Shown here: positions 1 to 64,000 of the stretch, one piece after another
Layout of the letters: each line of letters starts with the position of its first letter
Numbering within the stretch: the stretch's first letter is position 1
Source: Cohnella sp. AR92
GTDB lineage: Bacteria > Bacillota > Bacilli > Paenibacillales > Paenibacillaceae
NCBI RefSeq assembly: GCF_003990975.1
Contig: NZ_RZJR01000008.1
Location: 140-64,139 of the forward strand
Direction of reading: 5' to 3'
DNA: 64,000 nucleotides
Translations under genes and position numbers: made by a program
The notes under the pieces: generated by a model
Databases searched by the model: none
What the model was told of the DNA's origin: nothing
Seen by the model: only the letters and a program-made list of their open reading frames with translations

Positions 1-80
1 ACCGCCTCGTTGACGACACGGACAAGGTGATGAGGAGGGATGTCTTCCTCGAGGTCCATTGGCAGGCAAAGTTGGTCCAT
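1..80 (-). CDS. IS1182-family transposase, N-terminal end only (cut by window edge)
   Basis: Read on the minus strand from the ATG at 80, the frame opens with MDQLCLPMDLEEDIP and stays open to the window edge. I recognise this opening as typical of IS1182-family DDE transposases, which cut and join DNA during transposition of the element. Only about 26 codons are present, so no catalytic residues can be checked. The leader to its right holds a 14-bp inverted repeat and further structured DNA. The call rests on the N-terminal motif alone. Confidence 0.6.
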   Translation of the reverse strand, partial: MDQLCLPMDLEEDIPPHHLVRVVNEA

Positions 81-95
81 GGTATAATGAATGTA

Positions 96-162
96 CAAAG
101 AAACCGTTCCTTTCGTAAGTGGTTGGGTGGTACCTCCATTTTACCAAAGAACGGTTTCTTTG
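96..162. repeat. 14-bp perfect inverted repeat in the transposase leader
   Basis: CAAAGAAACCGTTC at 96-109 is exactly matched in inverse by GAACGGTTTCTTTG at 149-162, with a 39-nt loop. It lies directly upstream of the transposase start. Such stems are known in insertion sequences as protection against transcription or translation entering from outside; that role here is inferred. Confidence 0.7.
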
Positions 163-211
163 CGTTTTGAAGTTATGCATTTTCTTAAAAAAGCGATACA
201 AAAAAGAGGGC

Positions 212-326
212 ATGTGTCTCCTGGAGGAGCAGCGGAGCGTTTGCTTTTGCCGACGTGAAATCCCCTTGTAACGGAGTTACTAAATCCTATTTCACGGCGG
301 CACCAGCAACCGGAAGGAGACACATC
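212..326. repeat. Long imperfect palindrome with TAACGGA core
   Basis: Nested inverted arms are visible: ATGTGTCTCC (212-221) with GGAGACACAT (317-326), GTGAAAT with ATTTCAC further in, and GTAAC/GTTAC around the centre. No convincing reading frame runs through it. The central strand contains TAACGGA followed by ...TATTTC at the same distance as the first repeat unit near 63.8 kb, so it probably belongs to the same intergenic repeat family. It could instead be part of the neighbouring insertion sequence. Confidence 0.6.
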
Positions 327-360
327 CCTCCAAATACTAAATATCGCTAACTCAAAGACA

Positions 361-397
361 GGGGCTGTCCCTAAGTTGGACTTTTGGGACAGCCCCT
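361..397. repeat. 11-bp inverted repeat GGGGCTGTCCC / GGGACAGCCCC: likely IS end or terminator
   Basis: GGGGCTGTCCC (361-371) and GGGACAGCCCC (387-397) are perfect inverse copies around a 15-nt loop. Ends beginning GGGGCTGTCCCAAAA are familiar from IS1182-type elements in Bacillales, so this may be the outer end of the element whose transposase starts at 80. It could also act as a terminator ahead of the acetyltransferase gene, although the following T run is short. Confidence 0.45.
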
Positions 398-418
398 TTC
401 CTTAGGAGGAGATCATCC

Positions 419-949
419 ATGATCCATATCGAAACTCCGAGACTTCTGCTGCGCGACTGGACGGACGCTGATCTGTCGCCCTTCCGCCGGATGAATGCCG
501 ATGAGCAAGTGATGCGCTTTTTTCCCAACGCGCTTTCTTTCTCGCAGACGGATACCTTCTATCGATCGATCCGTGACGAATTCGACGAATGCGGCTATGG
601 GCTTTATGCCGCGGAATCGAAGGAGAGCCGGGAATTCATCGGATTCATCGGCTTCCATCGCGCTTCGTTCGAAGCCGACTTCACCCCGTGCATCGAGATC
701 GGCTGGCGGCTGAAGCACGAAGCTTGGGGCCGGGGCTACGCTACGGAAGGGGCGGAAGCCTGCCTCCGCCATGGATTGGGCGAGCTTGCGTTTCCCGAGG
801 TGTACAGCTTCACGGCCGAGATCAACAAGCCCTCCAGCCGCGTGATGGAGAAGATCGGAATGGCCTTCGTCAAGACGTTCGACCACCCTCGAGTCGAGCC
901 GGACAGCCCGCTTCGGAAGCATGTCTTATACCGCAAAGCTTCACTTTAA
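419..949 (+). CDS. GNAT-family N-acetyltransferase (RimJ/RimL type)
   Basis: This 176-residue protein should transfer an acetyl group from acetyl-CoA to an amine; the substrate cannot be told. It opens with ETPRLLLRDW, the usual first strand of RimJ/RimL-like acetyltransferases, and carries the acetyl-CoA loop region EAWGRGYATEGAEAC near residues 101-115, followed by the N-x-x-S-x-x-x-x-E-K-I-G-M segment typical of the fold. TAGGAGGA at 403-410 sits 8 nt before the ATG and fixes the start. The gene stands alone on the plus strand and its 3' end overlaps the convergent nitroreductase gene by 9 nt. Confidence 0.88.
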   Translation: MIHIETPRLLLRDWTDADLSPFRRMNADEQVMRFFPNALSFSQTDTFYRSIRDEFDECGYGLYAAESKESREFIGFIGFHRASFEADFTPCIEIGWRLKHEAWGRGYATEGAEACLRHGLGELAFPEVYSFTAEINKPSSRVMEKIGMAFVKTFDHPRVEPDSPLRKHVLYRKASL

Positions 950-1696
950 CGGCAGATTGCGGCTGGCCAGGAACTCTCTCCAATGAAGCCGGCTGGGGTT
1001 GGCCAGACGCTGCCCCATCTGCTCCGTCCACCTCTCATGTCTCTTGCCTCCGGTTCTCTCGCGGTAATAAGAGGAGACGACTTCGTTGTACTTCTCCAAT
1101 TGGTCCGCGATCTCTTGCTCGGGCGGATACTCCTCTTCCGAATAGACCGCCTCCAGCGGCAGCCTCGGCTTCGTGGCGGACGGGCTTGCCGGATGACCGA
1201 CCGTCATGCCGAACAAAGGAGCGACCCGCTCGGGCGTCTTCAGGAGCTCGGCTACTTCCTTCGGATGATTCCGCAGCCCTCCGATATAGCAAATGCCCAG
1301 TCCCAGGGACTCGGCGGCAATCGCCGCATTCTGCGACGCGAGAGTTGCATCGATTACGCCTACCGTATACTGCTCCGTCGATTCCAGAGAAGCCCTTGTC
1401 CGCTCCGGACCGATGCCTTCCAATTCCGCGCAGCGTTCAAGCCGATGAAGGTCCAGACAGAAAATGAGCAATATCGGGCATTGCTCCACATGCTTCTGAT
1501 GGCCGACGAGTTCAGCCAGCCGAGCCTTTCTAACGGGATCCTTCACCCCGATGATCGAATAGGCTTGCACGAAGCTGGAGGTGCTGGCGGATTGGGCGCT
1601 GGCGATAATGGCTCGCAAGTGCTCGTCGGAGACAGGCTTATCCAGGTAAGAGCGAATGGAACGGTGGTCCAGCAGTCTTTCGATTACGGTGTTCAT
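941..1696 (-). CDS. NADPH-dependent nitro/flavin reductase (NfsA/NfrA1 type)
   Basis: The predicted product of about 251 residues is an FMN-dependent oxidoreductase of the oxygen-insensitive nitroreductase family, likely reducing flavins, nitro compounds or quinones in the cytosol. Family marks are the N-terminal LLDHRSIRSY phosphate-binding stretch, SASTSSFVQAYS, the mid segment LASQNAAIAAESLGLGICYIGG, here split as LASQNAAIAA and ESLGLGICYIGG, and the basic C-terminal part containing YYRERTGG. Two close in-frame ATGs exist (1702 and 1696). The second is chosen because GAGGG then lies 7 nt upstream, whereas the first almost abuts it. The physiological substrate is unknown. Confidence 0.85.
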   Translation of the reverse strand: MNTVIERLLDHRSIRSYLDKPVSDEHLRAIIASAQSASTSSFVQAYSIIGVKDPVRKARLAELVGHQKHVEQCPILLIFCLDLHRLERCAELEGIGPERTRASLESTEQYTVGVIDATLASQNAAIAAESLGLGICYIGGLRNHPKEVAELLKTPERVAPLFGMTVGHPASPSATKPRLPLEAVYSEEEYPPEQEIADQLEKYNEVVSSYYRERTGGKRHERWTEQMGQRLANPSRLHWREFLASRNLPLK

Positions 1697-1876
1697 GTAC
1701 ATTCCCTCTTTCTTAAAAAAGCCGCTCTCCGCTAGGTTGCGGGAGCGTCGCGTTCTTCGCGCGTTTGCGATCGTTCTAACGCTACCATACGAGTTTGGCG
1801 ATGTCCAATCTCCTCCTATAGTCTGTCGCCTCTCCGATTATCCGATCCTTTCGCCCCCCTCTCCCCTCATTCGAAC

Positions 1877-1930
1877 GAAAAACGGCAGTCCTGTCGGGAT
1901 GGATTCCATCCCGGCAGAAACTGCCGTTTG
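1877..1930 (-). terminator. Rho-independent terminator downstream of the acyltransferase gene
   Basis: A strong hairpin is built from an outer AACGGCAG/CTGCCGTT stem and an inner GGGATGGA/TCCATCCC stem. On the minus strand it is followed by a run of five T, placed just after the stop of the gene ending at 1980. Confidence 0.8.
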
Positions 1931-1979
1931 CGTTGCGGAGTCTTGCGCCTTCGGAACGGATCGATCTAGCCGCCCTCGC

Positions 1980-4001
1980 TCAATGGCCGCCTCGAACGTT
2001 CTTTAGGGCATCCGCGATCATATCGGTATAGAACTCGGCACCCGTCTTGGTCAGATGCACGCCGTCTTTCCCGAAGAAGGCGCTATGGCCCGCGCTGGCG
2101 CGGTACCAGTCGATCACGCTGACATTGTCGTAATCGGCCGCGACGTCTTTCAGCGTCTTGTTGACCGTATCCTGCCATTGACGCGGAACCCGCGTATTGA
2201 TGAGCAGGATTGTTCTCTTCGAGCCGATCTCATCCAGAAGCTGCGTCAGCTTCTTCTCCGTGAAGGAGCCGTTCGTCCCCAGCTCCAGAATGACGACATC
2301 TCCGAGATCGCCCGCATCCTCGTGAGCGGCGACCGTTTCCATCGCTTTATTCATCTGGCGGCCCACCTTGCCGTCCACGAGAATTCCCGGAAGCCTCTTC
2401 TCCAGGTACGGCTGGACGCCGAGAATGACCGAATCTCCGATAACCGTCACGCCTTTGCCGTCACCGGTCTCTTGAACCGATTCGGAAGAAGGCTTCTCCC
2501 CGCTGTTCCCGGTCCCTTTGCTTCCGCCGTTCTCGCCGTGCGTGCCGTTCGATCCGTTCGTCGATGGGACCTTCGTGCCGACCGTTTTGTCTCCGTTCGA
2601 AGACGGGGACGTCGAGGACGGATTCTTCTCGCCCGCCAGGATGACATCCGAATCGGAGTCGGAGGCGTTTGGCGATTCAGAAGACTCTTGACCGGTCGCC
2701 GGACCCGATTGATGAATGTCTTTGCCTTTATCCGACTGGCCGGGAGATGGCTCCGCCGCATTCGTGATTCTTCCGGAGGCAGCCTCTCCTCCCCCGCCGC
2801 AGGAGATGCACAGAACGAAGACAAGCGAGACCGCTGCCATGGAGAACAACCTCGGCCGAACGGCTCTCCTCGAGGCTCCGTTGCCCCTGAAGATAGCTGC
2901 GACGCTCCGGCCTAGTCTTCCAAGGCCTCCGTTTAGGATAGGCTTCTCCACGAACCTCCAAGACAATGCCGCCAAGACCAGCGTCAGCGCAATCTGAAGA
3001 GCGACGGTTGCCGGAGAGGTCGGTTCCGCTTGATTGGAGGGGCTCGTCAGCACGATGACGGGATAATGCCATAGATAGATGCCGTAGGAACGAATCCCTA
3101 TCCAACGAAGCGGCTTGATCGACAGCGCTTGCCCCAGCCGGCTGGACGGATGCGCGATGACGGCGATCACCGCCGCGGATGCGAGCGACAGAAGCACCAG
3201 TCCCCCGCGGTAAGCGAACGGGCTGTATTCGTCCGTATAGATCGCCATAAAGACGATCAGCGTCAGCGCCGCGCTGCCGGCGGCATCCATCAGGAAGCGC
3301 AGCTTGGAGGAGCTTATCGGATTCATCCGGGCGCTAGGCAGGATAACCGCCAACGCGGCGCCGATAAGCAATCCGAAAGCCCGCGTATCGGTTCCGTAAT
3401 ACACCCGGCTCGGATCGGTCCCGGGTACGTAGATCATCGCCATGGCGATGGCCGAGGCGGCCGCGCCGCCGCAAATCAGAAGCGCCAAGTAGCCGCGCTT
3501 CGGAGCGACGATCAAGCCGAGCGCCATCAGAAGCGGCCATAGAACGTAGAACTGCTCCTCCACCGCAAGCGACCAGAAGTGGCCGAACGGAGACGGAGGA
3601 CCGAAACTATCGAAATAAGAAACATTATGAAAAATCAGCCACCAATTATTGACGTAAGCGAGAGACGCAACGATGTCTCCTCCTAAGGAACGGAGCCGCT
3701 CGGGATCCGTCGCCGCCAGCCATGCGGCAACCGTCGCGATTAGCAGAAGGACGGCGGGCAGCAGCCTTCTGGCTCTTCTCAGCCAGAAGCCTTTCAGATC
3801 GAGCGTCCGCTCTTTCTGCCATTTGGCGACCAATTGGTCTGTAATCAAGTAACCGGATAGGACGAAGAACACTCCGACACCGAGGAACCCCCCGGGCAGG
3901 ACGTTCATGGGCAGATGATAGACGATAACGGCCAATACCGACAGCGCCCTAAGGCCGTCTAGGCCCGTCATATAACGTTTCTTGCTCGAATGCTCAGGCA
4001 T
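1980..4001 (-). CDS. OatA-like membrane acyltransferase with C-terminal SGNH-type domain
   Basis: This protein of about 673 residues probably O-acetylates a cell-envelope polymer such as peptidoglycan. The N-terminal half is an acyltransferase-3 domain: GLDGLRALSVLAVIVYH opens it, GVGVFFVLSGYLIT follows, and about ten hydrophobic helices run to roughly residue 370. A low-complexity Ser/Gly/Asn/Thr-rich linker of about 120 residues leads to a C-terminal SGNH-hydrolase-like domain with VTVIGDSV (block I), LELGTNG, and the DGVHLTKTGAEF block with the catalytic Asp and His. That architecture matches OatA. The ATG at 4001 is preferred over the GTG at 4019 because GGAGGAG then lies about 10 nt upstream. 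A terminator follows the gene. Substrate is inferred from architecture. Confidence 0.88.
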   Translation of the reverse strand: MPEHSSKKRYMTGLDGLRALSVLAVIVYHLPMNVLPGGFLGVGVFFVLSGYLITDQLVAKWQKERTLDLKGFWLRRARRLLPAVLLLIATVAAWLAATDPERLRSLGGDIVASLAYVNNWWLIFHNVSYFDSFGPPSPFGHFWSLAVEEQFYVLWPLLMALGLIVAPKRGYLALLICGGAAASAIAMAMIYVPGTDPSRVYYGTDTRAFGLLIGAALAVILPSARMNPISSSKLRFLMDAAGSAALTLIVFMAIYTDEYSPFAYRGGLVLLSLASAAVIAVIAHPSSRLGQALSIKPLRWIGIRSYGIYLWHYPVIVLTSPSNQAEPTSPATVALQIALTLVLAALSWRFVEKPILNGGLGRLGRSVAAIFRGNGASRRAVRPRLFSMAAVSLVFVLCISCGGGGEAASGRITNAAEPSPGQSDKGKDIHQSGPATGQESSESPNASDSDSDVILAGEKNPSSTSPSSNGDKTVGTKVPSTNGSNGTHGENGGSKGTGNSGEKPSSESVQETGDGKGVTVIGDSVILGVQPYLEKRLPGILVDGKVGRQMNKAMETVAAHEDAGDLGDVVILELGTNGSFTEKKLTQLLDEIGSKRTILLINTRVPRQWQDTVNKTLKDVAADYDNVSVIDWYRASAGHSAFFGKDGVHLTKTGAEFYTDMIADALKNVRGGH

Positions 4002-4410
4002 GGCAGCGGACTCCTCCACTCGTCAAGAATGGCAAGTCATGTTGTCTTCCGTTGTTCGTAAAGCCGTGTGATGCAAGCATGAGATTAATGCTGAATGCGG
4101 CAGGTGCGCCGTAAGTAACTTCGTTCTCTCTATGTTTCATTTTCCCGTTCTACCTTTCATTCCTCGTGTTAAAAAGACTAGCCTTCGGACATCGTCCGTA
4201 ATGCCTTGCGCTCATGCTTGATTCTCATTTAATTAATGCCGTTAAATATAGTCCGCTGTTAAGCCTTCTAGCTGCTTATTTTAAGGCAAACGTCCTCCCT
4301 TCGGGGCACTTTGCAGTAGAGATGGGCGCCCTGTTTTTTCTTATGCCAATTAGACGAAAAGAACCACTTCAGGGTTCAAAGAAATTTCGTATTTTCCGTC
4401 GAAAATATAG
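4002..4410. other. Non-coding stretch of about 400 bp
   Basis: I see no frame here with both a ribosome site and protein-like composition. The open frame at 4214-4420 has no convincing ribosome site and no recognisable motif. A small CGGAC/GTCCG hairpin lies near 4185-4200. The stretch presumably carries the promoter of the acyltransferase gene, which I cannot place. Confidence 0.5.
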
Positions 4411-4440
4411 AAAAAAATAAGACCGTTTTCGCGGTCTTAC
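4411..4440 (-). terminator. Rho-independent terminator of the MOSC gene
   Basis: On the minus strand AAGACCG and CGGTCTT form a 7-bp stem with a short loop, followed by a run of seven T. It lies about 45 nt after the stop codon at 4485. Confidence 0.85.
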
Positions 4441-4484
4441 TCAGTTGGTCGATATGGGGAATCGAACGGTTCATCTTCGGTTGT

Positions 4485-5207
4485 CTAATCGAGCCTAATC
4501 TCGTCGTTGGTCTCGATAAAACCGGGCTTCACGACCGAAGCGTACACGCCGAACGTCAAGCTAAGCTCCCGGTTCACGACTTTAAGAAGCGACGGATCCC
4601 GTTCTTGGGTGTCCGGGTCCAAGGTGATCAACGCGCAGCGTTCGCATCCCTTGTCGATCCGAAGCGTCACGCTGCCGATGGACAGCTCCTTCCCGATCCA
4701 CTCCCCTTCGTCCGGCGCTTCCCTGTCGAGACGCACCAGCAGATTCGCCCGGAAGCGGCGCGGGTTGAGCGGCTTGCCCCAGAGCTCCTCGAGCTTGCGA
4801 ATCGATCGATCCGTCACGATCAGAATCGGGCTGTCGTCGACGCCCTTCAACTCTTCGCGCGGCTTTGAATAATTCCTCATGCTGAGCTTCGTCGAGGTCA
4901 GCCCCTGCACGTCCTGCAGCAGTTCTTCGTTCCAGCGGAGCTTTCGTCCGTCCGGCGCCGTAATCGCCACTTCGGGGACCGCGCCTTCTTCCACCGCCGC
5001 AAGCAGTTCCGCCCGGTAAGCCAGCATGGCGGGAATCCCTCTTGCGGTAACGAAGCTGTTCCATCCCGTCTTCGTCTCGTCGACGAAGGCATGCCACCGG
5101 TCACCCTCCACGCCGTACGGCTCGATACGGACCTTATCGATCAGACGCTCTCCCCCGAACGACTTGACCGGATACCGGTGCATCTCCATCACGCTTCCAA
5201 TGATCAT
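4485..5207 (-). CDS. MOSC domain protein with N-terminal beta-barrel (mARC/YcbX-like)
   Basis: The 240-residue product combines a MOSC N-terminal barrel (MHRYPVKSFGGE near the start, VEGDRWHAFVDE) with a C-terminal MOSC domain (NPRRFRANLLV, then KGCERCALITLDPDT with conserved cysteines). MOSC proteins bind or transfer sulfur and molybdenum cofactor, and the closest described type reduces N-hydroxylated compounds. The start at 5207 is chosen because GGAGGG sits 6 nt upstream and family proteins begin here; the open frame continues 36 codons upstream without support. A YuiH-like molybdopterin enzyme lies two genes upstream. No [2Fe-2S] domain follows, so any electron donor is a separate protein. 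Confidence 0.85.
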   Translation of the reverse strand: MIIGSVMEMHRYPVKSFGGERLIDKVRIEPYGVEGDRWHAFVDETKTGWNSFVTARGIPAMLAYRAELLAAVEEGAVPEVAITAPDGRKLRWNEELLQDVQGLTSTKLSMRNYSKPREELKGVDDSPILIVTDRSIRKLEELWGKPLNPRRFRANLLVRLDREAPDEGEWIGKELSIGSVTLRIDKGCERCALITLDPDTQERDPSLLKVVNRELSLTFGVYASVVKPGFIETNDEIRLD

Positions 5208-5400
5208 CCAATACCCTCCAACCGCGGTATCCATTCCAAGTCCTTCCGCTATCGTCAGATTACCCTCTCCCGGCTTGACCGTCAATGGAGGATGTAACGC
5301 TAGATCCAGAGCCATATAAAACGAATGTTCGATTGACGTATTCGCTCGAATCCCTCTGCCTTCATGAACTCGGCCTTCTCAGCCTCATCCGGTGACCCGT

Positions 5401-5419
5401 TATTGAATTTTGTTCAATA
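5401..5419. promoter_or_regulatory. Operator-like inverted repeat TATTGAA-N5-TTCAATA
   Basis: A perfect 7-bp inverted repeat with a 5-nt spacer lies upstream of the MOSC gene and just beyond the terminator of the M42 peptidase gene. Its size and AT-rich symmetry suit a dimeric repressor site; the protein that would bind it is unknown. Confidence 0.4.
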
Positions 5420-5445
5420 ACTCGGCATCCTTTGGCAAACAAAAT

Positions 5446-5487
5446 AGACGACGCCGAAGAAGCTCCGAAGCTCCTCCAACGTCGTCT
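5446..5487 (-). terminator. Rho-independent terminator of the M42 peptidase gene
   Basis: AGACGACG at the left and CGTCGTCT at the right form the base of a hairpin that also pairs GGAGCTTC/GAAGCTCC-type sequences inside. On the minus strand it is followed by ATTTTGTTT, directly after the stop at 5494. Confidence 0.75.
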
Positions 5488-5493
5488 TCCTTC

Positions 5494-6549
5494 TTATAAG
5501 ATATAAGCCAGCAGCAGTCTCGCCGTGTTCAAGACCGCGTCCCTGTGCGTCCGCTCCATTCCGTGCGAGGCATGGACGCCGGGGCCGATGAGTGCCGCCC
5601 GGATATTGCTGCCGCCGCGGAGCGCCGCCGAAGCGTCGGAACCGTAATGCGGGTAGATGTCGACGGCGTGCGGAAGCTGCTCCCGCTTCGCGAGCTCGAT
5701 CAGCTTCGAGGTCATCTCGTAATCGTACGGGCCGGAAGAATCCTTGGCGCAGATCGAGACGTCTTTCTCGGTAGCGGACAGATCGTCTCCGAGCGCGCCC
5801 ATGTCGACCGCGATCATCTCCGTTACGTCCGGCGGGATGTAGGAGGCTCCGTGCCCCACTTCTTCATAAGTGGAGAAGATGAGCTTCAGCGTCCGTTCCG
5901 GCGTGCGTCCTTCCCGCTTCAGCCACTCCAGCACGCCGAACAGCGCGGCGACGCTCGCCTTATCGTCCAGATGCCGGGACTTGATCCAGCCGTTCGGCAG
6001 GATCTTGGCGCGAGGATCCCACGAGACGATGTCGCCGACCGCGATGCCAAGCTTCTCGGTATCCGCCTTGCCGGCAACGTCCTCGTCGATGCGAATCTCC
6101 ATGTTCGCTTCCTCGCGCTTCCACTCTCTCGCGTCCGAATAGACGTGCACCGAAGGTTTCGTCGAGAGGACAGTGCCTTCGTACGTGCGGCCGTCGCGAG
6201 TATGGATCGTGCAGTATTCTCCTTCGATCGTCTGCATCGCGTAGCCGCCCAGCGGCGTAATGCGCAGCATGCCGTTCGCCTTGATCGAGCGGACCATCGC
6301 CCCAAGCGTGTCCACGTGGGCGGTTAAAGCGAGCGTTCCTTCCTCCGCCGACGCACCGGGAATCGTAACGATGCCGTTGCCCTTCGGCGTGCGCTCCACC
6401 TCGTAACCGAGCTTGGCCGCTTCCTCTTCCAGCAGCTTCATGATGTGCATGCAATAGCCGCTTGGGCTCGGAGTGGTCAGGAGCTTCATCAGAATCTCCT
6501 CCACGTATGGTGCGTTAACTTGGAAACCGTTCGGCACCGTTTGCGTCAT
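5494..6549 (-). CDS. M42-family metallo-aminopeptidase
   Basis: This cytosolic enzyme of about 351 residues removes N-terminal residues from peptides using two metal ions and normally forms a dodecameric shell. Visible ligand blocks in order are TAHVDTLGAM (His, Asp), SRHLDDKAS (bridging Asp), STYEEVGHGAS (catalytic Glu pair), AVDMGALG (Asp) and HASHGMERTH near the C-terminus (His). Length is normal for glutamyl or deblocking aminopeptidases. The ATG at 6549 is favoured because the earlier ATG at 6561 directly abuts the AAAGG ribosome site. It is monocistronic with its own terminator. The exact residue preference cannot be read from sequence. Confidence 0.9.
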   Translation of the reverse strand: MTQTVPNGFQVNAPYVEEILMKLLTTPSPSGYCMHIMKLLEEEAAKLGYEVERTPKGNGIVTIPGASAEEGTLALTAHVDTLGAMVRSIKANGMLRITPLGGYAMQTIEGEYCTIHTRDGRTYEGTVLSTKPSVHVYSDAREWKREEANMEIRIDEDVAGKADTEKLGIAVGDIVSWDPRAKILPNGWIKSRHLDDKASVAALFGVLEWLKREGRTPERTLKLIFSTYEEVGHGASYIPPDVTEMIAVDMGALGDDLSATEKDVSICAKDSSGPYDYEMTSKLIELAKREQLPHAVDIYPHYGSDASAALRGGSNIRAALIGPGVHASHGMERTHRDAVLNTARLLLAYIL

Positions 6550-6694
6550 TTTGTTCAACATCCTTTCTTAATCATGGAATCGATGCGAAGTTCGATAGGC
6601 GATCATGCCGACGATCTCGCCCGCTCCAGCCTGCCTGAACTCACCTTAAACGCCGAATAGCCGATCAGATCGGCTATCCCGCAAAACCAACTAT

Positions 6695-7360
6695 TCAATC
6701 GAAGTCCTTATGATGCCATTCGTCTTCCGGAAGGCCCAGATCCTCGCCGGAGAAGCGCTGCTCCTTGAACGGGTCGGCGTAATTGTGGAAGCCGTTGCGC
6801 TCCCAGAACCCCGGCCGATCCTCCTTCATGAACTCGAACCCGCGAATCCACTTGGCGCTTTTCCAGAAGTAGAGATGGGGAACGAGCAGGCGAAGCGGCC
6901 AGCCGTGCTTGTCCGTCAGCGGCTCTCCATTATATTGATAGGCCAGCAGGATATCGTCGCCCAGCAGATCCTCGATCGGCAGGTTCGTCTCGTAATCGTT
7001 GTCCGCGTGCACCATCACGTACTTGGCTTCCGGCTTCACCTTCAGCTGCTTAAGCACATCGCGGAAAAGCACGCCCTCCCAAGAGGTGCCGAACTTCGAC
7101 CAGCGAGTCACGCAGTGAATGTCGGTCTCGATTCGCGTCTTGGGCAGCGCCATCAGCTGATCGTATGTAAACGTGACTTCTTCCTCAACCTCGCCGAATA
7201 CCCGCAACGTCCACTCGTCCATGTCGTAGCGAGGAACCTCGCCTTCGTGCAGAATCGGGAAACGGTCGGTCAGCGTCTGTCCCGGCGGAAGCCGATCCCC
7301 CCACTCTCCGCCCGTCTGCGGCGCCTTGCTCTTTTTGAGCCGTTCCGCTTTCGTCAGCAT
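6695..7360 (-). CDS. Sulfite-oxidase-like molybdopterin oxidoreductase (YuiH-like)
   Basis: The 221-residue protein belongs to the small molybdopterin-dependent oxidoreductases resembling Bacillus YuiH and the catalytic domain of sulfite oxidase. The molybdenum-ligand cysteine lies in TDIHCVTRWSKF; WPLRLLVPHLYFWKSAKW and GFWERNGFHNYADP are typical of the family C-terminal half. There is no signal peptide or twin-arginine motif, so it acts in the cytosol or as a cytosolic-face partner. The natural substrate of this subgroup is not known to me. The nearby MOSC protein suggests a shared molybdenum-cofactor theme, but they have separate transcription signals. Confidence 0.87.
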   Translation of the reverse strand: MLTKAERLKKSKAPQTGGEWGDRLPPGQTLTDRFPILHEGEVPRYDMDEWTLRVFGEVEEEVTFTYDQLMALPKTRIETDIHCVTRWSKFGTSWEGVLFRDVLKQLKVKPEAKYVMVHADNDYETNLPIEDLLGDDILLAYQYNGEPLTDKHGWPLRLLVPHLYFWKSAKWIRGFEFMKEDRPGFWERNGFHNYADPFKEQRFSGEDLGLPEDEWHHKDFD

Positions 7361-7550
7361 AGTGCTTCATTCCTTTCCTTGCAGATCTCGTTGAGCGTGC
7401 CTCATCGAAGGATTCCCGAATGTCCAAATTATAGCGACCGCCGAACGAAGCTGTCAAACGACCGTCCGCTCCGCAGGCCTTGATGGATAAGCCTTCCGGA
7501 TTGGAAGCAACCTACCAAATAACGATTCTGTTACGCGGAGGCATGTCAGG

Positions 7551-8759
7551 ATGAGCTTGGTATCGATTCGCGGTTTGACCAAGATTTTCGGCCCGGAGCC
7601 GCTCAAGGCTCTCGACCTTCTAACCAAGGGTTGGGGCAAAAAAAAGATCTACGAGGAAACGAAACATACGGTTGGCGTCAACCGCGTCAGCTTCGATATC
7701 GAAGAAGGGGAAATTTTCGTCATCATGGGGCTGTCGGGCAGCGGCAAATCCACGTTGATCCGCCTGCTCAACCGCTTGATCGAGCCGACGGACGGAGAGA
7801 TTCTCTATCAGGATCAGAATATCGTCAAAATGAATGCTACCGAGTTGAGGGAGTTCCGGTGGAGACGGATGGCGATGGTATTCCAGAAGTTCGCGCTTTT
7901 CCCTCATCGGACGATTCTGCGGAACGTGGAGTACGGCCTAGAGGTTCGCGGGGTATCGGCGAAGGAGCGCCGGGAGAAAGCCCTCTCCTCTCTCGCGTTG
8001 GTAGGTCTCGGAGGCTGGGAGAACAGCTATCCCGACCAGCTCAGCGGCGGCATGCAGCAGCGGGTCGGGCTCGCTCGCGCGCTCGCCAATGAGCCGGACA
8101 TCCTGCTGATGGACGAAGCGTTCAGCGCGCTCGATCCGCTTATCCGCAAGGATATGCAGGACGAGCTGCTGGAGCTTCAGGAGAAAATGCGGAAGACGAT
8201 TATTTTCATCACCCATGACCTGAACGAGGCGCTGCGGATCGGGGACAAAATCGCGCTGCTCCGCGACGGCTCGATCGTGCAGATCGGCACGCCGGAAGAG
8301 ATCCTGATCAACCCGGCCAACCGGTACGTCGAGAAGTTCGTCGAGGACGTCGATCTGTCGAAGGTATTGACCGCTTCGCACGTCATGCGGCGCCCGGAGA
8401 CGATTGCTCCCGATCGCGGTCCACGCGTCGCCCTGCAGTTGATGCGCGACAGCGGCATCTCCAACCTGTACTTGGTGGACAAGGCCCGCCGCTTGATCGG
8501 AGCGATCTCCGCGGAGGACGCGTCCGCGGCGATCAAAGACCATCGAACGCTGCTCGATATCGCCTTCAAAGAAGTGCCGACCGTACGGCCGGACGTTCGG
8601 CTGAACGAGCTGTTCGATCTGGTGAGCGAGACTCGGATTCCCGTCGCCGTCACGGACGAATCGAACCGGCTGCTCGGCATTATCGTACGCGGGGCCGTGC
8701 TGGCCGCGCTGACCGGCAACGCCGAGCACATCAACGTGGAAGGGGATTCCGATGAATAA
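7551..8759 (+). CDS. opuAA: Glycine betaine/proline ABC transporter ATPase with CBS pair
   Basis: The 402-residue protein energises uptake of compatible solutes such as glycine betaine. It shows Walker A GLSGSGKST, the signature [15 protein letters not shown], Walker B ILLMDEAFSALD and the His loop FITHDLNEA. After residue 270 come two CBS domains, which in OpuA-type transporters sense ionic strength and gate transport. The N-terminal insertion around LKALDLLTKGWGKK is typical of ProV/OpuAA proteins. GGAGG lies 9 nt before the ATG. The stop overlaps the start of the next gene by 8 nt, so the two are translationally coupled. Confidence 0.94.
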   Translation: MSLVSIRGLTKIFGPEPLKALDLLTKGWGKKKIYEETKHTVGVNRVSFDIEEGEIFVIMGLSGSGKSTLIRLLNRLIEPTDGEILYQDQNIVKMNATELREFRWRRMAMVFQKFALFPHRTILRNVEYGLEVRGVSAKERREKALSSLALVGLGGWENSYPDQLSGGMQQRVGLARALANEPDILLMDEAFSALDPLIRKDMQDELLELQEKMRKTIIFITHDLNEALRIGDKIALLRDGSIVQIGTPEEILINPANRYVEKFVEDVDLSKVLTASHVMRRPETIAPDRGPRVALQLMRDSGISNLYLVDKARRLIGAISAEDASAAIKDHRTLLDIAFKEVPTVRPDVRLNELFDLVSETRIPVAVTDESNRLLGIIVRGAVLAALTGNAEHINVEGDSDE

Positions 8760-10479
8760 GCTGCCGCTGGACGAGTGGGTCGAGAGCGTCGTCGATTGGC
8801 TGGGCTCGAACCTCGGCTTTCTTTTTAACCTGTTGTCTTCCGTCATTAACGGGATCGTATATGCCTTCTCGGCTCTGTTCCATCTGCTTCCGCCGTGGCT
8901 GATCCTTATTCTAGTCGTTGCGCTCGCCTACCGTTTAGGACGCTGGAGGCTTAGCCTCTTCTCCGCCATCGGACTGCTGCTCATCTGGAATCTCGGCTAT
9001 TGGGACGCCACGATGGACACTTCGGCGCTCGTGCTGACCGCTTCGCTCGTCTCCATCGTGCTCGGAGTACCGCTTGGCATCTCCTCCGCCCGCAACCGGA
9101 CCGTGCGCAGCATTCTGACGCCCTTGCTCGACTTCATGCAGACGATGCCCGCCTTCGTCTATCTCATCCCCGCCGTTACGTTCTTCGGACTTGGCGTCGT
9201 TCCCGGGGTCATCGCTTCCGTGATTTTCGCGATTCCGCCGACGATCCGGCTGACGCATCTCGGCATTCAGCAGGTGCCGGGAGATCTGATCGAAGCGGCC
9301 GACTCCTTCGGCTCGACTCCGACCCAGAAGCTGATGCAGGTGCAGCTGCCGCTCGCCTTGCCGAATATGATGGCGGGCATCAACCAGACGATCATGCTGA
9401 GCTTGTCGATGGTCGTCATCGCCTCGATGATCGGAGCGCAAGGCATCGGCGCCGACGTCTACCGGGCGGTCACGCAGCTCAACACGGGCCAAGGGTTCGA
9501 GGCCGGGCTTGCCGTCGTCATCCTGGCCATTCTGCTGGACCGGCTGTCCCAGAAGCTCATCTCGGGCAAGCGGCGCAGCCAAGCCGGGATGCTGAGGAGC
9601 GCGCTTTGGACCGGCGTCGCGCTGATCGTCGCGTTGATCGCCGCCAGCCTATACGAGAACATGCGCGGGGAATCCGGCGGCGAGAACGAAGTCGGCAAGC
9701 TGGTGAACTACCAGATCGTCGGGATCGATCCCGGCTCCGGCCTGATGAAGGCGACCGCCCAAGCGATCAAGGACTACGGGTTGGACAATTGGAAGCTCGT
9801 GGAAGGCTCCGGAACGGCGATGACCGCCGCATTGGACCGGGCTTACAGCAAGAAAGAGCCGATCATCGTCACGGGCTGGACTCCGCATTGGATGTTCATC
9901 AAGTATAACCTGAAGTACCTCGATGATCCGAAGGGCTCCTACGGGGGCAGCGAAGAGATTCACACGATCGTTCGCCAAGGCTTGGAGAGCGCCGCCCCTT
10001 CCGCGTACAAGTTCCTTGACCGGTTCCATTGGCAGCCGTCGGACATGGAAGAAGTGATGAATTCCATCAGCGACGGCACGTCTCCCGAGGACGCCGCCGC
10101 CGCTTGGGTGAGCAAGCACGGCGACCTCGTGGCCGAATGGACCGAGGGCATCCCGAAGGCGAACGGACAGAAGCTCAAGCTGGCTTATGTCGCCTGGGAT
10201 TCCGAGATCGCCAGCACGAACGTCGTTCGGGAAGTGCTCGAGTCGAAGCTCGGCTACAAGCCGGAGATGCTTCAGGTCGAGATCGGGCCGATGTGGGTCG
10301 GCATCGCGAACGGCGACGCCGATGCGATGGTCGCCGCATGGCTGCCGACGACGTCGAAGGATTATTACGACAAGTACAAGGATCAAGTCGTCGATCTCGG
10401 CCCGAACCTCGAAGGCACAAAGCTGGGCCTGGTCGTTCCGTCTTATATGGACGTGGCTTCTATCGAGGAATTGCAGTAG
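8752..10479 (+). CDS. opuABC: Glycine betaine ABC transporter: fused permease and substrate-binding protein
   Basis: This 575-residue protein joins an OpuAB/ProW-type permease (about residues 1-295, several membrane helices, EAA loop around LIEAADSFGSTPTQKL) to an extracellular OpuAC-type binding domain (about 315-575) after one extra membrane helix. The binding domain has the aromatic segments TGWTPHWMF and VAAWLPTT expected of the tryptophan cage that holds quaternary amines. Fusions of this kind are described in Lactococcus OpuABC. With the upstream ATPase it makes a complete two-gene importer for osmoprotection. The gene converges on hutD with only 25 nt between them. Confidence 0.92.
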   Translation: MNKLPLDEWVESVVDWLGSNLGFLFNLLSSVINGIVYAFSALFHLLPPWLILILVVALAYRLGRWRLSLFSAIGLLLIWNLGYWDATMDTSALVLTASLVSIVLGVPLGISSARNRTVRSILTPLLDFMQTMPAFVYLIPAVTFFGLGVVPGVIASVIFAIPPTIRLTHLGIQQVPGDLIEAADSFGSTPTQKLMQVQLPLALPNMMAGINQTIMLSLSMVVIASMIGAQGIGADVYRAVTQLNTGQGFEAGLAVVILAILLDRLSQKLISGKRRSQAGMLRSALWTGVALIVALIAASLYENMRGESGGENEVGKLVNYQIVGIDPGSGLMKATAQAIKDYGLDNWKLVEGSGTAMTAALDRAYSKKEPIIVTGWTPHWMFIKYNLKYLDDPKGSYGGSEEIHTIVRQGLESAAPSAYKFLDRFHWQPSDMEEVMNSISDGTSPEDAAAAWVSKHGDLVAEWTEGIPKANGQKLKLAYVAWDSEIASTNVVREVLESKLGYKPEMLQVEIGPMWVGIANGDADAMVAAWLPTTSKDYYDKYKDQVVDLGPNLEGTKLGLVVPSYMDVASIEELQ

Positions 10480-10504
10480 CGGCTGCACTCTAGGAAAAGA
10501 ATGA

Positions 10505-11152
10505 TTAGGGGACGAGCAGACCGGCAACCGCGGCACGGGCTGTCTCTTCCTCCCCTGCGTTCGCGAGACGCCATCGCTCGGCTTTGTCTCCGGGCCGAAC
10601 GCGCACGACGAGCGCGTCTCCCGGTTCCAGGCGGATCAGCTTCGCGGTTGCATCTCCAGCGTCTTCGGTTGCGATTGTTATTGTGCCCTCTACGGCATAC
10701 ACGAGATAGAATCGGTTCTGAGTTGTGTTCTCGAGAGCGGCGATAATAAGAAGCTCATCCGTTTGTCCTGAAGGCAGCGCAAGAAGTCTCAGTTCGGCTC
10801 GATATCCGTCCGCATAGATCAGGTTAAAGTCCGTCGCCAGCCCTCGGCTTCTCGTCTCCCGCTCTCCTGCAAAATCGCAGTTGTCTCCCGGCCGAAGCCG
10901 GACGGAGCCTCTTCCCTCCAGTATGAGTTCAAGCTCGCCGTCCAGCAGCATTAATGTGCGGTTGTAGCCGGGCAGCGGAGTGAAGACTGACTCAGCCGTC
11001 TCGATTGTCGCCACGCTCGCCCTCCATTCGAAGGTCCGCTCGGCATATAGGGAGCCGGGCGGATAAATGGCCAGCTCCTCCGTCGTTCCTCCCGTCCAGC
11101 GGCTGGTCGTAAACGCCTCTCTCCGAACGATCTCTTTCACGAGCTTGCTCAT
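10505..11152 (-). CDS. hutD: HutD family protein
   Basis: The 215-residue double-cupin protein matches HutD: the family mark SRWTGGTTEELAIYPPG lies near residues 17-33 and PLPGYNRTLMLLDGE follows near 58-72. HutD proteins occur in histidine-utilisation loci; in Pseudomonas they are reported to limit hut expression, and a catalytic activity is not established. It is the last gene of the minus-strand hut/his block. Its ATG overlaps the stop of a 47-codon frame (ATGA), so its translation is probably coupled to that ORF. No clear terminator separates it from the convergent opuABC gene. Confidence 0.86.
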   Translation of the reverse strand: MSKLVKEIVRREAFTTSRWTGGTTEELAIYPPGSLYAERTFEWRASVATIETAESVFTPLPGYNRTLMLLDGELELILEGRGSVRLRPGDNCDFAGERETRSRGLATDFNLIYADGYRAELRLLALPSGQTDELLIIAALENTTQNRFYLVYAVEGTITIATEDAGDATAKLIRLEPGDALVVRVRPGDKAERWRLANAGEEETARAAVAGLLVP

Positions 11153-11292
11153 TCTTCTCCCCCCTTCTCATGCCAATACCGGGTAGTCGTCGCCTTCGCC
11201 TCAAAACCGTGCTTCGCATAGATCGCTCTCTCCACCGAATGGTCGGTCCATTCGTCGTCCAAAATCCAGACCAGCTTTTTCCCATTTAACAT
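11149..11292 (-). CDS. 47-residue ORF, possible remnant of a 2-hydroxyacid dehydrogenase N-terminus
   Basis: Read from the ATG at 11292, this frame has a good ribosome site (GGAGG, 9 nt upstream) and ends in an ATGA overlap with hutD. The peptide begins MLNGKKLVWILDDEW and continues SVERAIYAKHGFEAKATTT. That looks to me like the first strand-helix-strand of a CtBP-like D-2-hydroxyacid dehydrogenase cut off after about 45 residues. It may be a degraded gene kept because it provides translational coupling to hutD, or a genuine small protein. The family assignment is a judgement by eye. Confidence 0.55.
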   Translation of the reverse strand: MLNGKKLVWILDDEWTDHSVERAIYAKHGFEAKATTTRYWHEKGGEE

Positions 11293-11319
11293 GTTTGTCG
11301 AACCTCCTCAATTAGCCGA

Positions 11320-11919
11320 TTAGAGAACTCCCTTGGAAGACGGGATCTCTGTGCGTCCAGGCTCAACGGCAGACGCTTCGTTCAGCGCCCGGCCAAGCGC
11401 CTTGAACACCGCTTCGATCATGTGGTGCGTGTTCCGGCCGTAGTGGACGATCGCGTGCAGCGCCATCCGGCTCTCGAGCGCCAGCTTCCAGAGGAACTCG
11501 TGCACCAGCTCTGTCTGGAATCGCCCCGTCTCCTTGGAGGGGTACTCGGCGCGGTACTCCAGATGAGGCCGGTTGCTGAGGTCGACGACCACCTGCGCAA
11601 GCGCCTCGTCCAGCGGAACGAAGGCGTTGCCGTAGCGGCGGATGCCCCTCTTGTCGCCGAGCGCCTCGCGGATGCATTGACCCAGCACAATCGCGATGTC
11701 CTCCACCGTGTGGTGGTCGTCCACGTCCAAATCTCCTTGTGCCTGAACCTGCAGGTCGAAACGCCCGTGCACGGCGAACGCATGAAGCATGTGCTCCAGG
11801 AACGGCACGCCGGTGCTCAGCTCGCACTTGCCTTCTCCATCCAGATCGAGCGTCACGCTCACTTCGGTCTCTCCCGTTTTTCTTGATATTGTCGCGCTTC
11901 TCGTGCCGGTGTCGTTCAT
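11320..11919 (-). CDS. hisB: Imidazoleglycerol-phosphate dehydratase HisB
   Basis: HisB removes water from imidazoleglycerol phosphate to give imidazole acetol phosphate, step six of histidine synthesis (or two steps before histidinol). The 199-residue protein is the monofunctional dehydratase with the metal-binding motifs FLEHMLHAFAVHG, VDDHHTVEDIAI, ESRMALHAIVHYG and RNTHHMIEAVFKA. The start at 11919 has AGGAG 8 nt upstream; the frame continues 28 hydrophobic codons further up through a low-complexity region and is not believed there. A terminator lies between it and the upstream M20 gene, so it probably has its own promoter. It sits apart from any other his-operon genes in this window. Confidence 0.95.
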   Translation of the reverse strand: MNDTGTRSATISRKTGETEVSVTLDLDGEGKCELSTGVPFLEHMLHAFAVHGRFDLQVQAQGDLDVDDHHTVEDIAIVLGQCIREALGDKRGIRRYGNAFVPLDEALAQVVVDLSNRPHLEYRAEYPSKETGRFQTELVHEFLWKLALESRMALHAIVHYGRNTHHMIEAVFKALGRALNEASAVEPGRTEIPSSKGVL

Positions 11920-11950
11920 GGGCAGCTCTCCTTTGAGATGATGGGGATGC

Positions 11951-11986
11951 AAAATCAAAATCAAAATCAATATGAAAATCAAAACA
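11951..11986. repeat. AAAATC hexamer repeats upstream of hisB
   Basis: Three exact AAAATC units (11951-11968), one degenerate unit, one more exact unit and an A-rich tail lie about 30 nt above the hisB start, directly after the upstream terminator. Such a short repeat could vary in copy number and alter promoter spacing; this is only a possibility. Confidence 0.6.
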
Positions 11987-12045
11987 AAAAAAGAAAGCCT
12001 CAACGGACCCGCCGGTTCGCGGGTTGGTTCCGAATAAGCTTTCTT
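11984..12045 (-). terminator. Rho-independent terminator between the M20 deacylase gene and hisB
   Basis: AAGAAAGC at the left and GCTTTCTT at the right form the base of a stem with an inner CCCGC/GCGGG hairpin. On the minus strand it is followed by seven or more T. It would end the long transcript coming from the genes above 12196. I looked for T-box features ahead of hisB and found none. Confidence 0.8.
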
Positions 12046-12195
12046 CTAGAAAACGATAGGCTAAATGAGCTTCTAGGGTTTATTTGGTTTGCGAGATTTG
12101 GGGGACCTGCGCGGGCTGTATCCCTGTATGGGCTGTAACCCTTATTGGGTTGCAGCTTCCGGGATCTCACTCAGCGCGACTGGAATCGGGTTACG

Positions 12196-13395
12196 TCAGC
12201 CGTTAGAGGTCATGTAGCGGTACGCCCAGAGCGCGTACGCTCGCGAGGCCTCTACGACTTCCCGAATCGGAACGAATTCGTTCGGGGCGTGCGCGACATC
12301 CAGCGAGCCCGGTCCGAACAGTACGGACGGGATACCCGCCGACGCCAGCAGCTCGACCTCTGCGTAGCCGTTGAAGCCCGTGAACTGCGGCGGACGATGA
12401 TCATAGAGGTCTTCGAGCGCATTTGCCAGGCTCGTTACGATCGGCGCATCGTCGGCGACAGTCCAGTTGGCGAAGCGCTGGCGAAGCGTCAGCTCGACCT
12501 CGATTCCCGTCTCGCGGGAGAACGCATTCGTCAGCTCGCGGATCTCCCGCTCGGCTTCATCCATCGACTCGCCGGGGAGTACCTGCCGGTCGAATTCGAG
12601 CTCGCAACGGTCGGGCACTAGCGTGACTCCGACGCCGCCGGTAAGCTTGCCCGCGTTGACGGTCGGGTGCTTCAGCTCGGGCTCGTCCATGCGCTTGGCA
12701 AGCGAATCGTTGTACACGCGCAGCTTCTCCAAGTATCGCCCCATCTTATAGATGGCGTTGTCCCCGGCGAACGCGATGCCCGTATGGGCGCTTCTCCCGA
12801 ATGTGCGGGCGGAGAATTCGAGCGCACCCTTCAGCCGGTTGCCGATTCGCAGGCTTGTCGGCTCGGATACGCACGCCATCTCGCAATCGGCCAGCAGGCC
12901 GCTCTCGATAAGCGCCGTCGTACCCTTAAAGCCGACCTCCTCATCGACGACGGCCGTGAACAACAGACCTCGCTCAAAGTCGGCTCCGCAGCGATGCAGC
13001 GCTTGAACGGCGATTAGCATCGCCGCGACCCCAGCCTTCATGTCCGCCGAGCCAAGGCCGTATAAGTTGCCGTCTCGAAGATCGGCTCCCCACGGGTCGC
13101 TGCGCCAGAGCGCCTGATCGCCAGCCGGTACGGTGTCCATATGGCCGTTGAACAGCAGCTTCGCCTTCCGGCGGCCGGGCAGCTCGGCGATCACATTCGC
13201 GCGGCGCTCTTCGACCGGCTGCAGGCGTGTCGGAATGCCTGCAGCCTCCAGTTCCTCGGCGACGACGGCCGCGACCGCGCTTTCGTCGCCCGTCGGATTC
13301 TCGCTGTTCGCGCGGACAAGCCGTTGCAGCAGCCGTACAAGCTCGGCTTCGTCGATCGAGTCCAATAAGCGGCGTTCTTGCTCACAAGTCGTCAT
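12196..13395 (-). CDS. M20-family deacylase (ArgE/DapE type)
   Basis: The 399-residue cytosolic enzyme should hydrolyse an N-acyl amino acid or related amide with two zinc ions. Metal and catalytic blocks are FNGHMDTVPAGD (His, catalytic Asp), GLGSADMKAG (bridging Asp), FTAVVDEEVGFKGT (Glu pair), a Glu in CVSEPTS, and FGPGSLDVAHAPNEFV (His) at the end. The dimerisation domain is present between about residues 190 and 300. Its start overlaps the stop of the membrane-protein gene by 14 nt, which places it as the last gene of the catabolic module running from gldA. Whether it acts on acetylornithine or on a substrate of this module is unknown. Confidence 0.85.
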   Translation of the reverse strand: MTTCEQERRLLDSIDEAELVRLLQRLVRANSENPTGDESAVAAVVAEELEAAGIPTRLQPVEERRANVIAELPGRRKAKLLFNGHMDTVPAGDQALWRSDPWGADLRDGNLYGLGSADMKAGVAAMLIAVQALHRCGADFERGLLFTAVVDEEVGFKGTTALIESGLLADCEMACVSEPTSLRIGNRLKGALEFSARTFGRSAHTGIAFAGDNAIYKMGRYLEKLRVYNDSLAKRMDEPELKHPTVNAGKLTGGVGVTLVPDRCELEFDRQVLPGESMDEAEREIRELTNAFSRETGIEVELTLRQRFANWTVADDAPIVTSLANALEDLYDHRPPQFTGFNGYAEVELLASAGIPSVLFGPGSLDVAHAPNEFVPIREVVEASRAYALWAYRYMTSNG

Positions 13396-14965
13396 GCCTT
13401 TCCTCCTTGCCGCGATTCGGAAGTTTTGAATCTCTCTTTCTTCTATAAGCTATATTCGCTGCCAGAGCGATCAGAAAAGAGACCGCCAGCGACGCCAGCA
13501 TGGCCGCGAGGAAGCCGAGTGCGTCATTGCTGAACAGCAGTGCGAGATAGAATGGCACATAAGCGGTCGACCGGAGGTCCAGCCCGCCGATGACGGCCCC
13601 GGCAAAGCCTGACGCGAGGATCGCTCCGAGCGAGACCATTCGACTGCGCTGCATGAACACATACGAGGCTTCGATAAACGTTCCGAAGCCGACGTTCAGC
13701 CAGAACGGCTTGCTCGACGTGTTTCGATCGGCGGGATAGACCGGAAGCGCGAGCTGCGCCAGCAAAATGCCGGCTGACGTCATGACAAGCCCGGCCATGT
13801 CGAGGGCGCCGATGAAGCTGTTGCCGTAGCGCTCCATCTCAAGCAGCATCAGTGGCAGCAAGACGGTGTGGTACCAGCCTCTGCGTATAAGCGGCCACAT
13901 CGCCAGACCGAAACCGCAGCCGACGAGCTCGGAACTTAGCCCGACCGTCCATTCCAACGCATCTCGAACAGCGTCGGCCGCCCGCATGGTCCATTCGCCG
14001 AGACCGTAGAACATGACTAGTCCCGGCAATACGCCGGATAGGACGGCCGTCGCGATATGGACCGACGTAGCCGGGAAGCCTAGCCGGGCGCCAAGCTGGA
14101 ATACGCGCGGCGTCAGCCAGCCGGCGGCCAAACCGGCTAGCACAACGCCTACGACGCCTCCATCCGCGGAGAGAAATCCGGCGGCGATTCCCGCGATCAG
14201 CGTCGCCTCGCCAAGATCCGCCATCTGGCGGGCCGCGAAGACGGCGAGCACGATCAGCGGCAAATACGACAGCATGGCGGATGCCTTGTCCAATCCGGAC
14301 AGGAACGGGAGATTGGAGAGCGAGAACAGCAGCAGAACGGCCATGAACGCGGGAATCGACGACGTCATGACGCCGCTGATTCTCGCTTCGCGCCAGCTTT
14401 TCGAGCCGGCCATCCGGTACGACAGCTTCCAATAACGGCTGAGCGCAAGCGCGAACGCGACGGCTCGCGTCTGGTTGGTCGTGCCCGTCGTGCCGGACAG
14501 GGAGACGACGTTCGCGCCGAGCGATTTAACCTCTCCCATCGATGTTCCTCCGGTTCCGACGACCGGCAGCCCTCGCTTCGCCGCCGCCGCGACAGCCAGC
14601 CGATTCGCGCCGTGCGGATCGCAGCTCAGCAGGATCAGTCCATCGATCCTCCCTTCCTCGATCAACAGCGCGATCGCTTCATCCGAGCGGGCCGCCTCGC
14701 GGTTGATCTCCTCGAGGCTCCCTTCCGCTCCTCTTAAGAACGAGTGGGAGCTCTCGTTCCACTCATACAATTCAGCGGCGACGGAAGCCGCCCTCTGATC
14801 CATCGAGCCTTGCGCCGCCACGAACTGTGCCGCAGCCACCTCGATACCGGCCCCCCGGCACTCCGAAGCGATCTCGGCGAGCAGCCGCTTGGGATCGCCG
14901 CCTCCCGAATGGAAGAGGTTGCCGCCGCTGGAGCCGAGGATCGCCGCCCTTTTTGTCCCGATCAT
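13382..14965 (-). CDS. Two-domain membrane protein: glycine-rich cytosolic domain plus PTS-EIIC-like transmembrane part
   Basis: The 527-residue product starts at the ATG at 14965, which has GGAGGAGG upstream. Residues 1-185 form a soluble domain with AAILGSSGGNLFHSGGG, GLILLSCDPHGANR, GTGGTSMGEVKSLGAN and SLSGTTGTTNQTRAVA. These loops suggest binding of a phosphorylated or nucleotide ligand. Residues 205-510 contain about nine to ten hydrophobic helices. I believe it belongs to a poorly characterised family sometimes annotated as a PTS-like sugar permease; no PTS phosphorylation site is visible. Neighbouring kinase and dehydrogenases suggest that it imports or senses a polyol or sugar acid. 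Function remains open. Confidence 0.6.
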   Translation of the reverse strand: MIGTKRAAILGSSGGNLFHSGGGDPKRLLAEIASECRGAGIEVAAAQFVAAQGSMDQRAASVAAELYEWNESSHSFLRGAEGSLEEINREAARSDEAIALLIEEGRIDGLILLSCDPHGANRLAVAAAAKRGLPVVGTGGTSMGEVKSLGANVVSLSGTTGTTNQTRAVAFALALSRYWKLSYRMAGSKSWREARISGVMTSSIPAFMAVLLLFSLSNLPFLSGLDKASAMLSYLPLIVLAVFAARQMADLGEATLIAGIAAGFLSADGGVVGVVLAGLAAGWLTPRVFQLGARLGFPATSVHIATAVLSGVLPGLVMFYGLGEWTMRAADAVRDALEWTVGLSSELVGCGFGLAMWPLIRRGWYHTVLLPLMLLEMERYGNSFIGALDMAGLVMTSAGILLAQLALPVYPADRNTSSKPFWLNVGFGTFIEASYVFMQRSRMVSLGAILASGFAGAVIGGLDLRSTAYVPFYLALLFSNDALGFLAAMLASLAVSFLIALAANIAYRRKRDSKLPNRGKEERHDDL

Positions 14966-14993
14966 GCTTCCTCCTCCTGTTCGCGAGTTCTCT

Positions 14994-16106
14994 TCAAGCC
15001 TGCGCCGCCGACTGGAACCACAGGCCGCGAAGCTTCTCCAGCCGCTCGAGAGCCGAATCATTCGCATTGATCCATACTCGCTTGTCCGACCCGTTCAGCA
15101 GGCGGTCCATCCCTTCCCGCCAGAGAATTGGAGATCGTTTGTAGAAGGCTTCCGTATCGAAGGCGATATGGCTCGTCAATGTCACGTTAGCCAGCGCAAG
15201 CAGCGGGTTGTCCGCGCCGAGCGGCTCGCGATCGAACACATCGAGCGCCGCCCCCGCGAGACGGCCTTCCTTCAACGCGGCGGCAAGCGCGTCCATATCG
15301 ATCAACCCCGCTCGCGCCGTGTTGATCAGATACGCGTCCGGTTTCATCAGAGCAAGCTCGGCCGCGCCAATAAGCTGAGGCTGACCCGCCGAATGTCGGG
15401 AATGAAGCGTCAAGATATCGCTCTCGGCGAGCAGCGTCTCCAAGTCCGTTTTCTCAGCTCCGCCGCGAATGACGGCCTCCTCGGAGACAAACGGATCATA
15501 CGCGATGACTCGGCAGCCAAAGCCGCTCAGCTTCCGCGCGACGAGACGTCCGATCTCGCCGAAGCCGGCGATGCCGACCGTCAGCTCGCGCAGCTCCGGA
15601 ATGCGGCCGGTGTTCGGGAACTCCTTCGGCCACTCCCCGGCCCGGATGCCCGCATGGCAGCGGGCGATGTTGCGCGTCTCCGCCAGCATCAGGCCGACCG
15701 CGAAGTCGGACACCGCTTCGGACGTGCGACCGAGCGTGTGCATCACCGGAATGCCGATCTCTCGCGCCGCGGCGGCGTCGACGTTCTCGTAGCCGCCTCT
15801 AAGCACGCCTACCGCGAGCAGTTGAGGAAGGCGCGCGAGCAAGTCGGCCCTGACGGGGCAGTTATGGACAACGAGCAGGTCCGCGTCCTGAAGCAGCGCC
15901 TCCAGACCGTCCGGAATCGGCAGCGCGTCCGGCCCCTCTCTCTCGATGAGAAGCAGCTCCTCGTCAAGCTCATGCAACGTCGGCGGTCCGTAAAAATAAG
16001 GCGTCACTTCCCATCCCCCGCGAACGAACGATAGGAAGCTGTCCGCCAGCACTTCGGGTGCGAGCAGCGCGTCTCCAGCCACGACCATTTTCGGTTTTGT
16101 TTTCAT
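14994..16106 (-). CDS. D-isomer-specific 2-hydroxyacid dehydrogenase
   Basis: The 370-residue NAD(P)-dependent enzyme should interconvert a 2-hydroxy acid and a 2-oxo acid. The Rossmann motif GIAGFGEIG is followed by the YDPF strand end; NTARAGLIDMDALAAALKEGRLAGAALDVFDREPL, here split at NTARAGLID and GAALDVFDREPL, carries the family catalytic Arg region, and HIAFDTEAF holds the general-base His. A few extra N-terminal residues precede the first strand (MVVAGDALLAP). It lies 27 nt after the FGGY kinase and 28 nt before the membrane-protein gene, in one operon. The substrate is probably an intermediate of the same pathway. Confidence 0.88.
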   Translation of the reverse strand: MKTKPKMVVAGDALLAPEVLADSFLSFVRGGWEVTPYFYGPPTLHELDEELLLIEREGPDALPIPDGLEALLQDADLLVVHNCPVRADLLARLPQLLAVGVLRGGYENVDAAAAREIGIPVMHTLGRTSEAVSDFAVGLMLAETRNIARCHAGIRAGEWPKEFPNTGRIPELRELTVGIAGFGEIGRLVARKLSGFGCRVIAYDPFVSEEAVIRGGAEKTDLETLLAESDILTLHSRHSAGQPQLIGAAELALMKPDAYLINTARAGLIDMDALAAALKEGRLAGAALDVFDREPLGADNPLLALANVTLTSHIAFDTEAFYKRSPILWREGMDRLLNGSDKRVWINANDSALERLEKLRGLWFQSAAQA

Positions 16107-16133
16107 CTCGATTCCCTGCCTCTCCTGGCAACG

Positions 16134-17675
16134 TTATGTCGATCGCCTGACGGAGGCTTCCGCATCCGTCCATGCGCGGTATCGGGCGTACATTCGGTCG
16201 TACACATCGCGGAATTCCGACCTAGGCTTAACAATCTGCGCTTCCGACGTCCAAGAGCGTACCCCTTCCTCCGGACTGGAAAAGCGTCCAAGCGCGCTCG
16301 CCGCAAGCATCGCCGCGCCGAGCGGCGTCGCTTCCTGCGCCTCCGAGAGCGTCAGCGGACGCTGGACGATGTCGGCGAGCGCTTGCCGCCACACCTCCGA
16401 CGAGGCTGGGCCTCCGGAGAAAATCAGCTTCTCGAAAGCGATGCCTAACTCCGCGAACGTCTCAAGAATGGTACGGACGCCGTACCCGGTGCTCTCCATG
16501 ACTGCCCGCGCGAGATGGCCGGCCCCATGTCCGAGGCCTAGACCGGCGAACAGCCCCCTCGCTTCGGGGTCCCATCGTGGCGTTCCCGTTCCGCTAAGCC
16601 CTGGGAGGAACGTGAGTCCGTCCGCTCCCGGCGGCGTCGCCTGCGCAAGATCGCCAAGTTGAGCGAAGGACAACGGCGCTCCGCCCTCCGATAGGAGATC
16701 TCGGAGCCAGCTTAGCGCGCCTCCGGTCAAATAATGCGTGCCCATCATTAGCCAAGAGTTCGTTGCCGCGCCGATGTTCGTCATCATGCGGTTGTCCGTG
16801 ATCGGCGAAGCTAGCGGCGTCATAAAGAACGTGCCGGTACCGAGGTTGATCACAGCCTCGCCCGGACGGACGGCCCCCATGCCGAGCAGCGCGCAGGGCT
16901 GATCCGACGCGGCAGCAATGACGGGAAGTCCTTCCGGCAAGCCGCTCATCTGCGCCGCTTCCGCCGTGACGGTACCGATCAAGGTTCCGGGAGGCACAAT
17001 CTCGGGGAACAGCGCAGGATCGATGTCGAGATAGAGGAGCAACTCCAAAGCAGGCTCTCGGCAACGGATGTCCAAGTGGAAAAAGCAAGCGCTCGTCTCG
17101 TCGGAGACGAAACGGCCGCTTAGCTTATCTAGCAGGAAGGCGTCGACCGAAGCGACCTGACGAATACGAGAGAATGCGAGCGGATCGCGTTCGCGGAACC
17201 AGAGCAGCTTCGCAAGTCCCCAGCTGTCCGAAGGAGGAATACCTGTCATGCTCGTTATCCAGCCTGTGCCGAGCCCTTCCTTCTCGCAACGAAGGCTTAG
17301 CGCTTCGATAGATTCCGTGCAACGGGTATCCATCCACAGATATGCCGGAGCCGCAGGTTTCCCCGCTTCATCCAAGAAGACGCAAGAGATTTGCTGGCTT
17401 GTTACCGTTACGCCTCTCAGCGTATCGGCATTCGTCCGCTCCATCAGCTCTCGCGAAGTCTGGCACACCCCCTCCCACCACAGCCGGGAGTCAACCTCCG
17501 CCGCTCCCGGCTCCGGAACGTCAGCCGTGATGTCGACCTTGGCGCTCGCGAGGATGGTTCCGTCGCTCAAATCATATAGAAAGCTCTTCACCGCGCTCGT
17601 GCTGGCGTCTACGACAATGAGGTGTCCGTCAACGAGATGACCTTCCTCAGTGAACACTTTCTCTCCCCCGCGCAT
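16134..17675 (-). CDS. FGGY-family carbohydrate kinase
   Basis: This 513-residue ATP-dependent kinase should phosphorylate a sugar, sugar acid or glycerol-like polyol. The first phosphate-binding loop reads VVDASTSAVKSFLYD, the second domain starts near GEAVINLGTGTFFM, and GGALSWLRDLL and SGGPASSEVWRQALADI are typical of the FGGY C-terminal ATPase domain. The start ATG overlaps the stop of the gldA-like gene (TGATG), giving tight coupling; the open frame begins with a weakly conserved 17-residue extension, and a GTG at 17657 is an alternative. The substrate cannot be predicted from motifs alone. A link to imidazole polyols is discussed under findings. Confidence 0.87.
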   Translation of the reverse strand: MRGGEKVFTEEGHLVDGHLIVVDASTSAVKSFLYDLSDGTILASAKVDITADVPEPGAAEVDSRLWWEGVCQTSRELMERTNADTLRGVTVTSQQISCVFLDEAGKPAAPAYLWMDTRCTESIEALSLRCEKEGLGTGWITSMTGIPPSDSWGLAKLLWFRERDPLAFSRIRQVASVDAFLLDKLSGRFVSDETSACFFHLDIRCREPALELLLYLDIDPALFPEIVPPGTLIGTVTAEAAQMSGLPEGLPVIAAASDQPCALLGMGAVRPGEAVINLGTGTFFMTPLASPITDNRMMTNIGAATNSWLMMGTHYLTGGALSWLRDLLSEGGAPLSFAQLGDLAQATPPGADGLTFLPGLSGTGTPRWDPEARGLFAGLGLGHGAGHLARAVMESTGYGVRTILETFAELGIAFEKLIFSGGPASSEVWRQALADIVQRPLTLSEAQEATPLGAAMLAASALGRFSSPEEGVRSWTSEAQIVKPRSEFRDVYDRMYARYRAWTDAEASVRRST

Positions 17676-18802
17676 CAGCCGAACAGCTCCTTGGCGATCC
17701 GGTCCGTCTCCTCGAACGCATCAGCAATCTCGCTTGCCGTGAGCGCACGGCCGAGCTCATGAATCGACTCTCCCGGGTCGAGCGTCCTCCGACCGGCGAC
17801 GAGCAGCTTGACGCGCAGCTCGGAAGGATCGCCGATAAGTCCGGTCTCGGCCAGCGATGCCGGAAGCCCGATCCGGCGGCAGAACCGCAGGTGCTTGGCG
17901 GCTTCAAACGGATTGCCGAGCAAAGTCGCCTGTACGGCCGTGCAGAAGCCGACCTTCTCGCCGTGCAGCAGATGGTGGCAATCGGGCAGCTCCGTCAGCC
18001 CGTCGTGCAAGGAGTGCGCGGCGGCGAGCCCGCCGCTCTCGAAGCCGATGCCGCTCAGCAGCGTATTGGCTTCGACGACCCGCTCGAACGCCTCCGAGCG
18101 GATTCCTCTTGCGGCATCGTCGTAGGCCTGCGCGCCGTCCTCGTCGAGGATACGTCCGCACAGCTCCGCGACGGCCGTTCCGAGGCGCGTCGGACTCGCG
18201 CCGAGAATCGTGCGCCCGCCGGCGCGCAAGTTGGCGAGAGCCTCCGGAGCCGTGGCGAGGGCGTCGCCCATTCCGGCGGCCAGATAACGCAGCGGCGCCT
18301 GCAGGATCAGCTCCGTGTCGACGAGCACGAGATCGGGGTTGCGCGGATGCGTCTCGAACTTCGCGACGCGCCCCTCCTCGTCGTAGATGACCGACAGCGC
18401 CGAGCAGGGCGCGTCGCTGGAAGCGATCGTCGGCACGATGACGATCGGCAGGCACAGCCGAAATGCGACCGACTTCGCCGCGTCCAGCAGCTTGCCGCCG
18501 CCGATGCCGACGACGACGTCCGCGCGGCTGATCTCGGCCTCGCGCTTCAGTCGCTCGATCTCCGCTTCCGAACATTCGCCGCCGAACTCGGCGAGCTTAG
18601 ACCGCAGGCCGTCCGCTCGCCATTTTTCCACAATGCCGCCCAGCCTCTTCCAGCCTCCGGACGTTGCGATGACAAGCGCCTCCGCTGCCTCTCCGAATCC
18701 GGAGACGGCGTGCGGAAGCTCGCGGATCGTTCCCGGTCCCTGCCTATACTGCATCGGCATGATAATCGCCGTATGACTTCTATTCGCTAATGGATCGGCC
18801 AT
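17675..18802 (-). CDS. Glycerol-dehydrogenase-like (GldA family) iron/zinc alcohol dehydrogenase
   Basis: The 375-residue protein matches GldA-type group III alcohol dehydrogenases, which oxidise glycerol or related diols with NAD. GIGGGKLLDAAK (about 99-110) binds the cofactor phosphate, VPTIASSDAPCSALSVIY (123-140) is a GldA hallmark, and the metal ligands are Asp180 in GMGDALAT, His263 in AAAHSLHDG and His280 in HHLLHGEKVGF. It follows hisC by 35 nt with no visible terminator and heads the gldA-kinase-dehydrogenase-membrane protein-deacylase run. The substrate may be larger than glycerol. Confidence 0.88.
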   Translation of the reverse strand: MADPLANRSHTAIIMPMQYRQGPGTIRELPHAVSGFGEAAEALVIATSGGWKRLGGIVEKWRADGLRSKLAEFGGECSEAEIERLKREAEISRADVVVGIGGGKLLDAAKSVAFRLCLPIVIVPTIASSDAPCSALSVIYDEEGRVAKFETHPRNPDLVLVDTELILQAPLRYLAAGMGDALATAPEALANLRAGGRTILGASPTRLGTAVAELCGRILDEDGAQAYDDAARGIRSEAFERVVEANTLLSGIGFESGGLAAAHSLHDGLTELPDCHHLLHGEKVGFCTAVQATLLGNPFEAAKHLRFCRRIGLPASLAETGLIGDPSELRVKLLVAGRRTLDPGESIHELGRALTASEIADAFEETDRIAKELFG

Positions 18803-18837
18803 CTCGGATCTCCGCCTTTCTGCTATCTATAAATCTA

Positions 18838-19938
18838 TTAAGCTTCCAGAATCGTACGAAGAGCTTCGATGAAGCCCTTGTTCTGGTCCGGACTTCCGAC
18901 TGTGATCCGAATATGCTCAGGGTAGCCCCACGACTTGCACGGCCGAACGATGTACCCCGCCTTCATCAGAGCTTCCACGACCGGAGCGGCGTCCCGATGC
19001 AAATCCGCGAACAGGAAGTTGGAATAAGAGGGATTGACCCCCACGTTCATCTGGCGCAATTGTTCGCTCAGGTAGGCCAACCCTTCCCGGTTCGTTCGCA
19101 AAATAAACTCCCGGTACTCCGTATCGTCCAGACTGGCCGCGGCCGCGCTGTTTGCCATCCGGCTGACCGGGAACGGCTCGCGCACCGCCAGCACGGGCGC
19201 TAGAACGTCGGGGTTCGCAATCGCATAGCCGACTCGCATGGCCGCCAAGCCGTACAGCTTGGAGAAGGTGTGAACGGAGATGACCGGATAACCCTCACGG
19301 ACGTATTCGGCTCCCGTTTTGTAGCTTGGCACATCGATAAACTCGCCGTAGGCTTCGTCCAGTACAACAACGACGCGAGGAGGAACCTTCTTGAGGAACT
19401 CTTCCAACGCCGCACAATCTACGATCGTGCCCGTCGGGTTGTTCGGGTTGCAGAGGTAGATCAGCTTCGTGCGCTCCGTGACCGCGGCGAGCATGCCGTC
19501 GAGATCGAACTTGTAGTCCCCCGTCAGCGGCACCTCGATTGGAACGCCTCCCATCACGACCGTCGAGGTGCGGTAAACCGAGAACGTCGGCACGCAGTAA
19601 ACGACCTCGTCGCCAGGGTTGACGTAGGCTTGTCCGATCAGCATCAGCACGTTGTCGGCTCCGTTAGAGACGAGTACTTGCGAAGGGTCGACTCCGTACA
19701 GAGTCCCTAGCTTCCCTCTCAGCTCGGCGCTAGTCGGCTCGGGGTACAGATGGCTGTCGGCGGCCGCCGCATTCATCGCGTCGATCGCCTTCGGGGACGG
19801 CCCATAAGGATTCTCGTTGGAGGCCAATCTCGTAATCTCGCTTAGCCCGTATTGCTTCTGGACTTCTTCTATTGATTTGCCCGGAACGTACGCTTCGAGC
19901 TTCGTTACTTCCTGACGCCATAATGTCGATCTCGTCAT
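18838..19938 (-). CDS. hisC: Histidinol-phosphate aminotransferase HisC
   Basis: HisC uses PLP to transfer an amino group from glutamate to imidazole acetol phosphate, giving histidinol phosphate. The 366-residue length is normal. The marks are RLASNENPYGPSP near the N-terminus, YLCNPNNPTGT, VVLDEAYGEF and the PLP lysine in HTFSKLYGLAAMRVGY. GGAGGAGG precedes the ATG. It lies 21 nt after the amidohydrolase gene and is part of the hut/his block, away from a classical his operon. Members of this family can also act on aromatic amino acids, so a second role is possible. Confidence 0.94.
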   Translation of the reverse strand: MTRSTLWRQEVTKLEAYVPGKSIEEVQKQYGLSEITRLASNENPYGPSPKAIDAMNAAAADSHLYPEPTSAELRGKLGTLYGVDPSQVLVSNGADNVLMLIGQAYVNPGDEVVYCVPTFSVYRTSTVVMGGVPIEVPLTGDYKFDLDGMLAAVTERTKLIYLCNPNNPTGTIVDCAALEEFLKKVPPRVVVVLDEAYGEFIDVPSYKTGAEYVREGYPVISVHTFSKLYGLAAMRVGYAIANPDVLAPVLAVREPFPVSRMANSAAAASLDDTEYREFILRTNREGLAYLSEQLRQMNVGVNPSYSNFLFADLHRDAAPVVEALMKAGYIVRPCKSWGYPEHIRITVGSPDQNKGFIEALRTILEA

Positions 19939-19959
19939 CTCGGAATCCTCCTCCTGAGG

Positions 19960-21282
19960 TTATAAATGCTTGGACAACCGTTCGAACAGCGCGTCGACGC
20001 GGCTGCCGATGGTTCGTTCGGACACGGTGAGGATATCGTCTGCGTCATACACCGTTCGACCGCCGACAACGACGCGTTTGACCGCGGAAGGCTGCATGGC
20101 GTACACCATATTAGCGAATAGCTCCTGACGCGGCGCGAGCGACAAGTCATGAACGTCGATGGCGGCAAAATCGGCATACTGTCCGATGTCCAATGTGCCG
20201 ACCGGCAGCCGAAGCGCCTTGCCCCCGTTCTCCGTGCCCATCCGGTATGCCTGCTTCGCGGTCACGCAGGTGCCGTCAAGCCTCGCAACCTTCTGCAGCA
20301 TCGCGACCATCCGCATCTCCTCGTAAACGCTGATCCGATTGTTGCTGCACGCTCCGTCCGTCCCGAGCGACACGGTGACGCCCGCTTGAACCAGATCGGG
20401 AATGCGCGTGATGCCGTCGGCCAAGAACATGTTGCTGGATGGGCAATACGCCAGCGAAGCCTTGCGGCTGCCCGCAAGCGCGATCTCCGAATCGTCCAGC
20501 CAGACGAGATGGATCGCAATCATCCGTTCGTCGAGCACGCCAAGGGAATCGAGATAGTGGATCGGCCGTTTGCCGTAATCGCGTAAAATCTCCTCGACCT
20601 CGAACATCTCCTCCGCCACGTGAATGTGGTAAGGCGTATCGAGCTCGACCGCCAGCCGATGCCCTGCTTGAATCATCTCGGGCGAAGCCGCATGCGGGCT
20701 GTGCGGAGCCGGGTGGATCGCCACCATCGGGTTGCCTTGGTACTTCTTCGCGAGCGCGCGGGTTCGCTCCACCGCGTCCGGGATCGATTCGCGATAGGCG
20801 ATCGGAGCGCCGTCCCAGTCGTACATCGTGCGGGCAAGCACGAGCCGAATGCCCAAGTCGTTCGCCGCGCGGATGACCGCTTCGTCATAAGCAGTGCCGC
20901 CATTGTGCACGTAGAAAAAGTCGCAAACCGTCGTCACCCCATAACGAAGCATCTCCCCGAATGCGAGCAGCGCGCCGGTGTAGATCGCTTCTTCGTCGAG
21001 CAGCGGCGTGTACTTATACAGCGCTTGGTCGCGCCATTCCAGGAACGGCTTGTCGATGGCGATGCCGCGAAGCAGGCTTTGGAACGAATGGTTATGGGCG
21101 TTGACGGTGCCCGGCACGATCGCCTGGCCCTCCCAACGGACAAGCTCCGCGTGCGGATATTGCGCCGTCAGATCGGCAACGTCCCCCGCCGCAACGATCA
21201 CCCCGCCTTCCTCGACGATCGCGCCGTTGTTGCGAAATTCTCCGTTCAAATAAACATAATCGGCCGTAAAAAGCTTCGTCAT
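19960..21282 (-). CDS. Amidohydrolase/deaminase, candidate N-formimidoylglutamate deiminase
   Basis: The 440-residue metal-dependent amidohydrolase has the metal ligands HNH in PGTVNAHNHSFQSLLRG, His in YHIHVAEEMFE, His in AIHLVWLDD and Asp in SLGTDGACSNN, as in the MtaD/HutF/guanine-deaminase branch. Context decides the proposal: it follows hutH, hutU, hutI and an AllC-like amidase, and there is no hutG in the window. It could therefore deiminate N-formimidoyl-glutamate to N-formyl-glutamate, the HutF reaction. By sequence it is not a textbook HutF, and related enzymes act on thioadenosine or purines, so the substrate is inferred. Confidence 0.7.
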   Translation of the reverse strand: MTKLFTADYVYLNGEFRNNGAIVEEGGVIVAAGDVADLTAQYPHAELVRWEGQAIVPGTVNAHNHSFQSLLRGIAIDKPFLEWRDQALYKYTPLLDEEAIYTGALLAFGEMLRYGVTTVCDFFYVHNGGTAYDEAVIRAANDLGIRLVLARTMYDWDGAPIAYRESIPDAVERTRALAKKYQGNPMVAIHPAPHSPHAASPEMIQAGHRLAVELDTPYHIHVAEEMFEVEEILRDYGKRPIHYLDSLGVLDERMIAIHLVWLDDSEIALAGSRKASLAYCPSSNMFLADGITRIPDLVQAGVTVSLGTDGACSNNRISVYEEMRMVAMLQKVARLDGTCVTAKQAYRMGTENGGKALRLPVGTLDIGQYADFAAIDVHDLSLAPRQELFANMVYAMQPSAVKRVVVGGRTVYDADDILTVSERTIGSRVDALFERLSKHL

Positions 21283-21296
21283 GTCGGTACGCTCCC

Positions 21297-22634
21297 CTAG
21301 CGGTTCAATTGGTCGTCCAGCGCAAGCAGCGAGTGCAGCAGCACGTTGGCCGTTTGCTCGATATCGTCGATGCGGCTCTCTTCATCCGGACAGTGGCTCT
21401 TGCCTCCGAGGCTAGGCACGAACAGCATGCCTGCCCGCGTGAGAGAGGCCATATGGGCGGCATCGTGTCCGGCCATGCTTCCCAGCGAGAGCGTCTCGTA
21501 TCCGAGCCGGGACGCTTCCTTCGCGCACACCTCGGCTATGATCGGGTCCATGACGGCCGGAGGCTGATCCAGCAGCAGCTTGCGCTCCAGCTTGACTCCG
21601 CGCCGGGCCATGATCGCTTCCGCTTCCCTCTCCCACGCTTCCAACGCTTCGCCGATATCCGAGCGACTTCGGCCGCGAAGCTCCAAGTGGAACCTCACCT
21701 GGCCGGGGATGATGTTCGCCGCGTTCGGGCGGTTCTCGATCGTGCCGATCGTGCCGACCGTCTCCTCGGAAGGATGCTCGCGACAAGCGGCCTCGAAGGC
21801 GAGCATCAGCTCGGAGGCCGCCATCAGAGCGTCCTTGCGGTTTGCCATGAGCGTCGTACCCGCATGGTTCGCTTCGCCGATAACGATCACGTCCTCGCGA
21901 TAAATTCCGGTAATCGCCGAGACGATGCCGACTGGAATGCCGCGATCTAGCAGACGCAATCCTTGCTCGATGTGAACCTCGAGGAAAGCAGCCAGCTCCT
22001 CCGGACGGCGGCGAGCCCGTTCGAACGCGTCGGGATCGCCGCCCGCCGCGCGCAGAGCGTCGACAAGCAAAGTGCCTTGCGGATCGCGAACGCCTTCCAG
22101 ATGCCGGCGCGTCAGCTTGCCGGCGACCGTTCGGCTGCCGAAGGTGGACAAGCCGAACGGATTCGGTTCTTCCGCGCTGAACGAGACGAGCTCGAACGGA
22201 TGCCGCGTTCTGATGTCATTCTCCGCCAGCACTTCCATCACTTCCAGCGCGAGCAGCACGCCAAGCGCCCCGTCGTACCTGCCGCCGTTCGGCACCGAGT
22301 CGAGGTGGGAACCGAAGGCGATAACCGGCAGGTTTTCCGAGCGATCTGAGCTTCCTTCGCGCCTCGCCCAGATGTTCGCCGCTTCGTCCGATCGGCTCTC
22401 AAGACCGAGCTCCCTCAGCCTCGCCTTTAGCCACTCTCGCGCTTCCAGCTCCGCGGGCGTGAACGTGGTGCGATCCATCCCTCCGCCGGCGTTGCGGCCG
22501 ATCTCGCCCAGCTCCGTTATCCGCATCTCGATCCGGGAAGCGTTCACCCTCAGATCTCCTAATGCTCGCTTTTCTCGCTGTTCTCCCGGTTCCTGCAGCT
22601 CTCGCCGCTTCTCCGTCCGATTCCGTTCGCTCAT
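21297..22634 (-). CDS. Zn-dependent amidase of the AllC/HyuC/beta-ureidopropionase family
   Basis: The 445-residue protein belongs to the M20-like group that cleaves N-carbamoyl, N-formyl or ureido amides. Visible blocks are FGSHLDSVPNGGRYDGALG (His, Asp), SFSAEEPNPFGLSTFGSR (Glu pair), LEVHIEQGLRL (His), ANHAGTT and SMAGHDAAHMA. The start at 22634 overlaps the hutI stop (ATGA), so the frame further upstream is ignored. In this setting it is a good candidate to remove formate or the formimino group from the HutI product, replacing HutG. Allantoate or hydantoin metabolism is the alternative, but no other such genes are nearby. Confidence 0.78.
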   Translation of the reverse strand: MSERNRTEKRRELQEPGEQREKRALGDLRVNASRIEMRITELGEIGRNAGGGMDRTTFTPAELEAREWLKARLRELGLESRSDEAANIWARREGSSDRSENLPVIAFGSHLDSVPNGGRYDGALGVLLALEVMEVLAENDIRTRHPFELVSFSAEEPNPFGLSTFGSRTVAGKLTRRHLEGVRDPQGTLLVDALRAAGGDPDAFERARRRPEELAAFLEVHIEQGLRLLDRGIPVGIVSAITGIYREDVIVIGEANHAGTTLMANRKDALMAASELMLAFEAACREHPSEETVGTIGTIENRPNAANIIPGQVRFHLELRGRSRSDIGEALEAWEREAEAIMARRGVKLERKLLLDQPPAVMDPIIAEVCAKEASRLGYETLSLGSMAGHDAAHMASLTRAGMLFVPSLGGKSHCPDEESRIDDIEQTANVLLHSLLALDDQLNR

Positions 22635-23914
22635 CGGTCCGTCCTCCTTCCGCTCACGATGACCGGCTTGCCTTGCTTGATCACGGTCTCGACCAGATTG
22701 ACGGCGTAATGATACTGAAGGTATAAGTAGTTCGGCGCGTCGAAAATAACGACGTCCGCCTGCTTGCCCGGCTCCAGGCTGCCGATCCGGTCCGCTCGGC
22801 CTATGGCGTGAGCGGCGTTGATCGTGCACGCCGTCAGCACCTCCGATGGCGTCATGCCCATCGTTAGGCACGCCAGGTTCATGACGAACGGCAGCGATTC
22901 GGTCGGCGACGAGCCGGGATTGCGGTCGGTCGACAGCGCGACCGGCACGCCCGCCTCGATCATCGCCCGCGCGTCGGCAGGCTTCGTCATGAGGAAGAAA
23001 GCCGTGCCCGGCAGCAGAACGGCGATGACGCCCTTCGCGGCCATGGCGCGAATGCCTTCCCCCGACGCCCGCAGCAGGTGCTCGGCCGAGACTGCGCCGA
23101 CCTCCGCCGCGAGCTCCGCTCCGCCGTAAGGCACGATCTCGTCCGCGTGAATCTTCGGCTTAAGCCCCCATTGCTTGCCTGCTTCAAGCACGGCGCGGGA
23201 CTGCTCCGGCGTGAACACGCCCTCTTCGCAGAACACGTCGCAATACTCCGCGAGCCCTTCGCGGGCGACCGCCGGAATCATCTCCTCGACGACGAGCCTT
23301 ACGTACGCGTCGGGATCCGTTTTGTACTCGCGGGGCACCGCGTGCGCGCCCATGAACGTCGACACCAGCTCGACCGGATGACGTTCATTCAACGCGCGCG
23401 CCGCCCGAAGCTGCTTCAGCTCGTCCTCGAGCCGGAGGCCGTAGCCGCTCTTCGCTTCGATCGTCGTGACTCCGTGCGCCAGGAAGCGGTCGAGCCGCTT
23501 CTCCGTTTCCCTGACGAGCTGTTCCTCGCTCGCTTCCCGCATGCGTTCCGTCGAATAGTGAATGCCGCCGCCCGCGTTCATGATCTGCATGTAAGTCGCG
23601 CCATGCAGCCTCATATCCAGCTCACTCTCGCGGGAGCCCGCGAACACGACGTGCGTATGCGGGTCGACCAGCCCCGGCGCAACCGTTCGACCCGTCGCGT
23701 CGATAACCGTAACCTCGTGTCCGCCCTCGCTGCGTTCGACGAAGCTCGCCGCCTCCGCGTCCGAACCGACGAACGCGATGCGTTCCCCGTCGAGCACAAG
23801 GCCTCCGTTCTCGATCACCCCTAGCTCAGACATCGCCGCACCCGTTCGCGGCTTCTCGTTCGGTCCCGCCATCGTAATGAGCTGCGCGGCGTTCCGAATA
23901 TAAACGAGGCTCAT
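22631..23914 (-). CDS. hutI: Imidazolonepropionase HutI
   Basis: HutI opens the ring of 4-imidazolone-5-propionate to N-formimidoyl-L-glutamate, step three of histidine breakdown. The 427-residue protein shows VDPHTHVVFAGSRESE (metal His pair), KSGYGLRLEDELK, PKIHADEIVPYGGAELA and ALSTDRNPGSSP with the metal Asp; in many HutI proteins the last block reads ATDFNPG, so Arg is a small variation. The start at 23914 is set by GGGAG 8 nt upstream. It lies 19 nt after hutU and overlaps the next gene by 4 nt. Confidence 0.95.
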   Translation of the reverse strand: MSLVYIRNAAQLITMAGPNEKPRTGAAMSELGVIENGGLVLDGERIAFVGSDAEAASFVERSEGGHEVTVIDATGRTVAPGLVDPHTHVVFAGSRESELDMRLHGATYMQIMNAGGGIHYSTERMREASEEQLVRETEKRLDRFLAHGVTTIEAKSGYGLRLEDELKQLRAARALNERHPVELVSTFMGAHAVPREYKTDPDAYVRLVVEEMIPAVAREGLAEYCDVFCEEGVFTPEQSRAVLEAGKQWGLKPKIHADEIVPYGGAELAAEVGAVSAEHLLRASGEGIRAMAAKGVIAVLLPGTAFFLMTKPADARAMIEAGVPVALSTDRNPGSSPTESLPFVMNLACLTMGMTPSEVLTACTINAAHAIGRADRIGSLEPGKQADVVIFDAPNYLYLQYHYAVNLVETVIKQGKPVIVSGRRTDR

Positions 23915-23933
23915 GCCGATCTCTCCCTTCCGA

Positions 23934-25598
23934 TCAGCCGAGCATCGGCATGCGAATGCCTTTGCTCTTCGCCGTCTCGACGGCAAGCTCATAACCGGCG
24001 TCGGCATGGCGGACAACGCCCATGCCCGGGTCGGTCGTCAGCACGCGCTCCAGCCGTTCCTCGGCATCCTTCGAGCCGTCTGCCACGACGACCATGCCCG
24101 CATGCAGCGAATACCCCATGCCGACTCCGCCGCCGTGATGAACCGACACCCAGCTTGCGCCGGACGCCGTGTTGAGCAGCGCGTTCAGAATCGGCCAGTC
24201 CGCGATCGCGTCGCTGCCGTCCTTCATCGCTTCGGTCTCCCTGTTCGGGGACGCGACGGATCCGGCATCGAGATGATCTCGACCGATGACGATCGGCGCG
24301 GACAACTCACCGGAAGCGACCATGTCGTTCAGTATCTTGCCGAACTTAGCCCGCTCGCCGTAGCCGAGCCAGCATATTCGCGACGGCAGCCCTTGGAACG
24401 CGATTTTCTCCTGCGCCATCTTGATCCAGCGGTGCAGCCCTTCGTTGTCCGGGAACGCCTTGAGCGCCGCTTCGTCCGTCTTGAGGATGTCCTTTGGATC
24501 GCCTGATAAGGCGGCCCAGCGGAACGGCCCCTTCCCTTCGCAGAACTGCGGCCGGATGTAAGCGGGAACGAAGCCCGGGAACGAGAACGCCTCCTTAACG
24601 CCTTCGTCGAACGCGACCTGGCGGATATTGTTGCCGTAGTCGAAGGCGATTGCGCCGCGCGCCTTGAATTCGAGCATCGCCTCGACATGGCGAGCCATGC
24701 TCGCCTTCGCCAGCTTTACGTAAGCATCGGGATCGATCTCGCGTTTCGCCTTGCCTTCCTCCAGCGTCATTCCCGCCGGCAAGTATCCGTTAAGCGGGTC
24801 GTGAGCCGATGTCTGATCGGTGATGATGTCCGGCAGGAAGCCGAGCTCCAGCATGCGAGGCAGCACCTCGGCCGCGTTGCCGAGCAGTCCGATGGACAGC
24901 GGCCTTCCCTCCTCCTTAGCTTCCAGCGCAAGGGAGATCGCATCGACCATACTCTCGACGAGCATGTCGCAATAGCGGGAGTGGATGCGCTTCTCGATGC
25001 GGCTTCGGTCGACTTCGATGCCGATGACGACGCCCTCGTTCATCGTGACGGCGAGCGGCTGCGCGCCGCCCATGCCGCCAAGTCCGGCCGTCACGGTGAT
25101 CGTTCCCTTCAGACTGCCGCCGAAGTGCTGGCGGCCGAGCTCGGCGAACGTCTCGTACGTGCCTTGGACGATGCCTTGGCTGCCGATGTAAATCCAGCTT
25201 CCAGCCGTCATCTGTCCGTACATGATGAGTCCTCTCTTATCGAGCTCGTGGAACTTCTCCCAAGTCGCCCAAGCGGGAACGAGATTGGAGTTGGCGAGCA
25301 AGACACGCGGAGCGTTCTTATGCGTGCGGAAAACGGCGACCGGCTTGCCGGACTGAACAAGCAGCGTCTCGTTCTCCTCCAGCTGTTGCAGGGAGGCGAC
25401 GATCGCGTCGAAGCTCTCCCAGTTGCGCGCGGCGCGGCCGATGCCGCCGTAAACGACCAGCTTCTCCGGATGCTCGGCGACCTCGGGGTCCAGGTTGTTC
25501 ATGAGCATGCGAAGCGCAGCCTCTTGAACCCAGCCCTTCGTATTCAATTCCGTCCCCCGCGGCGCGCGGATCACTCGGTCTTCTGCGTATAAACTCAT
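23934..25598 (-). CDS. hutU: Urocanate hydratase HutU
   Basis: HutU adds water to urocanate using tightly bound NAD, giving imidazolonepropionate. The 554-residue length matches the family. Highly conserved stretches include [72 protein letters not shown] and the near C-terminal [17 protein letters not shown] with [17 protein letters not shown] lies 8 nt before the ATG. It sits between hutH and hutI in one transcript. Confidence 0.97.
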
Positions 25599-25665
25599 CG
25601 ATTAGTCCTCCTCTTAATAGATGGTCGGGCTGATCTCCGGCCCGCCATTGGGTTGCGGTGCCGGT

Positions 25666-27204
25666 TTAGAATTTTAGCAGCTCGAACAGGTCGTCGAGCG
25701 AGTCGGTCGCCTTCATCCATTCCGCGATGACGCGGAAGTCGCCGGACAAAGCGCGGTCGCGGTCCACGAACGGGACGCGCTCCCGCACGGAGCGGTACAG
25801 CCAGCCCGTTCCTTCGCCCAACAGCGCGGGGTTGCGGAAGTCGGCCGCTTGCGCTCCGCACAGCAGCTCGATGGCGAGCACGTGGTACGCGTTGTCGACG
25901 ATCTGCCTCGCTTTCCGAGCGCCGATCGTCCCCATGCTCACGTGATCCTCCTGATTGCCGGAGGATGGAATCGAATCGACGCTTGCGGGATGCGCAAGCG
26001 ATTTGTTCTCCGAGACGACCGCGGCGGCCGCGTATTGTGCGATCATGAAGCCGGACTCCACTCCGCCGTTCTCCGTCAGGAAAGGAGGCAGTTGCTCGTT
26101 CAGATGCGGATTCACCAGACGCTCCAAGCGCCGCTCGGCGATGTTCGCGAGCTCCGCCGCGCCGATCGCCAGGTGATCCATAGCCAGCGCGATCGGCTGG
26201 CCGTGGAAGTTCCCGCCCGAGATGACGCGGTCCTCGTCCGCGAAGATGAGCGGATTGTCGGTCGCGGAGTTGATCTCGATCTCCAGCTTCTCTTCGACAT
26301 AGGCGACGGCGTCTCGGCTCGCGCCGTGCACCTGAGGCGCACAGCGCAGCGAATAAGCATCCTGCACGCGGCGCTCCCCTTGGGCGGTCATCAGCTTGCT
26401 GCCCGCCGTAAGCTTGCGGATCCGCGCGGCGGATTGCCGCTGTCCTCGATGCGGACGAATCGCATGCGTCGCGTCGTCGAATGCGTCGCGCACGCCGTAC
26501 AGAGCTTCGGCTGTCAGCGCGGCGGCATTGTCCGCCCAGTCTGAGAGACGCTTCGCGTCCCAGCAGGCAAGCACTCCGACAGCCGTCATCACCTGCGTGC
26601 CGTTGATGAGCGCCAGCCCTTCCTTCGCCTCCAGCGCAATCGGCGTGAGGCCGGCCCGAGCCATCGCCTCTCCTCCAGGGAGACGCTCTCCCTGATAGAA
26701 AGCTTCGCCTTCCCCTAGCAGCACAAGCGCCAGATGCGAGAGCGGAGCCAGATCGCCGCTTGCGCCAAGCGAGCCTTGCTCGGGCACGACGGGCGTCACG
26801 CCGCGATTCAGCATCTCGGTCATGAGCAGCACGACCTCCGGACGGATGCCGGAATAGCCGAGCGCAAGCGCATTGATGCGAAGCAGAAGGATCGCTCGCA
26901 CCGTCTCCTCAGGGAACGGTCGCCCGATGCCGCAAGCATGGCTGCGAATCAGATTAAGCTGAAGCGCCCGCGCGTCCTCCGCCGATATATAAGTGTCGCT
27001 GAATTTGCCGAAGCCGGTCGTCAATCCGTAGACGACCTTGCGTTCGCGCAGCAGCTTTTCAACATAATCTCTAGTGCGCTTCATCGCTTCCATGCTGCCG
27101 TCGTCGATCGTCACCTTGCGGCGATGCCGCGCGACGCGCACCACGTCCTCCAGCGTCAGGGAACGTCCGTCAATCGTTACTTTAATCTCGGCCGTTGTAA
27201 GCAT
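25666..27204 (-). CDS. hutH: Histidine ammonia-lyase HutH
   Basis: HutH removes ammonia from L-histidine to form urocanate, the entry step of the pathway. The 512-residue protein has the MIO-forming Ala-Ser-Gly at about residues 148-150 in GSLGASGDLAPLSH, with VYGLTTGFGKF, LINGTQVMTA, NSATDNPLIF and SIPSSGNQEDHVSMG also present. The ATG at 27204 has AGGTGA upstream; the frame above it runs into a terminator hairpin and is not used. The 200-bp gap to hisD contains that hairpin preceded by UAG triplets, which suggests HutP-controlled antitermination. Confidence 0.97.
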   Translation of the reverse strand: MLTTAEIKVTIDGRSLTLEDVVRVARHRRKVTIDDGSMEAMKRTRDYVEKLLRERKVVYGLTTGFGKFSDTYISAEDARALQLNLIRSHACGIGRPFPEETVRAILLLRINALALGYSGIRPEVVLLMTEMLNRGVTPVVPEQGSLGASGDLAPLSHLALVLLGEGEAFYQGERLPGGEAMARAGLTPIALEAKEGLALINGTQVMTAVGVLACWDAKRLSDWADNAAALTAEALYGVRDAFDDATHAIRPHRGQRQSAARIRKLTAGSKLMTAQGERRVQDAYSLRCAPQVHGASRDAVAYVEEKLEIEINSATDNPLIFADEDRVISGGNFHGQPIALAMDHLAIGAAELANIAERRLERLVNPHLNEQLPPFLTENGGVESGFMIAQYAAAAVVSENKSLAHPASVDSIPSSGNQEDHVSMGTIGARKARQIVDNAYHVLAIELLCGAQAADFRNPALLGEGTGWLYRSVRERVPFVDRDRALSGDFRVIAEWMKATDSLDDLFELLKF

Positions 27205-27229
27205 AACGTCACCTGCTTTACGAATAATG

Positions 27230-27281
27230 AAAAAAGCCCATACCAAATCGGGGGTACCGGCTTCTAAATCACTAATCGCTA
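27230..27281 (-). promoter_or_regulatory. Candidate HutP antitermination site upstream of hutH
   Basis: On the minus strand three UAG triplets start at 27281, 27274 and 27266 (spacers of 4 and 5 nt), followed directly by AAG and a hairpin whose stem pairs AAGCC-TACC with GGTA-GGCTT around a short internal loop, then six T ending at 27230. This is a terminator between hisD and hutH. Known HutP sites in Bacillus consist of NAG triplets separated by 4 nt next to such a terminator, and hutP is present in this cluster. The 5-nt spacer is a deviation from the ideal pattern. Confidence 0.6.
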
Positions 27282-27404
27282 TATGGCCGATGGCTGACTG
27301 AACAATTCGGTTGCTAAAGAACGAATGAAGAGTGCTGCACCTGCTGCTAAAACGTCTACTGACTTCTACTGAAATCCTACTCGAATTCTGCTGCTATCAT
27401 TACA

Positions 27405-28694
27405 TCAATCCGCTATGCCGCCGCTCTCATCTAGACGGAGCTCCACCGAACGAGCGTGGGCTTGAAGCCCTTCAAACCTCGCAAGCGCGGAGATCTTCCA
27501 GCCGTTCTCTAGCATATCTTGACGGCTGTAGCGGACGACACTCGTCTTCTTGACGAAGTCGTCGACCGATAAGCCTGAAGAGAAACGCGCGGTGCGGCCC
27601 GTCGGCAGCACATGGTTCGTTCCGACGAAGTAGTCGCCGATCGCAACCGGGCTGTCGTCTCCGATGAAGATCGCCCCGGCATGCTTGATCTTGCCTAGAT
27701 GGGCGAACGGGTCGCGGGTCTGAATCTCCAGATGCTCTGTCGCCAGCTCGTTGACGATGGCGATCGCTTCGTCCAGATCGGCAGCCACGCAGATCGCGCC
27801 GGTACGTTCGACCGCTTGTGCCGCGATGGTCTTGCGATCCAGCGTCTCGAGCTGCCGGACGGCTTGCTCTTGAACCTCCTTGGCCAGCGCAGCGGACGTC
27901 GTGACGAGCGTTACCGAGGCGAGCGGATCGTGCTCCGCTTGGGCGAGCAAATCGGCCGCAATATACGCGGCATTCGCCGTCTCGTCGGCAAGAATGACGA
28001 CCTCGCTCGGGCCGGCGATCATGTCGATGCCGACCTGGCCGAACACCTCTCGCTTCGCCGTCGCGACGTAGGCGTTGCCCGGTCCGGTGATTTTGTCCAC
28101 CTTGCGGATCGTCTCCGTCCCGTATGCCAGCGCGGCGATTGCCTGAGCCCCCCCGACCTTGTATATCTCGGCGATGCCCAGCTCGCTCGCGGCGACGAGT
28201 ACAGCCGGATTGAGATGCCCGTCCATGCCAGGCGGCGTCGTCATGGCGATCTCCTTCACCCCGGCGACAAGCGCCGGAATCGCATTCATCATGACGGAGG
28301 TCGGATAGGCCGCCGTTCCTCCCGGCACGTACAGGCCGACCCTCTCAAGCGGAATGACCAATTGGCCCAAAATCGTGCCGGACTCCGTCGTTCTCATCCA
28401 CGATTGGAGCAGCTGCCGCTCGTGATAATCGCGGATGTTGGCGATCGCCTCCCGGATCGCAACCAACACCTCCGGGTCGATCCGCCGGTACGCTTCCGCG
28501 ATCTCCTCATCTTGAACGGCATGCTTCGTCAGCGCGACGCGGTCGAACTTCTCCGTCATTCGAAGAAGAGCGGCGTCGCCGTCCCTGCGGACTTCTTCTA
28601 TAATGTGCAGCACGGCCTCGCGGCGTTCCTGCGCGCCCGTCGCCGCCTCCGTCTGGGCGACATTCAGCTCGTGCCTCTCCACGATTCGCAGCAT
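27405..28694 (-). CDS. hisD: Histidinol dehydrogenase HisD
   Basis: HisD oxidises L-histidinol to L-histidine in two NAD-dependent steps. The 429-residue protein has [50 protein letters not shown], the zinc ligands around AEHDPLAS and the catalytic Glu-His in [13 protein letters not shown]. The start at 28694 follows AGGTGA by 9 nt; an open frame further upstream in another gene's shadow is disregarded. It lies 53 nt after the ABC ATPase and before hutH, in the middle of a histidine catabolic cluster, so a role in using external histidinol is worth considering alongside biosynthesis. Confidence 0.95.
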
Positions 28695-28747
28695 GTAGAA
28701 CTCACCTCTCCCTAAGCCATCCAATTCCGTTGAACCTTCATATATTC

Positions 28748-29575
28748 TCAGCCGTTCGCGGCCAGCTTCTTCAGCGCCTTCTGCCGCTCCAGCTCGGAGA
28801 CGATCTCCCGCTTGTAATGAACGAAATCGTCGGTGAGCATGTCGTTCCAATCCCGCGATTTGTTCATTTGAATCGAGATTTCCTTCGCGACGCGACCGGG
28901 ATGCGCGCTCATGACATAGACCCGGTCGGACAGGTAGATCGCCTCGTCGACGTCGTGCGTGACGAACAGGACGCCGCACTTCTCCTCTTCCCAGATTCGA
29001 AGCAGCAGATCCTGCATATCCCGCCGTGTCTGCGCGTCCAGCGCTCCGAACGGCTCGTCCATGAGCAGCAGCTTAGGCCGATACACGAGCGCTCTTGCGA
29101 TCGCGACCCGCTGCTGCATGCCGCCTGACATCTGCGCCGGATAGTGCCGTTCGAATCCCTTGAGGCCGACCAATTCGAGAAAATGATAGGCCGTTTTTTT
29201 TTTCTGCGCGCTGCTTAGACCTTTCGTCTTCTTCAAGGCGAACGCGACGTTCTCCCAAGCGTGCATCCATGGCAGCAGACTGTATTGCTGGAAAACGACG
29301 CCGCGGTCTCTACCCGCTCCGACGATCGGAGCTCCATTCAACTCAAGCGATCCGCTTGTCATGGAATCGAGACCGGCCACCAGCCGCAGGAAGGTTGACT
29401 TGCCGCAGCCGGAAGGGCCGAGCAGCGAGATAAACTCACCTTGATTAATGTAGAGGTGAACGCGGTCGAGCGCCGTGATCTCCTTCTTGTTGCTCATGAA
29501 CGTCTTCGTGACGTTATTCGCGAGCAGCATAATTCCCCTTGCTTCCGTTTGCTCCTCCGCCCATTGCATCGCCAT
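28748..29575 (-). CDS. ABC importer ATPase (NitT/TauT type)
   Basis: The 275-residue ATPase powers import together with the permease upstream. It has Walker [10 protein letters not shown], the signature [15 protein letters not shown], Walker [14 protein letters not shown] and the switch His in [16 protein letters not shown]. This arrangement matches the TauB/SsuB/ThiZ group. The ATG at 29575 follows GGGGTGA, which also contains the permease stop. Its place between hutP and hisD suggests that the imported compound is histidine, urocanate, histidinol or another imidazole; substrate is inferred from context only. Confidence 0.9.
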
Positions 29576-29582
29576 CACCGTC

Positions 29583-30353
29583 TCACCCCTTCGCTTTCTC
29601 CAACGTTTTCCACGGGAACATCTTGCGGTACAGCAGCCCGAACAATTGGTCGGTAATGAGCCCGAACAGGCCGATGACCAGAATGCCGAGCACGATCCGG
29701 TCGGTCGCCAGGTACCGCTGCGCCTGCATGATCCGGAAGCCAAGGCCGTCGGAAGCGGCAACGAGCTCGGCGACGACGAGATAGGTCCAAGCCCAGCCCC
29801 ACGTCGTCCGGAACGTATCCATCATGCCCGGCAGCGCCGCGCGGAACACGATGTTGCGGGTCGTTTCGCCTTTGCTGAAGCCGAGCGTGTGGCCGACTTC
29901 CAGCAGCGACTTGTTGACCGTCTTGCAGTTGTCCGCGATCATAATCACTTCTTGGAAAAACACGCCGAGGAACAAAATAAAGAACTTCTGCATATCGGAA
30001 GTGCCGAACCACAAAATCGACAGCGGAATGAAGGCGGCGGCCGGCATGTAGCGAATCAGCGCGACGATCGGCTCGCAGATCGCCTGCCAGGAACGCGACG
30101 TCGCCATCATCATGCCGATCGGCACCGCGAAGATCGTGGAGATAACGAAGCCCATCAGAATTCGGTAGAAGCTGACGCCGACGTCGCGGAAGAAGATGCC
30201 TTCCCCGATCTCTTCGCCCAGCGCGTTAAGCGTGCCGCCAGGGGTCGGCAGGAACAGCGGATCGATCATGTTCGAATAGGTGACGATCGACCAGACCGCG
30301 ACAACGACAAGGATGCTGACCAATGATATTAGCGTATATTTTCGCAAGTGCAT
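29583..30353 (-). CDS. ABC importer permease (NitT/TauT type)
   Basis: This 256-residue inner-membrane protein has about six hydrophobic helices and the cytoplasmic EAA-type loop SLLEVGHTLGFSKGETTRNIVFRAALPG that contacts the ATPase, here cited in part as SLLEVGHTLGFSKGE. It resembles SsuC/TauC/ThiX. The ATG at 30353 lies just after the hutP stop with AGGTGG between; an earlier in-frame start at 30401 would overlap hutP. It forms an importer with the ATPase downstream and the lipoprotein at 30923-31945. Confidence 0.9.
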   Translation of the reverse strand: MHLRKYTLISLVSILVVVAVWSIVTYSNMIDPLFLPTPGGTLNALGEEIGEGIFFRDVGVSFYRILMGFVISTIFAVPIGMMMATSRSWQAICEPIVALIRYMPAAAFIPLSILWFGTSDMQKFFILFLGVFFQEVIMIADNCKTVNKSLLEVGHTLGFSKGETTRNIVFRAALPGMMDTFRTTWGWAWTYLVVAELVAASDGLGFRIMQAQRYLATDRIVLGILVIGLFGLITDQLFGLLYRKMFPWKTLEKAKG

Positions 30354-30360
30354 CGCCCAC

Positions 30361-30825
30361 CTAAATATGATTAAAACCAAAGCCGATGGTTTCGTGTTCA
30401 AAGCCTTTTTTGGGTGCTCCTATCGTTCCGTAAATCGCGACCGCGATCCAATCCCCCTCGTGCTCCACGGGGCCGCCGGAGAACTTGCCTCTGACGATGG
30501 AGAACGTAAGGCCGACCGTCCGGAGAATGTTGCCGAACTGCACCTCGCCCCGGCCCACGCCTTGCAGAGCCTCGATGATGGCGTGATACACCGCGTGCAC
30601 TTCCCGGTACGATTCGCTGTCGATAATGCGATTGTTCTTCGCCGCCGTCTCGATCGCGGCAATGACCTTCATCATGTCCATGGCTCCCACCCGGCCGATC
30701 GTGAACCGATAGCCTTCGGCGATGAGCCCCCGCTCGACCGTTCTGCGCCATTCGTGATCCTGCAGCACGGCGAGCAGAATCGCCAGCTTGCCGACGGGAA
30801 ACTTAGAGACCGATTCGCTGTCCAT
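30361..30825 (-). CDS. hutP: Hut operon antiterminator HutP
   Basis: HutP is a hexameric RNA-binding protein that, with L-histidine and Mg2+, binds NAG triplets in hut mRNA and prevents terminator formation. The 154-residue product matches Bacillus HutP closely: GRVGAMDMMKVIAAIETA, the metal histidines 77 and 81 in REVHAVYHAIIEAL, LRTVGLTFSIVRG, GDWIAVAIYGTIGAP, and His144 in EHETIGFGFNHI at the end. In Bacillus hutP is the first gene of the hut operon; here it is inside an ABC importer operon, between the binding protein and the permease. Two matching RNA sites occur in the window. Confidence 0.95.
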   Translation of the reverse strand: MDSESVSKFPVGKLAILLAVLQDHEWRRTVERGLIAEGYRFTIGRVGAMDMMKVIAAIETAAKNNRIIDSESYREVHAVYHAIIEALQGVGRGEVQFGNILRTVGLTFSIVRGKFSGGPVEHEGDWIAVAIYGTIGAPKKGFEHETIGFGFNHI

Positions 30826-30922
30826 CCTTCCGCTCCCCTCTCTTCCGGCGGTTCCGCCCCCCCTCTCGGAGGAAGGCGAAACGCTGCCTGCTCTTCTCTT
30901 ATGCCTTCTCTTATAAATACGA

Positions 30923-31945
30923 TTATTTCAGCTGGAACATTTGCTCCAGATCGACTTGCTTGTCCAGCACCTTCTGCTCGGTGAGAATCGTCTGAATGCT
31001 GCCCGCCGTCTTCAGGAAGTCGCCAGAATCGGCAAGCGCCGTCTGATCGGCCGACGTGAAGTAGTCGAGTCCTTCGAGGATGACCGGCAGATCGGCTGCG
31101 TCGAGGCCGCTCTTCTCGGCGACGATCTTGTCGCCCGTCTTCTGGTTGCTGTTCCAGTAAGCGAGAGTCTCGTCCCATACCTGCTTGAGCTTGTCCTTCA
31201 CTTCCGGATGCTCGGCGAGGTAGTCTGCCTTGATTACCGCGACGTCGCTGATTAGACCCGGAGCGTTCTCGCCGGAGTAGATCAGTTGCACATCGCCCTT
31301 CGACTTGACGGTGGAGATGTATGGCTCATACGTGACAGCCGCGTCCACTTTGCCGGAGAGAAGAGCGAGACCGGCGTCGGAAGCCGGCATGTAGACGACT
31401 TTGACATCGTCGATCGTCATGCCGTTGTCGCTGAGCGCTTCGCGCAGCAGAAGGTCGGACGTCGTGCCTTCTTCGAAGGCGACCTTCTTGCCCTTTAGGT
31501 CGGCGACGCTCTTGACGCTGCCCGTTGCGAGAACCGCGTCGGCTGTACGGGATTGGTCGAGCAGCACGATGCCGTTCAGGTTCAGATCGTTGTTGCCGAC
31601 CATCTTGATTGCCGTGTGCGCCGCGATGTTCGCGACCTTGATGTTGTCCGAAGCGAATGCGGCGTTGATGTCCGAATCCTGATTGAAGTTGACGACCGTG
31701 ACGTCCAGACCGTATTTCTCGAAAATTCCCTCTTCGGCGGCGATCCACCACGGAGCGTAGCCGACCCACGGCTCGACCCCCATCTTGAAGCTGAGAACCT
31801 CTTCGGAAGAGGCCTCGCTCGCGGAAGCGCTGGCGCTCGGACTTGCCGCCGAGTCCCCGTTGTTGCTGCCGTTGCTGCCGCAAGCGGACAGCAGAGCCAT
31901 CGCCATCACCGTAACTGCCGTCGTCAACCATTTTTTCTTTTGCAC
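30923..31945 (-). CDS. ABC importer substrate-binding lipoprotein (NitT/TauT/ThiY family)
   Basis: The product of about 340 residues has a lipoprotein signal with lipobox LLSAC, then a Ser/Ala/Asn-rich linker and a periplasmic-binding-type-2 domain beginning SFKMGVEPWVGYAPWW. Segments such as GIFEKYGLDVTVVNF and KKVAFEEGTTSDLLL are typical of the SsuA/TauA/ThiY group. A GTG at 31945 with GGAG about 8 nt upstream is the best start; a second GTG lies three codons earlier. It is the first gene of the importer-hutP-hut transcript and follows a leader with promoter, NAG triplets and terminator. Specificity is probably for an imidazole compound. Confidence 0.88.
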   Translation of the reverse strand: MQKKKWLTTAVTVMAMALLSACGSNGSNNGDSAASPSASASASEASSEEVLSFKMGVEPWVGYAPWWIAAEEGIFEKYGLDVTVVNFNQDSDINAAFASDNIKVANIAAHTAIKMVGNNDLNLNGIVLLDQSRTADAVLATGSVKSVADLKGKKVAFEEGTTSDLLLREALSDNGMTIDDVKVVYMPASDAGLALLSGKVDAAVTYEPYISTVKSKGDVQLIYSGENAPGLISDVAVIKADYLAEHPEVKDKLKQVWDETLAYWNSNQKTGDKIVAEKSGLDAADLPVILEGLDYFTSADQTALADSGDFLKTAGSIQTILTEQKVLDKQVDLEQMFQLK

Positions 31946-32085
31946 ATGCTCCACTCCATTCCCAGATTGTCGAAGTACCTAACCGGTTGCGAAGGCTTCT
32001 TGGCTGTTCGTTTCGAGTCGCGGCGTTTCCGCCTCCCCCTCGTTGCTCCGTGCATACCTGGCAATTAGGCCGGCAACTCCCCCCT

Positions 32086-32162
32086 TAAAAAAATAAAATG
32101 TGCTTGATAACAGGAAGACAGACTCCTGTTAATCAAAGGCACATTCTTTAAACTAAGGACTA
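32086..32162 (-). promoter_or_regulatory. Candidate HutP antitermination leader upstream of the importer-hutP operon
   Basis: On the minus strand UAG, UAG and AAG start at 32162, 32155 and 32148, an exact 7-nt period with 4-nt spacers, which is the known HutP recognition pattern. Immediately after comes a long hairpin (32097-32145) built from AATGTGC/GCACATT, TTGAT/ATCAA and AACAGGA/TCCTGTT stems, then a T-rich run ending near 32086. A sigma-A-like promoter lies just upstream. The arrangement fits a transcript that stops unless HutP binds. Confidence 0.72.
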
Positions 32163-32178
32163 TATAGCGCTTATTTAT

Positions 32179-32207
32179 ACTCTAATCGCGCATTGTAGGC
32201 TTGTCAA
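32179..32207 (-). promoter_or_regulatory. Sigma-A-like promoter of the importer-hutP operon
   Basis: On the minus strand TTGACA (32207-32202) is followed after 17 bp by TAGAGT (32184-32179). The -35 box is perfect and the -10 box matches four of six positions. Transcription would begin near 32172, just ahead of the NAG triplets. Confidence 0.6.
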
Positions 32208-32329
32208 TAACTTAATGTTAACTTTTATTACATTTGACGAATAATCCAGGCCTCATTTAGGCCTAGTGAGGAATAATTAAGCATTTAATCCCATATCGAC
32301 ACGTTTGTGCGTTAGTTAATATCACATGA

Positions 32330-32935
32330 CTACATGGCTCTACGCCTTCGCGACCGATTCCGGTGCTCGCTTACGCCGAAGATGGTGAGCAACAGCACGC
32401 AGAACGCGATGTACGAGTTGGTGAGCAGGCCGATATCTTTGTCCGGGAAAAGGATCGAAGAACTGATAATGCTGAACAAGCCGATGTGCGACAGATTGCC
32501 GACCAGCGTGGAGATCGTATACGGCCACGGTTTGACGCCGGATACGGACGCCAAGAACGAGATCACGTTGTTCGGAACGATAGGAATCGTTCGGAGCACG
32601 ATGATCGTCCATATCCCGTAGTTCTCGAAGTACTTCTTCCACTTGGCGTAACGCCCCGCATGCCGCTGCAGCCTGCGATCGAACCAATCGGCGAACCAGT
32701 ATCGGCAGCAGGCATAGACGACGATCGAGGATACGATGCTGACAAGCCAGCTCATCAGCATTCCTCCCGCAACCCCCAAAGCGGAGATATGCAGAAAAAT
32801 AAGCGTCGAGAAAGGAAAAATACCGAGGAAGCCCTGAATAATGGCAAGCGGCAGAGTGACGAGCACAACATTGTAGCCGCTCAGGCCAAGCGTAGCGAGC
32901 AGCCAATCGATACTATCGTTAATAAGGTCGCTCAT
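32330..32935 (-). CDS. VTT-domain (TVP38/TMEM64/DedA-related) membrane protein
   Basis: The 201-residue integral membrane protein has about five to six hydrophobic helices. The family core is visible as FGIFPFSTLIF-like LGIFPFSTLIF, GGMLMSWLVSIVSSIVVY, the basic loop YAKWKKYFENYG and LRTIPIVPNNVISFLASVSGV, with the conserved Arg-x-x-P-x-x-P-N. VTT/DedA proteins are linked to lipid scrambling or polyprenyl-phosphate recycling; the exact role here is unknown. It has its own leader of about 95 nt and is transcribed toward the hut leader region. Confidence 0.83.
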   Translation of the reverse strand: MSDLINDSIDWLLATLGLSGYNVVLVTLPLAIIQGFLGIFPFSTLIFLHISALGVAGGMLMSWLVSIVSSIVVYACCRYWFADWFDRRLQRHAGRYAKWKKYFENYGIWTIIVLRTIPIVPNNVISFLASVSGVKPWPYTISTLVGNLSHIGLFSIISSSILFPDKDIGLLTNSYIAFCVLLLTIFGVSEHRNRSRRRRAM

Positions 32936-33031
32936 GCTTGCAGTATCTAACCTTCTTTCCTCGACCTGCTATTTCCTATATCATTCTAACACGTTATTCC
33001 ATTCCAAACATTAACATGCGGATTCTCCCGT

Positions 33032-34894
33032 TTACTCCCCATCCGCGCCGGTCAACGGATTGCGAACCATTCGGGCGTATACGCCCCCCGCTTGCACGAG
33101 CTGCTCGTGCGAGCCCCGTTCGACGACGCCCCCCTTGTCGATCACCATGATCGTATCCGCATCCCGAATCGTGCTCAAGCGGTGGGCGATGATAAAGGTC
33201 GTCCGCCCTTGCATGACGCGAAGCAGCGCTTCTTGGATATGAAGCTCCGTCCGGGTGTCGATGCTGCTCGTCGCTTCGTCCAGAATAAGAATCGAAGGGC
33301 TCGCCAGGACGACTCTCGCGATGGCGAGAAGCTGCCGCTGCCCTTGGCTGAGGTTGCTTCCGTTCTCCGTCAATTGCGTCCGATAACGATTCGGAAGCTT
33401 GCGGATGAACGCATCCGCGTTGGCGGCCTCCGCCGCGCGGCGAATCTCCTCGTCCGTCGCTTCCGGCCTGCCGTATTTGATATTCTCCTCGATGGTACCC
33501 GAGAACAAATACGTATCCTGCAGTACGATGCCGAAGCTGCTTCTCAGGCTGTCGCGGGTGTAATCCCGGATGTCCCTGCCGTCCAGCAGGATGCGTCCCT
33601 CGTTCACGTCGTAGAATCGCGTAAGCAAGTTCACGATGGTCGTCTTCCCCGCTCCCGTCGGGCCGACAAGCGCGACACTCGAACCGGCGGGCACCGCGAA
33701 GCTGACATCCCGGAGAATCGGATTGTCCGCGCGATAGCCGAAGCTCACATTCTCGAAGCGAACCTCGCCTTGCGCCTCCTTCAACGGAACCGCATCGGGA
33801 GCGTCGTTCTTCTCTTCGTCCTCGTCGATCACCTCGAACACCCGCTCCGCGCCGGCCAGGCCGGATTGGAGCACGTTGAAGACGTTGGCGATATCGTTCA
33901 ACGGGCGGACGAATTGACGGGAATAGCCGATGAAGCTGGCGATGATCCCGATGGTGATGTGACCGTGAACGGCCAGCACGCCGCCGACGATCGCCACGGC
34001 GGCGAAGCCGAGATTGCCGATGACGCCGAGAAGGGGCATCAGGAAGCCGGATACGATCTGCGCCTTGGTTCCCGTCTCCCGCAGCTTGGCGTTCACTTCC
34101 TCGAACTGCTCGACCGCCTTCTCTTCGCGATTGAATGCCTTCACGACGTCGATCCCGGTGATCGTCTCCTCGATATGGCCGTTCAAGGAGCCGAGTTGGA
34201 CTTGCTGCTCCTTGAACAGAGACCGGGTACGGCGCGAGATCGTTTTCGCGAGCAGATAGACGAGCGGAACCGTGACCAGGCTCGCGAGCGTAAGCACCGG
34301 GCTGAGAATCAGCATCAGGATAAGAGAGCCGACGACGGAGATGATGCCGGACATGAGCTGCGACGTCGTCTGGGAGATCGTCGTGCTGACATTGTCGATA
34401 TCGTTGGACAATCGGCTCATGATCTCGCCGTGCCTTCTCGTATCGAAGTAAGCCAGCGGCAGCCTATGCAGCTTGCCGAACAAGGCGCTGCGCAGACGGT
34501 GAAGAATCCGTTGGGAGATTCCCGCCATCATCCACCCCTGCATCAACGTCAACCCGGCATCTCCGGCATAGGCCGTAACCAAGGCGATCAAGACGATCTC
34601 CAGATAACCGAAGTCGACCTGTCCCTTGCCGAGGATCGCATCGACGGCTTCCCCGATCAGATAAGGAGCCGATAACGAGATAGCGGAATCGACCAAGATA
34701 AGCAGGAAGACGATGGAGAGCCACCGACGCTCCTTGTCGATATACGTCCAGAGCCTCCGCAGGGTTCCTTGAAAATTGTTGGGCTTCTGAACCGCGCCGC
34801 GGCGGCCTCCGTGTCCCCGATTCGCGCCGATCGTGACCGGAGGCGGATCGGCGCGGCCGGCTCCGGCATCGGGCCTTGTCTCGTTAAGCGCCAT
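33032..34894 (-). CDS. Heterodimeric ABC exporter subunit, catalytically complete half
   Basis: The 620-residue half-transporter has a six-helix export domain (about 50-350) and an ATPase domain with Walker A VGPTGAGKTT, signature NLSQGQRQLLAIARVV, Walker B ILILDEATSSIDTRTE and His loop FIIAHRLSTI. The glutamate after Walker B is present. The LSQGQ signature is the altered form typical of the BmrC/TM288-like subunit in heterodimers. Its ATG at 34894 overlaps the partner gene by 11 nt. An extra basic N-terminal tail of about 45 residues precedes the first helix. Likely substrates are drugs or lipids. Confidence 0.9.
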   Translation of the reverse strand: MALNETRPDAGAGRADPPPVTIGANRGHGGRRGAVQKPNNFQGTLRRLWTYIDKERRWLSIVFLLILVDSAISLSAPYLIGEAVDAILGKGQVDFGYLEIVLIALVTAYAGDAGLTLMQGWMMAGISQRILHRLRSALFGKLHRLPLAYFDTRRHGEIMSRLSNDIDNVSTTISQTTSQLMSGIISVVGSLILMLILSPVLTLASLVTVPLVYLLAKTISRRTRSLFKEQQVQLGSLNGHIEETITGIDVVKAFNREEKAVEQFEEVNAKLRETGTKAQIVSGFLMPLLGVIGNLGFAAVAIVGGVLAVHGHITIGIIASFIGYSRQFVRPLNDIANVFNVLQSGLAGAERVFEVIDEDEEKNDAPDAVPLKEAQGEVRFENVSFGYRADNPILRDVSFAVPAGSSVALVGPTGAGKTTIVNLLTRFYDVNEGRILLDGRDIRDYTRDSLRSSFGIVLQDTYLFSGTIEENIKYGRPEATDEEIRRAAEAANADAFIRKLPNRYRTQLTENGSNLSQGQRQLLAIARVVLASPSILILDEATSSIDTRTELHIQEALLRVMQGRTTFIIAHRLSTIRDADTIMVIDKGGVVERGSHEQLVQAGGVYARMVRNPLTGADGE

Positions 34895-36623
34895 AGATTT
34901 GCATCTCCTTGCCGATCTGGGAGTGATAAATTTCCTGATAGATTCGGCAATCCCGCAGCAGCTCCTCATGCTTGCCGCTTCCGACGATCTCGCCGTGATC
35001 CAGCACGACGATCCGATCCAGATCCATCACCGACGTGATCCGCTGGGCGATCATGATACAAGTCATGCCTTGGGCGTATTGCCGCAGCGACGCCTTGATG
35101 GCCGATTCCGTCGTCACGTCGACCGCGCTCGTGCAATCGTCCAGAATGAGAATCTCCGGCTTGCGGACGAGCGCCCGCGCGATGGAGAGCCGCTGCTTCT
35201 GCCCGCCGGACAGGTTGACCCCGCCTTGTCCCAGCTTCGTCTCGTAGCCGTCCGGAAGCGCGCGAATGAAGTCGTCCGCGGCCGCCAAGCGCGCCGCGCC
35301 GGCGATCTCCTCTTCCGAAGCCGATTCGTTGCCCCACTGAATGTTGCTGCGGATCGTTCCCGTGAAGAGAACCGGCCGCTGCGGAACGACCGCTACCTTC
35401 TCGCGGATCCAACGAGGATCGAGCTTGCGCACGTCGACCCCGTTCATCGCCACGATGCCCGCGGTAGCTTCATAGAAACGCGGTATCAGCTGGACAAGCG
35501 TGCTTTTGCCCGAGCCCGTCGAACCGATGACCCCGACCGTCTGCCCCGGCAGGATCTTCAGATCGATCCCCTTCAGGACGGGCTCGCCGGAATCGCCCTC
35601 GTAAGAGAACGAGACTTCGCGGAATTCGACGCTTCCTTTCTCCGCCGCTTGCTCTTCCGCTTGAGGCTGCCACTCGTCCCTATCTTGCAGAGTTAGAACT
35701 TCCGCCAGGCGTCCGCCGGATACCCGTGCCCTGACGAGCATGTTGATGACCATCGACATCATCATGAGCGAGAACAGGATCTGCGTCATATAATTGACGA
35801 ACGCCACGATATGGCCGACCTGCATGCTTCCTTCGTCGACCCGATTCGCTCCGAACCAGAGGATGCCGACGATGCCGAGATTGACGATAAGGACAATCGA
35901 CGGATTGAAGAACGCCATGATCCTCATGGCTCTCTGGGAACGGGCCTGGTATTCGTCGTTGGAGCGCTCGAATTTGCCCGTCTCCTCCTCGTATCGATTA
36001 AACGCCTTCACGACCCGAACGCCGGCCAGATATTCCCGCATGCGGCTGTTCAGCTTGTCCAGGGAGGCTTGAACCCTGGAGAACAACGGGTAGCCGATCT
36101 TGAAGTTGATAGAGATCAGAATGGCGACGACCGGCACTACGATCACGAGGACAAGGCTCAATTCCAGGTTCAGGCTCAACGCCATGACCAAGCTGCCGAT
36201 TCCAAGAATCGGCGCCTTCGCGAAGATCCGCATCATTCCGTTCGCGAAGTTCTGGATTTGCGTGACGTCGTTGGTCATCCGGGTGACCAAGGAGGCTCGA
36301 TCGAAGCGATCGAGGCTGCGCAGCGGAAGCGACTGGATCTTGCGGAACAAGTCCGAGCGAAGCTCCGCTCCGAACGCTTGCGAGACTCGGCTGGACACGA
36401 TGTTTCGGCCGCTGGCCATCAAGGCGCCGATCAGCGTGACGAGCAGCATCAAGCCGCCAATCCGCAGCACGGTGCCGAAATCCTGCTTGGAGACGCCCTC
36501 GTCGATCATCCTGGCCAGGAAAGTAGGCTGCAGCAGATCGCAGACGGCTTCGCCCGCGACAAGCAGGAACGATAAGCTGAACGGCACGCCATAGCGGCGA
36601 ATGTACTTCCTTCGATAGCCCAT
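34884..36623 (-). CDS. Heterodimeric ABC exporter subunit with degenerate ATP site
   Basis: This 579-residue half-transporter has an export domain (about 1-310) and an ATPase domain with Walker A IGSTGSGKST, the normal signature NLSGGQKQRLSIARAL and Walker B ILILDDCTSAVD. Here the catalytic Glu after Walker B is Asp. Together with LSQGQ in the partner this makes one weak ATP site, as in the TM287/288 and BmrCD heterodimers. AAGGAG lies 15 nt before the ATG, but a CGGATATCCG palindrome between them could shorten the gap by folding. The pair forms an operon with the downstream gene. Confidence 0.9.
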   Translation of the reverse strand: MGYRRKYIRRYGVPFSLSFLLVAGEAVCDLLQPTFLARMIDEGVSKQDFGTVLRIGGLMLLVTLIGALMASGRNIVSSRVSQAFGAELRSDLFRKIQSLPLRSLDRFDRASLVTRMTNDVTQIQNFANGMMRIFAKAPILGIGSLVMALSLNLELSLVLVIVVPVVAILISINFKIGYPLFSRVQASLDKLNSRMREYLAGVRVVKAFNRYEEETGKFERSNDEYQARSQRAMRIMAFFNPSIVLIVNLGIVGILWFGANRVDEGSMQVGHIVAFVNYMTQILFSLMMMSMVINMLVRARVSGGRLAEVLTLQDRDEWQPQAEEQAAEKGSVEFREVSFSYEGDSGEPVLKGIDLKILPGQTVGVIGSTGSGKSTLVQLIPRFYEATAGIVAMNGVDVRKLDPRWIREKVAVVPQRPVLFTGTIRSNIQWGNESASEEEIAGAARLAAADDFIRALPDGYETKLGQGGVNLSGGQKQRLSIARALVRKPEILILDDCTSAVDVTTESAIKASLRQYAQGMTCIMIAQRITSVMDLDRIVVLDHGEIVGSGKHEELLRDCRIYQEIYHSQIGKEMQIYGA

Positions 36624-36660
36624 AAGTTCGGATATCCGCTCCTTGTAAAGCCTGAATAAG

Positions 36661-36689
36661 GCAAAGAAACCGCACGGGAGCGGTCTCTT
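36661..36689 (-). terminator. Rho-independent terminator of the phosphodiesterase gene
   Basis: AAGAAACCGC and GCGGTCTCTT pair with one mismatch on a 6-nt loop. On the minus strand the hairpin is followed by TTGCCTTATT. It separates the phosphodiesterase gene from the ABC exporter operon. Confidence 0.65.
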
Positions 36690-36814
36690 CGAGTTCGGTC
36701 AACCACACGCTTTCTATTTTAAAGCGGCGGTAAGTATTTAACAACTTAAGCTTCGGCCAGGCTTGTCCATGTCCGCGCCGGATGGACGCGTCGGATTGTC
36801 TCCATCCGCTCTAT

Positions 36815-37330
36815 TCAAAGCCGGACGTTCTTATCCTTATAGTACACGTGCTTCGCCTGGATCCGGCCTTCCTCGATCTTCATCAATCCGAACGAGAATT
36901 GGCTGAGCCGTCTCTTGTCGGTCGGCGAGCCGGGATTGAACACGAGCAGGCCGTTCACGCGCTTCAGAACGGGAAGATGCGAATGTCCGTAAACGATGGC
37001 GTCCACCGGGTCGTTCTGGAAAGCGCGAAGAGCTCTCGTCTCGGTCGCCGTTCGTCCGCCGTCCCCGTGCCCGTGCACCAGCCCGATGGATACCCCGCCT
37101 AACTGAAGGATTTTGCGGTAGCCGAACTTCTTCACGATGTCCGTGCCGTCGTTGTTGCCCGCAACCCCGTAGACCGGCGCCAGCTTCTCCAATTGCTCCA
37201 GAATGCGAAGGTCGGTCCAGTCCCCGGCATGAAGAATCGCGTCCACCTTGCGGAACGCATGGACAAGCGGTTCCGGCAGCTCCTTCGCCATTCTGGGCAT
37301 GTGGGTGTCCGAGACGATTCCGAGCTTCAC
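36815..37330 (-). CDS. Calcineurin-like phosphodiesterase (YfcE/MJ0936 type)
   Basis: The 171-residue cytosolic metallophosphoesterase shows the complete binuclear metal site: GIVSDTHMPR (Asp, His), ILHAGDWTD (Asp), VAGNNDG (Asn), GLVHGHGDG (His) and VYGHSHLPV (His-x-His), with NPGSPTDKRR closing the fold. Family members hydrolyse phosphodiesters in vitro, and a physiological substrate is not known for most. It starts 17 nt after the glycosidase gene and is probably co-transcribed with it. A terminator follows. Confidence 0.9.
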   Translation of the reverse strand: MKLGIVSDTHMPRMAKELPEPLVHAFRKVDAILHAGDWTDLRILEQLEKLAPVYGVAGNNDGTDIVKKFGYRKILQLGGVSIGLVHGHGDGGRTATETRALRAFQNDPVDAIVYGHSHLPVLKRVNGLLVFNPGSPTDKRRLSQFSFGLMKIEEGRIQAKHVYYKDKNVRL

Positions 37331-37346
37331 GGCGCCTCTCCTCCGA

Positions 37347-38915
37347 TCAGTTGACGTAATAGCCGCGGAGCAGATCCGCGAGCCCGAGCGGATTCCTCAA
37401 GAGCTCCTTCGCCCTGAAGTACAAATCCCCTTGAATTACCGCATGCTTCTTATTATATTGCAATTGATTCATGATTTCCTGTGCGGATTGCCAGCCCGAT
37501 TCCGTCGTTCCGACTTTATAGGCCGCATGGCCGATGTACAGCTTCACGTCCGTCCCCTGCACTTCGTTCGCCCACCAGCTGGTCACAGTGCCGTAAGGAG
37601 CGCTTTTGTTCGTCAAGCTCCAATACACCTGCGGCGCGACATAGTCGAGCCAGCCCTGGCGGATCCACGTTCTCACATCCGCGTTCATGCCGTCGTACGC
37701 GGTGACGCCTGCTTTGGTATCCGAGCCGGTCGGATCGTCGGAAGCGTTGCGCCAGACGCCGAACGGGCTGATCCCGAACGATACGCGAGGCTTCGCCTTG
37801 TGAATGCTGTCATCCAGCAGCTTGACGAATTGGTTGATATTATCCCGGCGCCACTCAGCCTTGGTCAGCAGCTTGTTCGGGTTGTATGCCAAATAGGAGA
37901 CGCTGTCGTTGAAGTCGGTCCCGGACGGATAGAAATAATCGTCCAGGTGGACGCCGTCGATCGGATAGTTGTTCACGACCTCCATGATGGCATCCACGAT
38001 ATGCTGGCGGGCATCCGGAATGCCGGGATCGATGTAGCTGACCGTTCCGGACTTCACGATCCAGTCGGGATGCTGAAGAGCCACGTGGTTCGCGGCAAGC
38101 CCGTTCGTCGTCGTATCGGTATTCGCCCGGAAAGGGTTGAACCAAGCATGGAACTGCATCCCCCGCTTGTGAGCTTCTTCGATCATATACGTGAGCGGAT
38201 CATAGCCCGGGTCCTGTCCTTGCGTGCCGGTCAGCACCTTCGACCACGGCACGAGCTGGGAAGGGTAAAGCGCGTCTCCGGCCGATCTCACTTGCACGAA
38301 GACGGAATTCATGCCGACTGCTTGCAGGTCGTCGAGCAGCTTCGCGAACTCCGCCTGCTGCTTCGCGGGATCGGAATATGCCGAGGTTGACGGCCAATCC
38401 AGATTATATACGGTGGAGATCCATGCGCCCCGAATATCGGCAGCCGAACCTCCGCCAGAAGGATTCGTAGTGGTCAAGGCGATGATTCTCGTCTTCGAGT
38501 TCCAATCAACCTGAACGCCGAGATTCTCGCTCACGAACCGAAGCGGAACCATGACTCTGCCGTTCTTGACTTCCGTCGGGGCGTCCAGAGGCACCTTCGA
38601 TCCGTTCACGTAAGCGAACTTCTGCCCGCTGACCATCGTGATCACCTTGCCGGATTGGGCGATGGACACGGTCTTGGCGCTCTGCTTCCAATCGACGACG
38701 GCCTTCAGGCTCTCGCTTACGACTCGAATCGGCACCATCGTCAGGTTTACTTTCGGTAGAACGTAAGGCTCCGTATCCGTTATGACAGGCGCGCCGTCCA
38801 GCAGGATTTGAATCCCGGAGGATGCGGCATCCGCTTGGCGTCCAAACGGCAGGATGGCGGAGGCGAGCAACATAAGCGGCAGCGAGCTTCGGATTATGCG
38901 ATGGCTAAGCTTCAT
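37347..38915 (-). CDS. Secreted GHL10-type glycoside hydrolase with N-terminal stalk domains
   Basis: The 522-residue protein starts with a signal peptide (LPLMLLASAILPFG). Residues about 35-150 form the copper-amine-oxidase-N type domain, with VNLTMVPIRVVSESL and RVMVPLRFVSENLGVQVDW, which in Paenibacillaceae is a wall-associated stalk. The rest is a GHL10/DUF187 domain: RGAWISTVYNLDWPS, GMNSVFVQVRSAGDALYPS, GMQFHAWFNPFR and DGVHLDDYFYP carry the expected acidic residues, and YVAPQVYWSL lies near the end. Relatives such as YngK have unresolved sugar targets, possibly cell-wall glycans. Confidence 0.88.
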   Translation of the reverse strand: MKLSHRIIRSSLPLMLLASAILPFGRQADAASSGIQILLDGAPVITDTEPYVLPKVNLTMVPIRVVSESLKAVVDWKQSAKTVSIAQSGKVITMVSGQKFAYVNGSKVPLDAPTEVKNGRVMVPLRFVSENLGVQVDWNSKTRIIALTTTNPSGGGSAADIRGAWISTVYNLDWPSTSAYSDPAKQQAEFAKLLDDLQAVGMNSVFVQVRSAGDALYPSQLVPWSKVLTGTQGQDPGYDPLTYMIEEAHKRGMQFHAWFNPFRANTDTTTNGLAANHVALQHPDWIVKSGTVSYIDPGIPDARQHIVDAIMEVVNNYPIDGVHLDDYFYPSGTDFNDSVSYLAYNPNKLLTKAEWRRDNINQFVKLLDDSIHKAKPRVSFGISPFGVWRNASDDPTGSDTKAGVTAYDGMNADVRTWIRQGWLDYVAPQVYWSLTNKSAPYGTVTSWWANEVQGTDVKLYIGHAAYKVGTTESGWQSAQEIMNQLQYNKKHAVIQGDLYFRAKELLRNPLGLADLLRGYYVN

Positions 38916-39021
38916 CGTTCGTCTTCTAATCTCCTATTCTTCTCATCATTCTATTCTTGCAAGTCGAATAGATAGACGCGTTTCGGGAGGATTAGTTGCA
39001 AAATCTGACGGCTTTCTCATG

Positions 39022-39069
39022 AAAAAGCCGCTCCGATTCCGCTTGCGAAAGCGGTTTGTCGAAACGGCT
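39022..39069 (-). terminator. Likely terminator of the SDR gene
   Basis: AGCCG (39026-39030) and CGGCT (39065-39069) enclose an inner CCGCTT/AAGCGG hairpin. On the minus strand the structure ends in a short T run. It lies about 45 nt after the stop at 39114. Confidence 0.5.
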
Positions 39070-39113
39070 ATTGAATCGGCTATTGAATCGATATTCGAAG
39101 TCGCTATGGCTTT

Positions 39114-39938
39114 TTATTGCGGCTTTCTCAACGCCCCGGTGCTAAGTACCCGCGCAACCGTGCCGCCGTCCACGCGGATGTCGGTGCCGGTGATGTAGGA
39201 AGCATCTTCGCTGACCAGGAAGGCGACCGCCCCCGCTATCTCGCCGGCTTCGCCTTCGCGTCCGAGAGGCGTGTTGTCGAGCAGCAGCTTCATGGCCGCG
39301 CTCTGCTCCGCTTCCTGTCTGCCCATCGGCGTGTCGATCGTTCCCGGCGAGACGGAGACGATGCGGGCGCCCTTCTGTCCCCATGCCCAAGCTTGTTCTT
39401 CCACGAGAACCTGCACGCCGATCTTCGAGATCGGGTACGAAGCTTCCGGCTTGCCCTGCGTGAACGCCTCGATGCGGTCGAGGAAGTCCGGGGCGAGCGG
39501 ATTCTTGAGCAGTTCGACGAACGACTCGTGACGCGGCGCGAAAAAGGCGGACATCGAGGAGATGCATACTGCAACGGATCCCGGAACGGCGAGAGGCAAG
39601 AACGCATTCAGGATCAAGCCCGTTCCCACCATGTTCACTTCCATGATCCGGCGGCCGGTCGACATCGTCGGGGACAAGCCTGCCGTATGAACGACCGCGC
39701 CCAGTTCGCCGAGCTTGGCGGCTTCGGACGCTAGCTCTTCCACTTGCTGCACGTTCGTAATATCGACGGTACGGAACTTGAGGTCCGTTATTCCTTCCGC
39801 CGCAAGCTCCGTTGCCGCTTGGCTCAACCGCTCTTCGCTGACGTCCGCGAGAAGCAGCGTCCCTCGCTTGCCGAGGCGACGAGCGATCTGCTTGCCCATT
39901 CCGCCGGATCCGCCCGTGATGACATAGACTTTGCTCAT
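39114..39938 (-). CDS. Short-chain dehydrogenase/reductase
   Basis: The 274-residue NAD(P)-dependent enzyme begins with the Rossmann segment VYVITGGSGGMGKQIARRLG; the catalytic Tyr and Lys lie in YPISKIG near residue 163-167 and the C-terminal part has SPGTIDTPMGR and FLVSEDASYITGTDIRVDGG, typical of classical SDRs. An Asp follows the second strand (LLADVSEE), which suggests NAD preference. It has an unusually long insert before the active Tyr. GGAGG lies 9 nt before the ATG at 39938. It is divergent from a TetR regulator, which probably controls it. Substrate unknown; hydroxysteroid-dehydrogenase-like enzymes are the nearest resemblance. Confidence 0.88.
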   Translation of the reverse strand: MSKVYVITGGSGGMGKQIARRLGKRGTLLLADVSEERLSQAATELAAEGITDLKFRTVDITNVQQVEELASEAAKLGELGAVVHTAGLSPTMSTGRRIMEVNMVGTGLILNAFLPLAVPGSVAVCISSMSAFFAPRHESFVELLKNPLAPDFLDRIEAFTQGKPEASYPISKIGVQVLVEEQAWAWGQKGARIVSVSPGTIDTPMGRQEAEQSAAMKLLLDNTPLGREGEAGEIAGAVAFLVSEDASYITGTDIRVDGGTVARVLSTGALRKPQ

Positions 39939-40035
39939 AAGATTTTGCCTCCGATAAGATGAGTTTGTTATCATGAAAGGTATCGCCCTTCTAGCATAGC
40001 TCTGTCCCTCTGGCGCACTCAAACGTCAATCTCGT

Positions 40036-40053
40036 TGAAAATGTCCATTTTCA
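40036..40053. promoter_or_regulatory. Palindrome TGAAAATG-TC-CATTTTCA, likely TetR operator
   Basis: A perfect 8-bp inverted repeat with a 2-nt centre lies in the divergent SDR/TetR intergenic region, immediately before the ribosome site of the TetR-type gene. Its size and position are what is expected for autorepression by a TetR dimer. Confidence 0.65.
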
Positions 40054-40071
40054 CAAAGGAGGAACTGTCGC

Positions 40072-40665
40072 ATGACCGTTGCCGAGAGAAACGCGATATC
40101 CTCGCGTTGGCTGATCAAGGAGGCTTTCTTCGCCCTGTTGGCCCTCCATCCGTTCGAGAAAGTCTCGGTTCACGCGATCGTTCGCAAGGCGGGAATCAGC
40201 CGGTCGACGTTCTATTTGCACTTTCGGGATAAATTCGATTTGCTGGAGCAGATGACCGAAGAGATCGTCGGAGAGCTCCTGGCGATGTACGAAGGCAAAC
40301 TGTCCGGAGAGGACCAACGGGAGTTGATTCGGGCTTATGAGGACAAGCTTCCCATTCCCGGGACGATCGCCATCTGCGAGCACTTTCGTACCTATGAGTG
40401 CTTCTATCGCAACCGATTCCAGGATTCTCGGTTCTTGATCTGGCTCTCCGAGGAATTGCGGCTTCGGTTCCTCCGAATCTATCGGGACGAAGCGCAAGCC
40501 ACCTTCGCCGCGGGCGGCACGATGGGATTCTATGGCCGTTGGCTTGCCGAAGGCATGCCCGGCACATCGCTCGAGAATGCGCGGAAGCTCTGTTCGATCG
40601 CCATGTTCTCCTTGCATGATAAGGAATTGGCCGTGACATTCGCGGCCGGGAAGATTTCCGTATAA
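40072..40665 (+). CDS. TetR/AcrR-family transcriptional regulator
   Basis: The 197-residue protein has an N-terminal TetR helix-turn-helix: SSRWLIKEAFFALL opens it and VHAIVRKAGISRSTFYLHFRDKFDLLEQM, quoted in part as KAGISRSTFYLHF, is the recognition region. The C-terminal part is an all-helical ligand and dimer domain without recognisable specificity. AAAGGAGG stands 9 nt before the ATG. It is divergent from the SDR gene, and an 18-bp palindrome lies just above its ribosome site, so it probably represses itself and the SDR gene in response to a small molecule. Confidence 0.9.
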   Translation: MTVAERNAISSRWLIKEAFFALLALHPFEKVSVHAIVRKAGISRSTFYLHFRDKFDLLEQMTEEIVGELLAMYEGKLSGEDQRELIRAYEDKLPIPGTIAICEHFRTYECFYRNRFQDSRFLIWLSEELRLRFLRIYRDEAQATFAAGGTMGFYGRWLAEGMPGTSLENARKLCSIAMFSLHDKELAVTFAAGKISV

Positions 40666-40741
40666 AGCGCGGCAACGTTCGCGTATACTTTCCTTCCCGA
40701 TGGGAATATTGACCGGGTAACGGGAAGGATGTGGATGAGGA

Positions 40742-40906
40742 ATGGACAAGAACGAATGGCCGGCACAAGAGAACGACAACGGCTATGAGCCCAGCATCTT
40801 GAATTACGATTACGTATGGGGCAGCGACCAAGACGAGTACACGGAGCAGAACGAGGACTTCGCGGTTCCCGACGAGCTGGAGCTGCCGGATCTCGGACAC
40901 GAATGA
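40742..40906 (+). CDS. Small acidic protein, 54 residues, unknown function
   Basis: This frame opens with MDKNEWPAQENDNGYEPS and ends VPDELELPDLGHE; about a third of its residues are Asp or Glu, with several aromatic residues and no Cys. It follows the TetR gene by about 75 nt on the same strand and is directly followed by a good plus-strand terminator, which supports a real transcript. The ribosome site is weak: AAGGA is 12 nt away and GAGGA abuts the ATG. Composition is protein-like rather than random. I recognise no family. Confidence 0.6.
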   Translation: MDKNEWPAQENDNGYEPSILNYDYVWGSDQDEYTEQNEDFAVPDELELPDLGHE

Positions 40907-40936
40907 TCGGACGAATGATCGGGAAGAACAATGAAG

Positions 40937-40974
40937 AAGATCCCTAGCCGCGCTGGCAAGGGATCTTTCTTTTG
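40937..40974 (+). terminator. Rho-independent terminator after the small acidic ORF
   Basis: AAGATCCCT (40937-40945) pairs perfectly with AGGGATCTT (40959-40967), followed on the plus strand by TCTTTTGG. It ends the TetR/small-ORF transcript and may also serve the convergent lipoprotein gene. Confidence 0.8.
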
Positions 40975-40977
40975 GCG

Positions 40978-41517
40978 TTAATTAAGAGCTTTAAGCGGAG
41001 TGTTCTCCTTTATGATCTGTTCCGCTTCCTCATATCCAGGCGGGTAGGCGAAATTGTAACGTGCGGGAATGGCAAAAACATAGGTATCGTTCCGTCCCAA
41101 TTCGCTCGGCGGGACCGCCGCTGCGCCTATGGAAAATTGTTCCCGTCGTAACGAGTCCCACTGGCTTGTCGTAAAAACCATCACGGGGATATCCTGCCTT
41201 GGCGTTTGTTCGGTCCAGCGAGGATCTCGAATAGTTAGCATCGGGCCCGTTTCCGGAGACTTCGCGCCTGCGGAATCTACGTCCGTTACGTTGCCCTCCC
41301 ACTTGCTAATGACGATGGAATAACCCTTCCAGCTTGAGGGTAAGGAAAACCGAAATCCGTATTGATTATTCTCGTACGCGATGGAGTTGGAATTTGCGGT
41401 TGAAGGTGGCGCCGTTAGGGTGGGAGAAGGTTGAGATGGGCTATTGCCATCCTTCTTATACGCGCAACCCGCTAATAGAATAACGGCGATAAGGAATAGG
41501 ATTGGAACCTTCAGCAA
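40978..41517 (-). CDS. Lipoprotein, unknown function
   Basis: The 179-residue protein has a short lipoprotein signal with lipobox LLAGC at about residues 14-18, a Ser/Pro/Thr-rich linker, then a domain starting SIAYENNQYGFRFSLPSSWKGY. That opening resembles PsbP-like or DUF-type domains seen in Bacillales surface lipoproteins. It should sit on the outer face of the membrane. The start codon is TTG with AAAGGA about 12 nt upstream. No transport or enzyme motif is visible. Confidence 0.75.
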   Translation of the reverse strand: MLKVPILFLIAVILLAGCAYKKDGNSPSQPSPTLTAPPSTANSNSIAYENNQYGFRFSLPSSWKGYSIVISKWEGNVTDVDSAGAKSPETGPMLTIRDPRWTEQTPRQDIPVMVFTTSQWDSLRREQFSIGAAAVPPSELGRNDTYVFAIPARYNFAYPPGYEEAEQIIKENTPLKALN

Positions 41518-41681
41518 CAGGGGACACCGTCCTTTATTGGGATCATTCTCTTTGAGAAAATGGACGAAAATGAAAGCAATAAAGTTCGAGGTGCGGCGCT
41601 GTTTTCAAAGGTTATACAGCAAAAGGTCGTTAACGATTCATCGGCTGTCGCTCTCTTCGAATTGGCTAGACGGCGGCGCCT

Positions 41682-41709
41682 TCAAAAAGAAAACCGCCCG
41701 ATAGGCGGT
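41682..41709 (-). terminator. Rho-independent terminator of the GNAT gene at 41720
   Basis: On the minus strand ACCGCC and GGCGGT form a stem around a 5-nt loop, followed by TTTCTTTTTG, about 10 nt after the stop codon. Confidence 0.85.
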
Positions 41710-41719
41710 GTAATCAAGT

Positions 41720-42265
41720 TCAAGTCAACGGAGCCTCGATCCTGCTCCTCCAGATCATGTGATCCGTGCCGTTCCCCCAATAGTCGGGGAATACATAAGC
41801 CGGAGCGCCGAACTTCTTCGTCCAGATGCGCTGGGCATTCTTATATCCGCTATCCAAGCAGAATTCGGCGATCCCCCTTCCCAATAGGCAGCGGTACGCA
41901 GCTTCCAGAAGCCGATTCGCCACGCCGCGTCCTTGAAAGTCCGGATGAACGAATATCGTACCGATCTCGGGGAGATGTTCCAATTCGCCTTTCGTCAAGT
42001 CGCGGATCAGCTTGCTCGAAGGACCGGACTCGATCGTCCCGATGATACGCCCTTGATGAATAGCGAGATAGAAACGTCTATCCCTTCCATTCGACGCCAG
42101 GTCGGAACGAAGATAATCCAGCTTGCCTTGGAATTCTTGCTCCCTGTCCTCTGTCAGATGGGAGATGCCTTCCTTCTCGAAGGTATCCGTAAGGACTAAA
42201 TGAAAGAAATCATTCAGCTCCTTCGAATCGGAGCCTTCCGGTCTTCTTATCTCTACGGTAAGCAA
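41720..42265 (-). CDS. GNAT-family N-acetyltransferase
   Basis: The product of about 181 residues has the acetyl-CoA binding motif IFVHPDFQGRGVANRLLEAAYRCL, quoted in part as HPDFQGRGVANRLL, preceded by a strand GRIIGTIESG. The C-terminal part CLDSGYKNAQRIWTKKFG is less typical and may form the substrate pocket. The TTG at 42265 has GGGAGG upstream and follows the previous GNAT gene by about 20 nt; a longer frame would overlap that gene. It is the second of two adjacent acetyltransferase genes ending at a terminator. Substrate unknown. Confidence 0.82.
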   Translation of the reverse strand: MLTVEIRRPEGSDSKELNDFFHLVLTDTFEKEGISHLTEDREQEFQGKLDYLRSDLASNGRDRRFYLAIHQGRIIGTIESGPSSKLIRDLTKGELEHLPEIGTIFVHPDFQGRGVANRLLEAAYRCLLGRGIAEFCLDSGYKNAQRIWTKKFGAPAYVFPDYWGNGTDHMIWRSRIEAPLT

Positions 42266-42285
42266 GACGCCCCCTCCCTCAGCCC

Positions 42286-42750
42286 CTAGTCGAACCGCTT
42301 CTCGAAGCACACGCTGTACTCGCCGCCGACGTATTCGCCATACGGTTCGATGAGAGCGTAACCGTTCTTCTCGTAGAAACGGATCGCTTCCGGCTGACGA
42401 TTGCCGGTCTCCAGCTTGATGCCCGCGAAGCCTTGTTTCTTCGCTTCTTCTTCAAGAAACGCGAGAAGACGCGCGGCCGTTCCCGTTCCCCGCAGCGCTT
42501 GCTGGACGAAGAACCGTTTCAGCTCCGTGCTCTCGGCATCGATCGGCCGAATGCCCCCGCAGCCGACGGGAGCTCCGTTCGCGTAAGCGACGGCGAAAGT
42601 GACTTGAGCCACCTTGGGGTCCGAGAAATCCAGTCCGTGAATATCCTCTCTGGGGTATCTCTGTACCAGATCCTCGTCGAGCTGCTCGATCATCGACGCC
42701 AGATCGGGATTGCTTGCTTCCACTACTCTAAACTCTAGCTGTGCCTTCAC
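42286..42750 (-). CDS. GNAT-family N-acetyltransferase
   Basis: The 154-residue enzyme contains the acetyl-CoA motif VQQALRGTGTAARLLAFLEEEA, quoted in part as LRGTGTAARLLAFLE, with strand GAPVGCGGIRPID before it and IRFYEKNGYALIEPYGEY after it, typical of small Bacillales GNATs. It starts 20 nt after the aldo-keto reductase gene and is likely co-transcribed with the second GNAT downstream. The acceptor amine is unknown. Confidence 0.85.
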   Translation of the reverse strand: MKAQLEFRVVEASNPDLASMIEQLDEDLVQRYPREDIHGLDFSDPKVAQVTFAVAYANGAPVGCGGIRPIDAESTELKRFFVQQALRGTGTAARLLAFLEEEAKKQGFAGIKLETGNRQPEAIRFYEKNGYALIEPYGEYVGGEYSVCFEKRFD

Positions 42751-42770
42751 TTCTTACCATTCCTTTGTAT

Positions 42771-43670
42771 CTAATTTACCGACACCGAATCCAATCTCCG
42801 CTTCGCCTCCGCGTAAACATCGGCTGGGAGCGTCCCTCTCTCTGCGATGCGGATATTCTCCTTCAGATGCTCGGGCTTCATCGTGCCGACGATCGTGGTG
42901 GAGAGATTCGGATGGCTGAGGGTGAAGCGAAGCAGGAAGCCCGTACGGCTCTCCCCTTCTTCCAGCAGCTCGTCCAGCTTCGCGGCATCCCACCGATGCC
43001 AGCGATCCTGCTGCCCCAAGCCAAGCCCCGGTTCGCCTCGGCCGACGCCGCCGCGAATGATGATGCCTGCACCCGTCGCCGCCGCGCGGTCGATCCAAGT
43101 CTCGTGATCCCGCTCCAGCGCCGAGTAGGGCAGCTGGTAGGTCTCATAGTTTCCCGGCCCCGCCAGATGAGCCTCCAGGTTCGGCATGTACGAGGAGATG
43201 CCGAGATGGCGCGCTTTGCCGGAGGCTTGAATCTCCTTCAGCACGTCGAGCAAGCCGCCCTCTTCAACCTGAGCCGCCGTCGGTCCATGAAGCTGCAGCA
43301 GATCGACGTAATCGGTCCCCATACGCTTCAGGCTGGTCTCGATGTTGTGCAGCAGATTGTCACGCGTCCAGACGTGCGGAGTCTCATCGTGATCGCCGCA
43401 GTCGACGAGCGTACAGCCGCACTTGGTCGCCAGGATGTATTCCTGACGGCGTCCGCGCAGGTACTTGCCGATCAATTCCTCGCTGCGGCCATAATCGTAG
43501 GACGTATCGATAAAATTAATGCCCGAATCCAGCACCGCATTCAGCAGGATACCCGCCTCATCGTCCGAGATCGGCCTTCCGTTCCAGACGCGAGTACCGC
43601 GAATCTCCATCGAACCGAATCCCAGCGCCGTGACCGAAAGGTTTGTTTTCCCCAAGAGCTTGCGTTCCAA
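42771..43670 (-). CDS. Aldo/keto reductase
   Basis: The product of about 299 residues is an NADPH-dependent TIM-barrel oxidoreductase. The tetrad is visible: Asp and Tyr in FIDTSYDYGRSEELIGKYL, quoted as FIDTSYDYGRSEE, Lys in YILATKCGC, and His in LLQLHGPTA. The opening KLLGKTNLSVTALGFGSM is standard. The start is taken as the TTG at 43670, which has GGAGGAG 6 nt upstream; the longer frame adds 37 atypical residues. C-terminal LSTTIVGTMKPEHLKENI is the usual cofactor-binding end. It heads a three-gene operon with two GNATs. Substrate unknown. Confidence 0.88.
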   Translation of the reverse strand: MERKLLGKTNLSVTALGFGSMEIRGTRVWNGRPISDDEAGILLNAVLDSGINFIDTSYDYGRSEELIGKYLRGRRQEYILATKCGCTLVDCGDHDETPHVWTRDNLLHNIETSLKRMGTDYVDLLQLHGPTAAQVEEGGLLDVLKEIQASGKARHLGISSYMPNLEAHLAGPGNYETYQLPYSALERDHETWIDRAAATGAGIIIRGGVGRGEPGLGLGQQDRWHRWDAAKLDELLEEGESRTGFLLRFTLSHPNLSTTIVGTMKPEHLKENIRIAERGTLPADVYAEAKRRLDSVSVN

Positions 43671-43813
43671 TCGAATCTCCTCCTCTCCTCTTCTCCTGTA
43701 TTTTACCACAACGTTAGCTTCTTGTTCGTCCTTCTCACGTAACGCGTTCAACTCGAGTTGGAAAATCACATATAGATACATTAATCAACAACAAGAGAGC
43801 GGAGGATGTCACC

Positions 43814-44794
43814 ATGACAACCAAGACGCGTAAGGTTGCGATCGTCGGCGTCGGATTCGTAGGCTCCAGCTGCGCCTATTCCCTGATCAACCAGTCTATC
43901 TGCGAGGAGATCGTCCTGATCGATCGAACCCGAGAACGGGCTTATGCTCAGGCTCTTGATCTGTCCCACTGCATGGACTTCACCCATACGAGAACCAAGA
44001 TCCGGGTCGGGGAACCGGCCGATTGCCGGGATGCCGACATCGTCGTATTGGCCGCCGGCGCGAACCCGGTTCCAGGAGGGTCTCGCCTTGCCCTGCTGGA
44101 GAGCTCGGCCGAGCTCTATTCCGCGTTGATTCCTATTATTATGGAGAGCGGATTCGACGGGATCTTCGTGGTCGCCGCGAATCCGGTGGACGTCGTCACT
44201 TATCTCGTCTGGCGATTGTCCCGACTGCCTCGAAGCCGAGTGATCGGCACGGGAACGTCTATCGATTCATCCCGGCTTAAGATCCTGCTGTCCGAGCACA
44301 TCCCCGTCGACCCGAGAAGCGTTCAAGGGTACGTACTTGGCGAGCACGGGGATTCGCAATTCCCCGCTTGGTCTCATGTCACCATCGGCGGCAAGCCGCT
44401 GCTCGATATTCTGGCTCAGCATCCGGGGCGCTTCGGCGGACTCCAACTGGACGAGATCGCCGCCAAGACGCGCAACGCGGGCTGGGAGATCCTGCAGCGG
44501 AAGGGATCCACCCACTACGGCATCGCGAATGCGATCGCCCACATCGTGCGCTCCATTCTGAACGACGATTACAAAGTCACCGCCGTGTCCGCCGTATTGG
44601 ACGGAGAATACGGCCAGACCGATCTCTGCCTGGGAGTGCCGGCTATCCTGTCCCGCTCCGGAATCACCGAGCTGGTGGAGCTCAATCTAACGCAGAAGGA
44701 GCAGGAGCTCTTCCTTCGCTCCTGCTCCATCCTAAGGGAGGCCGCCTCTTCCTTAGCGACCTCCGCAACGTCCGTATCGCCGCCATTCCCGTGA
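43814..44794 (+). CDS. L-lactate/malate dehydrogenase family protein with altered specificity loop
   Basis: The 326-residue NAD-dependent enzyme has the cofactor loop [13 protein letters not shown], Asp in LIDRTRERA, the active-site Arg91, Asp126 (ANPVDVVTY), Arg154 (SSRLK) and His178 (LGEHGDSQ), so the catalytic set of an L-2-hydroxyacid dehydrogenase is intact. The specificity loop reads [10 protein letters not shown] (82-91), where lactate dehydrogenases have Gln (Q-K-P-G-E-T-R) and malate dehydrogenases Arg. Pro occupies that place. GGAGG lies 8 nt before the ATG. It stands alone, divergent from the aldo/keto reductase operon. It may prefer a larger 2-oxo acid than pyruvate. Confidence 0.88.
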
Positions 44795-44812
44795 TCCGCG
44801 TATTCGCAAGCT

Positions 44813-46309
44813 CTACTTTGCCGCGGCAAACCGGATGACGTTCCACGAATACGGCGCGAGAACGCATTCTGCCTTGCCTCCGTCCAGAGTCGTCTCTCCC
44901 CCGGCTTGAGGCCGTACCTCGTAAGGATTGTCCGACGTATTCACCGCATTCAACCGCTCGTGACGCATCACCAGATGCTCTTCGAACGATAGGCTGCCGA
45001 AGTCCCGCATGTCTAGATCGTATCGAACGGACTCTTCGCCCCGATTGACCGCGAACACCGTCAATTCGCCCTTCTCTTCGTTGTATACGGCCGCCGAATC
45101 AACGATCTCTACGTCCGTATAGAGCGAGGTATCGTACTTGGGGGAATCCGTCACGAGCCGAAGCGCCTGGCCTCTCCCATAGCGGGACACCTGCTGGAAG
45201 GGGTAGAACGTCGGGTTGCGCCAGGCGAGTCCCCCTTTCTCGGTCAGAATCATCGGAATCGTGTTGACGAGCAGCGACTGGCAGGCGATATCGATCCGGT
45301 CGGAGTGACGCAGGATGGACAGCAGAGCCGATCCGAACACGAGGGCGTCCTCCATATGGAACTTCACCCAGTCGTACGGGCAGCCGGTTTGCCACGGAGT
45401 GTATTCCACGTCCGGCTCGCGCCACACGTTCCATTCATCGAACGACAGCTTCATCTTCTTCGAGGTTCTCTTCACCGATTGCACATAGTCGCACGTCGCA
45501 ATGACATCTTTGATCTGCTGCTCCATCTCCATCGGCATGGCGAGGAACGTCTTCGTGTCATTCTGCTTTTTCCCGATATAATGGTGCAGCGACAGATGGT
45601 CGACATGCTCGTACGTGTGCATCAGAACCGTTCGGTCCCACTCGGGGAAAGTCGGCATGTGCCGGGCGGAGCTGCCGACGGCGACCAGCTCGATGCTCGG
45701 GTCCACCCACCTCATCGCCTTCGCCGTCTCGCAGGCCAGCCTGCCGTATTCGTCGGCCGTCTTGCGCGCAATCTGCCATTCGCCGTCCAGCTCATTGCCG
45801 AGGCACCACGTTCGAATCCCATAAGGTTCCTCGACTCCGTGCGAACGCCGAAGATCGCTGTACTGGCTGCCTCGCGCGAAATTGCAATATTCAATCAGGT
45901 TCCGCGCTTCGTCGATGCCCCTCGTCCCGAGATTCACCGTCATGATAGCCTCGGCCCCGACCTTGCGGGTCCACCGCATGAATTCGTCCAAACCGAAGGA
46001 GTTCGGCTCTATCTGCCGCCACGCCAGGTCGAGCTTAACCGGCCTCTCCGCCTTCGGTCCGACGCCGTCCTCCCAATTGTAGCCCGAAGTGAAGTTCCCT
46101 CCCGGATAACGGACAACCGACAGATTTAATTCTTTGGCCAAGCCAAGCACGTCCTGACGGAACCCGTCCTCGTCCGCCGTTCCGTGACCGGGCTCGTAAA
46201 TGCCGTTGTACACGACGCTTCCCATATGCTCCACGAAGGAGCCGAACAGCCTATCGTTTGTTTGGCCAATAATAAAATCTTTGCTTACGATCGATTTCGC
46301 CTTTAGCAT
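44813..46309 (-). CDS. abfA: GH51 alpha-L-arabinofuranosidase
   Basis: The 498-residue cytosolic enzyme releases arabinose from arabino-oligosaccharides. Catalytic acid/base Glu173 lies in CLGNELDGEW and nucleophile Glu292 in LSFDEWNVW, matching the spacing in Geobacillus AbfA; RYPGGNFTSGYNWEDGVGP is another family block, quoted here as RYPGGNFTSGYNWEDG. No signal peptide is present, so substrates arrive through the ABC importer encoded just upstream. It is the last gene of the operon, about 55 nt after the second permease. Control is probably by the LacI-type protein through the palindrome at 49674-49693. Confidence 0.95.
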   Translation of the reverse strand: MLKAKSIVSKDFIIGQTNDRLFGSFVEHMGSVVYNGIYEPGHGTADEDGFRQDVLGLAKELNLSVVRYPGGNFTSGYNWEDGVGPKAERPVKLDLAWRQIEPNSFGLDEFMRWTRKVGAEAIMTVNLGTRGIDEARNLIEYCNFARGSQYSDLRRSHGVEEPYGIRTWCLGNELDGEWQIARKTADEYGRLACETAKAMRWVDPSIELVAVGSSARHMPTFPEWDRTVLMHTYEHVDHLSLHHYIGKKQNDTKTFLAMPMEMEQQIKDVIATCDYVQSVKRTSKKMKLSFDEWNVWREPDVEYTPWQTGCPYDWVKFHMEDALVFGSALLSILRHSDRIDIACQSLLVNTIPMILTEKGGLAWRNPTFYPFQQVSRYGRGQALRLVTDSPKYDTSLYTDVEIVDSAAVYNEEKGELTVFAVNRGEESVRYDLDMRDFGSLSFEEHLVMRHERLNAVNTSDNPYEVRPQAGGETTLDGGKAECVLAPYSWNVIRFAAAK

Positions 46310-46366
46310 GATGCCGCACCTCGTCTAATGGGAATGGAAGATAACGATCTTTGGAGCTCTCTCGAG

Positions 46367-47194
46367 TCAGCCCTTCAACCCGGACGTCGTGACTCCTTGA
46401 ACGAAGAACCTCTGCGCGAACACGTAAACGATCAATAACGGCAGGAGAGCCAGCAGGGACGCGGCGAGGGTCGGGCCGTATTCGATGTTGCGCTGGCCGA
46501 CGAACATGGCGAGACCGGCGGACAGCGTGCGCATCTCCGTGGAACTCGTCAGCATAAGCGGATACAGCAGGTCGTTCCAATTGTTCATCAGATGGAAAAT
46601 GCCGAGAGTAATCATCGCGGACTTGCAGAGCGGAAGCATGATTCTCCAGTAAATCTGGAATTCGTTGAAGCCGTCGACTCTTCCGGACTCCTCGAGATCC
46701 TTGGGGAGCGAGAGGAAGAAGGATCTCATCAGATAGATTCCGAAGGCGCTTGCCGCCCGAGGAACGATCAAGCCCCAGAACGTGTCGAGCATGCCCAGCT
46801 TGAACACCTCGACGAACAGCGGAATCATCAGCACTTGAAAGGGAACCATCATGGTGATCAGAATGAGGGTAAAAAGCGCCTTGTTGCCTTTAAAGCGCAG
46901 ACGAGCGAACGCATAGCCGGCCATCGAATCCAGGAAGACCGAAACGACCATGACCCCAACGGAGAAGATCATCGTGTTGCGAAAAAAAGCCATCAGCGGG
47001 ATCGTGTCCCACACTTTGACGAATGAATCGAAGCTGTAGCGGCTGGCGAATACGGTCGGAGGAAATGTCATAAATTCGTTCTCCGGCTTGAATGCCGCGA
47101 TAAACAGCCATATAAAGGGATGCAGAACCGCGATCAGCAGCGCCGCGGCGGCCAGCCACCCAACCATTCTGCCCCATGTCCAACGTTCTGCCAT
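46367..47194 (-). CDS. Carbohydrate ABC importer permease (MalG/AraQ type)
   Basis: The 275-residue membrane protein has six helices and the cytoplasmic EAA loop with ESGRVDGFNEFQIYWRIMLP, which contacts the ATPase. It pairs with the MalF-type permease 12 nt upstream. The usual CUT1 importers borrow a shared ATPase (MsmX) from elsewhere; consistent with this, no ATPase gene is in the operon. Together with the binding protein and GH51 enzyme it should import arabino-oligosaccharides. Confidence 0.92.
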   Translation of the reverse strand: MAERWTWGRMVGWLAAAALLIAVLHPFIWLFIAAFKPENEFMTFPPTVFASRYSFDSFVKVWDTIPLMAFFRNTMIFSVGVMVVSVFLDSMAGYAFARLRFKGNKALFTLILITMMVPFQVLMIPLFVEVFKLGMLDTFWGLIVPRAASAFGIYLMRSFFLSLPKDLEESGRVDGFNEFQIYWRIMLPLCKSAMITLGIFHLMNNWNDLLYPLMLTSSTEMRTLSAGLAMFVGQRNIEYGPTLAASLLALLPLLIVYVFAQRFFVQGVTTSGLKG

Positions 47195-47206
47195 ATGGAT
47201 GACCCC

Positions 47207-48118
47207 CTAAGCCAAGTCCGCTTCGCGGCGGAGAAAATACCGATTCATGAGCAAGGTTATCGCCATGATCGCGACAAACAACAGAACGGAGATGGCCGAA
47301 GCATAGCCCAAATCGTAGGGCGCCATCTTGAAGCCGGTATTGTAAATATAACCGACGATCGTCTCCGTCTTGTTCAAGGGCCCTCCCTGCGTCGTAACGA
47401 AGATCTGATCGAATACTTGCATGGCCGCAATCGTCGTCGTGATGACGCAGAAGCTCAGAGAGGGCATCAGCATCGGGATCGTGATCGCGAAGAACTGCTT
47501 TGCCTTCCCCGCTCCATCCAACTGAGCCGCTTCGTAATACGACTCCGGAATCGATTGAATGCCCGCGACCAGAATGATCATGCTGTAGCCGAAGCTTCTC
47601 CATGCCGTCAAGGCGATTACGGAGGGCATCGCCCAAGATGGATCTCGGAAGAACTCCAGCCTAGGCAAACCCAAATTCTCCAAGTAACTCGGGTAGACGC
47701 CCGTCTGCGGATCGAGCAGGAACGAAGCCACGATCCCGATCGCGGTGAAGGAACAGATCGACGGCACGAAATAAACCGAGCGGAGAAACTTGCGATAACG
47801 GGTGTTGCGCGACACGTAAACCGCCGTCAATAGAGCCAGGATGATCTGGAGAGGCACCTCGATTCCCGCGAAATATAGCGTGTGCTTCGCGGATTCGATC
47901 AGCCTGTCGTCCTGGAACAGCCGCTCGAAATGATCCAGTCCGATAAATCCTTTCACTTGGAGGAACACGTCCATATCCAACGTGCTGATGACCAGAGTCG
48001 CGATAAGCGGGACGACCGTGAAGAGCAGGAGAACCGCCAACGCGGGAGCGATGAAAAGATAAGCCGCTTTCTCGGGTCTATTCCAGCCATTAAGCCAATG
48101 TCGTATGCTTCTCATCAT
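47207..48118 (-). CDS. Carbohydrate ABC importer permease (MalF/AraP type)
   Basis: The 303-residue membrane protein starts with a basic N-terminus and a first helix (AAYLFIAPALAVLLLFTVVP), followed by five more helices and the EAA loop SYYEAAQLDGAGKAKQFFAI. That matches UgpA/AraP. It lies about 80 nt after the binding-protein gene and just before the second permease. The gap holds a GC-rich inverted repeat (GGCGGCTGCC type) that may trim or stabilise the mRNA around the highly expressed binding protein. Confidence 0.92.
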   Translation of the reverse strand: MMRSIRHWLNGWNRPEKAAYLFIAPALAVLLLFTVVPLIATLVISTLDMDVFLQVKGFIGLDHFERLFQDDRLIESAKHTLYFAGIEVPLQIILALLTAVYVSRNTRYRKFLRSVYFVPSICSFTAIGIVASFLLDPQTGVYPSYLENLGLPRLEFFRDPSWAMPSVIALTAWRSFGYSMIILVAGIQSIPESYYEAAQLDGAGKAKQFFAITIPMLMPSLSFCVITTTIAAMQVFDQIFVTTQGGPLNKTETIVGYIYNTGFKMAPYDLGYASAISVLLFVAIMAITLLMNRYFLRREADLA

Positions 48119-48197
48119 AGAATCACCCTAATTATTCTGGATGGGAGGCGGCTGCCGTCCGGAGAGGATCCGCCAAGGAGGCAGCCGCCTGATTGAA

Positions 48198-49505
48198 TCA
48201 AGGCTCCGACTTGAGAATCTCGTCTATGGAGTTGGAGGCTTTCTTTACCCCCTGCACGGGATCAAGTCCGCTGACGATCTGTTCCATTAGAGGGAACAGC
48301 ACATCGCCGTTGATTCGGTCGGCGCCGACGATTCCCGGCAGGAAGGTTCTTCCCGCTTCCCCGAGATTGGACATTTGCTTGATGGTCTCGTTGGCCTGAA
48401 TCTCGGAATCCGCGGCGACCGATTTCAGATACGGAGGGAAGCCGATAGCGAGAGACCACTTCTTCCCGACCTCGGTCGAATTCCAGTACTTGACGAAGTC
48501 GTATGCCGCAAGCTTCTGTTCCTCGCTCGCGCCCTTCGGAACGGCGAATCCGACGCCGTCGGCGATCGTCGCCTGAGCGGCGGAACCCTTCGGAGGAAGC
48601 GATACGCCGAAGTTGATATTGTTCTGCTTAAGCCCCGCCGCGAGCCAAGGACCCGTGATGTACATGGCCGCCTTGCCGCTCAGGAACAGCTTGTCGGTCT
48701 CCACCCCGTTCAGCCCTTTAGGCGTAACTTTCTTAACGGCAGCCAGATCGGCCAACCACTTGAACGTCTCGATATTCTCGGGGGAATCGAGCACCGACTT
48801 CTTGTTGGCGACATCGACCATGTCTCCGCCGTTGCCCCAGATGAACATGGAATAGTATTGCGGCGCGCCTTTGATCGGCATCGCGAATCCATACTGGTTC
48901 TTCGATTCGTCCGTCAGCTTGACGGCGTAATCGGCGAGCTGATCGAAGTCCGCGGGAGGACTGTCCGGATCGAGTCCGGCCGCCTTGAACAAATCCTTGT
49001 TCCAGTAGAACTGAATGCCGAATACTTGCATCGGCAGCAGATACAGCTTGCCGTTCGATTCTCCCATCTTCATGGCGGATGGCTCGAAGTCGTCCTTATT
49101 GACCCCATCCACCGAATAGAAATCGTCTACCGGAACGATCGAACCGTTCTGGATGTAGGCCGCTGCAGTCGTCGGATTCGTCGCGATGAGCGTAGGCGCC
49201 GTTCCGGTCGCGATCGACGGCGGAAGCTTCTGGTTGAACTGATCCGCAGGCATAATATCCATCTTCACTTCGAACTTGCCTTCGTTCTTCTTGTTATAAT
49301 CCTCTACGATCGTCTTGAGAGTCTCGGCGTCCGAGCCGGTGAACGTGTTCCAGAAGGTAATCATCGCTTTCTTCCCGCTTGAAGATGAAGCGCTTTCCTT
49401 TTTCTCGTTATGGTTGCCGCCGCAAGCGGCCAGCACGACGATCATCGCGAATGCAAGGATATAGATCAGATAGCGAGTCGGCTTGAAGTCTCCAGCTTTG
49501 TACAT
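48198..49505 (-). CDS. Sugar ABC importer binding lipoprotein (CUT1, AraN-like)
   Basis: The 435-residue protein has a lipoprotein signal with lipobox VLAAC near residue 28, a short Ser/Lys linker and an extracellular solute-binding-1 fold: MITFWNTFTGSDAETLKTIV opens it and AAMYITGPWLAAGLKQNNI carries the typical GPW sugar-contact region. GGGAGG precedes the ATG. It is the first gene of the arabinoside operon and lies opposite the LacI operator at 49674-49693. Specificity for arabino-oligosaccharides is inferred from the GH51 gene. Confidence 0.9.
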   Translation of the reverse strand: MYKAGDFKPTRYLIYILAFAMIVVLAACGGNHNEKKESASSSSGKKAMITFWNTFTGSDAETLKTIVEDYNKKNEGKFEVKMDIMPADQFNQKLPPSIATGTAPTLIATNPTTAAAYIQNGSIVPVDDFYSVDGVNKDDFEPSAMKMGESNGKLYLLPMQVFGIQFYWNKDLFKAAGLDPDSPPADFDQLADYAVKLTDESKNQYGFAMPIKGAPQYYSMFIWGNGGDMVDVANKKSVLDSPENIETFKWLADLAAVKKVTPKGLNGVETDKLFLSGKAAMYITGPWLAAGLKQNNINFGVSLPPKGSAAQATIADGVGFAVPKGASEEQKLAAYDFVKYWNSTEVGKKWSLAIGFPPYLKSVAADSEIQANETIKQMSNLGEAGRTFLPGIVGADRINGDVLFPLMEQIVSGLDPVQGVKKASNSIDEILKSEP

Positions 49506-49673
49506 AGTGATCCTCCCTTTGGATATGGTTAGAATCAGTCGGCTCTCTCTTTAAGTCCCTCTCTCCGTTCTTAAAAGCCCTTTCTAAGCGAAGCTTCCCC
49601 TCTTGTCTATTCCGCGTTGCAAACCCAGATAGGCATCACCTCCAAAATAGATAAGCAATGAAGTGTTGGATAG

Positions 49674-49693
49674 TATTTAAATCGATTTAAATA
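49674..49693. promoter_or_regulatory. 20-bp perfect palindrome, likely LacI-family operator of the arabinoside operon
   Basis: TATTTAAATCGATTTAAATA reads the same on both strands, with the central CG that LacI-family proteins bind. It lies between the regulator gene and the sugar-binding-protein gene. A copy differing at two positions lies upstream of the regulator gene itself (50754-50771). Confidence 0.78.
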
Positions 49694-49721
49694 ATGCTTT
49701 TAAAAAAAATCCGCTTCCTTC

Positions 49722-50735
49722 TTAAGAAGATCCACGGATAATTAATTGTGCCGGCACTTTCGTCTGCAGCTCTTGAAGCTCCTCGCCGTTCAACATGGCC
49801 ATAAGCTTAAGCGCGGCCAGCTTCCCGATCTCTTTCATCGGCTGGTCGATGGTAGTGAGTCCCGGACTCATCATGGACGCCATCTCGATATTGTCGTAGC
49901 CGACGATCGCCGCGTCCTGCGGAACCGAGATTCCGCTATCCGCCAACGCCTTCATGGCTCCGATCGCCATCCGGTCGTTCGCCGCGAACAACGCGTCGAA
50001 GCTCCTCCCCGACTCCAGCAGCTCTTTTGCCGCTTCGGCGCCGCCTTCCATGGAGAAATCCTTCTCGATGACCATCCCCGGATCGAATAGCAGTTGGTTA
50101 TCCTGCAGCGCCCGCTTATACCCTTCCAGACGGTCAATGCTGACTTGGTAGTCCAAAGGACCCGTCAGGTGAACAATCCGTTTGCGTCCTTGCTTGATCA
50201 GATGCTCCGTCGCCATATAAGCGCCGCCAACGTCTTCTCTCTCCACCGTCGCGATCTCGTCATGATGCCATCTCCCCAGATAAACAACGGGAAACCCCGA
50301 CTCTACGATCTTGAGAATATTGCGGTCCCGTATGGAAGCCGGCCATAAGATAATGCCGTCCGCCCTGCGATTCCGAAGGATCTTGTCATAGGCAGCCGCT
50401 TCGTCCGTCTCCGACGGCGATACCGACAGCATGAGATGGAAGCTGTTCTCCACCAGAATCTCCGAGATCCCTTCGAGAAGCTGCGAGAAGTACGGGTGAG
50501 AGAATGCGAAATGAGGCGTGTTCGGGAAAATAAAGGCGATCGTTTCCGCTTTCTTGGCCCGCAAGCTGCGTCCGATCTCGTTCGGAACGTAATTCAGCCG
50601 CTTCGCCACTTCCTCTACCGCTCTTTTCGTCTTCACGTTCACCCGCGGATCGCCGGACAGAGCCAACGAGGCGGTCGCCGTCGATACTCCGGCTACTCTC
50701 GCGATGTCCTTGAGCGTGACATGAATTTTGCTCAT
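49722..50735 (-). CDS. LacI-family transcriptional regulator
   Basis: The 337-residue repressor starts with the LacI helix-turn-helix: TLKDIARVAGVSTATASLAL, followed by the hinge helix LNYVPNEIGRSLRAKK, quoted as NYVPNEIGRSLRAKK. The rest is a periplasmic-binding-like sensor domain with FAANDRMAIGAMKAL and AAIVGYDNIEMASMMSPGLTT, quoted as AAIVGYDNIEMA. It should bind a sugar effector and control the downstream binding protein-permease-abfA operon. Matching palindromes exist ahead of that operon and ahead of this gene, which points to autoregulation. It is on the same strand and immediately upstream of the operon. Confidence 0.93.
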   Translation of the reverse strand: MSKIHVTLKDIARVAGVSTATASLALSGDPRVNVKTKRAVEEVAKRLNYVPNEIGRSLRAKKAETIAFIFPNTPHFAFSHPYFSQLLEGISEILVENSFHLMLSVSPSETDEAAAYDKILRNRRADGIILWPASIRDRNILKIVESGFPVVYLGRWHHDEIATVEREDVGGAYMATEHLIKQGRKRIVHLTGPLDYQVSIDRLEGYKRALQDNQLLFDPGMVIEKDFSMEGGAEAAKELLESGRSFDALFAANDRMAIGAMKALADSGISVPQDAAIVGYDNIEMASMMSPGLTTIDQPMKEIGKLAALKLMAMLNGEELQELQTKVPAQLIIRGSS

Positions 50736-50753
50736 GAGTGAGATCCTTTCATA

Positions 50754-50771
50754 ATTTAAATCGTTTTAATT
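50754..50771. promoter_or_regulatory. Second LacI-type operator, upstream of the regulator gene
   Basis: ATTTAAATCGTTTTAATT matches 16 of 18 positions of the palindrome ahead of the arabinoside operon and lies about 20 bp above the regulator's start codon. This suggests autorepression. Confidence 0.68.
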
Positions 50772-50841
50772 AATCCTTCAAACTCATCATAAAGCGGTTT
50801 CATACGGACGTCAAGAATATTTTAGCAGCGAATCGAAGAGA

Positions 50842-50869
50842 ACCGGCTCGGGATTGCTCCGGAGCCGGT
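50842..50869 (-). terminator. Terminator of the MCP-type sensor gene
   Basis: ACCGGCTC and GAGCCGGT form a strong stem with a 12-nt loop; on the minus strand it is followed by a pyrimidine-rich TCTCTTC. It lies about 25 nt after the stop codon. Confidence 0.6.
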
Positions 50870-50893
50870 CTCGATGGGTTTATTCCCTCTAGC

Positions 50894-51733
50894 TTAATTT
50901 TCCAGCTTATTCGACAGCATCTGCTGGATGAATACCTTCATTTTGCCGCTGGTTTCATTCAGGTGCTCGATGCTGTTCATGAACTGCGTTACGAGCTCCG
51001 CCTGATCTTGGGAAGCATGAGCGATCTGGCCGATCTCCGTCTCCATCTGCTTGATCGAGTTCTTGACGGAATTCAGCATATCCTCGATCTGGGCGGCTGC
51101 CGACTTGCTGTCATTGGACAGCTTGCGCACTTCCTTGGCGACAACGCCGAACCCGGCGCCCGCTTCTCCGACCCGTGCGGCCTCGATTGCCGCGTTCAAT
51201 CCTAGAAGATTCGTCTGCGAGGAGATCTCGCGAATCATCTGAGTGACGCTCGCGACGCTGGAGGAGTTCTCGACGGCCTGCTTCGAATTCCGAAGAATCT
51301 CTTCCGCCGTCGCCATCAGCTCTTCGGAATGAGCCGCCACTTGTTGAACGCCGCTCAGAAGGTTGCTTGCGATGGCATCCGTCTCTTCCATCAGCTGCTC
51401 CAACGTGGCTTGCTTGTCCATCGGATGATTGATGCTCAGAACGGCAACGACTTCGCCGTGCTCATCTGTGACCGGAATAAAGATAACGTCGAACGGGATA
51501 CCGAAGTACTCCGCGGGCATGTGGGCGAAGTTCTTCTCCCGGCCGTTCTTTAGGTTCTGGAAGTTCCGATTCTCCGGATCCAACGGGTGGCCGTATTTAA
51601 AGCCAAGCTTGATCTTCTCGGTATCCTCCCAATACAGGATCTTCTCGTGGTCATAGATCGAGATGGATACTTCTTCTCGGAAAAGCTGTTTAACAAAAGG
51701 CATGCTCGCAATAAGCGCATCAATGATGTTCAT
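50894..51733 (-). CDS. Soluble methyl-accepting chemotaxis-type sensor
   Basis: The 279-residue protein has no membrane helix. The first 110 residues form a small sensory domain ([37 protein letters not shown]), followed by a short MCP signalling coiled coil with the conserved tip [24 protein letters not shown], quoted as [20 protein letters not shown], which contacts CheA and CheW. The coiled coil is much shorter than in membrane receptors. Such proteins join cytoplasmic arrays or signal to other partners. It is monocistronic with a terminator. The sensed ligand is unknown. Confidence 0.88.
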
Positions 51734-51848
51734 TCCTTGCCGTTCCTCTCCACGTCGAATGTCGTCTAGCTGTCTATTTTACTTATCGGATTGTCGACAA
51801 TAGAAATGTATGGCAAATTAATGAATTATGGCGAATGTGTGATAGAAG

Positions 51849-52328
51849 TCATTTACGGGAGTCAGGAGGATTAATTAAGGAACTGTCGTTCTCCAGCTTC
51901 ATAAGGATCGAATACGGCAGGAATCCTGCCTTCTGCCAGAAGCTCTTCCCAGTCGAGTTCCCGTCCAGTACCTCGATCTCGATTGTATCGATTCCCTTGA
52001 ATCGGCTCTCCCGCAATCGCTCGATCCCAAGCAGACCGTATCCTCTTTGCCTAAATTCGCGTTTAATGAAATATTGCCTGAGATACACTTCTCTTCGGTT
52101 CGGGTCATGCTGATTGCGTTTATAACAATAGAGGGCGTAGCCGACCACCTCATCTCCAAGAACGAGCAGATCGGCATTCCAGGACGAACGAAGCCACTCC
52201 CGCATCCGTTCCTTGAGCTCTTGCCGGTTCATCGGATTGGAGCTGCCCTCGTCCTCGATCAATTGCTTATTCATCTCGGCTAGAAGATCCAAGTCATCCT
52301 CGGAAACGCCTCGGAGCAGGAGGCTCAA
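51849..52328 (-). CDS. GNAT-family N-acetyltransferase
   Basis: The 159-residue product begins LSLLLRGVSEDDLDLLAEMNKQ and has the acetyl-CoA block YLRQYFIKREFRQRGYGLLGIERL, quoted as FIKREFRQRGYGLLGIE. The TTG at 52328 lies one nucleotide after the stop of the RidA-like gene, with GAGG 6 nt upstream, so the two are coupled. The upstream open frame is a shadow of the RidA gene. The acetyl acceptor is unknown. Confidence 0.8.
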   Translation of the reverse strand: MSLLLRGVSEDDLDLLAEMNKQLIEDEGSSNPMNRQELKERMREWLRSSWNADLLVLGDEVVGYALYCYKRNQHDPNRREVYLRQYFIKREFRQRGYGLLGIERLRESRFKGIDTIEIEVLDGNSTGKSFWQKAGFLPYSILMKLENDSSLINPPDSRK

Positions 52329-52329
52329 G

Positions 52330-52797
52330 CTATACCTCCTCTTCCACTTGGAAGATGCTGTCCACGATGATCGGCAGATTGCCTCGGACGGAGACCGCTC
52401 CCAGGACGGAGCGAGCATGGATGCCTTTCTCCTCGCCGAAGACATCCAACATGAGATCCGAGAAACCGTTCAGCACTTTGTGATGCTCCTCGAACTCCGG
52501 GCTAGCGTTCACGAACCCTTGAACCTTGACGACTCTTTTCACCCGATCCAAAGAACCCAGGGCCGATTGTACGACGGCCAGCACTTCCAAGCCCGCCAGT
52601 CTGGCGAATTCATAGCCTTCCTGCGTTGTAAATTCGGCTCCCAGCTTCCCCTTCGGAGAGCCGGCCGGGCCTTTGCCCGAAACAAACATAAGTCCGTTCG
52701 CGACCACGACGTTGGCGTACTTGGCGGCAGGTTCGCTCGCTTCCGGGAGAGCAATGTTCAATTGCTTCAATCTGGTCTCAATCGATTCGATTGTCAT
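52330..52797 (-). CDS. RidA/YjgF-family protein
   Basis: The 155-residue protein belongs to the RidA superfamily, whose best-known members hydrolyse reactive enamine/imine intermediates from PLP enzymes. VVVANGLMFVSGKGP, GLEVLAVVQSALGSLDRVKRVVKVQGFVN, quoted as QSALGSLDRVKRVVKVQGF, and ARSVLGAVSVRGNLPIIVD are family blocks; the usual catalytic Arg (position 105 in RidA) is replaced around ARSVLGAVSVRGN, placing it nearer the subgroups of uncertain activity. The start at 52797 has AAGGGG 9 nt upstream. It is coupled to the GNAT gene after it. Confidence 0.85.
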   Translation of the reverse strand: MTIESIETRLKQLNIALPEASEPAAKYANVVVANGLMFVSGKGPAGSPKGKLGAEFTTQEGYEFARLAGLEVLAVVQSALGSLDRVKRVVKVQGFVNASPEFEEHHKVLNGFSDLMLDVFGEEKGIHARSVLGAVSVRGNLPIIVDSIFQVEEEV

Positions 52798-52823
52798 GGA
52801 GAAGCCCCTTTCATTCATCTTAT

Positions 52824-53600
52824 CTACTCCTCATCCACCTCGAAAGAATCGATCATATGGTCGATATCGTTCTGGAGGGAATCGGTGATTTCTTTGGCCG
52901 TCGTGACGATTAGCGAATAACTTTTTTTGCCGATCGGTACGTAATATTCCGTTTGAATAAGCGATTGGTTGTTCGAGGCGGCCATCTCCGACACCAACAC
53001 CCCGGCCTTGTAACGGCCGTAAGGCTTCTCTTCGAAGCTGATCTGCTTATAATCGTTTATCTTCGCGCTTCCGTCCTCTCCGCTTGTCGGGTCCATCTGC
53101 AGGTCCTTAAGTTCACCGGCGGGCGGGGCGGAAGCATTCTTGTACTCGGCGGTTATAAGAAGGACGTTGGCGATTTGGGTCGGACTCGAGAATTGAGCCT
53201 TGATCTCGGGGATGGAACTTGTCTGGTCCGTCTGCTCCCAATCGAACGGGTAATCGAAGCTGAAGCCATCGCCATAATACGTCGCATAGGCCTCCCCGTC
53301 GATGGCGATCTTCACCTCCACTTTGGACTGCACTTGAATCGACCCTTGCTTGGCTTGGCTGGATGGCTCCTCAGGCCCGGACTTTCCGCCTTGACCGAAC
53401 AAGCCGATCTGCCCGGTTTGTTTCGATGGCCCCGGTTGTCCTTCCTGGCGCGCGGATGACGATTGTTTCGCTTGCTCCGGCTGCTCCCCGCTAACTTCCC
53501 TTATGGTGCTTTTAACGGATTCTCTAACATCCGTGCAGCCAACCGCGGCGGTAGTTAATGCTGTTAATAAAGATACGAGAAGTAGGTTGCGAATGAACAC
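52824..53600 (-). CDS. Lipoprotein, unknown function
   Basis: The 258-residue protein starts at a GTG (GGAGG 7 nt upstream) with a lipoprotein signal ending in lipobox AAVGC near residue 22. A 75-residue Gln/Ser/Pro/Gly-rich linker follows, then a domain with GDGFSFDYPFDWEQTDQ and a C-terminal YSLIVTTAKEITDSL that looks like the PsbP-like stress-lipoprotein fold also seen in the gene at 40978. It should be anchored outside the membrane. No enzyme motif is visible. Confidence 0.78.
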   Translation of the reverse strand: MFIRNLLLVSLLTALTTAAVGCTDVRESVKSTIREVSGEQPEQAKQSSSARQEGQPGPSKQTGQIGLFGQGGKSGPEEPSSQAKQGSIQVQSKVEVKIAIDGEAYATYYGDGFSFDYPFDWEQTDQTSSIPEIKAQFSSPTQIANVLLITAEYKNASAPPAGELKDLQMDPTSGEDGSAKINDYKQISFEEKPYGRYKAGVLVSEMAASNNQSLIQTEYYVPIGKKSYSLIVTTAKEITDSLQNDIDHMIDSFEVDEE

Positions 53601-53659
53601 GTTGGCGCCTCCATTATTCGAAATCGACCTGTTTATCCAAAATGACTTCTTTTGTTCGA

Positions 53660-54205
53660 TCATCCAGGAAAACGGCGGAATAGATAGAGCTTCCCGTTAC
53701 GTGGCGGAAGATCCGTCCTGCCCGAATAGCCCCTGCTATGCAGAGCCTTGTCCAGCACTCTCATGAACGCTCCGTGACTGACGATCAGGACATTCGAGCT
53801 TGGATAGCGGCGCTCGATCTCATCGATAATTCGCTCTGCCCGAAGGCGTACATTCTTCTTGCCCTCTACTTGGGAACGATGGGAGAACAGCCAAGCCAAG
53901 CGCGCCAAACCCAACCAGAGGGTTAATGGCATGCGGATTCGAGCGCCGCTCACCGCATGAATCCCGATTTCCCGCAGATGGTCGGATACGATTAGGGGGC
54001 CGTCGAAAAGAAAGGCTGCCGTTCGGGTTGCCCGGGAGAGGGGACTGCAATAGCAGACGTCCCATTCTATATCGCTGGAGGCAAGCGGAACCGATCGAAT
54101 AGCCCCTTGATCATACTGCTCCACCCAGCGTGTGAACTGAGGCCCCGTCATCCAGCGGCGCTGCGGCTTGTGCAGCACCTTGAAGTGCCTGATCAACCCA
54201 ATCAC
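53660..54205 (-). CDS. Histidine-phosphatase family protein
   Basis: The 181-residue protein has the fold of phosphoglycerate-mutase-like phosphatases: LIRHFKV at the N-terminus holds the first Arg-His pair, although the usual third residue Gly is Phe; CYCSPLSRATRTAAFLF carries the second Arg, REIG an acidic residue, and LIVSHGAFMRVL the second catalytic His. It therefore keeps the catalytic residues. Start is GTG at 54205, one nucleotide after the Nudix gene stop, with GGGGAG upstream. Substrate unknown; its place beside a Nudix hydrolase suggests nucleotide or phosphate-ester housekeeping. Confidence 0.82.
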   Translation of the reverse strand: MIGLIRHFKVLHKPQRRWMTGPQFTRWVEQYDQGAIRSVPLASSDIEWDVCYCSPLSRATRTAAFLFDGPLIVSDHLREIGIHAVSGARIRMPLTLWLGLARLAWLFSHRSQVEGKKNVRLRAERIIDEIERRYPSSNVLIVSHGAFMRVLDKALHSRGYSGRTDLPPRNGKLYLFRRFPG

Positions 54206-54206
54206 G

Positions 54207-54656
54207 TTAATGTTCTTCTCCCCAGCCCAAGCTCTCGAACCAGACGGAATCGCGGGTTTGGCTCAAAGCGTGTTTGATGTAGGGAATGATGTTTTCGGGA
54301 AGTTCCGATAAGGGAAACCATCTTAATTCTTCGCATTTATGAGGCTCCTTGTTGGAAATATCTCCTTCCCATTCATGGACCGTCAGAAAAAAATCGATCC
54401 ATTCCTTCGAGGACTTATCCCTGCGATGCATGATTCCGATTACTTCCAAATACTGCTGCTTGATCTTTACACCAGCTTCTTCGAATGCCTCACGAATAGC
54501 TGCTGATTTCACTTCTTCATTACCGTCGATTCGTCCGGCAACCACACTCCATTTGCCATCTTCGAAACCGGTATTTCTCCTCTTTAACAGCAGGATCTCG
54601 TTCTTGCCATTTAAGAAAAACAAGTGTACGGCTCCGTAGAAAATTGGGGATTGCAT
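54207..54656 (-). CDS. Nudix hydrolase
   Basis: The 149-residue enzyme should hydrolyse a nucleoside diphosphate linked to another group, needing Mg2+. The Nudix box runs from Gly41 to Val63 (pattern G-x5-E-x7-RE-x2-EE-x-G-V, with Glu47, Arg55, Glu59 and Glu60 all present). The N-terminal strand HLFFLNGKNEILLLKRRN is standard. The ATG is at 54656, and the gene is coupled to the histidine-phosphatase gene one nucleotide downstream. The precise substrate is unknown. Confidence 0.9.
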   Translation of the reverse strand: MQSPIFYGAVHLFFLNGKNEILLLKRRNTGFEDGKWSVVAGRIDGNEEVKSAAIREAFEEAGVKIKQQYLEVIGIMHRRDKSSKEWIDFFLTVHEWEGDISNKEPHKCEELRWFPLSELPENIIPYIKHALSQTRDSVWFESLGWGEEH

Positions 54657-54809
54657 CCGATGTGCTCCTTTCGAGCAGGACTGCAGGGTCCATGGTCGAT
54701 TGTCCGAAAATTTATTCTATTGTACGTTGAAAAAATTTCCATTGCAATTCTTGACAGAATTCGAAGCTTTCCATGGTTGCGTGACCATTCGAGTGCACGG
54801 TTTGAATCC

Positions 54810-54845
54810 AAAAAAAAGAGCTTCAATCCTCGCGGGGATTGAAGC
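54810..54845 (-). terminator. Rho-independent terminator of the FAH-family gene
   Basis: GCTTCAATCC and GGATTGAAGC form a perfect 10-bp stem with a 6-nt loop. On the minus strand it is followed by eight T. Confidence 0.92.
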
Positions 54846-54860
54846 CATTATGCATCTCGC

Positions 54861-55820
54861 TTACTTCGAAGCGTTTGTATTAATCTGCGTCCCTAATTGA
54901 ATCCGTCCGTCCGAGCTATGAATCTCGCTGCGGATAATATCTCCGGTTCGCAGATATCGGTCAACCGATCGTTGGCTCTCCACGAATAATCGGTACTTCT
55001 CCTCTGCCGATGCCGTACCCATCATTCGATCCATTGCCGTTGAGCCTAGCTTCATGGCGACGCCTCCGCAGGTCCCCGTGAGGATCAGATCGCCCGGAGA
55101 CAGATCCATGATCTCCGACAGCTCGGTCAGCGTCTCATCCGGCTTGAACAAAAGCTGACTTGTGTGCGCATGCTGCCTGATCTCGCCATTGACCGTCAGC
55201 CTAAGCTCCAGATCGTGAATCCGGGGGACATCTTCGGCATCGAGCAGATAAAGGTACGGACCGGTCGGACAGAACGTTCGATAACTCTTGCCCTTGAGCC
55301 ATTGTCCTTGTGGCAGCTGAACATCCCTGGCGGAGATGTCGTTAGTCAGCACCAAACCAGCCACGTATTCATGAAGATTGGCGTCCATAATCGAAGTCGG
55401 CTTGCGAATCTCTCGGCCGATGACCAATCCCAGCTCAATCTCGTAATCAAGCAGCTTCATGTGCGGCGGACAAATGACGTCCGAATACGGCCCTGCAAGA
55501 GAGCTGTCGGCCTTGCTGAAGATCATATTAAACGGCGGTCGTGCGGCCTCAAGCCCCGACTCCGCCCGGTGATCGCCATAGTTTGCCCCCTGGCAAATAA
55601 TGCGGGCTGGGCGTGTAACCGGGCTCAGCAGCTCCACATCCTCGATATTTACCGCTCTGCCTGCCCCCGATTGCCAGACCTCTCTCGCCACCTGCGTTCC
55701 GGAACGCAAGAAATGAGCGAGTGTCGGATAACTGCCTTCCACCGCCAGGAGCCTATCCCCCTTCTGTACTCCCCAGAGAACATTGCCGTTCTCGGTAAAT
55801 CTGGCTATATGCAAACCCAT
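54861..55820 (-). CDS. Fumarylacetoacetate hydrolase (FAH) family protein
   Basis: The 319-residue protein has an N-terminal domain of about 65 residues and a C-terminal FAH domain with the metal ligands Glu, Glu and Asp in LLDYEIELGLVIGR and TNDISARDVQ, plus KSYRTFCPTGPYL and LTGTCGGVAMKLG, quoted in the usual order. Members cleave or decarboxylate 2-oxo-alkene diacids in aromatic breakdown (for example fumarylpyruvate hydrolase or oxalocrotonate decarboxylase). Its start lies 15 nt after a truncated 2-keto-4-pentenoate hydratase gene and it is divergent from an aromatic-pathway type regulator, which supports such a role. AGGAGGAGG precedes the ATG. Confidence 0.85.
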   Translation of the reverse strand: MGLHIARFTENGNVLWGVQKGDRLLAVEGSYPTLAHFLRSGTQVAREVWQSGAGRAVNIEDVELLSPVTRPARIICQGANYGDHRAESGLEAARPPFNMIFSKADSSLAGPYSDVICPPHMKLLDYEIELGLVIGREIRKPTSIMDANLHEYVAGLVLTNDISARDVQLPQGQWLKGKSYRTFCPTGPYLYLLDAEDVPRIHDLELRLTVNGEIRQHAHTSQLLFKPDETLTELSEIMDLSPGDLILTGTCGGVAMKLGSTAMDRMMGTASAEEKYRLFVESQRSVDRYLRTGDIIRSEIHSSDGRIQLGTQINTNASK

Positions 55821-55835
55821 TCCTAGTCCTCCTCC

Positions 55836-56009
55836 TTAACCAAAGGTTGCCTCAACCGAGCCTAGTTGTGTAAATTCGGCCCGGAACCGATCCCCGCAGA
55901 CAGCATTAGCCGCTGCCGATAAAGCGCCCGATAGGATCACCTCTCCGGCCTTAAGCGTCACGCCATATGCGTGAAGCTCACTAGCGCAGCCTCCTTTTCG
56001 AGTCCCATC
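55836..56009 (-). pseudogene. C-terminal remnant of a 2-keto-4-pentenoate hydratase (MhpD/XylJ-like)
   Basis: In the frame ending at the TAA at 55836-55838 one reads YGVTLKAGEVILSGALSAA followed by GDRFRAEFTQLGSVEATFG. That is the conserved C-terminus of the hydratase and decarboxylase family of meta-cleavage pathways. Upstream of about 55990 the similarity stops and the frame soon closes, so more than 200 residues are missing. It sits directly before the FAH-family gene, as in catechol meta-cleavage operons. This is a broken gene, not a functional one. Confidence 0.75.
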
Positions 56010-56059
56010 ATAATTCAGATTCGCGTTCCGACATAAGGGGGTTTTTTATTGGAAAATCG

Positions 56060-56091
56060 CAAAAACACAATTGGTTTTATTGTCGTTTTTG
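56060..56091. promoter_or_regulatory. Inverted repeat overlapping the regulator promoter
   Basis: CAAAAACACAAT (56060-56071) and ATTGTCGTTTTTG (56079-56091) are inverse copies with one extra base in the right arm. The right arm covers the -35 box of the regulator promoter. It lies in the divergent region between the aromatic-type regulator and the remnant hydratase/FAH genes and is probably where the regulator binds. Confidence 0.55.
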
Positions 56092-56107
56092 ACGTATTCT
56101 TTATAAT
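56080..56107 (+). promoter_or_regulatory. Sigma-A-like promoter of the XylR-N/PucR regulator gene
   Basis: TTGTCG (56080-56085) and TATAAT (56102-56107) are 16 bp apart. The -10 box is perfect. Transcription would begin around 56114. Confidence 0.6.
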
Positions 56108-56109
56108 GA

Positions 56110-56123
56110 AGTAAGCGCTTGCA
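56110..56123 (+). promoter_or_regulatory. cre-like site (CcpA) at the transcription start of the regulator gene
   Basis: AGTAAGCGCTTGCA matches the Bacillales cre consensus TGWAANCGNTNWCA at 12 of 14 positions and lies directly downstream of the -10 box. A site here would let CcpA repress the regulator when preferred sugars are present. Confidence 0.5.
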
Positions 56124-56147
56124 AATGGGAGGGGAGATGCACCCGTC

Positions 56148-57968
56148 ATGGTCGAAATCAATCGCATTTCCAAGCCGGATCTGTCCGATATCGTGATAAC
56201 TTCTCATGCTTTCGGTCTCTTACGCAAAGCTTTATTCGAGAACATGGGCAACAAAAAAGCGAAAGGACTTCTGCTGCGCTTCGGGAGAGACCTCGGCAAG
56301 AACAAAGCTCTTGAATTGATGAAGCTTAACTTTTCGATCGAGGAGTTAATCGAGATGGTATCCGTCGTTCATTCTCAAGCGGGGCACGTTGCGGACGTCG
56401 AGAAAAAACCGGGTGCGGTTCGATTGTCGGAGAATAATCAATTGGACTTTAGCGACGCCACCGGCCGTTGGGTGGATTCATTCGAGGCCAAGCTGCATCT
56501 TCAGCTCCATGGAGTAGCCGATGAATGCTCTTGTTATGTGCTAAGCGGCTATGCCAGCGGGTATATGTCTGCCATCCTGAACGACGATATATTCGTCAAA
56601 GAGCTCACCTGCCGAGCCAAGGGAGACCTTGATTGTACTTTCGCAGTCAATTCGAGGGAATATTGGACGCGCCAATCGGGCGAAGAACCCGCGATTTATG
56701 ACGATCAGACCATTCTGAGCGAATTGGAAGATACGTACGACAAGCTATTGTTTAAAAATAAGCTGCTCGATAAGGTCACCCACTACCACAGCCAATTGAC
56801 CGACGCAGTCGCCAGACAGCAATCGTTGGACCAAGTCATCGCAATCGCTAACGAGATTCTTGGAATCCCGATCGCAATCGAGGATCTTAACGGCAATCTC
56901 CTGCATCTTCACGGAATCCAGCGGGAGACTTATACTCGCTTGCGGCACGTCAAAAATAAAAAGAAGCACACGCTGTTCAATCGCAACCGCACTTCCTGCG
57001 AGCAGATAGGCAGCTCCTACTTGCTGACGACACCGATCTACCTCCAGGATCGGCTTTTCGCCACTTGCTCGTTCATCTATATCGATTCACGGGAACCGGA
57101 AACCGACGATTACTTGTTCCTGGAGAGACTTGCTACGGCGTCCACCCTCAGCTTCCTGAACGAGAAAATCAGCTTCGAGACGACGGAACGGCTCAAGATC
57201 TCGATCCTGGATCGCTTGATCCATAAGCAATTCAACACGATTGGAGAGATTACCTCGCAATTAAAGTACGTTTCTCCAGATCTGAGGAGCCCGTTCATCA
57301 CTCTTGCCGTCATGTGTACTCAGAAGAAAACCGAGGGCAAGCCGCTCGACCATTACGATCAGCTGCTCCAATTCGCCAAAACATTGAAATACTATAAGCT
57401 CGACGGGCTGCTAAGCCAGAATAACGACGAGATCGTCATCCTCTTGTTCGCTGTCAAAGACTCCGCTTCGCTGCTCAGAAGTTTGAAGCCCGTTCTGACC
57501 ATTATGGAGGAGAATAATTCGGACGTTCTTTATAAGATCGGAATCAGCCAGCCCTTTCAGCAATTGGCCAAGTTCGAGGAATCCCTGACCCAGGCGGAAC
57601 AGTCGCTCCATCTGCCCAGGCAGCAGAAAATCGTTGCATATGATCAGCTCGGGCTATTGGGATCGCTCCTTCAAGGCGCGGACATTCAACACCTAAAGGC
57701 AACCGCGAAGAAGGAATTAGGAAATTTGCTGGACGAGGATGACAAGCATCGGGAGCTGCTTTATACGTTGTACATCTACTTGATTCACGGAGGCAAGTTG
57801 GAGAAAACCATGCAGCAGCTTTCCTTATCGATCGGTGGAATTCAGTACCGTATCCGCAAGATAGAGGACATCCTGCAGAAGGACCTGAAGAACTTCTCCA
57901 CCGCCTCGTACTTGTTGCTGATGATCGAGGCGCTGATCGCGACGGGAGATATCAAAATAGAGGAATAA
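56148..57968 (+). CDS. Regulator with XylR-N, V4R and PucR-type C-terminal HTH domains
   Basis: The 606-residue protein combines an N-terminal XylR-N-like region (about 10-110), a V4R domain (about 130-190, with VADECSCYVLSGYASGYMS and ELTCRAKGDLDCTFAV carrying the Cys residues that hold small ligands), a linker with coiled-coil character, a middle GGDEF-like PucR region, and a C-terminal PucR HTH (GGKLEKTMQQLSLSIGGIQ, YRIRKIEDILQ). XylR-N/V4R domains bind aromatic effectors such as phenols in known activators. It is divergent from a FAH-family gene and a hydratase remnant, so it probably controlled a meta-cleavage pathway. Its own promoter overlaps an inverted repeat and a cre-like site. Confidence 0.83.
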   Translation: MVEINRISKPDLSDIVITSHAFGLLRKALFENMGNKKAKGLLLRFGRDLGKNKALELMKLNFSIEELIEMVSVVHSQAGHVADVEKKPGAVRLSENNQLDFSDATGRWVDSFEAKLHLQLHGVADECSCYVLSGYASGYMSAILNDDIFVKELTCRAKGDLDCTFAVNSREYWTRQSGEEPAIYDDQTILSELEDTYDKLLFKNKLLDKVTHYHSQLTDAVARQQSLDQVIAIANEILGIPIAIEDLNGNLLHLHGIQRETYTRLRHVKNKKKHTLFNRNRTSCEQIGSSYLLTTPIYLQDRLFATCSFIYIDSREPETDDYLFLERLATASTLSFLNEKISFETTERLKISILDRLIHKQFNTIGEITSQLKYVSPDLRSPFITLAVMCTQKKTEGKPLDHYDQLLQFAKTLKYYKLDGLLSQNNDEIVILLFAVKDSASLLRSLKPVLTIMEENNSDVLYKIGISQPFQQLAKFEESLTQAEQSLHLPRQQKIVAYDQLGLLGSLLQGADIQHLKATAKKELGNLLDEDDKHRELLYTLYIYLIHGGKLEKTMQQLSLSIGGIQYRIRKIEDILQKDLKNFSTASYLLLMIEALIATGDIKIEE

Positions 57969-57975
57969 CGGACAT

Positions 57976-58014
57976 ATACCCACAGTTGCCGTCCTCTACG
58001 GCTGCTGTGGGTAT
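57976..58014. terminator. Hairpin between convergent genes, likely bidirectional terminator
   Basis: ATACCCACAG and CTGTGGGTAT form a perfect 10-bp stem with an inner GCCGT/ACGGC hairpin. It lies 8 nt after the stop of the regulator gene and about 55 nt after the ccpN stop. T runs are weak on both sides. Confidence 0.6.
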
Positions 58015-58071
58015 TAACCAGGCTCTTATTTCGTTCGGAAAGTACAAGCGTTCCCGACTCGCAGCCTGTCG

Positions 58072-58713
58072 CTACTGTTGCTCCATCTTGTCGAACAACA
58101 GCTTGGCCAGGGTAGTCTTCGTCAATCTCCCGACGACTTCCAACTTGGAAGGCGCCGCTTCGGAGCCGGAACCGCCTTCGGTTACGCTCGCCGCCTGGAC
58201 GACCGGCAAGCCGTCCACCTCATGCGCGATCATCTTGCGCAGGGCTTCGCGAAGCGTGTCGTCCGGCGACGCCGTCACCACGTTCGGATAACGGGTCATG
58301 ACCATGCTCAGCAGCACGCTCGCTGCTTGCGAGTTCCCCAAGGTAACCTTAAGCAGGTCCTTTCGCGACACGACCCCGGCCAACGCATTCGCGGAATCGA
58401 CGACGACGAGGCTTCCGACGTTCTCGAGGAACATGGCGACGACCGCATCGCTGACGGTGGCGGTCTCTCGCAGAACGACCGGAACCCCCATGACCTCGCG
58501 GACTTTCGTCCGCGCGATCGAACCGACTTCCGATCTCTCCTGCATGACCGTGCTTCCGAGAAAATAGCCTACCTTCGGCTTCGCATCGATATACCCCAGC
58601 ATCACCAGCAAGCCGAGATCCGACCTTATGGTAGGACGGGTCACCCCGAGCTGCTCCGCGATTTGCTCCCCGGTAATCGGAGCGTTCTTGCGCACGATAT
58701 CGACAATCTCCAA
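58072..58713 (-). CDS. ccpN: CcpN-type repressor of gluconeogenic genes (HTH plus two CBS domains)
   Basis: The protein has an N-terminal winged helix (NAPITGEQIAEQLGVTRPT, GYIDAKPKVGYFLG) and two CBS domains (about 65-125 and 130-210) that in Bacillus CcpN sense ATP and ADP. CcpN represses gapB and pckA in glucose; here it lies next to ppdK and gapB, fitting that role. The first normal start codon is TTG at 58713. The coding frame continues upstream with the Bacillus-like residues TIELSSRQ, and the GGGAGG site lies 8 nt before an ATC codon at 58734. The true start may therefore be non-standard. Confidence 0.87.
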   Translation of the reverse strand: MEIVDIVRKNAPITGEQIAEQLGVTRPTIRSDLGLLVMLGYIDAKPKVGYFLGSTVMQERSEVGSIARTKVREVMGVPVVLRETATVSDAVVAMFLENVGSLVVVDSANALAGVVSRKDLLKVTLGNSQAASVLLSMVMTRYPNVVTASPDDTLREALRKMIAHEVDGLPVVQAASVTEGGSGSEAAPSKLEVVGRLTKTTLAKLLFDKMEQQ

Positions 58714-58795
58714 CTGGCGGGATGACAGTTCGATCGTTGTTCCCTCCCGTTACGACAACCCATTTGACTCCATTGTAACCGAATCGGAGCCGGAA

Positions 58796-61465
58796 TCACA
58801 CCACTTTCGCCGTCTGGGACGAATCGGCGTGCTTCCCCTGCTCGACGGCCGCTTGCGCGGCGGCGATTCGGGCCATAGGAATCCGGTATGGGGAACAGCT
58901 GACGTAATCGAGCCCGACCCGATGGCAGAAGGCGATCGATTCCTTGTCTCCGCCATGCTCGCCGCAGATGCCCGTCTTCAGCTTCGGCTTTAAGGAACGA
59001 CCCGCGGTTACCGCCCAATCGATCAGTTGGCCGACTCCCTCCGAGTCAAGAACCTGGAACGGGTTGTTCGCCAGAAGCTTCTTGTCGAGATAGTGAGCCA
59101 GGAATTTGCCTTCGGCATCGTCCCGGCTGTAGCCGAACGTCATCTGCGTCAGGTCGTTGGTGCCGAACGAGAAGAAGTCCGCATGGGCCGCGATCTGCTT
59201 CGCCGTCAACGCGGCGCGGGGAACCTCGATCATCGTTCCGACCTTGTACCGGCAATTCCTTCTCTTATCGGAGCCGAGCACCTGCTCCGCCACCTCGTCC
59301 ACCAGCTCGCGCAGCAGCTTAAGCTCGCTTGCGTCTCCGACCAGCGGAATCATGATCTCGAGATGAATCTCCACCCTCCGTTCGATCTGGGCGGAAGCCG
59401 CCTTGAACAGCGCTTCGATCTGCATATCGTAGATCTCCGGATAGACGATGCCCAGCCGGCATCCCCGTTGGCCCAGCATCGGGTTCGCTTCGTGAAGCGC
59501 TTGGACCTTGCGGATCATCCGCTTGATCCGCTCTCCTTCCTGCTCCGAATCCGCTTCGGAGAGAGCAGCCTGCAGCTCGCTAAGCTTCGGCAGGAACTCA
59601 TGAAGCGGAGGATCGAGCAGCCTCACCGTAACCGGAAGGCCGTCCATCTCGGCGAAGATGCCCTCGAAGTCGGATTGCTGAATCGGAAGCAGATGAGCAA
59701 GCGCCGCTCTTCGCTCCTCCTGCGTGTCGGCCATGATCATTCTCTGCATAACCTCCAGTCTGTGCGGCGCGAAGAACATGTGCTCCGTCCGGCACAGCCC
59801 GATCCCTTCGGCTCCGAAGCCGCGGGCGATCCGGGCGTCCTCCGGCGTGTCCGCATTGGCATAGACGCGAAGTGATCGAACCTCATCCGCCCACGCCAGC
59901 ATCTGCTTCAGCTCGTTCGAGGCGGTCGCCTCCTTCAGCGGCACGACTCCCGCGATGACCCTTCCGGTCGCTCCGTCCAGCGTAATCCACTCTCCTTCGG
60001 AGAAGGAGCGGCCTCCCGCCGTCATCTGCTTCCGTTCTTCGTCGATCCGGATGTCTTCGCAGCCGCATACGCACGGCTTGCCCATTCCTCTCGCAACGAC
60101 GGCGGCATGACTGGTCATTCCTCCGCGGCTCGTCAGCACGCCTTCTGCCGCTAGGACGCCATGTATGTCCTCCGGCGTCGTCTCGGGGCGAACGAGTATG
60201 ACTTGCTTGCCGGCTTGCTTCCATTCCGCGGCGGTATCGGCCTCGAAAGCGATCATGCCGATCGCGGCGCCCGGCGAGGCCGGCAGCCCGATCGCCAGAA
60301 CGTCCTGAACGGCGGCATCGTCAAGTCCTCTATGAAGCAGCTGATCCAGATGCGACGCTTCGATTCGAAGCAGCGCTTTCTCTCTCGTCAGCACGCCTTC
60401 GTTCACCAGGTCGACCGCTATTCTCATCGCCGCTTGGGCGTTGCGTTTGCCGCTTCTCGTCTGCAGGACGTACAGCTTGCCATTCTCGACCGTGAACTCG
60501 ATATCCTGCATGTCCTTATAATGGCGTTCAAGTTGTCCGCATACCTGAGCAAGCTGCGCGTACATCTCCGGCATCGCGCTCTTCAGCGTCTCAATCGTCT
60601 GAGGGGTACGAACTCCCGCGACGACATCCTCGCCCTGCGCATTGATAAGATATTCGCCGAACAGAACCGGCTCGCCGGTAGACGGATTGCGAGTGAAGAC
60701 GACGCCGGTGCCGCAATCGTCTCCCCTATTGCCGAATACCATGCTCTGTATATTTACAGCCGTACCCTGATGATCTGGAATCCGGTTGATTCGACGATAT
60801 ACCTGAGCTCGTTGATTGTTCCACGATTGGAAGACGGCCTCTGCCGCCAATTTAAGCTGCTCGTAAACATTTTGCGGGAATTCGCGGCCGGTGTTCTTCC
60901 TCACGCACGATTTATACGCTTCGATCAACTCGCGCCAGCCCTCCGCCGTAACGTCCTGATCGAGCTCCACTCCGAGCTTTGCCTTCAACCGATGAAGCAG
61001 CATTTCGAATTGGAATCCTTCGATGCCGAGAACGACGTTGCCGAACATCTGGATCAGACGCCGATAGCAATCGTAGGCGAATCGTTCGTTCCGGGTCGCC
61101 GCCGCCAATCCCTTTACCGTCTCGTCGTTCAAGCCTAGGTTCAGAATCGTATCCATCATGCCAGGCATGGAAGAGACGGATCCCGAACGCACGGAGACGA
61201 GAAGCGGTTGATAAGGATCTCCGAACGCTTGCCCCTTCTCGGTCTCGAGCTGTCGCAGCGCGGCCAGGATCTGCCGTACCATCTCGTCGGTCAGCCTATT
61301 GCCGAACTTGAAGAAGGCATGGCATGCATCCGTCGTCACGGTGAAGCCTGGCGGCACCGGAAGCCCAGCGTTCGTCATCTCCGCCAGGTTCGCGCCTTTG
61401 CCGCCAAGCAGATTCTTCATTCGGGCACTGCCCTCCTGGAACGAATATACGTATTTGATGGTCAT
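58796..61465 (-). CDS. ppdK: Pyruvate, phosphate dikinase
   Basis: PPDK interconverts pyruvate, ATP and phosphate with PEP, AMP and diphosphate, allowing PEP formation for gluconeogenesis. The 889-residue protein has the N-terminal ATP-grasp domain (LLGGKGANLAEM, VRSGSVSSMPGMMDTILNLG), the swivelling domain with the phospho-His in SRGGMTSHAAVVARGMGKP, and the C-terminal TIM barrel with RVGTM-like KVGTMIEVPRA and the Cys in TGICGEHGGD. Its ATG overlaps the stop of the SR1P-like gene (ATGA). Together with gapB it makes a gluconeogenic operon. No separate phosphorylation regulator (PDRP) gene is in view. Confidence 0.96.
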   Translation of the reverse strand: MTIKYVYSFQEGSARMKNLLGGKGANLAEMTNAGLPVPPGFTVTTDACHAFFKFGNRLTDEMVRQILAALRQLETEKGQAFGDPYQPLLVSVRSGSVSSMPGMMDTILNLGLNDETVKGLAAATRNERFAYDCYRRLIQMFGNVVLGIEGFQFEMLLHRLKAKLGVELDQDVTAEGWRELIEAYKSCVRKNTGREFPQNVYEQLKLAAEAVFQSWNNQRAQVYRRINRIPDHQGTAVNIQSMVFGNRGDDCGTGVVFTRNPSTGEPVLFGEYLINAQGEDVVAGVRTPQTIETLKSAMPEMYAQLAQVCGQLERHYKDMQDIEFTVENGKLYVLQTRSGKRNAQAAMRIAVDLVNEGVLTREKALLRIEASHLDQLLHRGLDDAAVQDVLAIGLPASPGAAIGMIAFEADTAAEWKQAGKQVILVRPETTPEDIHGVLAAEGVLTSRGGMTSHAAVVARGMGKPCVCGCEDIRIDEERKQMTAGGRSFSEGEWITLDGATGRVIAGVVPLKEATASNELKQMLAWADEVRSLRVYANADTPEDARIARGFGAEGIGLCRTEHMFFAPHRLEVMQRMIMADTQEERRAALAHLLPIQQSDFEGIFAEMDGLPVTVRLLDPPLHEFLPKLSELQAALSEADSEQEGERIKRMIRKVQALHEANPMLGQRGCRLGIVYPEIYDMQIEALFKAASAQIERRVEIHLEIMIPLVGDASELKLLRELVDEVAEQVLGSDKRRNCRYKVGTMIEVPRAALTAKQIAAHADFFSFGTNDLTQMTFGYSRDDAEGKFLAHYLDKKLLANNPFQVLDSEGVGQLIDWAVTAGRSLKPKLKTGICGEHGGDKESIAFCHRVGLDYVSCSPYRIPMARIAAAQAAVEQGKHADSSQTAKVV

Positions 61466-61647
61466 CCGACTTTGACCTCGCCATTCTTGCTCTGCTTCCG
61501 GCATTCCGGCTTGTCGCAGACGCCCGAGATTTTCTTGATGCCGTTGGTCGGCAGCGTGCAGACAACGTCGCTGCAATGCCTGCAAATGACGACTCCCAAT
61601 TCATTTTTCGAAGAAACGGCTTGGTTCACGCTGTGAAAGTTAAGCAT
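61462..61647 (-). CDS. SR1P-like GapA-binding small zinc-ribbon protein
   Basis: The 61-residue protein contains LGVVICRHCSDVV and GIKKISGVCDKPECRKQ: two CxxC-like pairs spaced as in SR1P, the 39-residue peptide made by the Bacillus SR1 RNA, which binds GapA and affects RNA turnover. GGGGGAG lies 5 nt before the ATG, inside the end of gapB (22-nt overlap), and the stop overlaps the ppdK start. Its sandwiched position in the gap-ppdK operon supports the assignment. The N-terminal 18 residues have no match to SR1P. The four cysteines probably bind zinc. Confidence 0.72.
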   Translation of the reverse strand: MLNFHSVNQAVSSKNELGVVICRHCSDVVCTLPTNGIKKISGVCDKPECRKQSKNGEVKVG

Positions 61648-62672
61648 GTTTTCTCCCCCTCATGATTAGGTGTGTTCGCTTTGGCGACATGTCCAGCCAG
61701 ATCGATGACTCGGCTGGCATAAGCCCACTCGTTGTCGTACCAAGCCAGCAGCTTGACCCGGTTCTCTCTCGTCATCACGCTTAAACCATCCACGACGGCC
61801 GACTTCTCATTGCCGATATAGTCGGATGAGACGAGAGGCAGCTCGTTATAGCCCAAATATCGGGCAAATTCACCATTCGCGGCAGTCCGGAACGCTTCCC
61901 GGACTTCGCTTTCGCCAGCGGGCCGCTTCAGATCCAATTGCAGATCCAGCAGCGAGACATCCTGCGTCGGGACACGCACCGACATCCCATGAATAAGAGG
62001 AGCCAGATGAGGAAGCACTCCGCTTAACGCTTTGCTGACACCCGTCGTTGTCGGAATGAGCGAGCTCGTGCAAGAACGAGCGCGGCGGAGATCCTTATGC
62101 GGGTTGTCGAGGTGGTTCTGGTCGTTCGTATAAGAGTGAATCGAGGTCATCCAACCGCTCTCGATTCCGAACGCCTCCTCCATGACCGAGAGAACGGGAG
62201 CTAGGCAGTTCGTCGTGCAGGAAGCCGCGGAGAGAAGCCGGTGAACGGATGGATCATACTGCTCTTCGTTCACTCCCATGACGACGGTCAGATCCAAGTC
62301 CCGGCCCGGCGCCGTCAGCAGCACTCGTTCCGCTCCCGAGGCGAGATGCTGCTGCAGAGCGGCACGATCCTTGAACTTGCCGGTCGAGTCGATAACAAGC
62401 TCGACTCCGAGCTCTCTCCAAGGCAGCTTGGCCGGATCCCTCTCGGATACGATCCGAACGCTTTGCCCGTTGATGATCAAACGATCCTTCTCGACCTCCA
62501 CAACAGCGTCCCACTTGCCGTGAACGGTATCGTATTGGAGCAAGTGCGCCAATGTCTCCACCGTACAAGTTGTGTTGATGACCTTCACCTGGATGTTCGA
62601 GGACGGCATCCCCATTGCTCTTCGAATGCTGAGCCTGCCGATTCGTCCTGTTCCGCTGATCGCAACGTCCAC
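61626..62672 (-). CDS. gapB: Glyceraldehyde-3-phosphate dehydrogenase, gluconeogenic GapB type
   Basis: The 348-residue enzyme catalyses the NADP-linked conversion of 1,3-bisphosphoglycerate to glyceraldehyde 3-phosphate. Catalytic Cys152 is in SAASCTTNC and His179 in SIHSYTNDQ. After the Rossmann motif GTGRIG, the second strand ends INTTC (32-36) where NAD-specific GapA has Asp; lack of that Asp, as in Bacillus GapB, indicates NADP. The C-terminal block VKLLAWYDNEWAYASRV is standard apart from Ala for Gly. It is the first gene of the gapB-SR1P-ppdK operon. Two ATATGAGTCATAT palindromes at its promoter are likely CcpN sites. Confidence 0.95.
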   Translation of the reverse strand: MDVAISGTGRIGRLSIRRAMGMPSSNIQVKVINTTCTVETLAHLLQYDTVHGKWDAVVEVEKDRLIINGQSVRIVSERDPAKLPWRELGVELVIDSTGKFKDRAALQQHLASGAERVLLTAPGRDLDLTVVMGVNEEQYDPSVHRLLSAASCTTNCLAPVLSVMEEAFGIESGWMTSIHSYTNDQNHLDNPHKDLRRARSCTSSLIPTTTGVSKALSGVLPHLAPLIHGMSVRVPTQDVSLLDLQLDLKRPAGESEVREAFRTAANGEFARYLGYNELPLVSSDYIGNEKSAVVDGLSVMTRENRVKLLAWYDNEWAYASRVIDLAGHVAKANTPNHEGEKTCLTFTA

Positions 62673-62702
62673 GACTTCTCCCCCTTTATTTAGTGTGTCT
62701 TA

Positions 62703-62731
62703 ATTATATATATGACTCATATTAAAAGCAA
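62703..62731 (-). promoter_or_regulatory. gapB promoter
   Basis: On the minus strand TTGCTT (62731-62726) and TATAAT (62708-62703) are separated by 17 bp. The start of transcription would fall near 62696. The spacer is almost filled by a 13-bp palindrome. Confidence 0.7.
62710..62722. promoter_or_regulatory. Operator 1 in the gapB promoter spacer: ATATGACTCATAT
   Basis: This perfect palindrome (6-bp arms around one base) lies between the -35 and -10 boxes of the gapB promoter. A protein bound here would block RNA polymerase. CcpN, encoded in the same locus, is the natural candidate. Confidence 0.65.
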
Positions 62732-62753
62732 TATGCGGGCTAATAAGAACTTT

Positions 62754-62766
62754 TTATGACTCATAT
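62754..62766. promoter_or_regulatory. Operator 2 upstream of gapB: TTATGACTCATAT
   Basis: This copy matches operator 1 at 12 of 13 positions and lies 44 bp upstream, roughly four helical turns, so proteins at both sites could face the same side of the DNA. Bacillus CcpN also uses two sites at gapB. Confidence 0.62.
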
Positions 62767-62924
62767 AAAGAGATTTTAATTGCATATATGAGGAATAGTC
62801 GGAGATGTTGCCCGTATGGCATTATTTTGGCGGGCCCAGGCCCTCCAACGGCTGGAGATGTTGCCGTATGGCTGCTCAGGGAAACAAACAGTCGTATTCG
62901 GCGGAAAATTCGCAGATCAGCCGA
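62767..62924. other. Intergenic DNA between the gapB operators and the cupin terminator
   Basis: No coding frame with a ribosome site is visible. GGAGATGTTGCC(C)GTATGGC occurs twice, near 62801-62819 and 62853-62869, a short direct repeat of unknown meaning. Confidence 0.4.
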
Positions 62925-62966
62925 GAAAAAATCAAAACCCCGGCTCGATTATCGAGTCGGGGTTAG
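62925..62966 (-). terminator. Rho-independent terminator downstream of the cupin gene
   Basis: AACCCCGGCTCGAT and ATCGAGTCGGGGTT pair with one mismatch on a tight loop; on the minus strand the hairpin is followed by TTTTGATTTTTT. It lies about 235 nt after the cupin stop; the stretch between (62967-63200) shows no other gene. Confidence 0.85.
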
Positions 62967-63200
62967 GATAAACGCAGCACAATGGCGGTTGAAGCACATC
63001 TTGCTGGTCCTAGTCGGGTTAAGCCATCTGTCATCGATTAAACAGGACGTCCCTGCTTCATCGCGTCGTCCATGATCACCTGTCGCTCTCTCCCTAGAGT
63101 TTGGTTCGCCGTATCATGCACCCTTTTCCAAGGCTGCCTCCGAACTTCAGCTCTCCTGCAAGACGAACGTTCGGCATTTATTCTACTTGAGGAGTATCCC

Positions 63201-63557
63201 TCAATCGCCGTGCAGCTCCAGCAAAGGCTTCAATTCCTCGCCTTCCAATACCAACACGGTCATTCCTTGCTCGGAGCCCGATTCGTGCTGTTCGCCGGCT
63301 TCCCAATACGCCGCCATCCCGGAGCGAATCTCAACCTTCGTCCCTTCTCGGCCGACAACCCAACCCTCTCCGTTAAGAACGAGGAACAATTGATTGACGG
63401 GAGCTTCATGGGCGCCGACAAGACCGGAGGGTCCTACGAAAATACAGCCGATGTGAAGAGTCTTCTCATAATCGACGATTCGAGCAAAAGAAGCCTCGCG
63501 GCTATTGAAGCTGGTGATCGGTTTGCCGAGCTGCTTGGACAGACGATATAATCTCAC
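63201..63557 (-). CDS. Small cupin-domain protein
   Basis: The 118-residue protein is a single cupin barrel: GAHEAPVNQLFLVLNGEGWV is motif 1 in reduced form (His and Glu positions partly changed) and AAYWEAGEQHESGSEQGM is motif 2 with the typical Pro/Glu-x-x-x-H pattern. Such proteins bind small ligands or a metal; no enzyme can be named. It starts at a GTG overlapping the stop of a truncated upstream frame (GTGA), showing that it was the second gene of a coupled pair. The upstream partner is now broken by the repeat region. Confidence 0.72.
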   Translation of the reverse strand: MRLYRLSKQLGKPITSFNSREASFARIVDYEKTLHIGCIFVGPSGLVGAHEAPVNQLFLVLNGEGWVVGREGTKVEIRSGMAAYWEAGEQHESGSEQGMTVLVLEGEELKPLLELHGD

Positions 63558-63724
63558 GTTATCAGTACCTCCATCACCCTATTTACTCTCTCTTCAACCG
63601 TCTGCTCGCCTTCGATTCGAAGGATCGGGCAGGCAAGCTCAGACATCCGCTTCTCGTGAAGAACCCGGCTTCTACCATTCATTCCCGCTTCTTCGTAGAG
63701 TGCAGCCCAACCGCTCCGTGAGAA
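63554..63724 (-). pseudogene. Truncated gene upstream of the cupin (C-terminal remnant)
   Basis: The frame ending at 63554 encodes RVLHEKRMSELACPILRIEG followed by TVEERVNRVMEVLIT, which looks like the C-terminal end of a small P-loop kinase or AAA-type ATPase. It is closed by a stop at 63725 with no good start inside, and the DNA beyond is the TAACGGA repeat cluster. The stop overlaps the cupin start. The family guess is weak; that it is a remnant of a longer coding region is better supported. Confidence 0.5.
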
Positions 63725-63797
63725 TCATTGAAGCATCAGCTTATTTTACCTTATTCCACCATTGGGCGGAACACCGTATTTGCGCTACCCTCAGGCT

Positions 63798-63986
63798 CTA
63801 ACGGATATGGGAGACCTTATTTCGCCCAGAATCGCGGCTTTTGGATTTTAACGGAACGGAGAGACCTTATAACAACGAATACAGCCCAAAACACATGAAT
63901 TTTCAAATATAAAGGGCTAGAATATCCGTTAGATTTTAAAAGGCGCGTTTTCAGGGTTATAAAGGACCGGTAGTTCCGTTAGAGGT
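63798..63986. repeat. Cluster of four TAACGGA-type intergenic repeat units with dyad symmetry
   Basis: Units with the core TAACGGA, about ten variable bases and CCTTATA/CCTTTATA occur at 63799 and 63849 (direct) and, inverted, with cores at 63925-63931 and 63975-63981. The spacing is 50 bp within each pair, and the two pairs face each other around about 63890. Similar repeats are common between genes in Paenibacillus genomes. No coding frame is plausible here. The mobility mechanism is unknown. Confidence 0.75.
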
Positions 63987-64000
63987 ACAGCGGTCGTTTG

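Follow-up and report, generated by a model that had tools for sequence, protein, structure and literature searches.

The biosynthetic and degradative genes of one amino acid are normally separate and oppositely regulated. For histidine, the Bacillus-type hut operon is under the control of HutP, a protein that needs TAG/NAG triplets, and Arthrobacter histidinolovorans utilises histidinol by oxidising it to histidine, which is then degraded. In a literature search, the matches listed, as far as their titles and opening abstract lines show, include neither a cluster of the kind described here nor the catabolism of imidazoleglycerol. In Oscillibacter, a HisR paralogue is located with hutH and a histidine permease, and passages from that article describe no his genes in hut (PMC9413887).

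The window (the whole 64-kb stretch of DNA analysed) contains a 21-kb run of genes (10505–31954) in which HisB, HisC and HisD paralogues are encoded together with HutP, HutH, HutU, HutI and HutD, an ABC importer, a GldA-like dehydrogenase and an FGGY kinase. All features given below lie on the minus strand, and every gene named in the preliminary description is present. As in the Bacillus-type operon, HutP (30361–30825; NF002838, 209.5 bits, cut-off 155), HutH (25666–27204; TIGR01225, 721 bits), HutU (23934–25598; TIGR01228, 998 bits) and HutI (22631–23914; TIGR01224, 497 bits) are present, all above their model cut-offs, and a terminator with triplet repeats precedes hutH; the joint presence of HutH, HutU and HutI identifies a histidine utilisation operon. 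A cupin-like HutD protein is encoded at 10505–11152 (PF05962, 98.8 bits, cut-off 25). The locus differs from the Bacillus type in its inserted his genes, kinase, dehydrogenases and importer, and in that HutG gives way to an M20 hydrolase paired with a HutF-like deiminase.

The HutF-like amidohydrolase (19960–21282; PF01979), a probable formimidoylglutamate deiminase, scores 260 bits with the model of that enzyme, below the cut-off of 362, while the M20-family amidohydrolase (21297–22634; hydantoinase/carbamoylase family, 362 bits, cut-off 204) is a probable N-formylglutamate hydrolase. The M20 gene accompanies the HutF-like gene in 18 of 25 hut regions; HutG replaces the pair in four others, both occur together in none, two have neither, and one (G041) has only a 39% M20 match. 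The M20 protein is near the ErtE model (428 bits, cut-off 520), and ergothioneine catabolism (ErtE, thiourocanate hydratase) likewise uses a HutU-family enzyme; the HutU of the cluster, in contrast, is an ordinary urocanate hydratase, as its TIGR01228 score compares with 694 bits for thiourocanate hydratase.

The element before hutH (27230–27281) consists of TAG-N4-TAG-N5-TAG followed by an intrinsic terminator. This pattern with its stem, which was written after the sequence had been seen, matched once in the window and not at all in 100 shuffles. All three TAG triplets are invariant in an alignment across nine genomes, and a looser form occurs in three more regions (G261, G278 and G290). Triplets were found in 11 of 13 regions holding hutP, as opposed to 1 of 10 examined regions without it; the two hutP-holding genomes that lack the element are G129 and G105. 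TAG counts alone, taken for eight gaps, were in no case clearly above shuffles (28 to 315 of 500 shuffles equally high). A Rfam search gave no matches at gathering scores, and a tRNA scan found no tRNAs. The HutP protein, the triplet repeats and the terminator before hutH together define a HutP-regulated operon, in which binding of HutP to the element is predicted and the antiterminator is probably triggered by histidine.

The his genes lie on both sides of this element. HisD2 (27405–28694, stop at 27405; TIGR00069, 554 bits, cut-off 244), a hut-linked histidinol dehydrogenase, and the importer are upstream of the terminator, so that HisD2 could make the inducer histidine. Since the terminator directly precedes hutH, the aminotransferase HisC2 (18838–19938; TIGR01141, 335 bits, cut-off 277), the kinase and perhaps the dehydratase HisB2 (11320–11919, stop at 11320; NF002115, 316 bits, cut-off 289) are downstream of the candidate antiterminator; HisB2 begins 276 bases past its neighbouring gene and could be driven by its own promoter. 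The three proteins resemble ordinary HisB, HisC and HisD, and they belong to the same families as the lower histidine biosynthesis enzymes (HisB-HisC-HisJ-HisD), with probably the same reactions. Unlike biosynthetic genes, the cluster copies are paralogous and linked to degradation genes, and histidine probably switches them on instead of repressing them, the opposite of biosynthetic control. No hisZ, G, IE, A, H or F accompanies them: a search with the genome's own HisZ, G, H, A, F and IE found no match at E ≤ 1e-5 in the window or in the corresponding regions of four relatives.

The separate his operon that the preliminary description proposed to look for is present elsewhere in the genome. 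The cluster therefore does not hold the only hisB, hisC and hisD, further copies having been found outside it, and these three genes should not be required for prototrophy. Trees were built for HisB and HisD, with HisC2 in neither. The five cluster HisB2 proteins form one group (support 99/100), and a 100/100 branch sets housekeeping HisD apart from the hut-linked HisD2, which rules out a recent duplication of the housekeeping genes for both proteins. HisB2 and HisD2 retain the residues that are invariant in HisB and HisD, the housekeeping copy included. A hut-type HisD occurs in addition to a housekeeping one in 7 of 10 genomes searched (G105, G129 and G245 have a single HisD). Such a second histidinol dehydrogenase adjoining hut genes is predicted to serve histidinol utilisation. 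This would parallel A. histidinolovorans, in which histidinol is likewise converted to histidine and degraded, with the difference that the cluster here has HutP-type control, an importer and candidate entry points above histidinol.

The preliminary description had pointed to a missing histidinol-phosphate phosphatase. This holds for the cluster, as no HisJ was found between 10001 and 33000 and the HisB-HisC-HisJ-HisD cassette is incomplete there. All four kinase-bearing relatives, however, carry HisJ within the cluster (243–255 bits, cut-off 133), and these therefore hold all the steps from imidazoleglycerol phosphate to histidine. In our genome, a HisJ is encoded on contig 8. It shares 60% identity with the cluster HisJ of C. 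xylanilytica, compared with 72–80% for the other three cluster copies, and is thus probably an older paralogue rather than a relocated cluster hisJ. A survey of 295 genomes of the family, which had been proposed at the outset, found a near-identical gene order in four other genomes from two genera, a recurrence showing that the arrangement is no accident; the order hisC2-GldA-kinase-dehydrogenase-IIC-hisJ-deacylase-hisB2 is kept across both. The deacylase is of the ArgE/DapE M20 type (12196–13395; TIGR01910, 259 bits, cut-off 218), and the dehydrogenase is a D-2-hydroxyacid dehydrogenase (14994–16106; PF02826/PF00389).

The FGGY kinase (16134–17675; PF00370/PF02782) forms a subfamily of its own and reaches the cut-off of none of the 12 NCBIfam models listed. 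It had been described as a glycerol-type enzyme, a view that neither the GlpK score (204 bits, cut-off 590) nor the substrate motif supports: the Q-R-E of glycerol kinase, with the Arg-Glu pair that binds glycerol, aligns with Q-Q-I. Its best match, XylB, also falls short (300 bits, cut-off 380), with S-Q-Q-I aligned to G-Q-M-H, which contains the Met-His motif of xylulokinase. Matches at E ≤ 1e-100 occur in 5 of the 295 family genomes, and a plasmid search gave no match at E ≤ 1e-60. The adjacent GldA-like iron-type polyol dehydrogenase (17675–18802; NF006941, 378 bits) exceeds the glycerol-dehydrogenase subfamily cut-off of 336; the neighbours of three distant GldA relatives contained nothing informative.

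The importer genes (28748–31954, with hutP interleaved) encode an SsuA/NMT1-like substrate-binding lipoprotein (30923–31954; TIGR01728, 140 bits, below the cut-off of 163.5), a TauC/SsuC-like permease (29583–30401, start perhaps 30353; below equivalog cut-offs) and an NtrCD/TauB-like ATPase (28748–29578; below cut-offs). HisD2 and this importer (at least 55% identity) occur together in 7 of the 25 hut regions, and HutP was also found with them; the other 18 lack HisD2 and have only distant transporter matches. In one further region (L096), importer relatives of 53–63% identity lie with an M20/HutF pair, and the 20 kb read there contain neither hutHUI nor any his gene; the compound carried by the importer may thus be a different one. 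A candidate permease (13382–14965), which combines a Rossmann-like domain and a PTS-IIC-like membrane domain in one protein, has no Pfam or NCBIfam match; its AlphaFold model has a pLDDT of 86.5, and the best Foldseek matches are PTS IIC proteins.

We propose that the cluster is a catabolic funnel built on the hut operon, leading from imidazole precursors through histidine to glutamate, a reading for which we consider the case evenly balanced. The sequence itself shows which genes are there, their order and conservation, the second copies and the HutP-type element; all substrates, the flux direction, the action of HutP on the element and the reaction of the kinase are inferred. The core of this idea, already in the preliminary description, has strong comparative support from the second copies, the hisJ of the relatives, the HisD and importer clusters and the HutP-type element; the glycerol-type kinase that went with it is not supported. 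External imidazole compounds would enter through the ABC importer, and perhaps the PTS-IIC-like permease, and a dedicated set of late biosynthetic enzymes would convert them to L-histidine, which HutH, HutU, HutI, the HutF-like deiminase and the M20 hydrolase would degrade to glutamate. The lowest entry would be histidinol, via HisD2. The highest would most likely be imidazoleglycerol: the kinase would plausibly produce imidazoleglycerol phosphate, which HisB2 would dehydrate, HisC2 would then transaminate the product, and a phosphatase (the cluster HisJ in the relatives, here probably that of contig 8) would yield histidinol. We tentatively suggest, at somewhat less than an even chance, a dedicated bacterial pathway for growth on imidazoleglycerol in its free form, or on a closely related imidazole polyol. 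In it, imidazoleglycerol phosphate would be regenerated by a new FGGY kinase, and a second copy of the lower histidine pathway, running forward, would feed hut under histidine-triggered antitermination. Free imidazoleglycerol is not, to our knowledge, an abundant natural compound. If the proposal is true, half a biosynthetic pathway acting as a degradation feeder would represent a new catabolic strategy with a new kinase activity, and imidazole polyols would be a nutrient somewhere in nature; the cluster yields a substrate prediction open to direct test in strains available from a culture collection.

Simpler clusters among the relatives are in keeping with a narrower funnel, taking histidinol through HisD2 and compounds of the imidazolelactate or imidazole-acetol type through the hydroxyacid dehydrogenase or GldA, the kinase acting on a ketone, and HisC2; HisB2 would be a side branch and imidazoleglycerol no natural input. 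Two hut clusters (G046 and G225) have HisD2 and the same importer and lack HisC2, HisB2 and the kinase, a third (G245) has HisC2 and a D-2-hydroxyacid dehydrogenase with no hisB, hisD or kinase, and XylB-like FGGY kinases act on ketoses. Against this, HisB2 is retained in all five kinase clusters with its invariant residues intact, and HisB enzymes have no known substrate other than imidazoleglycerol phosphate; we regard the narrower scheme as unlikely, if far from negligible. A module for sugar or polyol use (GldA, FGGY kinase, hydroxyacid dehydrogenase, PTS-IIC-like protein and deacylase) that is unrelated to hut and a histidinol pathway and merely shares their operon would agree with the best PDB matches of the kinase and the GldA-like enzyme, which are ordinary carbohydrate enzymes, and with the IIC-like protein, which has no hut genes within 19–20 kb in 18 of 19 other regions of the class read and once (L092) adjoins an FGGY kinase of 29% identity. 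Such a composite seems quite improbable, as the two gene sets are interleaved in the order conserved from hisC2 to hisB2 across two genera and no relative of the kinase at E ≤ 1e-95 turned up in 397 further genomes of the class. That the extra hisB, hisC and hisD merely boost lower-pathway flux for prototrophy or under stress, their hut location being accidental, accords with their likeness to the ordinary enzymes and is nevertheless very improbable, given the his operon elsewhere, the position of HisC2 and probably HisB2 behind a HutP-type terminator that histidine would open, and the conserved arrangement.

An extra HisB is not in itself a constant marker of the cluster. The genome search list gave two HisB proteins in 19 of the 295 family genomes, and among the 18 other than the present one, four carry the cluster HisB2, and in 12 the extra copy is another HisB of 46–47% identity. 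Ten regions of these 12 genomes held no further his or cluster gene apart from distant ABC ATPase matches (ORFs were inspected in five). Among the same 18 genomes, G033 gave a single match and G173 a fragment.

The run of hisB, hisC and hisD with hut genes on one strand, which the preliminary description had claimed, is indeed there and extends along the minus strand between positions 31954 and 10505. It opens with the substrate-binding lipoprotein of an ABC importer, HutP, the ABC permease and ATPase, HisD2 (the suffix marks hut-linked paralogues), HutH, HutU, HutI and an M20 amidohydrolase; it continues with a HutF-like amidohydrolase, HisC2, a GldA-like dehydrogenase, an FGGY kinase and a D-2-hydroxyacid dehydrogenase, and ends with a membrane protein, an ArgE/DapE-type M20 deacylase, HisB2 and HutD. 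Curated cut-offs were exceeded for HisB, HisC, HisD, HutH, HutU, HutI, HutP and the glycerol-dehydrogenase subfamily model; the kinase scored below the cut-off of every NCBIfam model listed. Between hutH and the M20 deacylase gene, intergenic gaps are at most 67 bases, with some overlaps, provided that the hydroxyacid dehydrogenase begins at 16106, the start seen in relatives, and not at the ribosome-site-like alternative 16007. HisB2 lies 276 bases past the preceding gene, and HutD a further 167 past HisB2. A terminator scan of 10300-30000 returned 9 sites, fewer than the 15.6 in shuffles; it did not list the site before hutH and argues neither way. On the plus strand, a ProV/choline-type ABC ATPase and a fused permease/binding protein (7551-10479) converge on hutD, and are perhaps a second uptake system.

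The preliminary description had also raised the question of another his operon. On contig 26 of the 6.02-Mb genome (99.98% complete), a hisZ-G-D-B-H-A-F-IE operon, its upper-pathway genes named by eye from ORFs, encodes another HisD and another HisB; the genome also holds three further HisC-like proteins (41-43% identity), besides weaker aminotransferase matches. The hut-linked copies are therefore additional. HisZ, G, H, A, F and IE had no counterpart (E≤1e-5) in either the 64-kb window or the regions of four relatives. A HisB tree of 37 sequences, whose bootstrap had yet to settle, places the five copies from the clusters together (99/100) and separates them from 24 housekeeping HisB. Among 19 HisD proteins, a 100/100 branch divides ten housekeeping from seven hut-linked copies, the branching order among the latter being open. 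Both kinds of HisD occur in seven of ten genomes searched, and the three without a hut-linked copy have a single HisD; one genome, G250, has four HisD-family matches. A different second HisB, 46-47% identical to HisB2, was seen in 12 genomes (G151, G105, G182, G046, G113, G279, G092, G271, G067, G252, G135, G192); eight in the tree are very alike, that of G046 less so (regions L174-L181). In the ten regions read, this copy is not accompanied by other his genes; it is an orphan hisB that may be mobile.

At E≤1e-100, with up to five candidates scored per genome, the kinase was found in 5 of 295 family genomes; among 397 further genomes of the class, scored at three candidates each, no relative reached E≤1e-95. 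The other four carriers are Cohnella thermotolerans (G109), C. xylanilytica (G196), G250 and G088, the last from a different genus. Gene order, whose conservation the preliminary description had proposed to survey, is kept in all four with some differences. In all four, a gene for HisJ (243-255 bits; cut-off 133) separates the membrane-protein gene from the deacylase gene. In the window these two genes overlap by 14 bases and hisJ is therefore absent, which bears out the earlier remark that a histidinol-phosphate phosphatase is lacking there; elsewhere in the genome, contig 8 has a HisJ (60% identical) and contig 29 gives a weak PHP match. A second hydroxyacid dehydrogenase follows hisB2 in G109, G196 and G250, and is missing from the window and G088. 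HutD gave no match in G250 and only a partial one in G088. Matches to the C. thermotolerans deacylase gene (L020 4036-4311) are confined to its two ends. In G250 the HutF-like protein (L025 16961-18276) and the kinase (L026 725-2232) each match as two pieces, which may reflect sequencing errors or decay.

HutU was found at E≤1e-150 in 77 of the 295 family genomes. We read 25 hut regions, not a random draw: the five kinase clusters, the 18 regions that ranked next by HutU match, another hut region of G088 and the distant G041. HisD2 occurs in seven, and the same seven hold the importer trio at ≥55% identity; the trio of G245 is more distant (33-51%). G046 has HisD2 and the importer, with kinase, HisC2 and HisB2 not found in the 40 kb read, and G225 has HisD2, importer and deacylase. 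In G245 (78% complete), HisC2 adjoins the hydroxyacid dehydrogenase, and HisD2, HisB2 and kinase were not found in the contig. This series fits a stepwise gain of entry points onto a hut operon; losses would look alike. The HisC (62% identical to HisC2) and HisJ after hutI in G105, and the HisJ of G129, could be housekeeping genes of those genomes.

At the lower end of the pathway, the HutF-like protein and M20 occur together in 18 of the 25 regions and HutG in four, never both; two contain neither, and G041 shows just an M20 match at 39%. HutF models score below cut-off for the HutF-like protein; the HutG query from G129 reached 226.7 (cut-off 229). The replacement pattern supports predicted roles as formimidoylglutamate deiminase and N-formylglutamate hydrolase. 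In another family of the class, L096 9054-18540 (G414) holds an IIC-like protein, importer trio, RpiR-type regulator, M20, HutF-like protein and aconitase-X-like gene, some named by eye, while the 20 kb read there contain neither his genes nor hutHUI. This set belongs to a related but different pathway, and calls for caution.

Directly before hutH (27281-27230) stands TAG-N4-TAG-N5-TAG, and after it come a GC stem and a T-run. The pattern, written after the sequence had been seen, matches once in the window and never in 100 shuffles, and all three TAGs are invariant in an alignment of nine genomes. Looser-spaced triplets precede hutH in 11 of 13 hutP-holding regions (not G129 and G105) and in one (G207) of ten examined without hutP, G248 and G041 being outside the count. 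In Bacillus subtilis, HutP binds such triplets when histidine is present. If this rule holds, HisD2 and the importer, upstream of the element, could be produced without inducer; HisC2, the kinase, GldA and probably HisB2, downstream, would need histidine, and histidinol, oxidised by HisD2, could then open the operon. Such control would be the opposite of biosynthetic regulation.

To our knowledge, HisB acts on no substrate but imidazoleglycerol phosphate. Since the cluster has no upper pathway, this compound must be made by a kinase, enter from outside or be supplied by the cell's his operon; the kinase encoded within the cluster is the evident candidate. In alignments with glycerol kinases and XylB, this kinase has Q-Q-I where the former carry the binding residues Q-R-E and the latter Q-M-H; its earlier description as glycerol-type does not hold at these positions. 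GldA and the hydroxyacid dehydrogenases may, as a guess, act on imidazole diols and imidazolelactate, and the deacylase on N-acylated histidine. Among the literature matches listed, there was no report of such a cluster or of imidazoleglycerol catabolism. Histidinol utilisation occurs in Arthrobacter.

The membrane protein (13382-14965) has no Pfam or NCBIfam match. Its AlphaFold model (pLDDT 86.5) is similar to PTS sugar IIC proteins at 12-13% identity: a modelled entry gave the best E (2e-7), and against the glucose IICB 8qsr the TM-score was 0.58 by target and 0.44 by query. Its N-terminal domain appears Rossmann-like from the modelled secondary structure. An IIC-like carrier with a kinase would suit a polyol. 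Of 398 genomes searched in the class, 20 have this two-domain family; cluster-like neighbours in the 19 other regions read are the L096 set, an FGGY kinase at 29% identity (L092), ordinary hisB and hisD (L080) and, in several, distant ABC ATPases.
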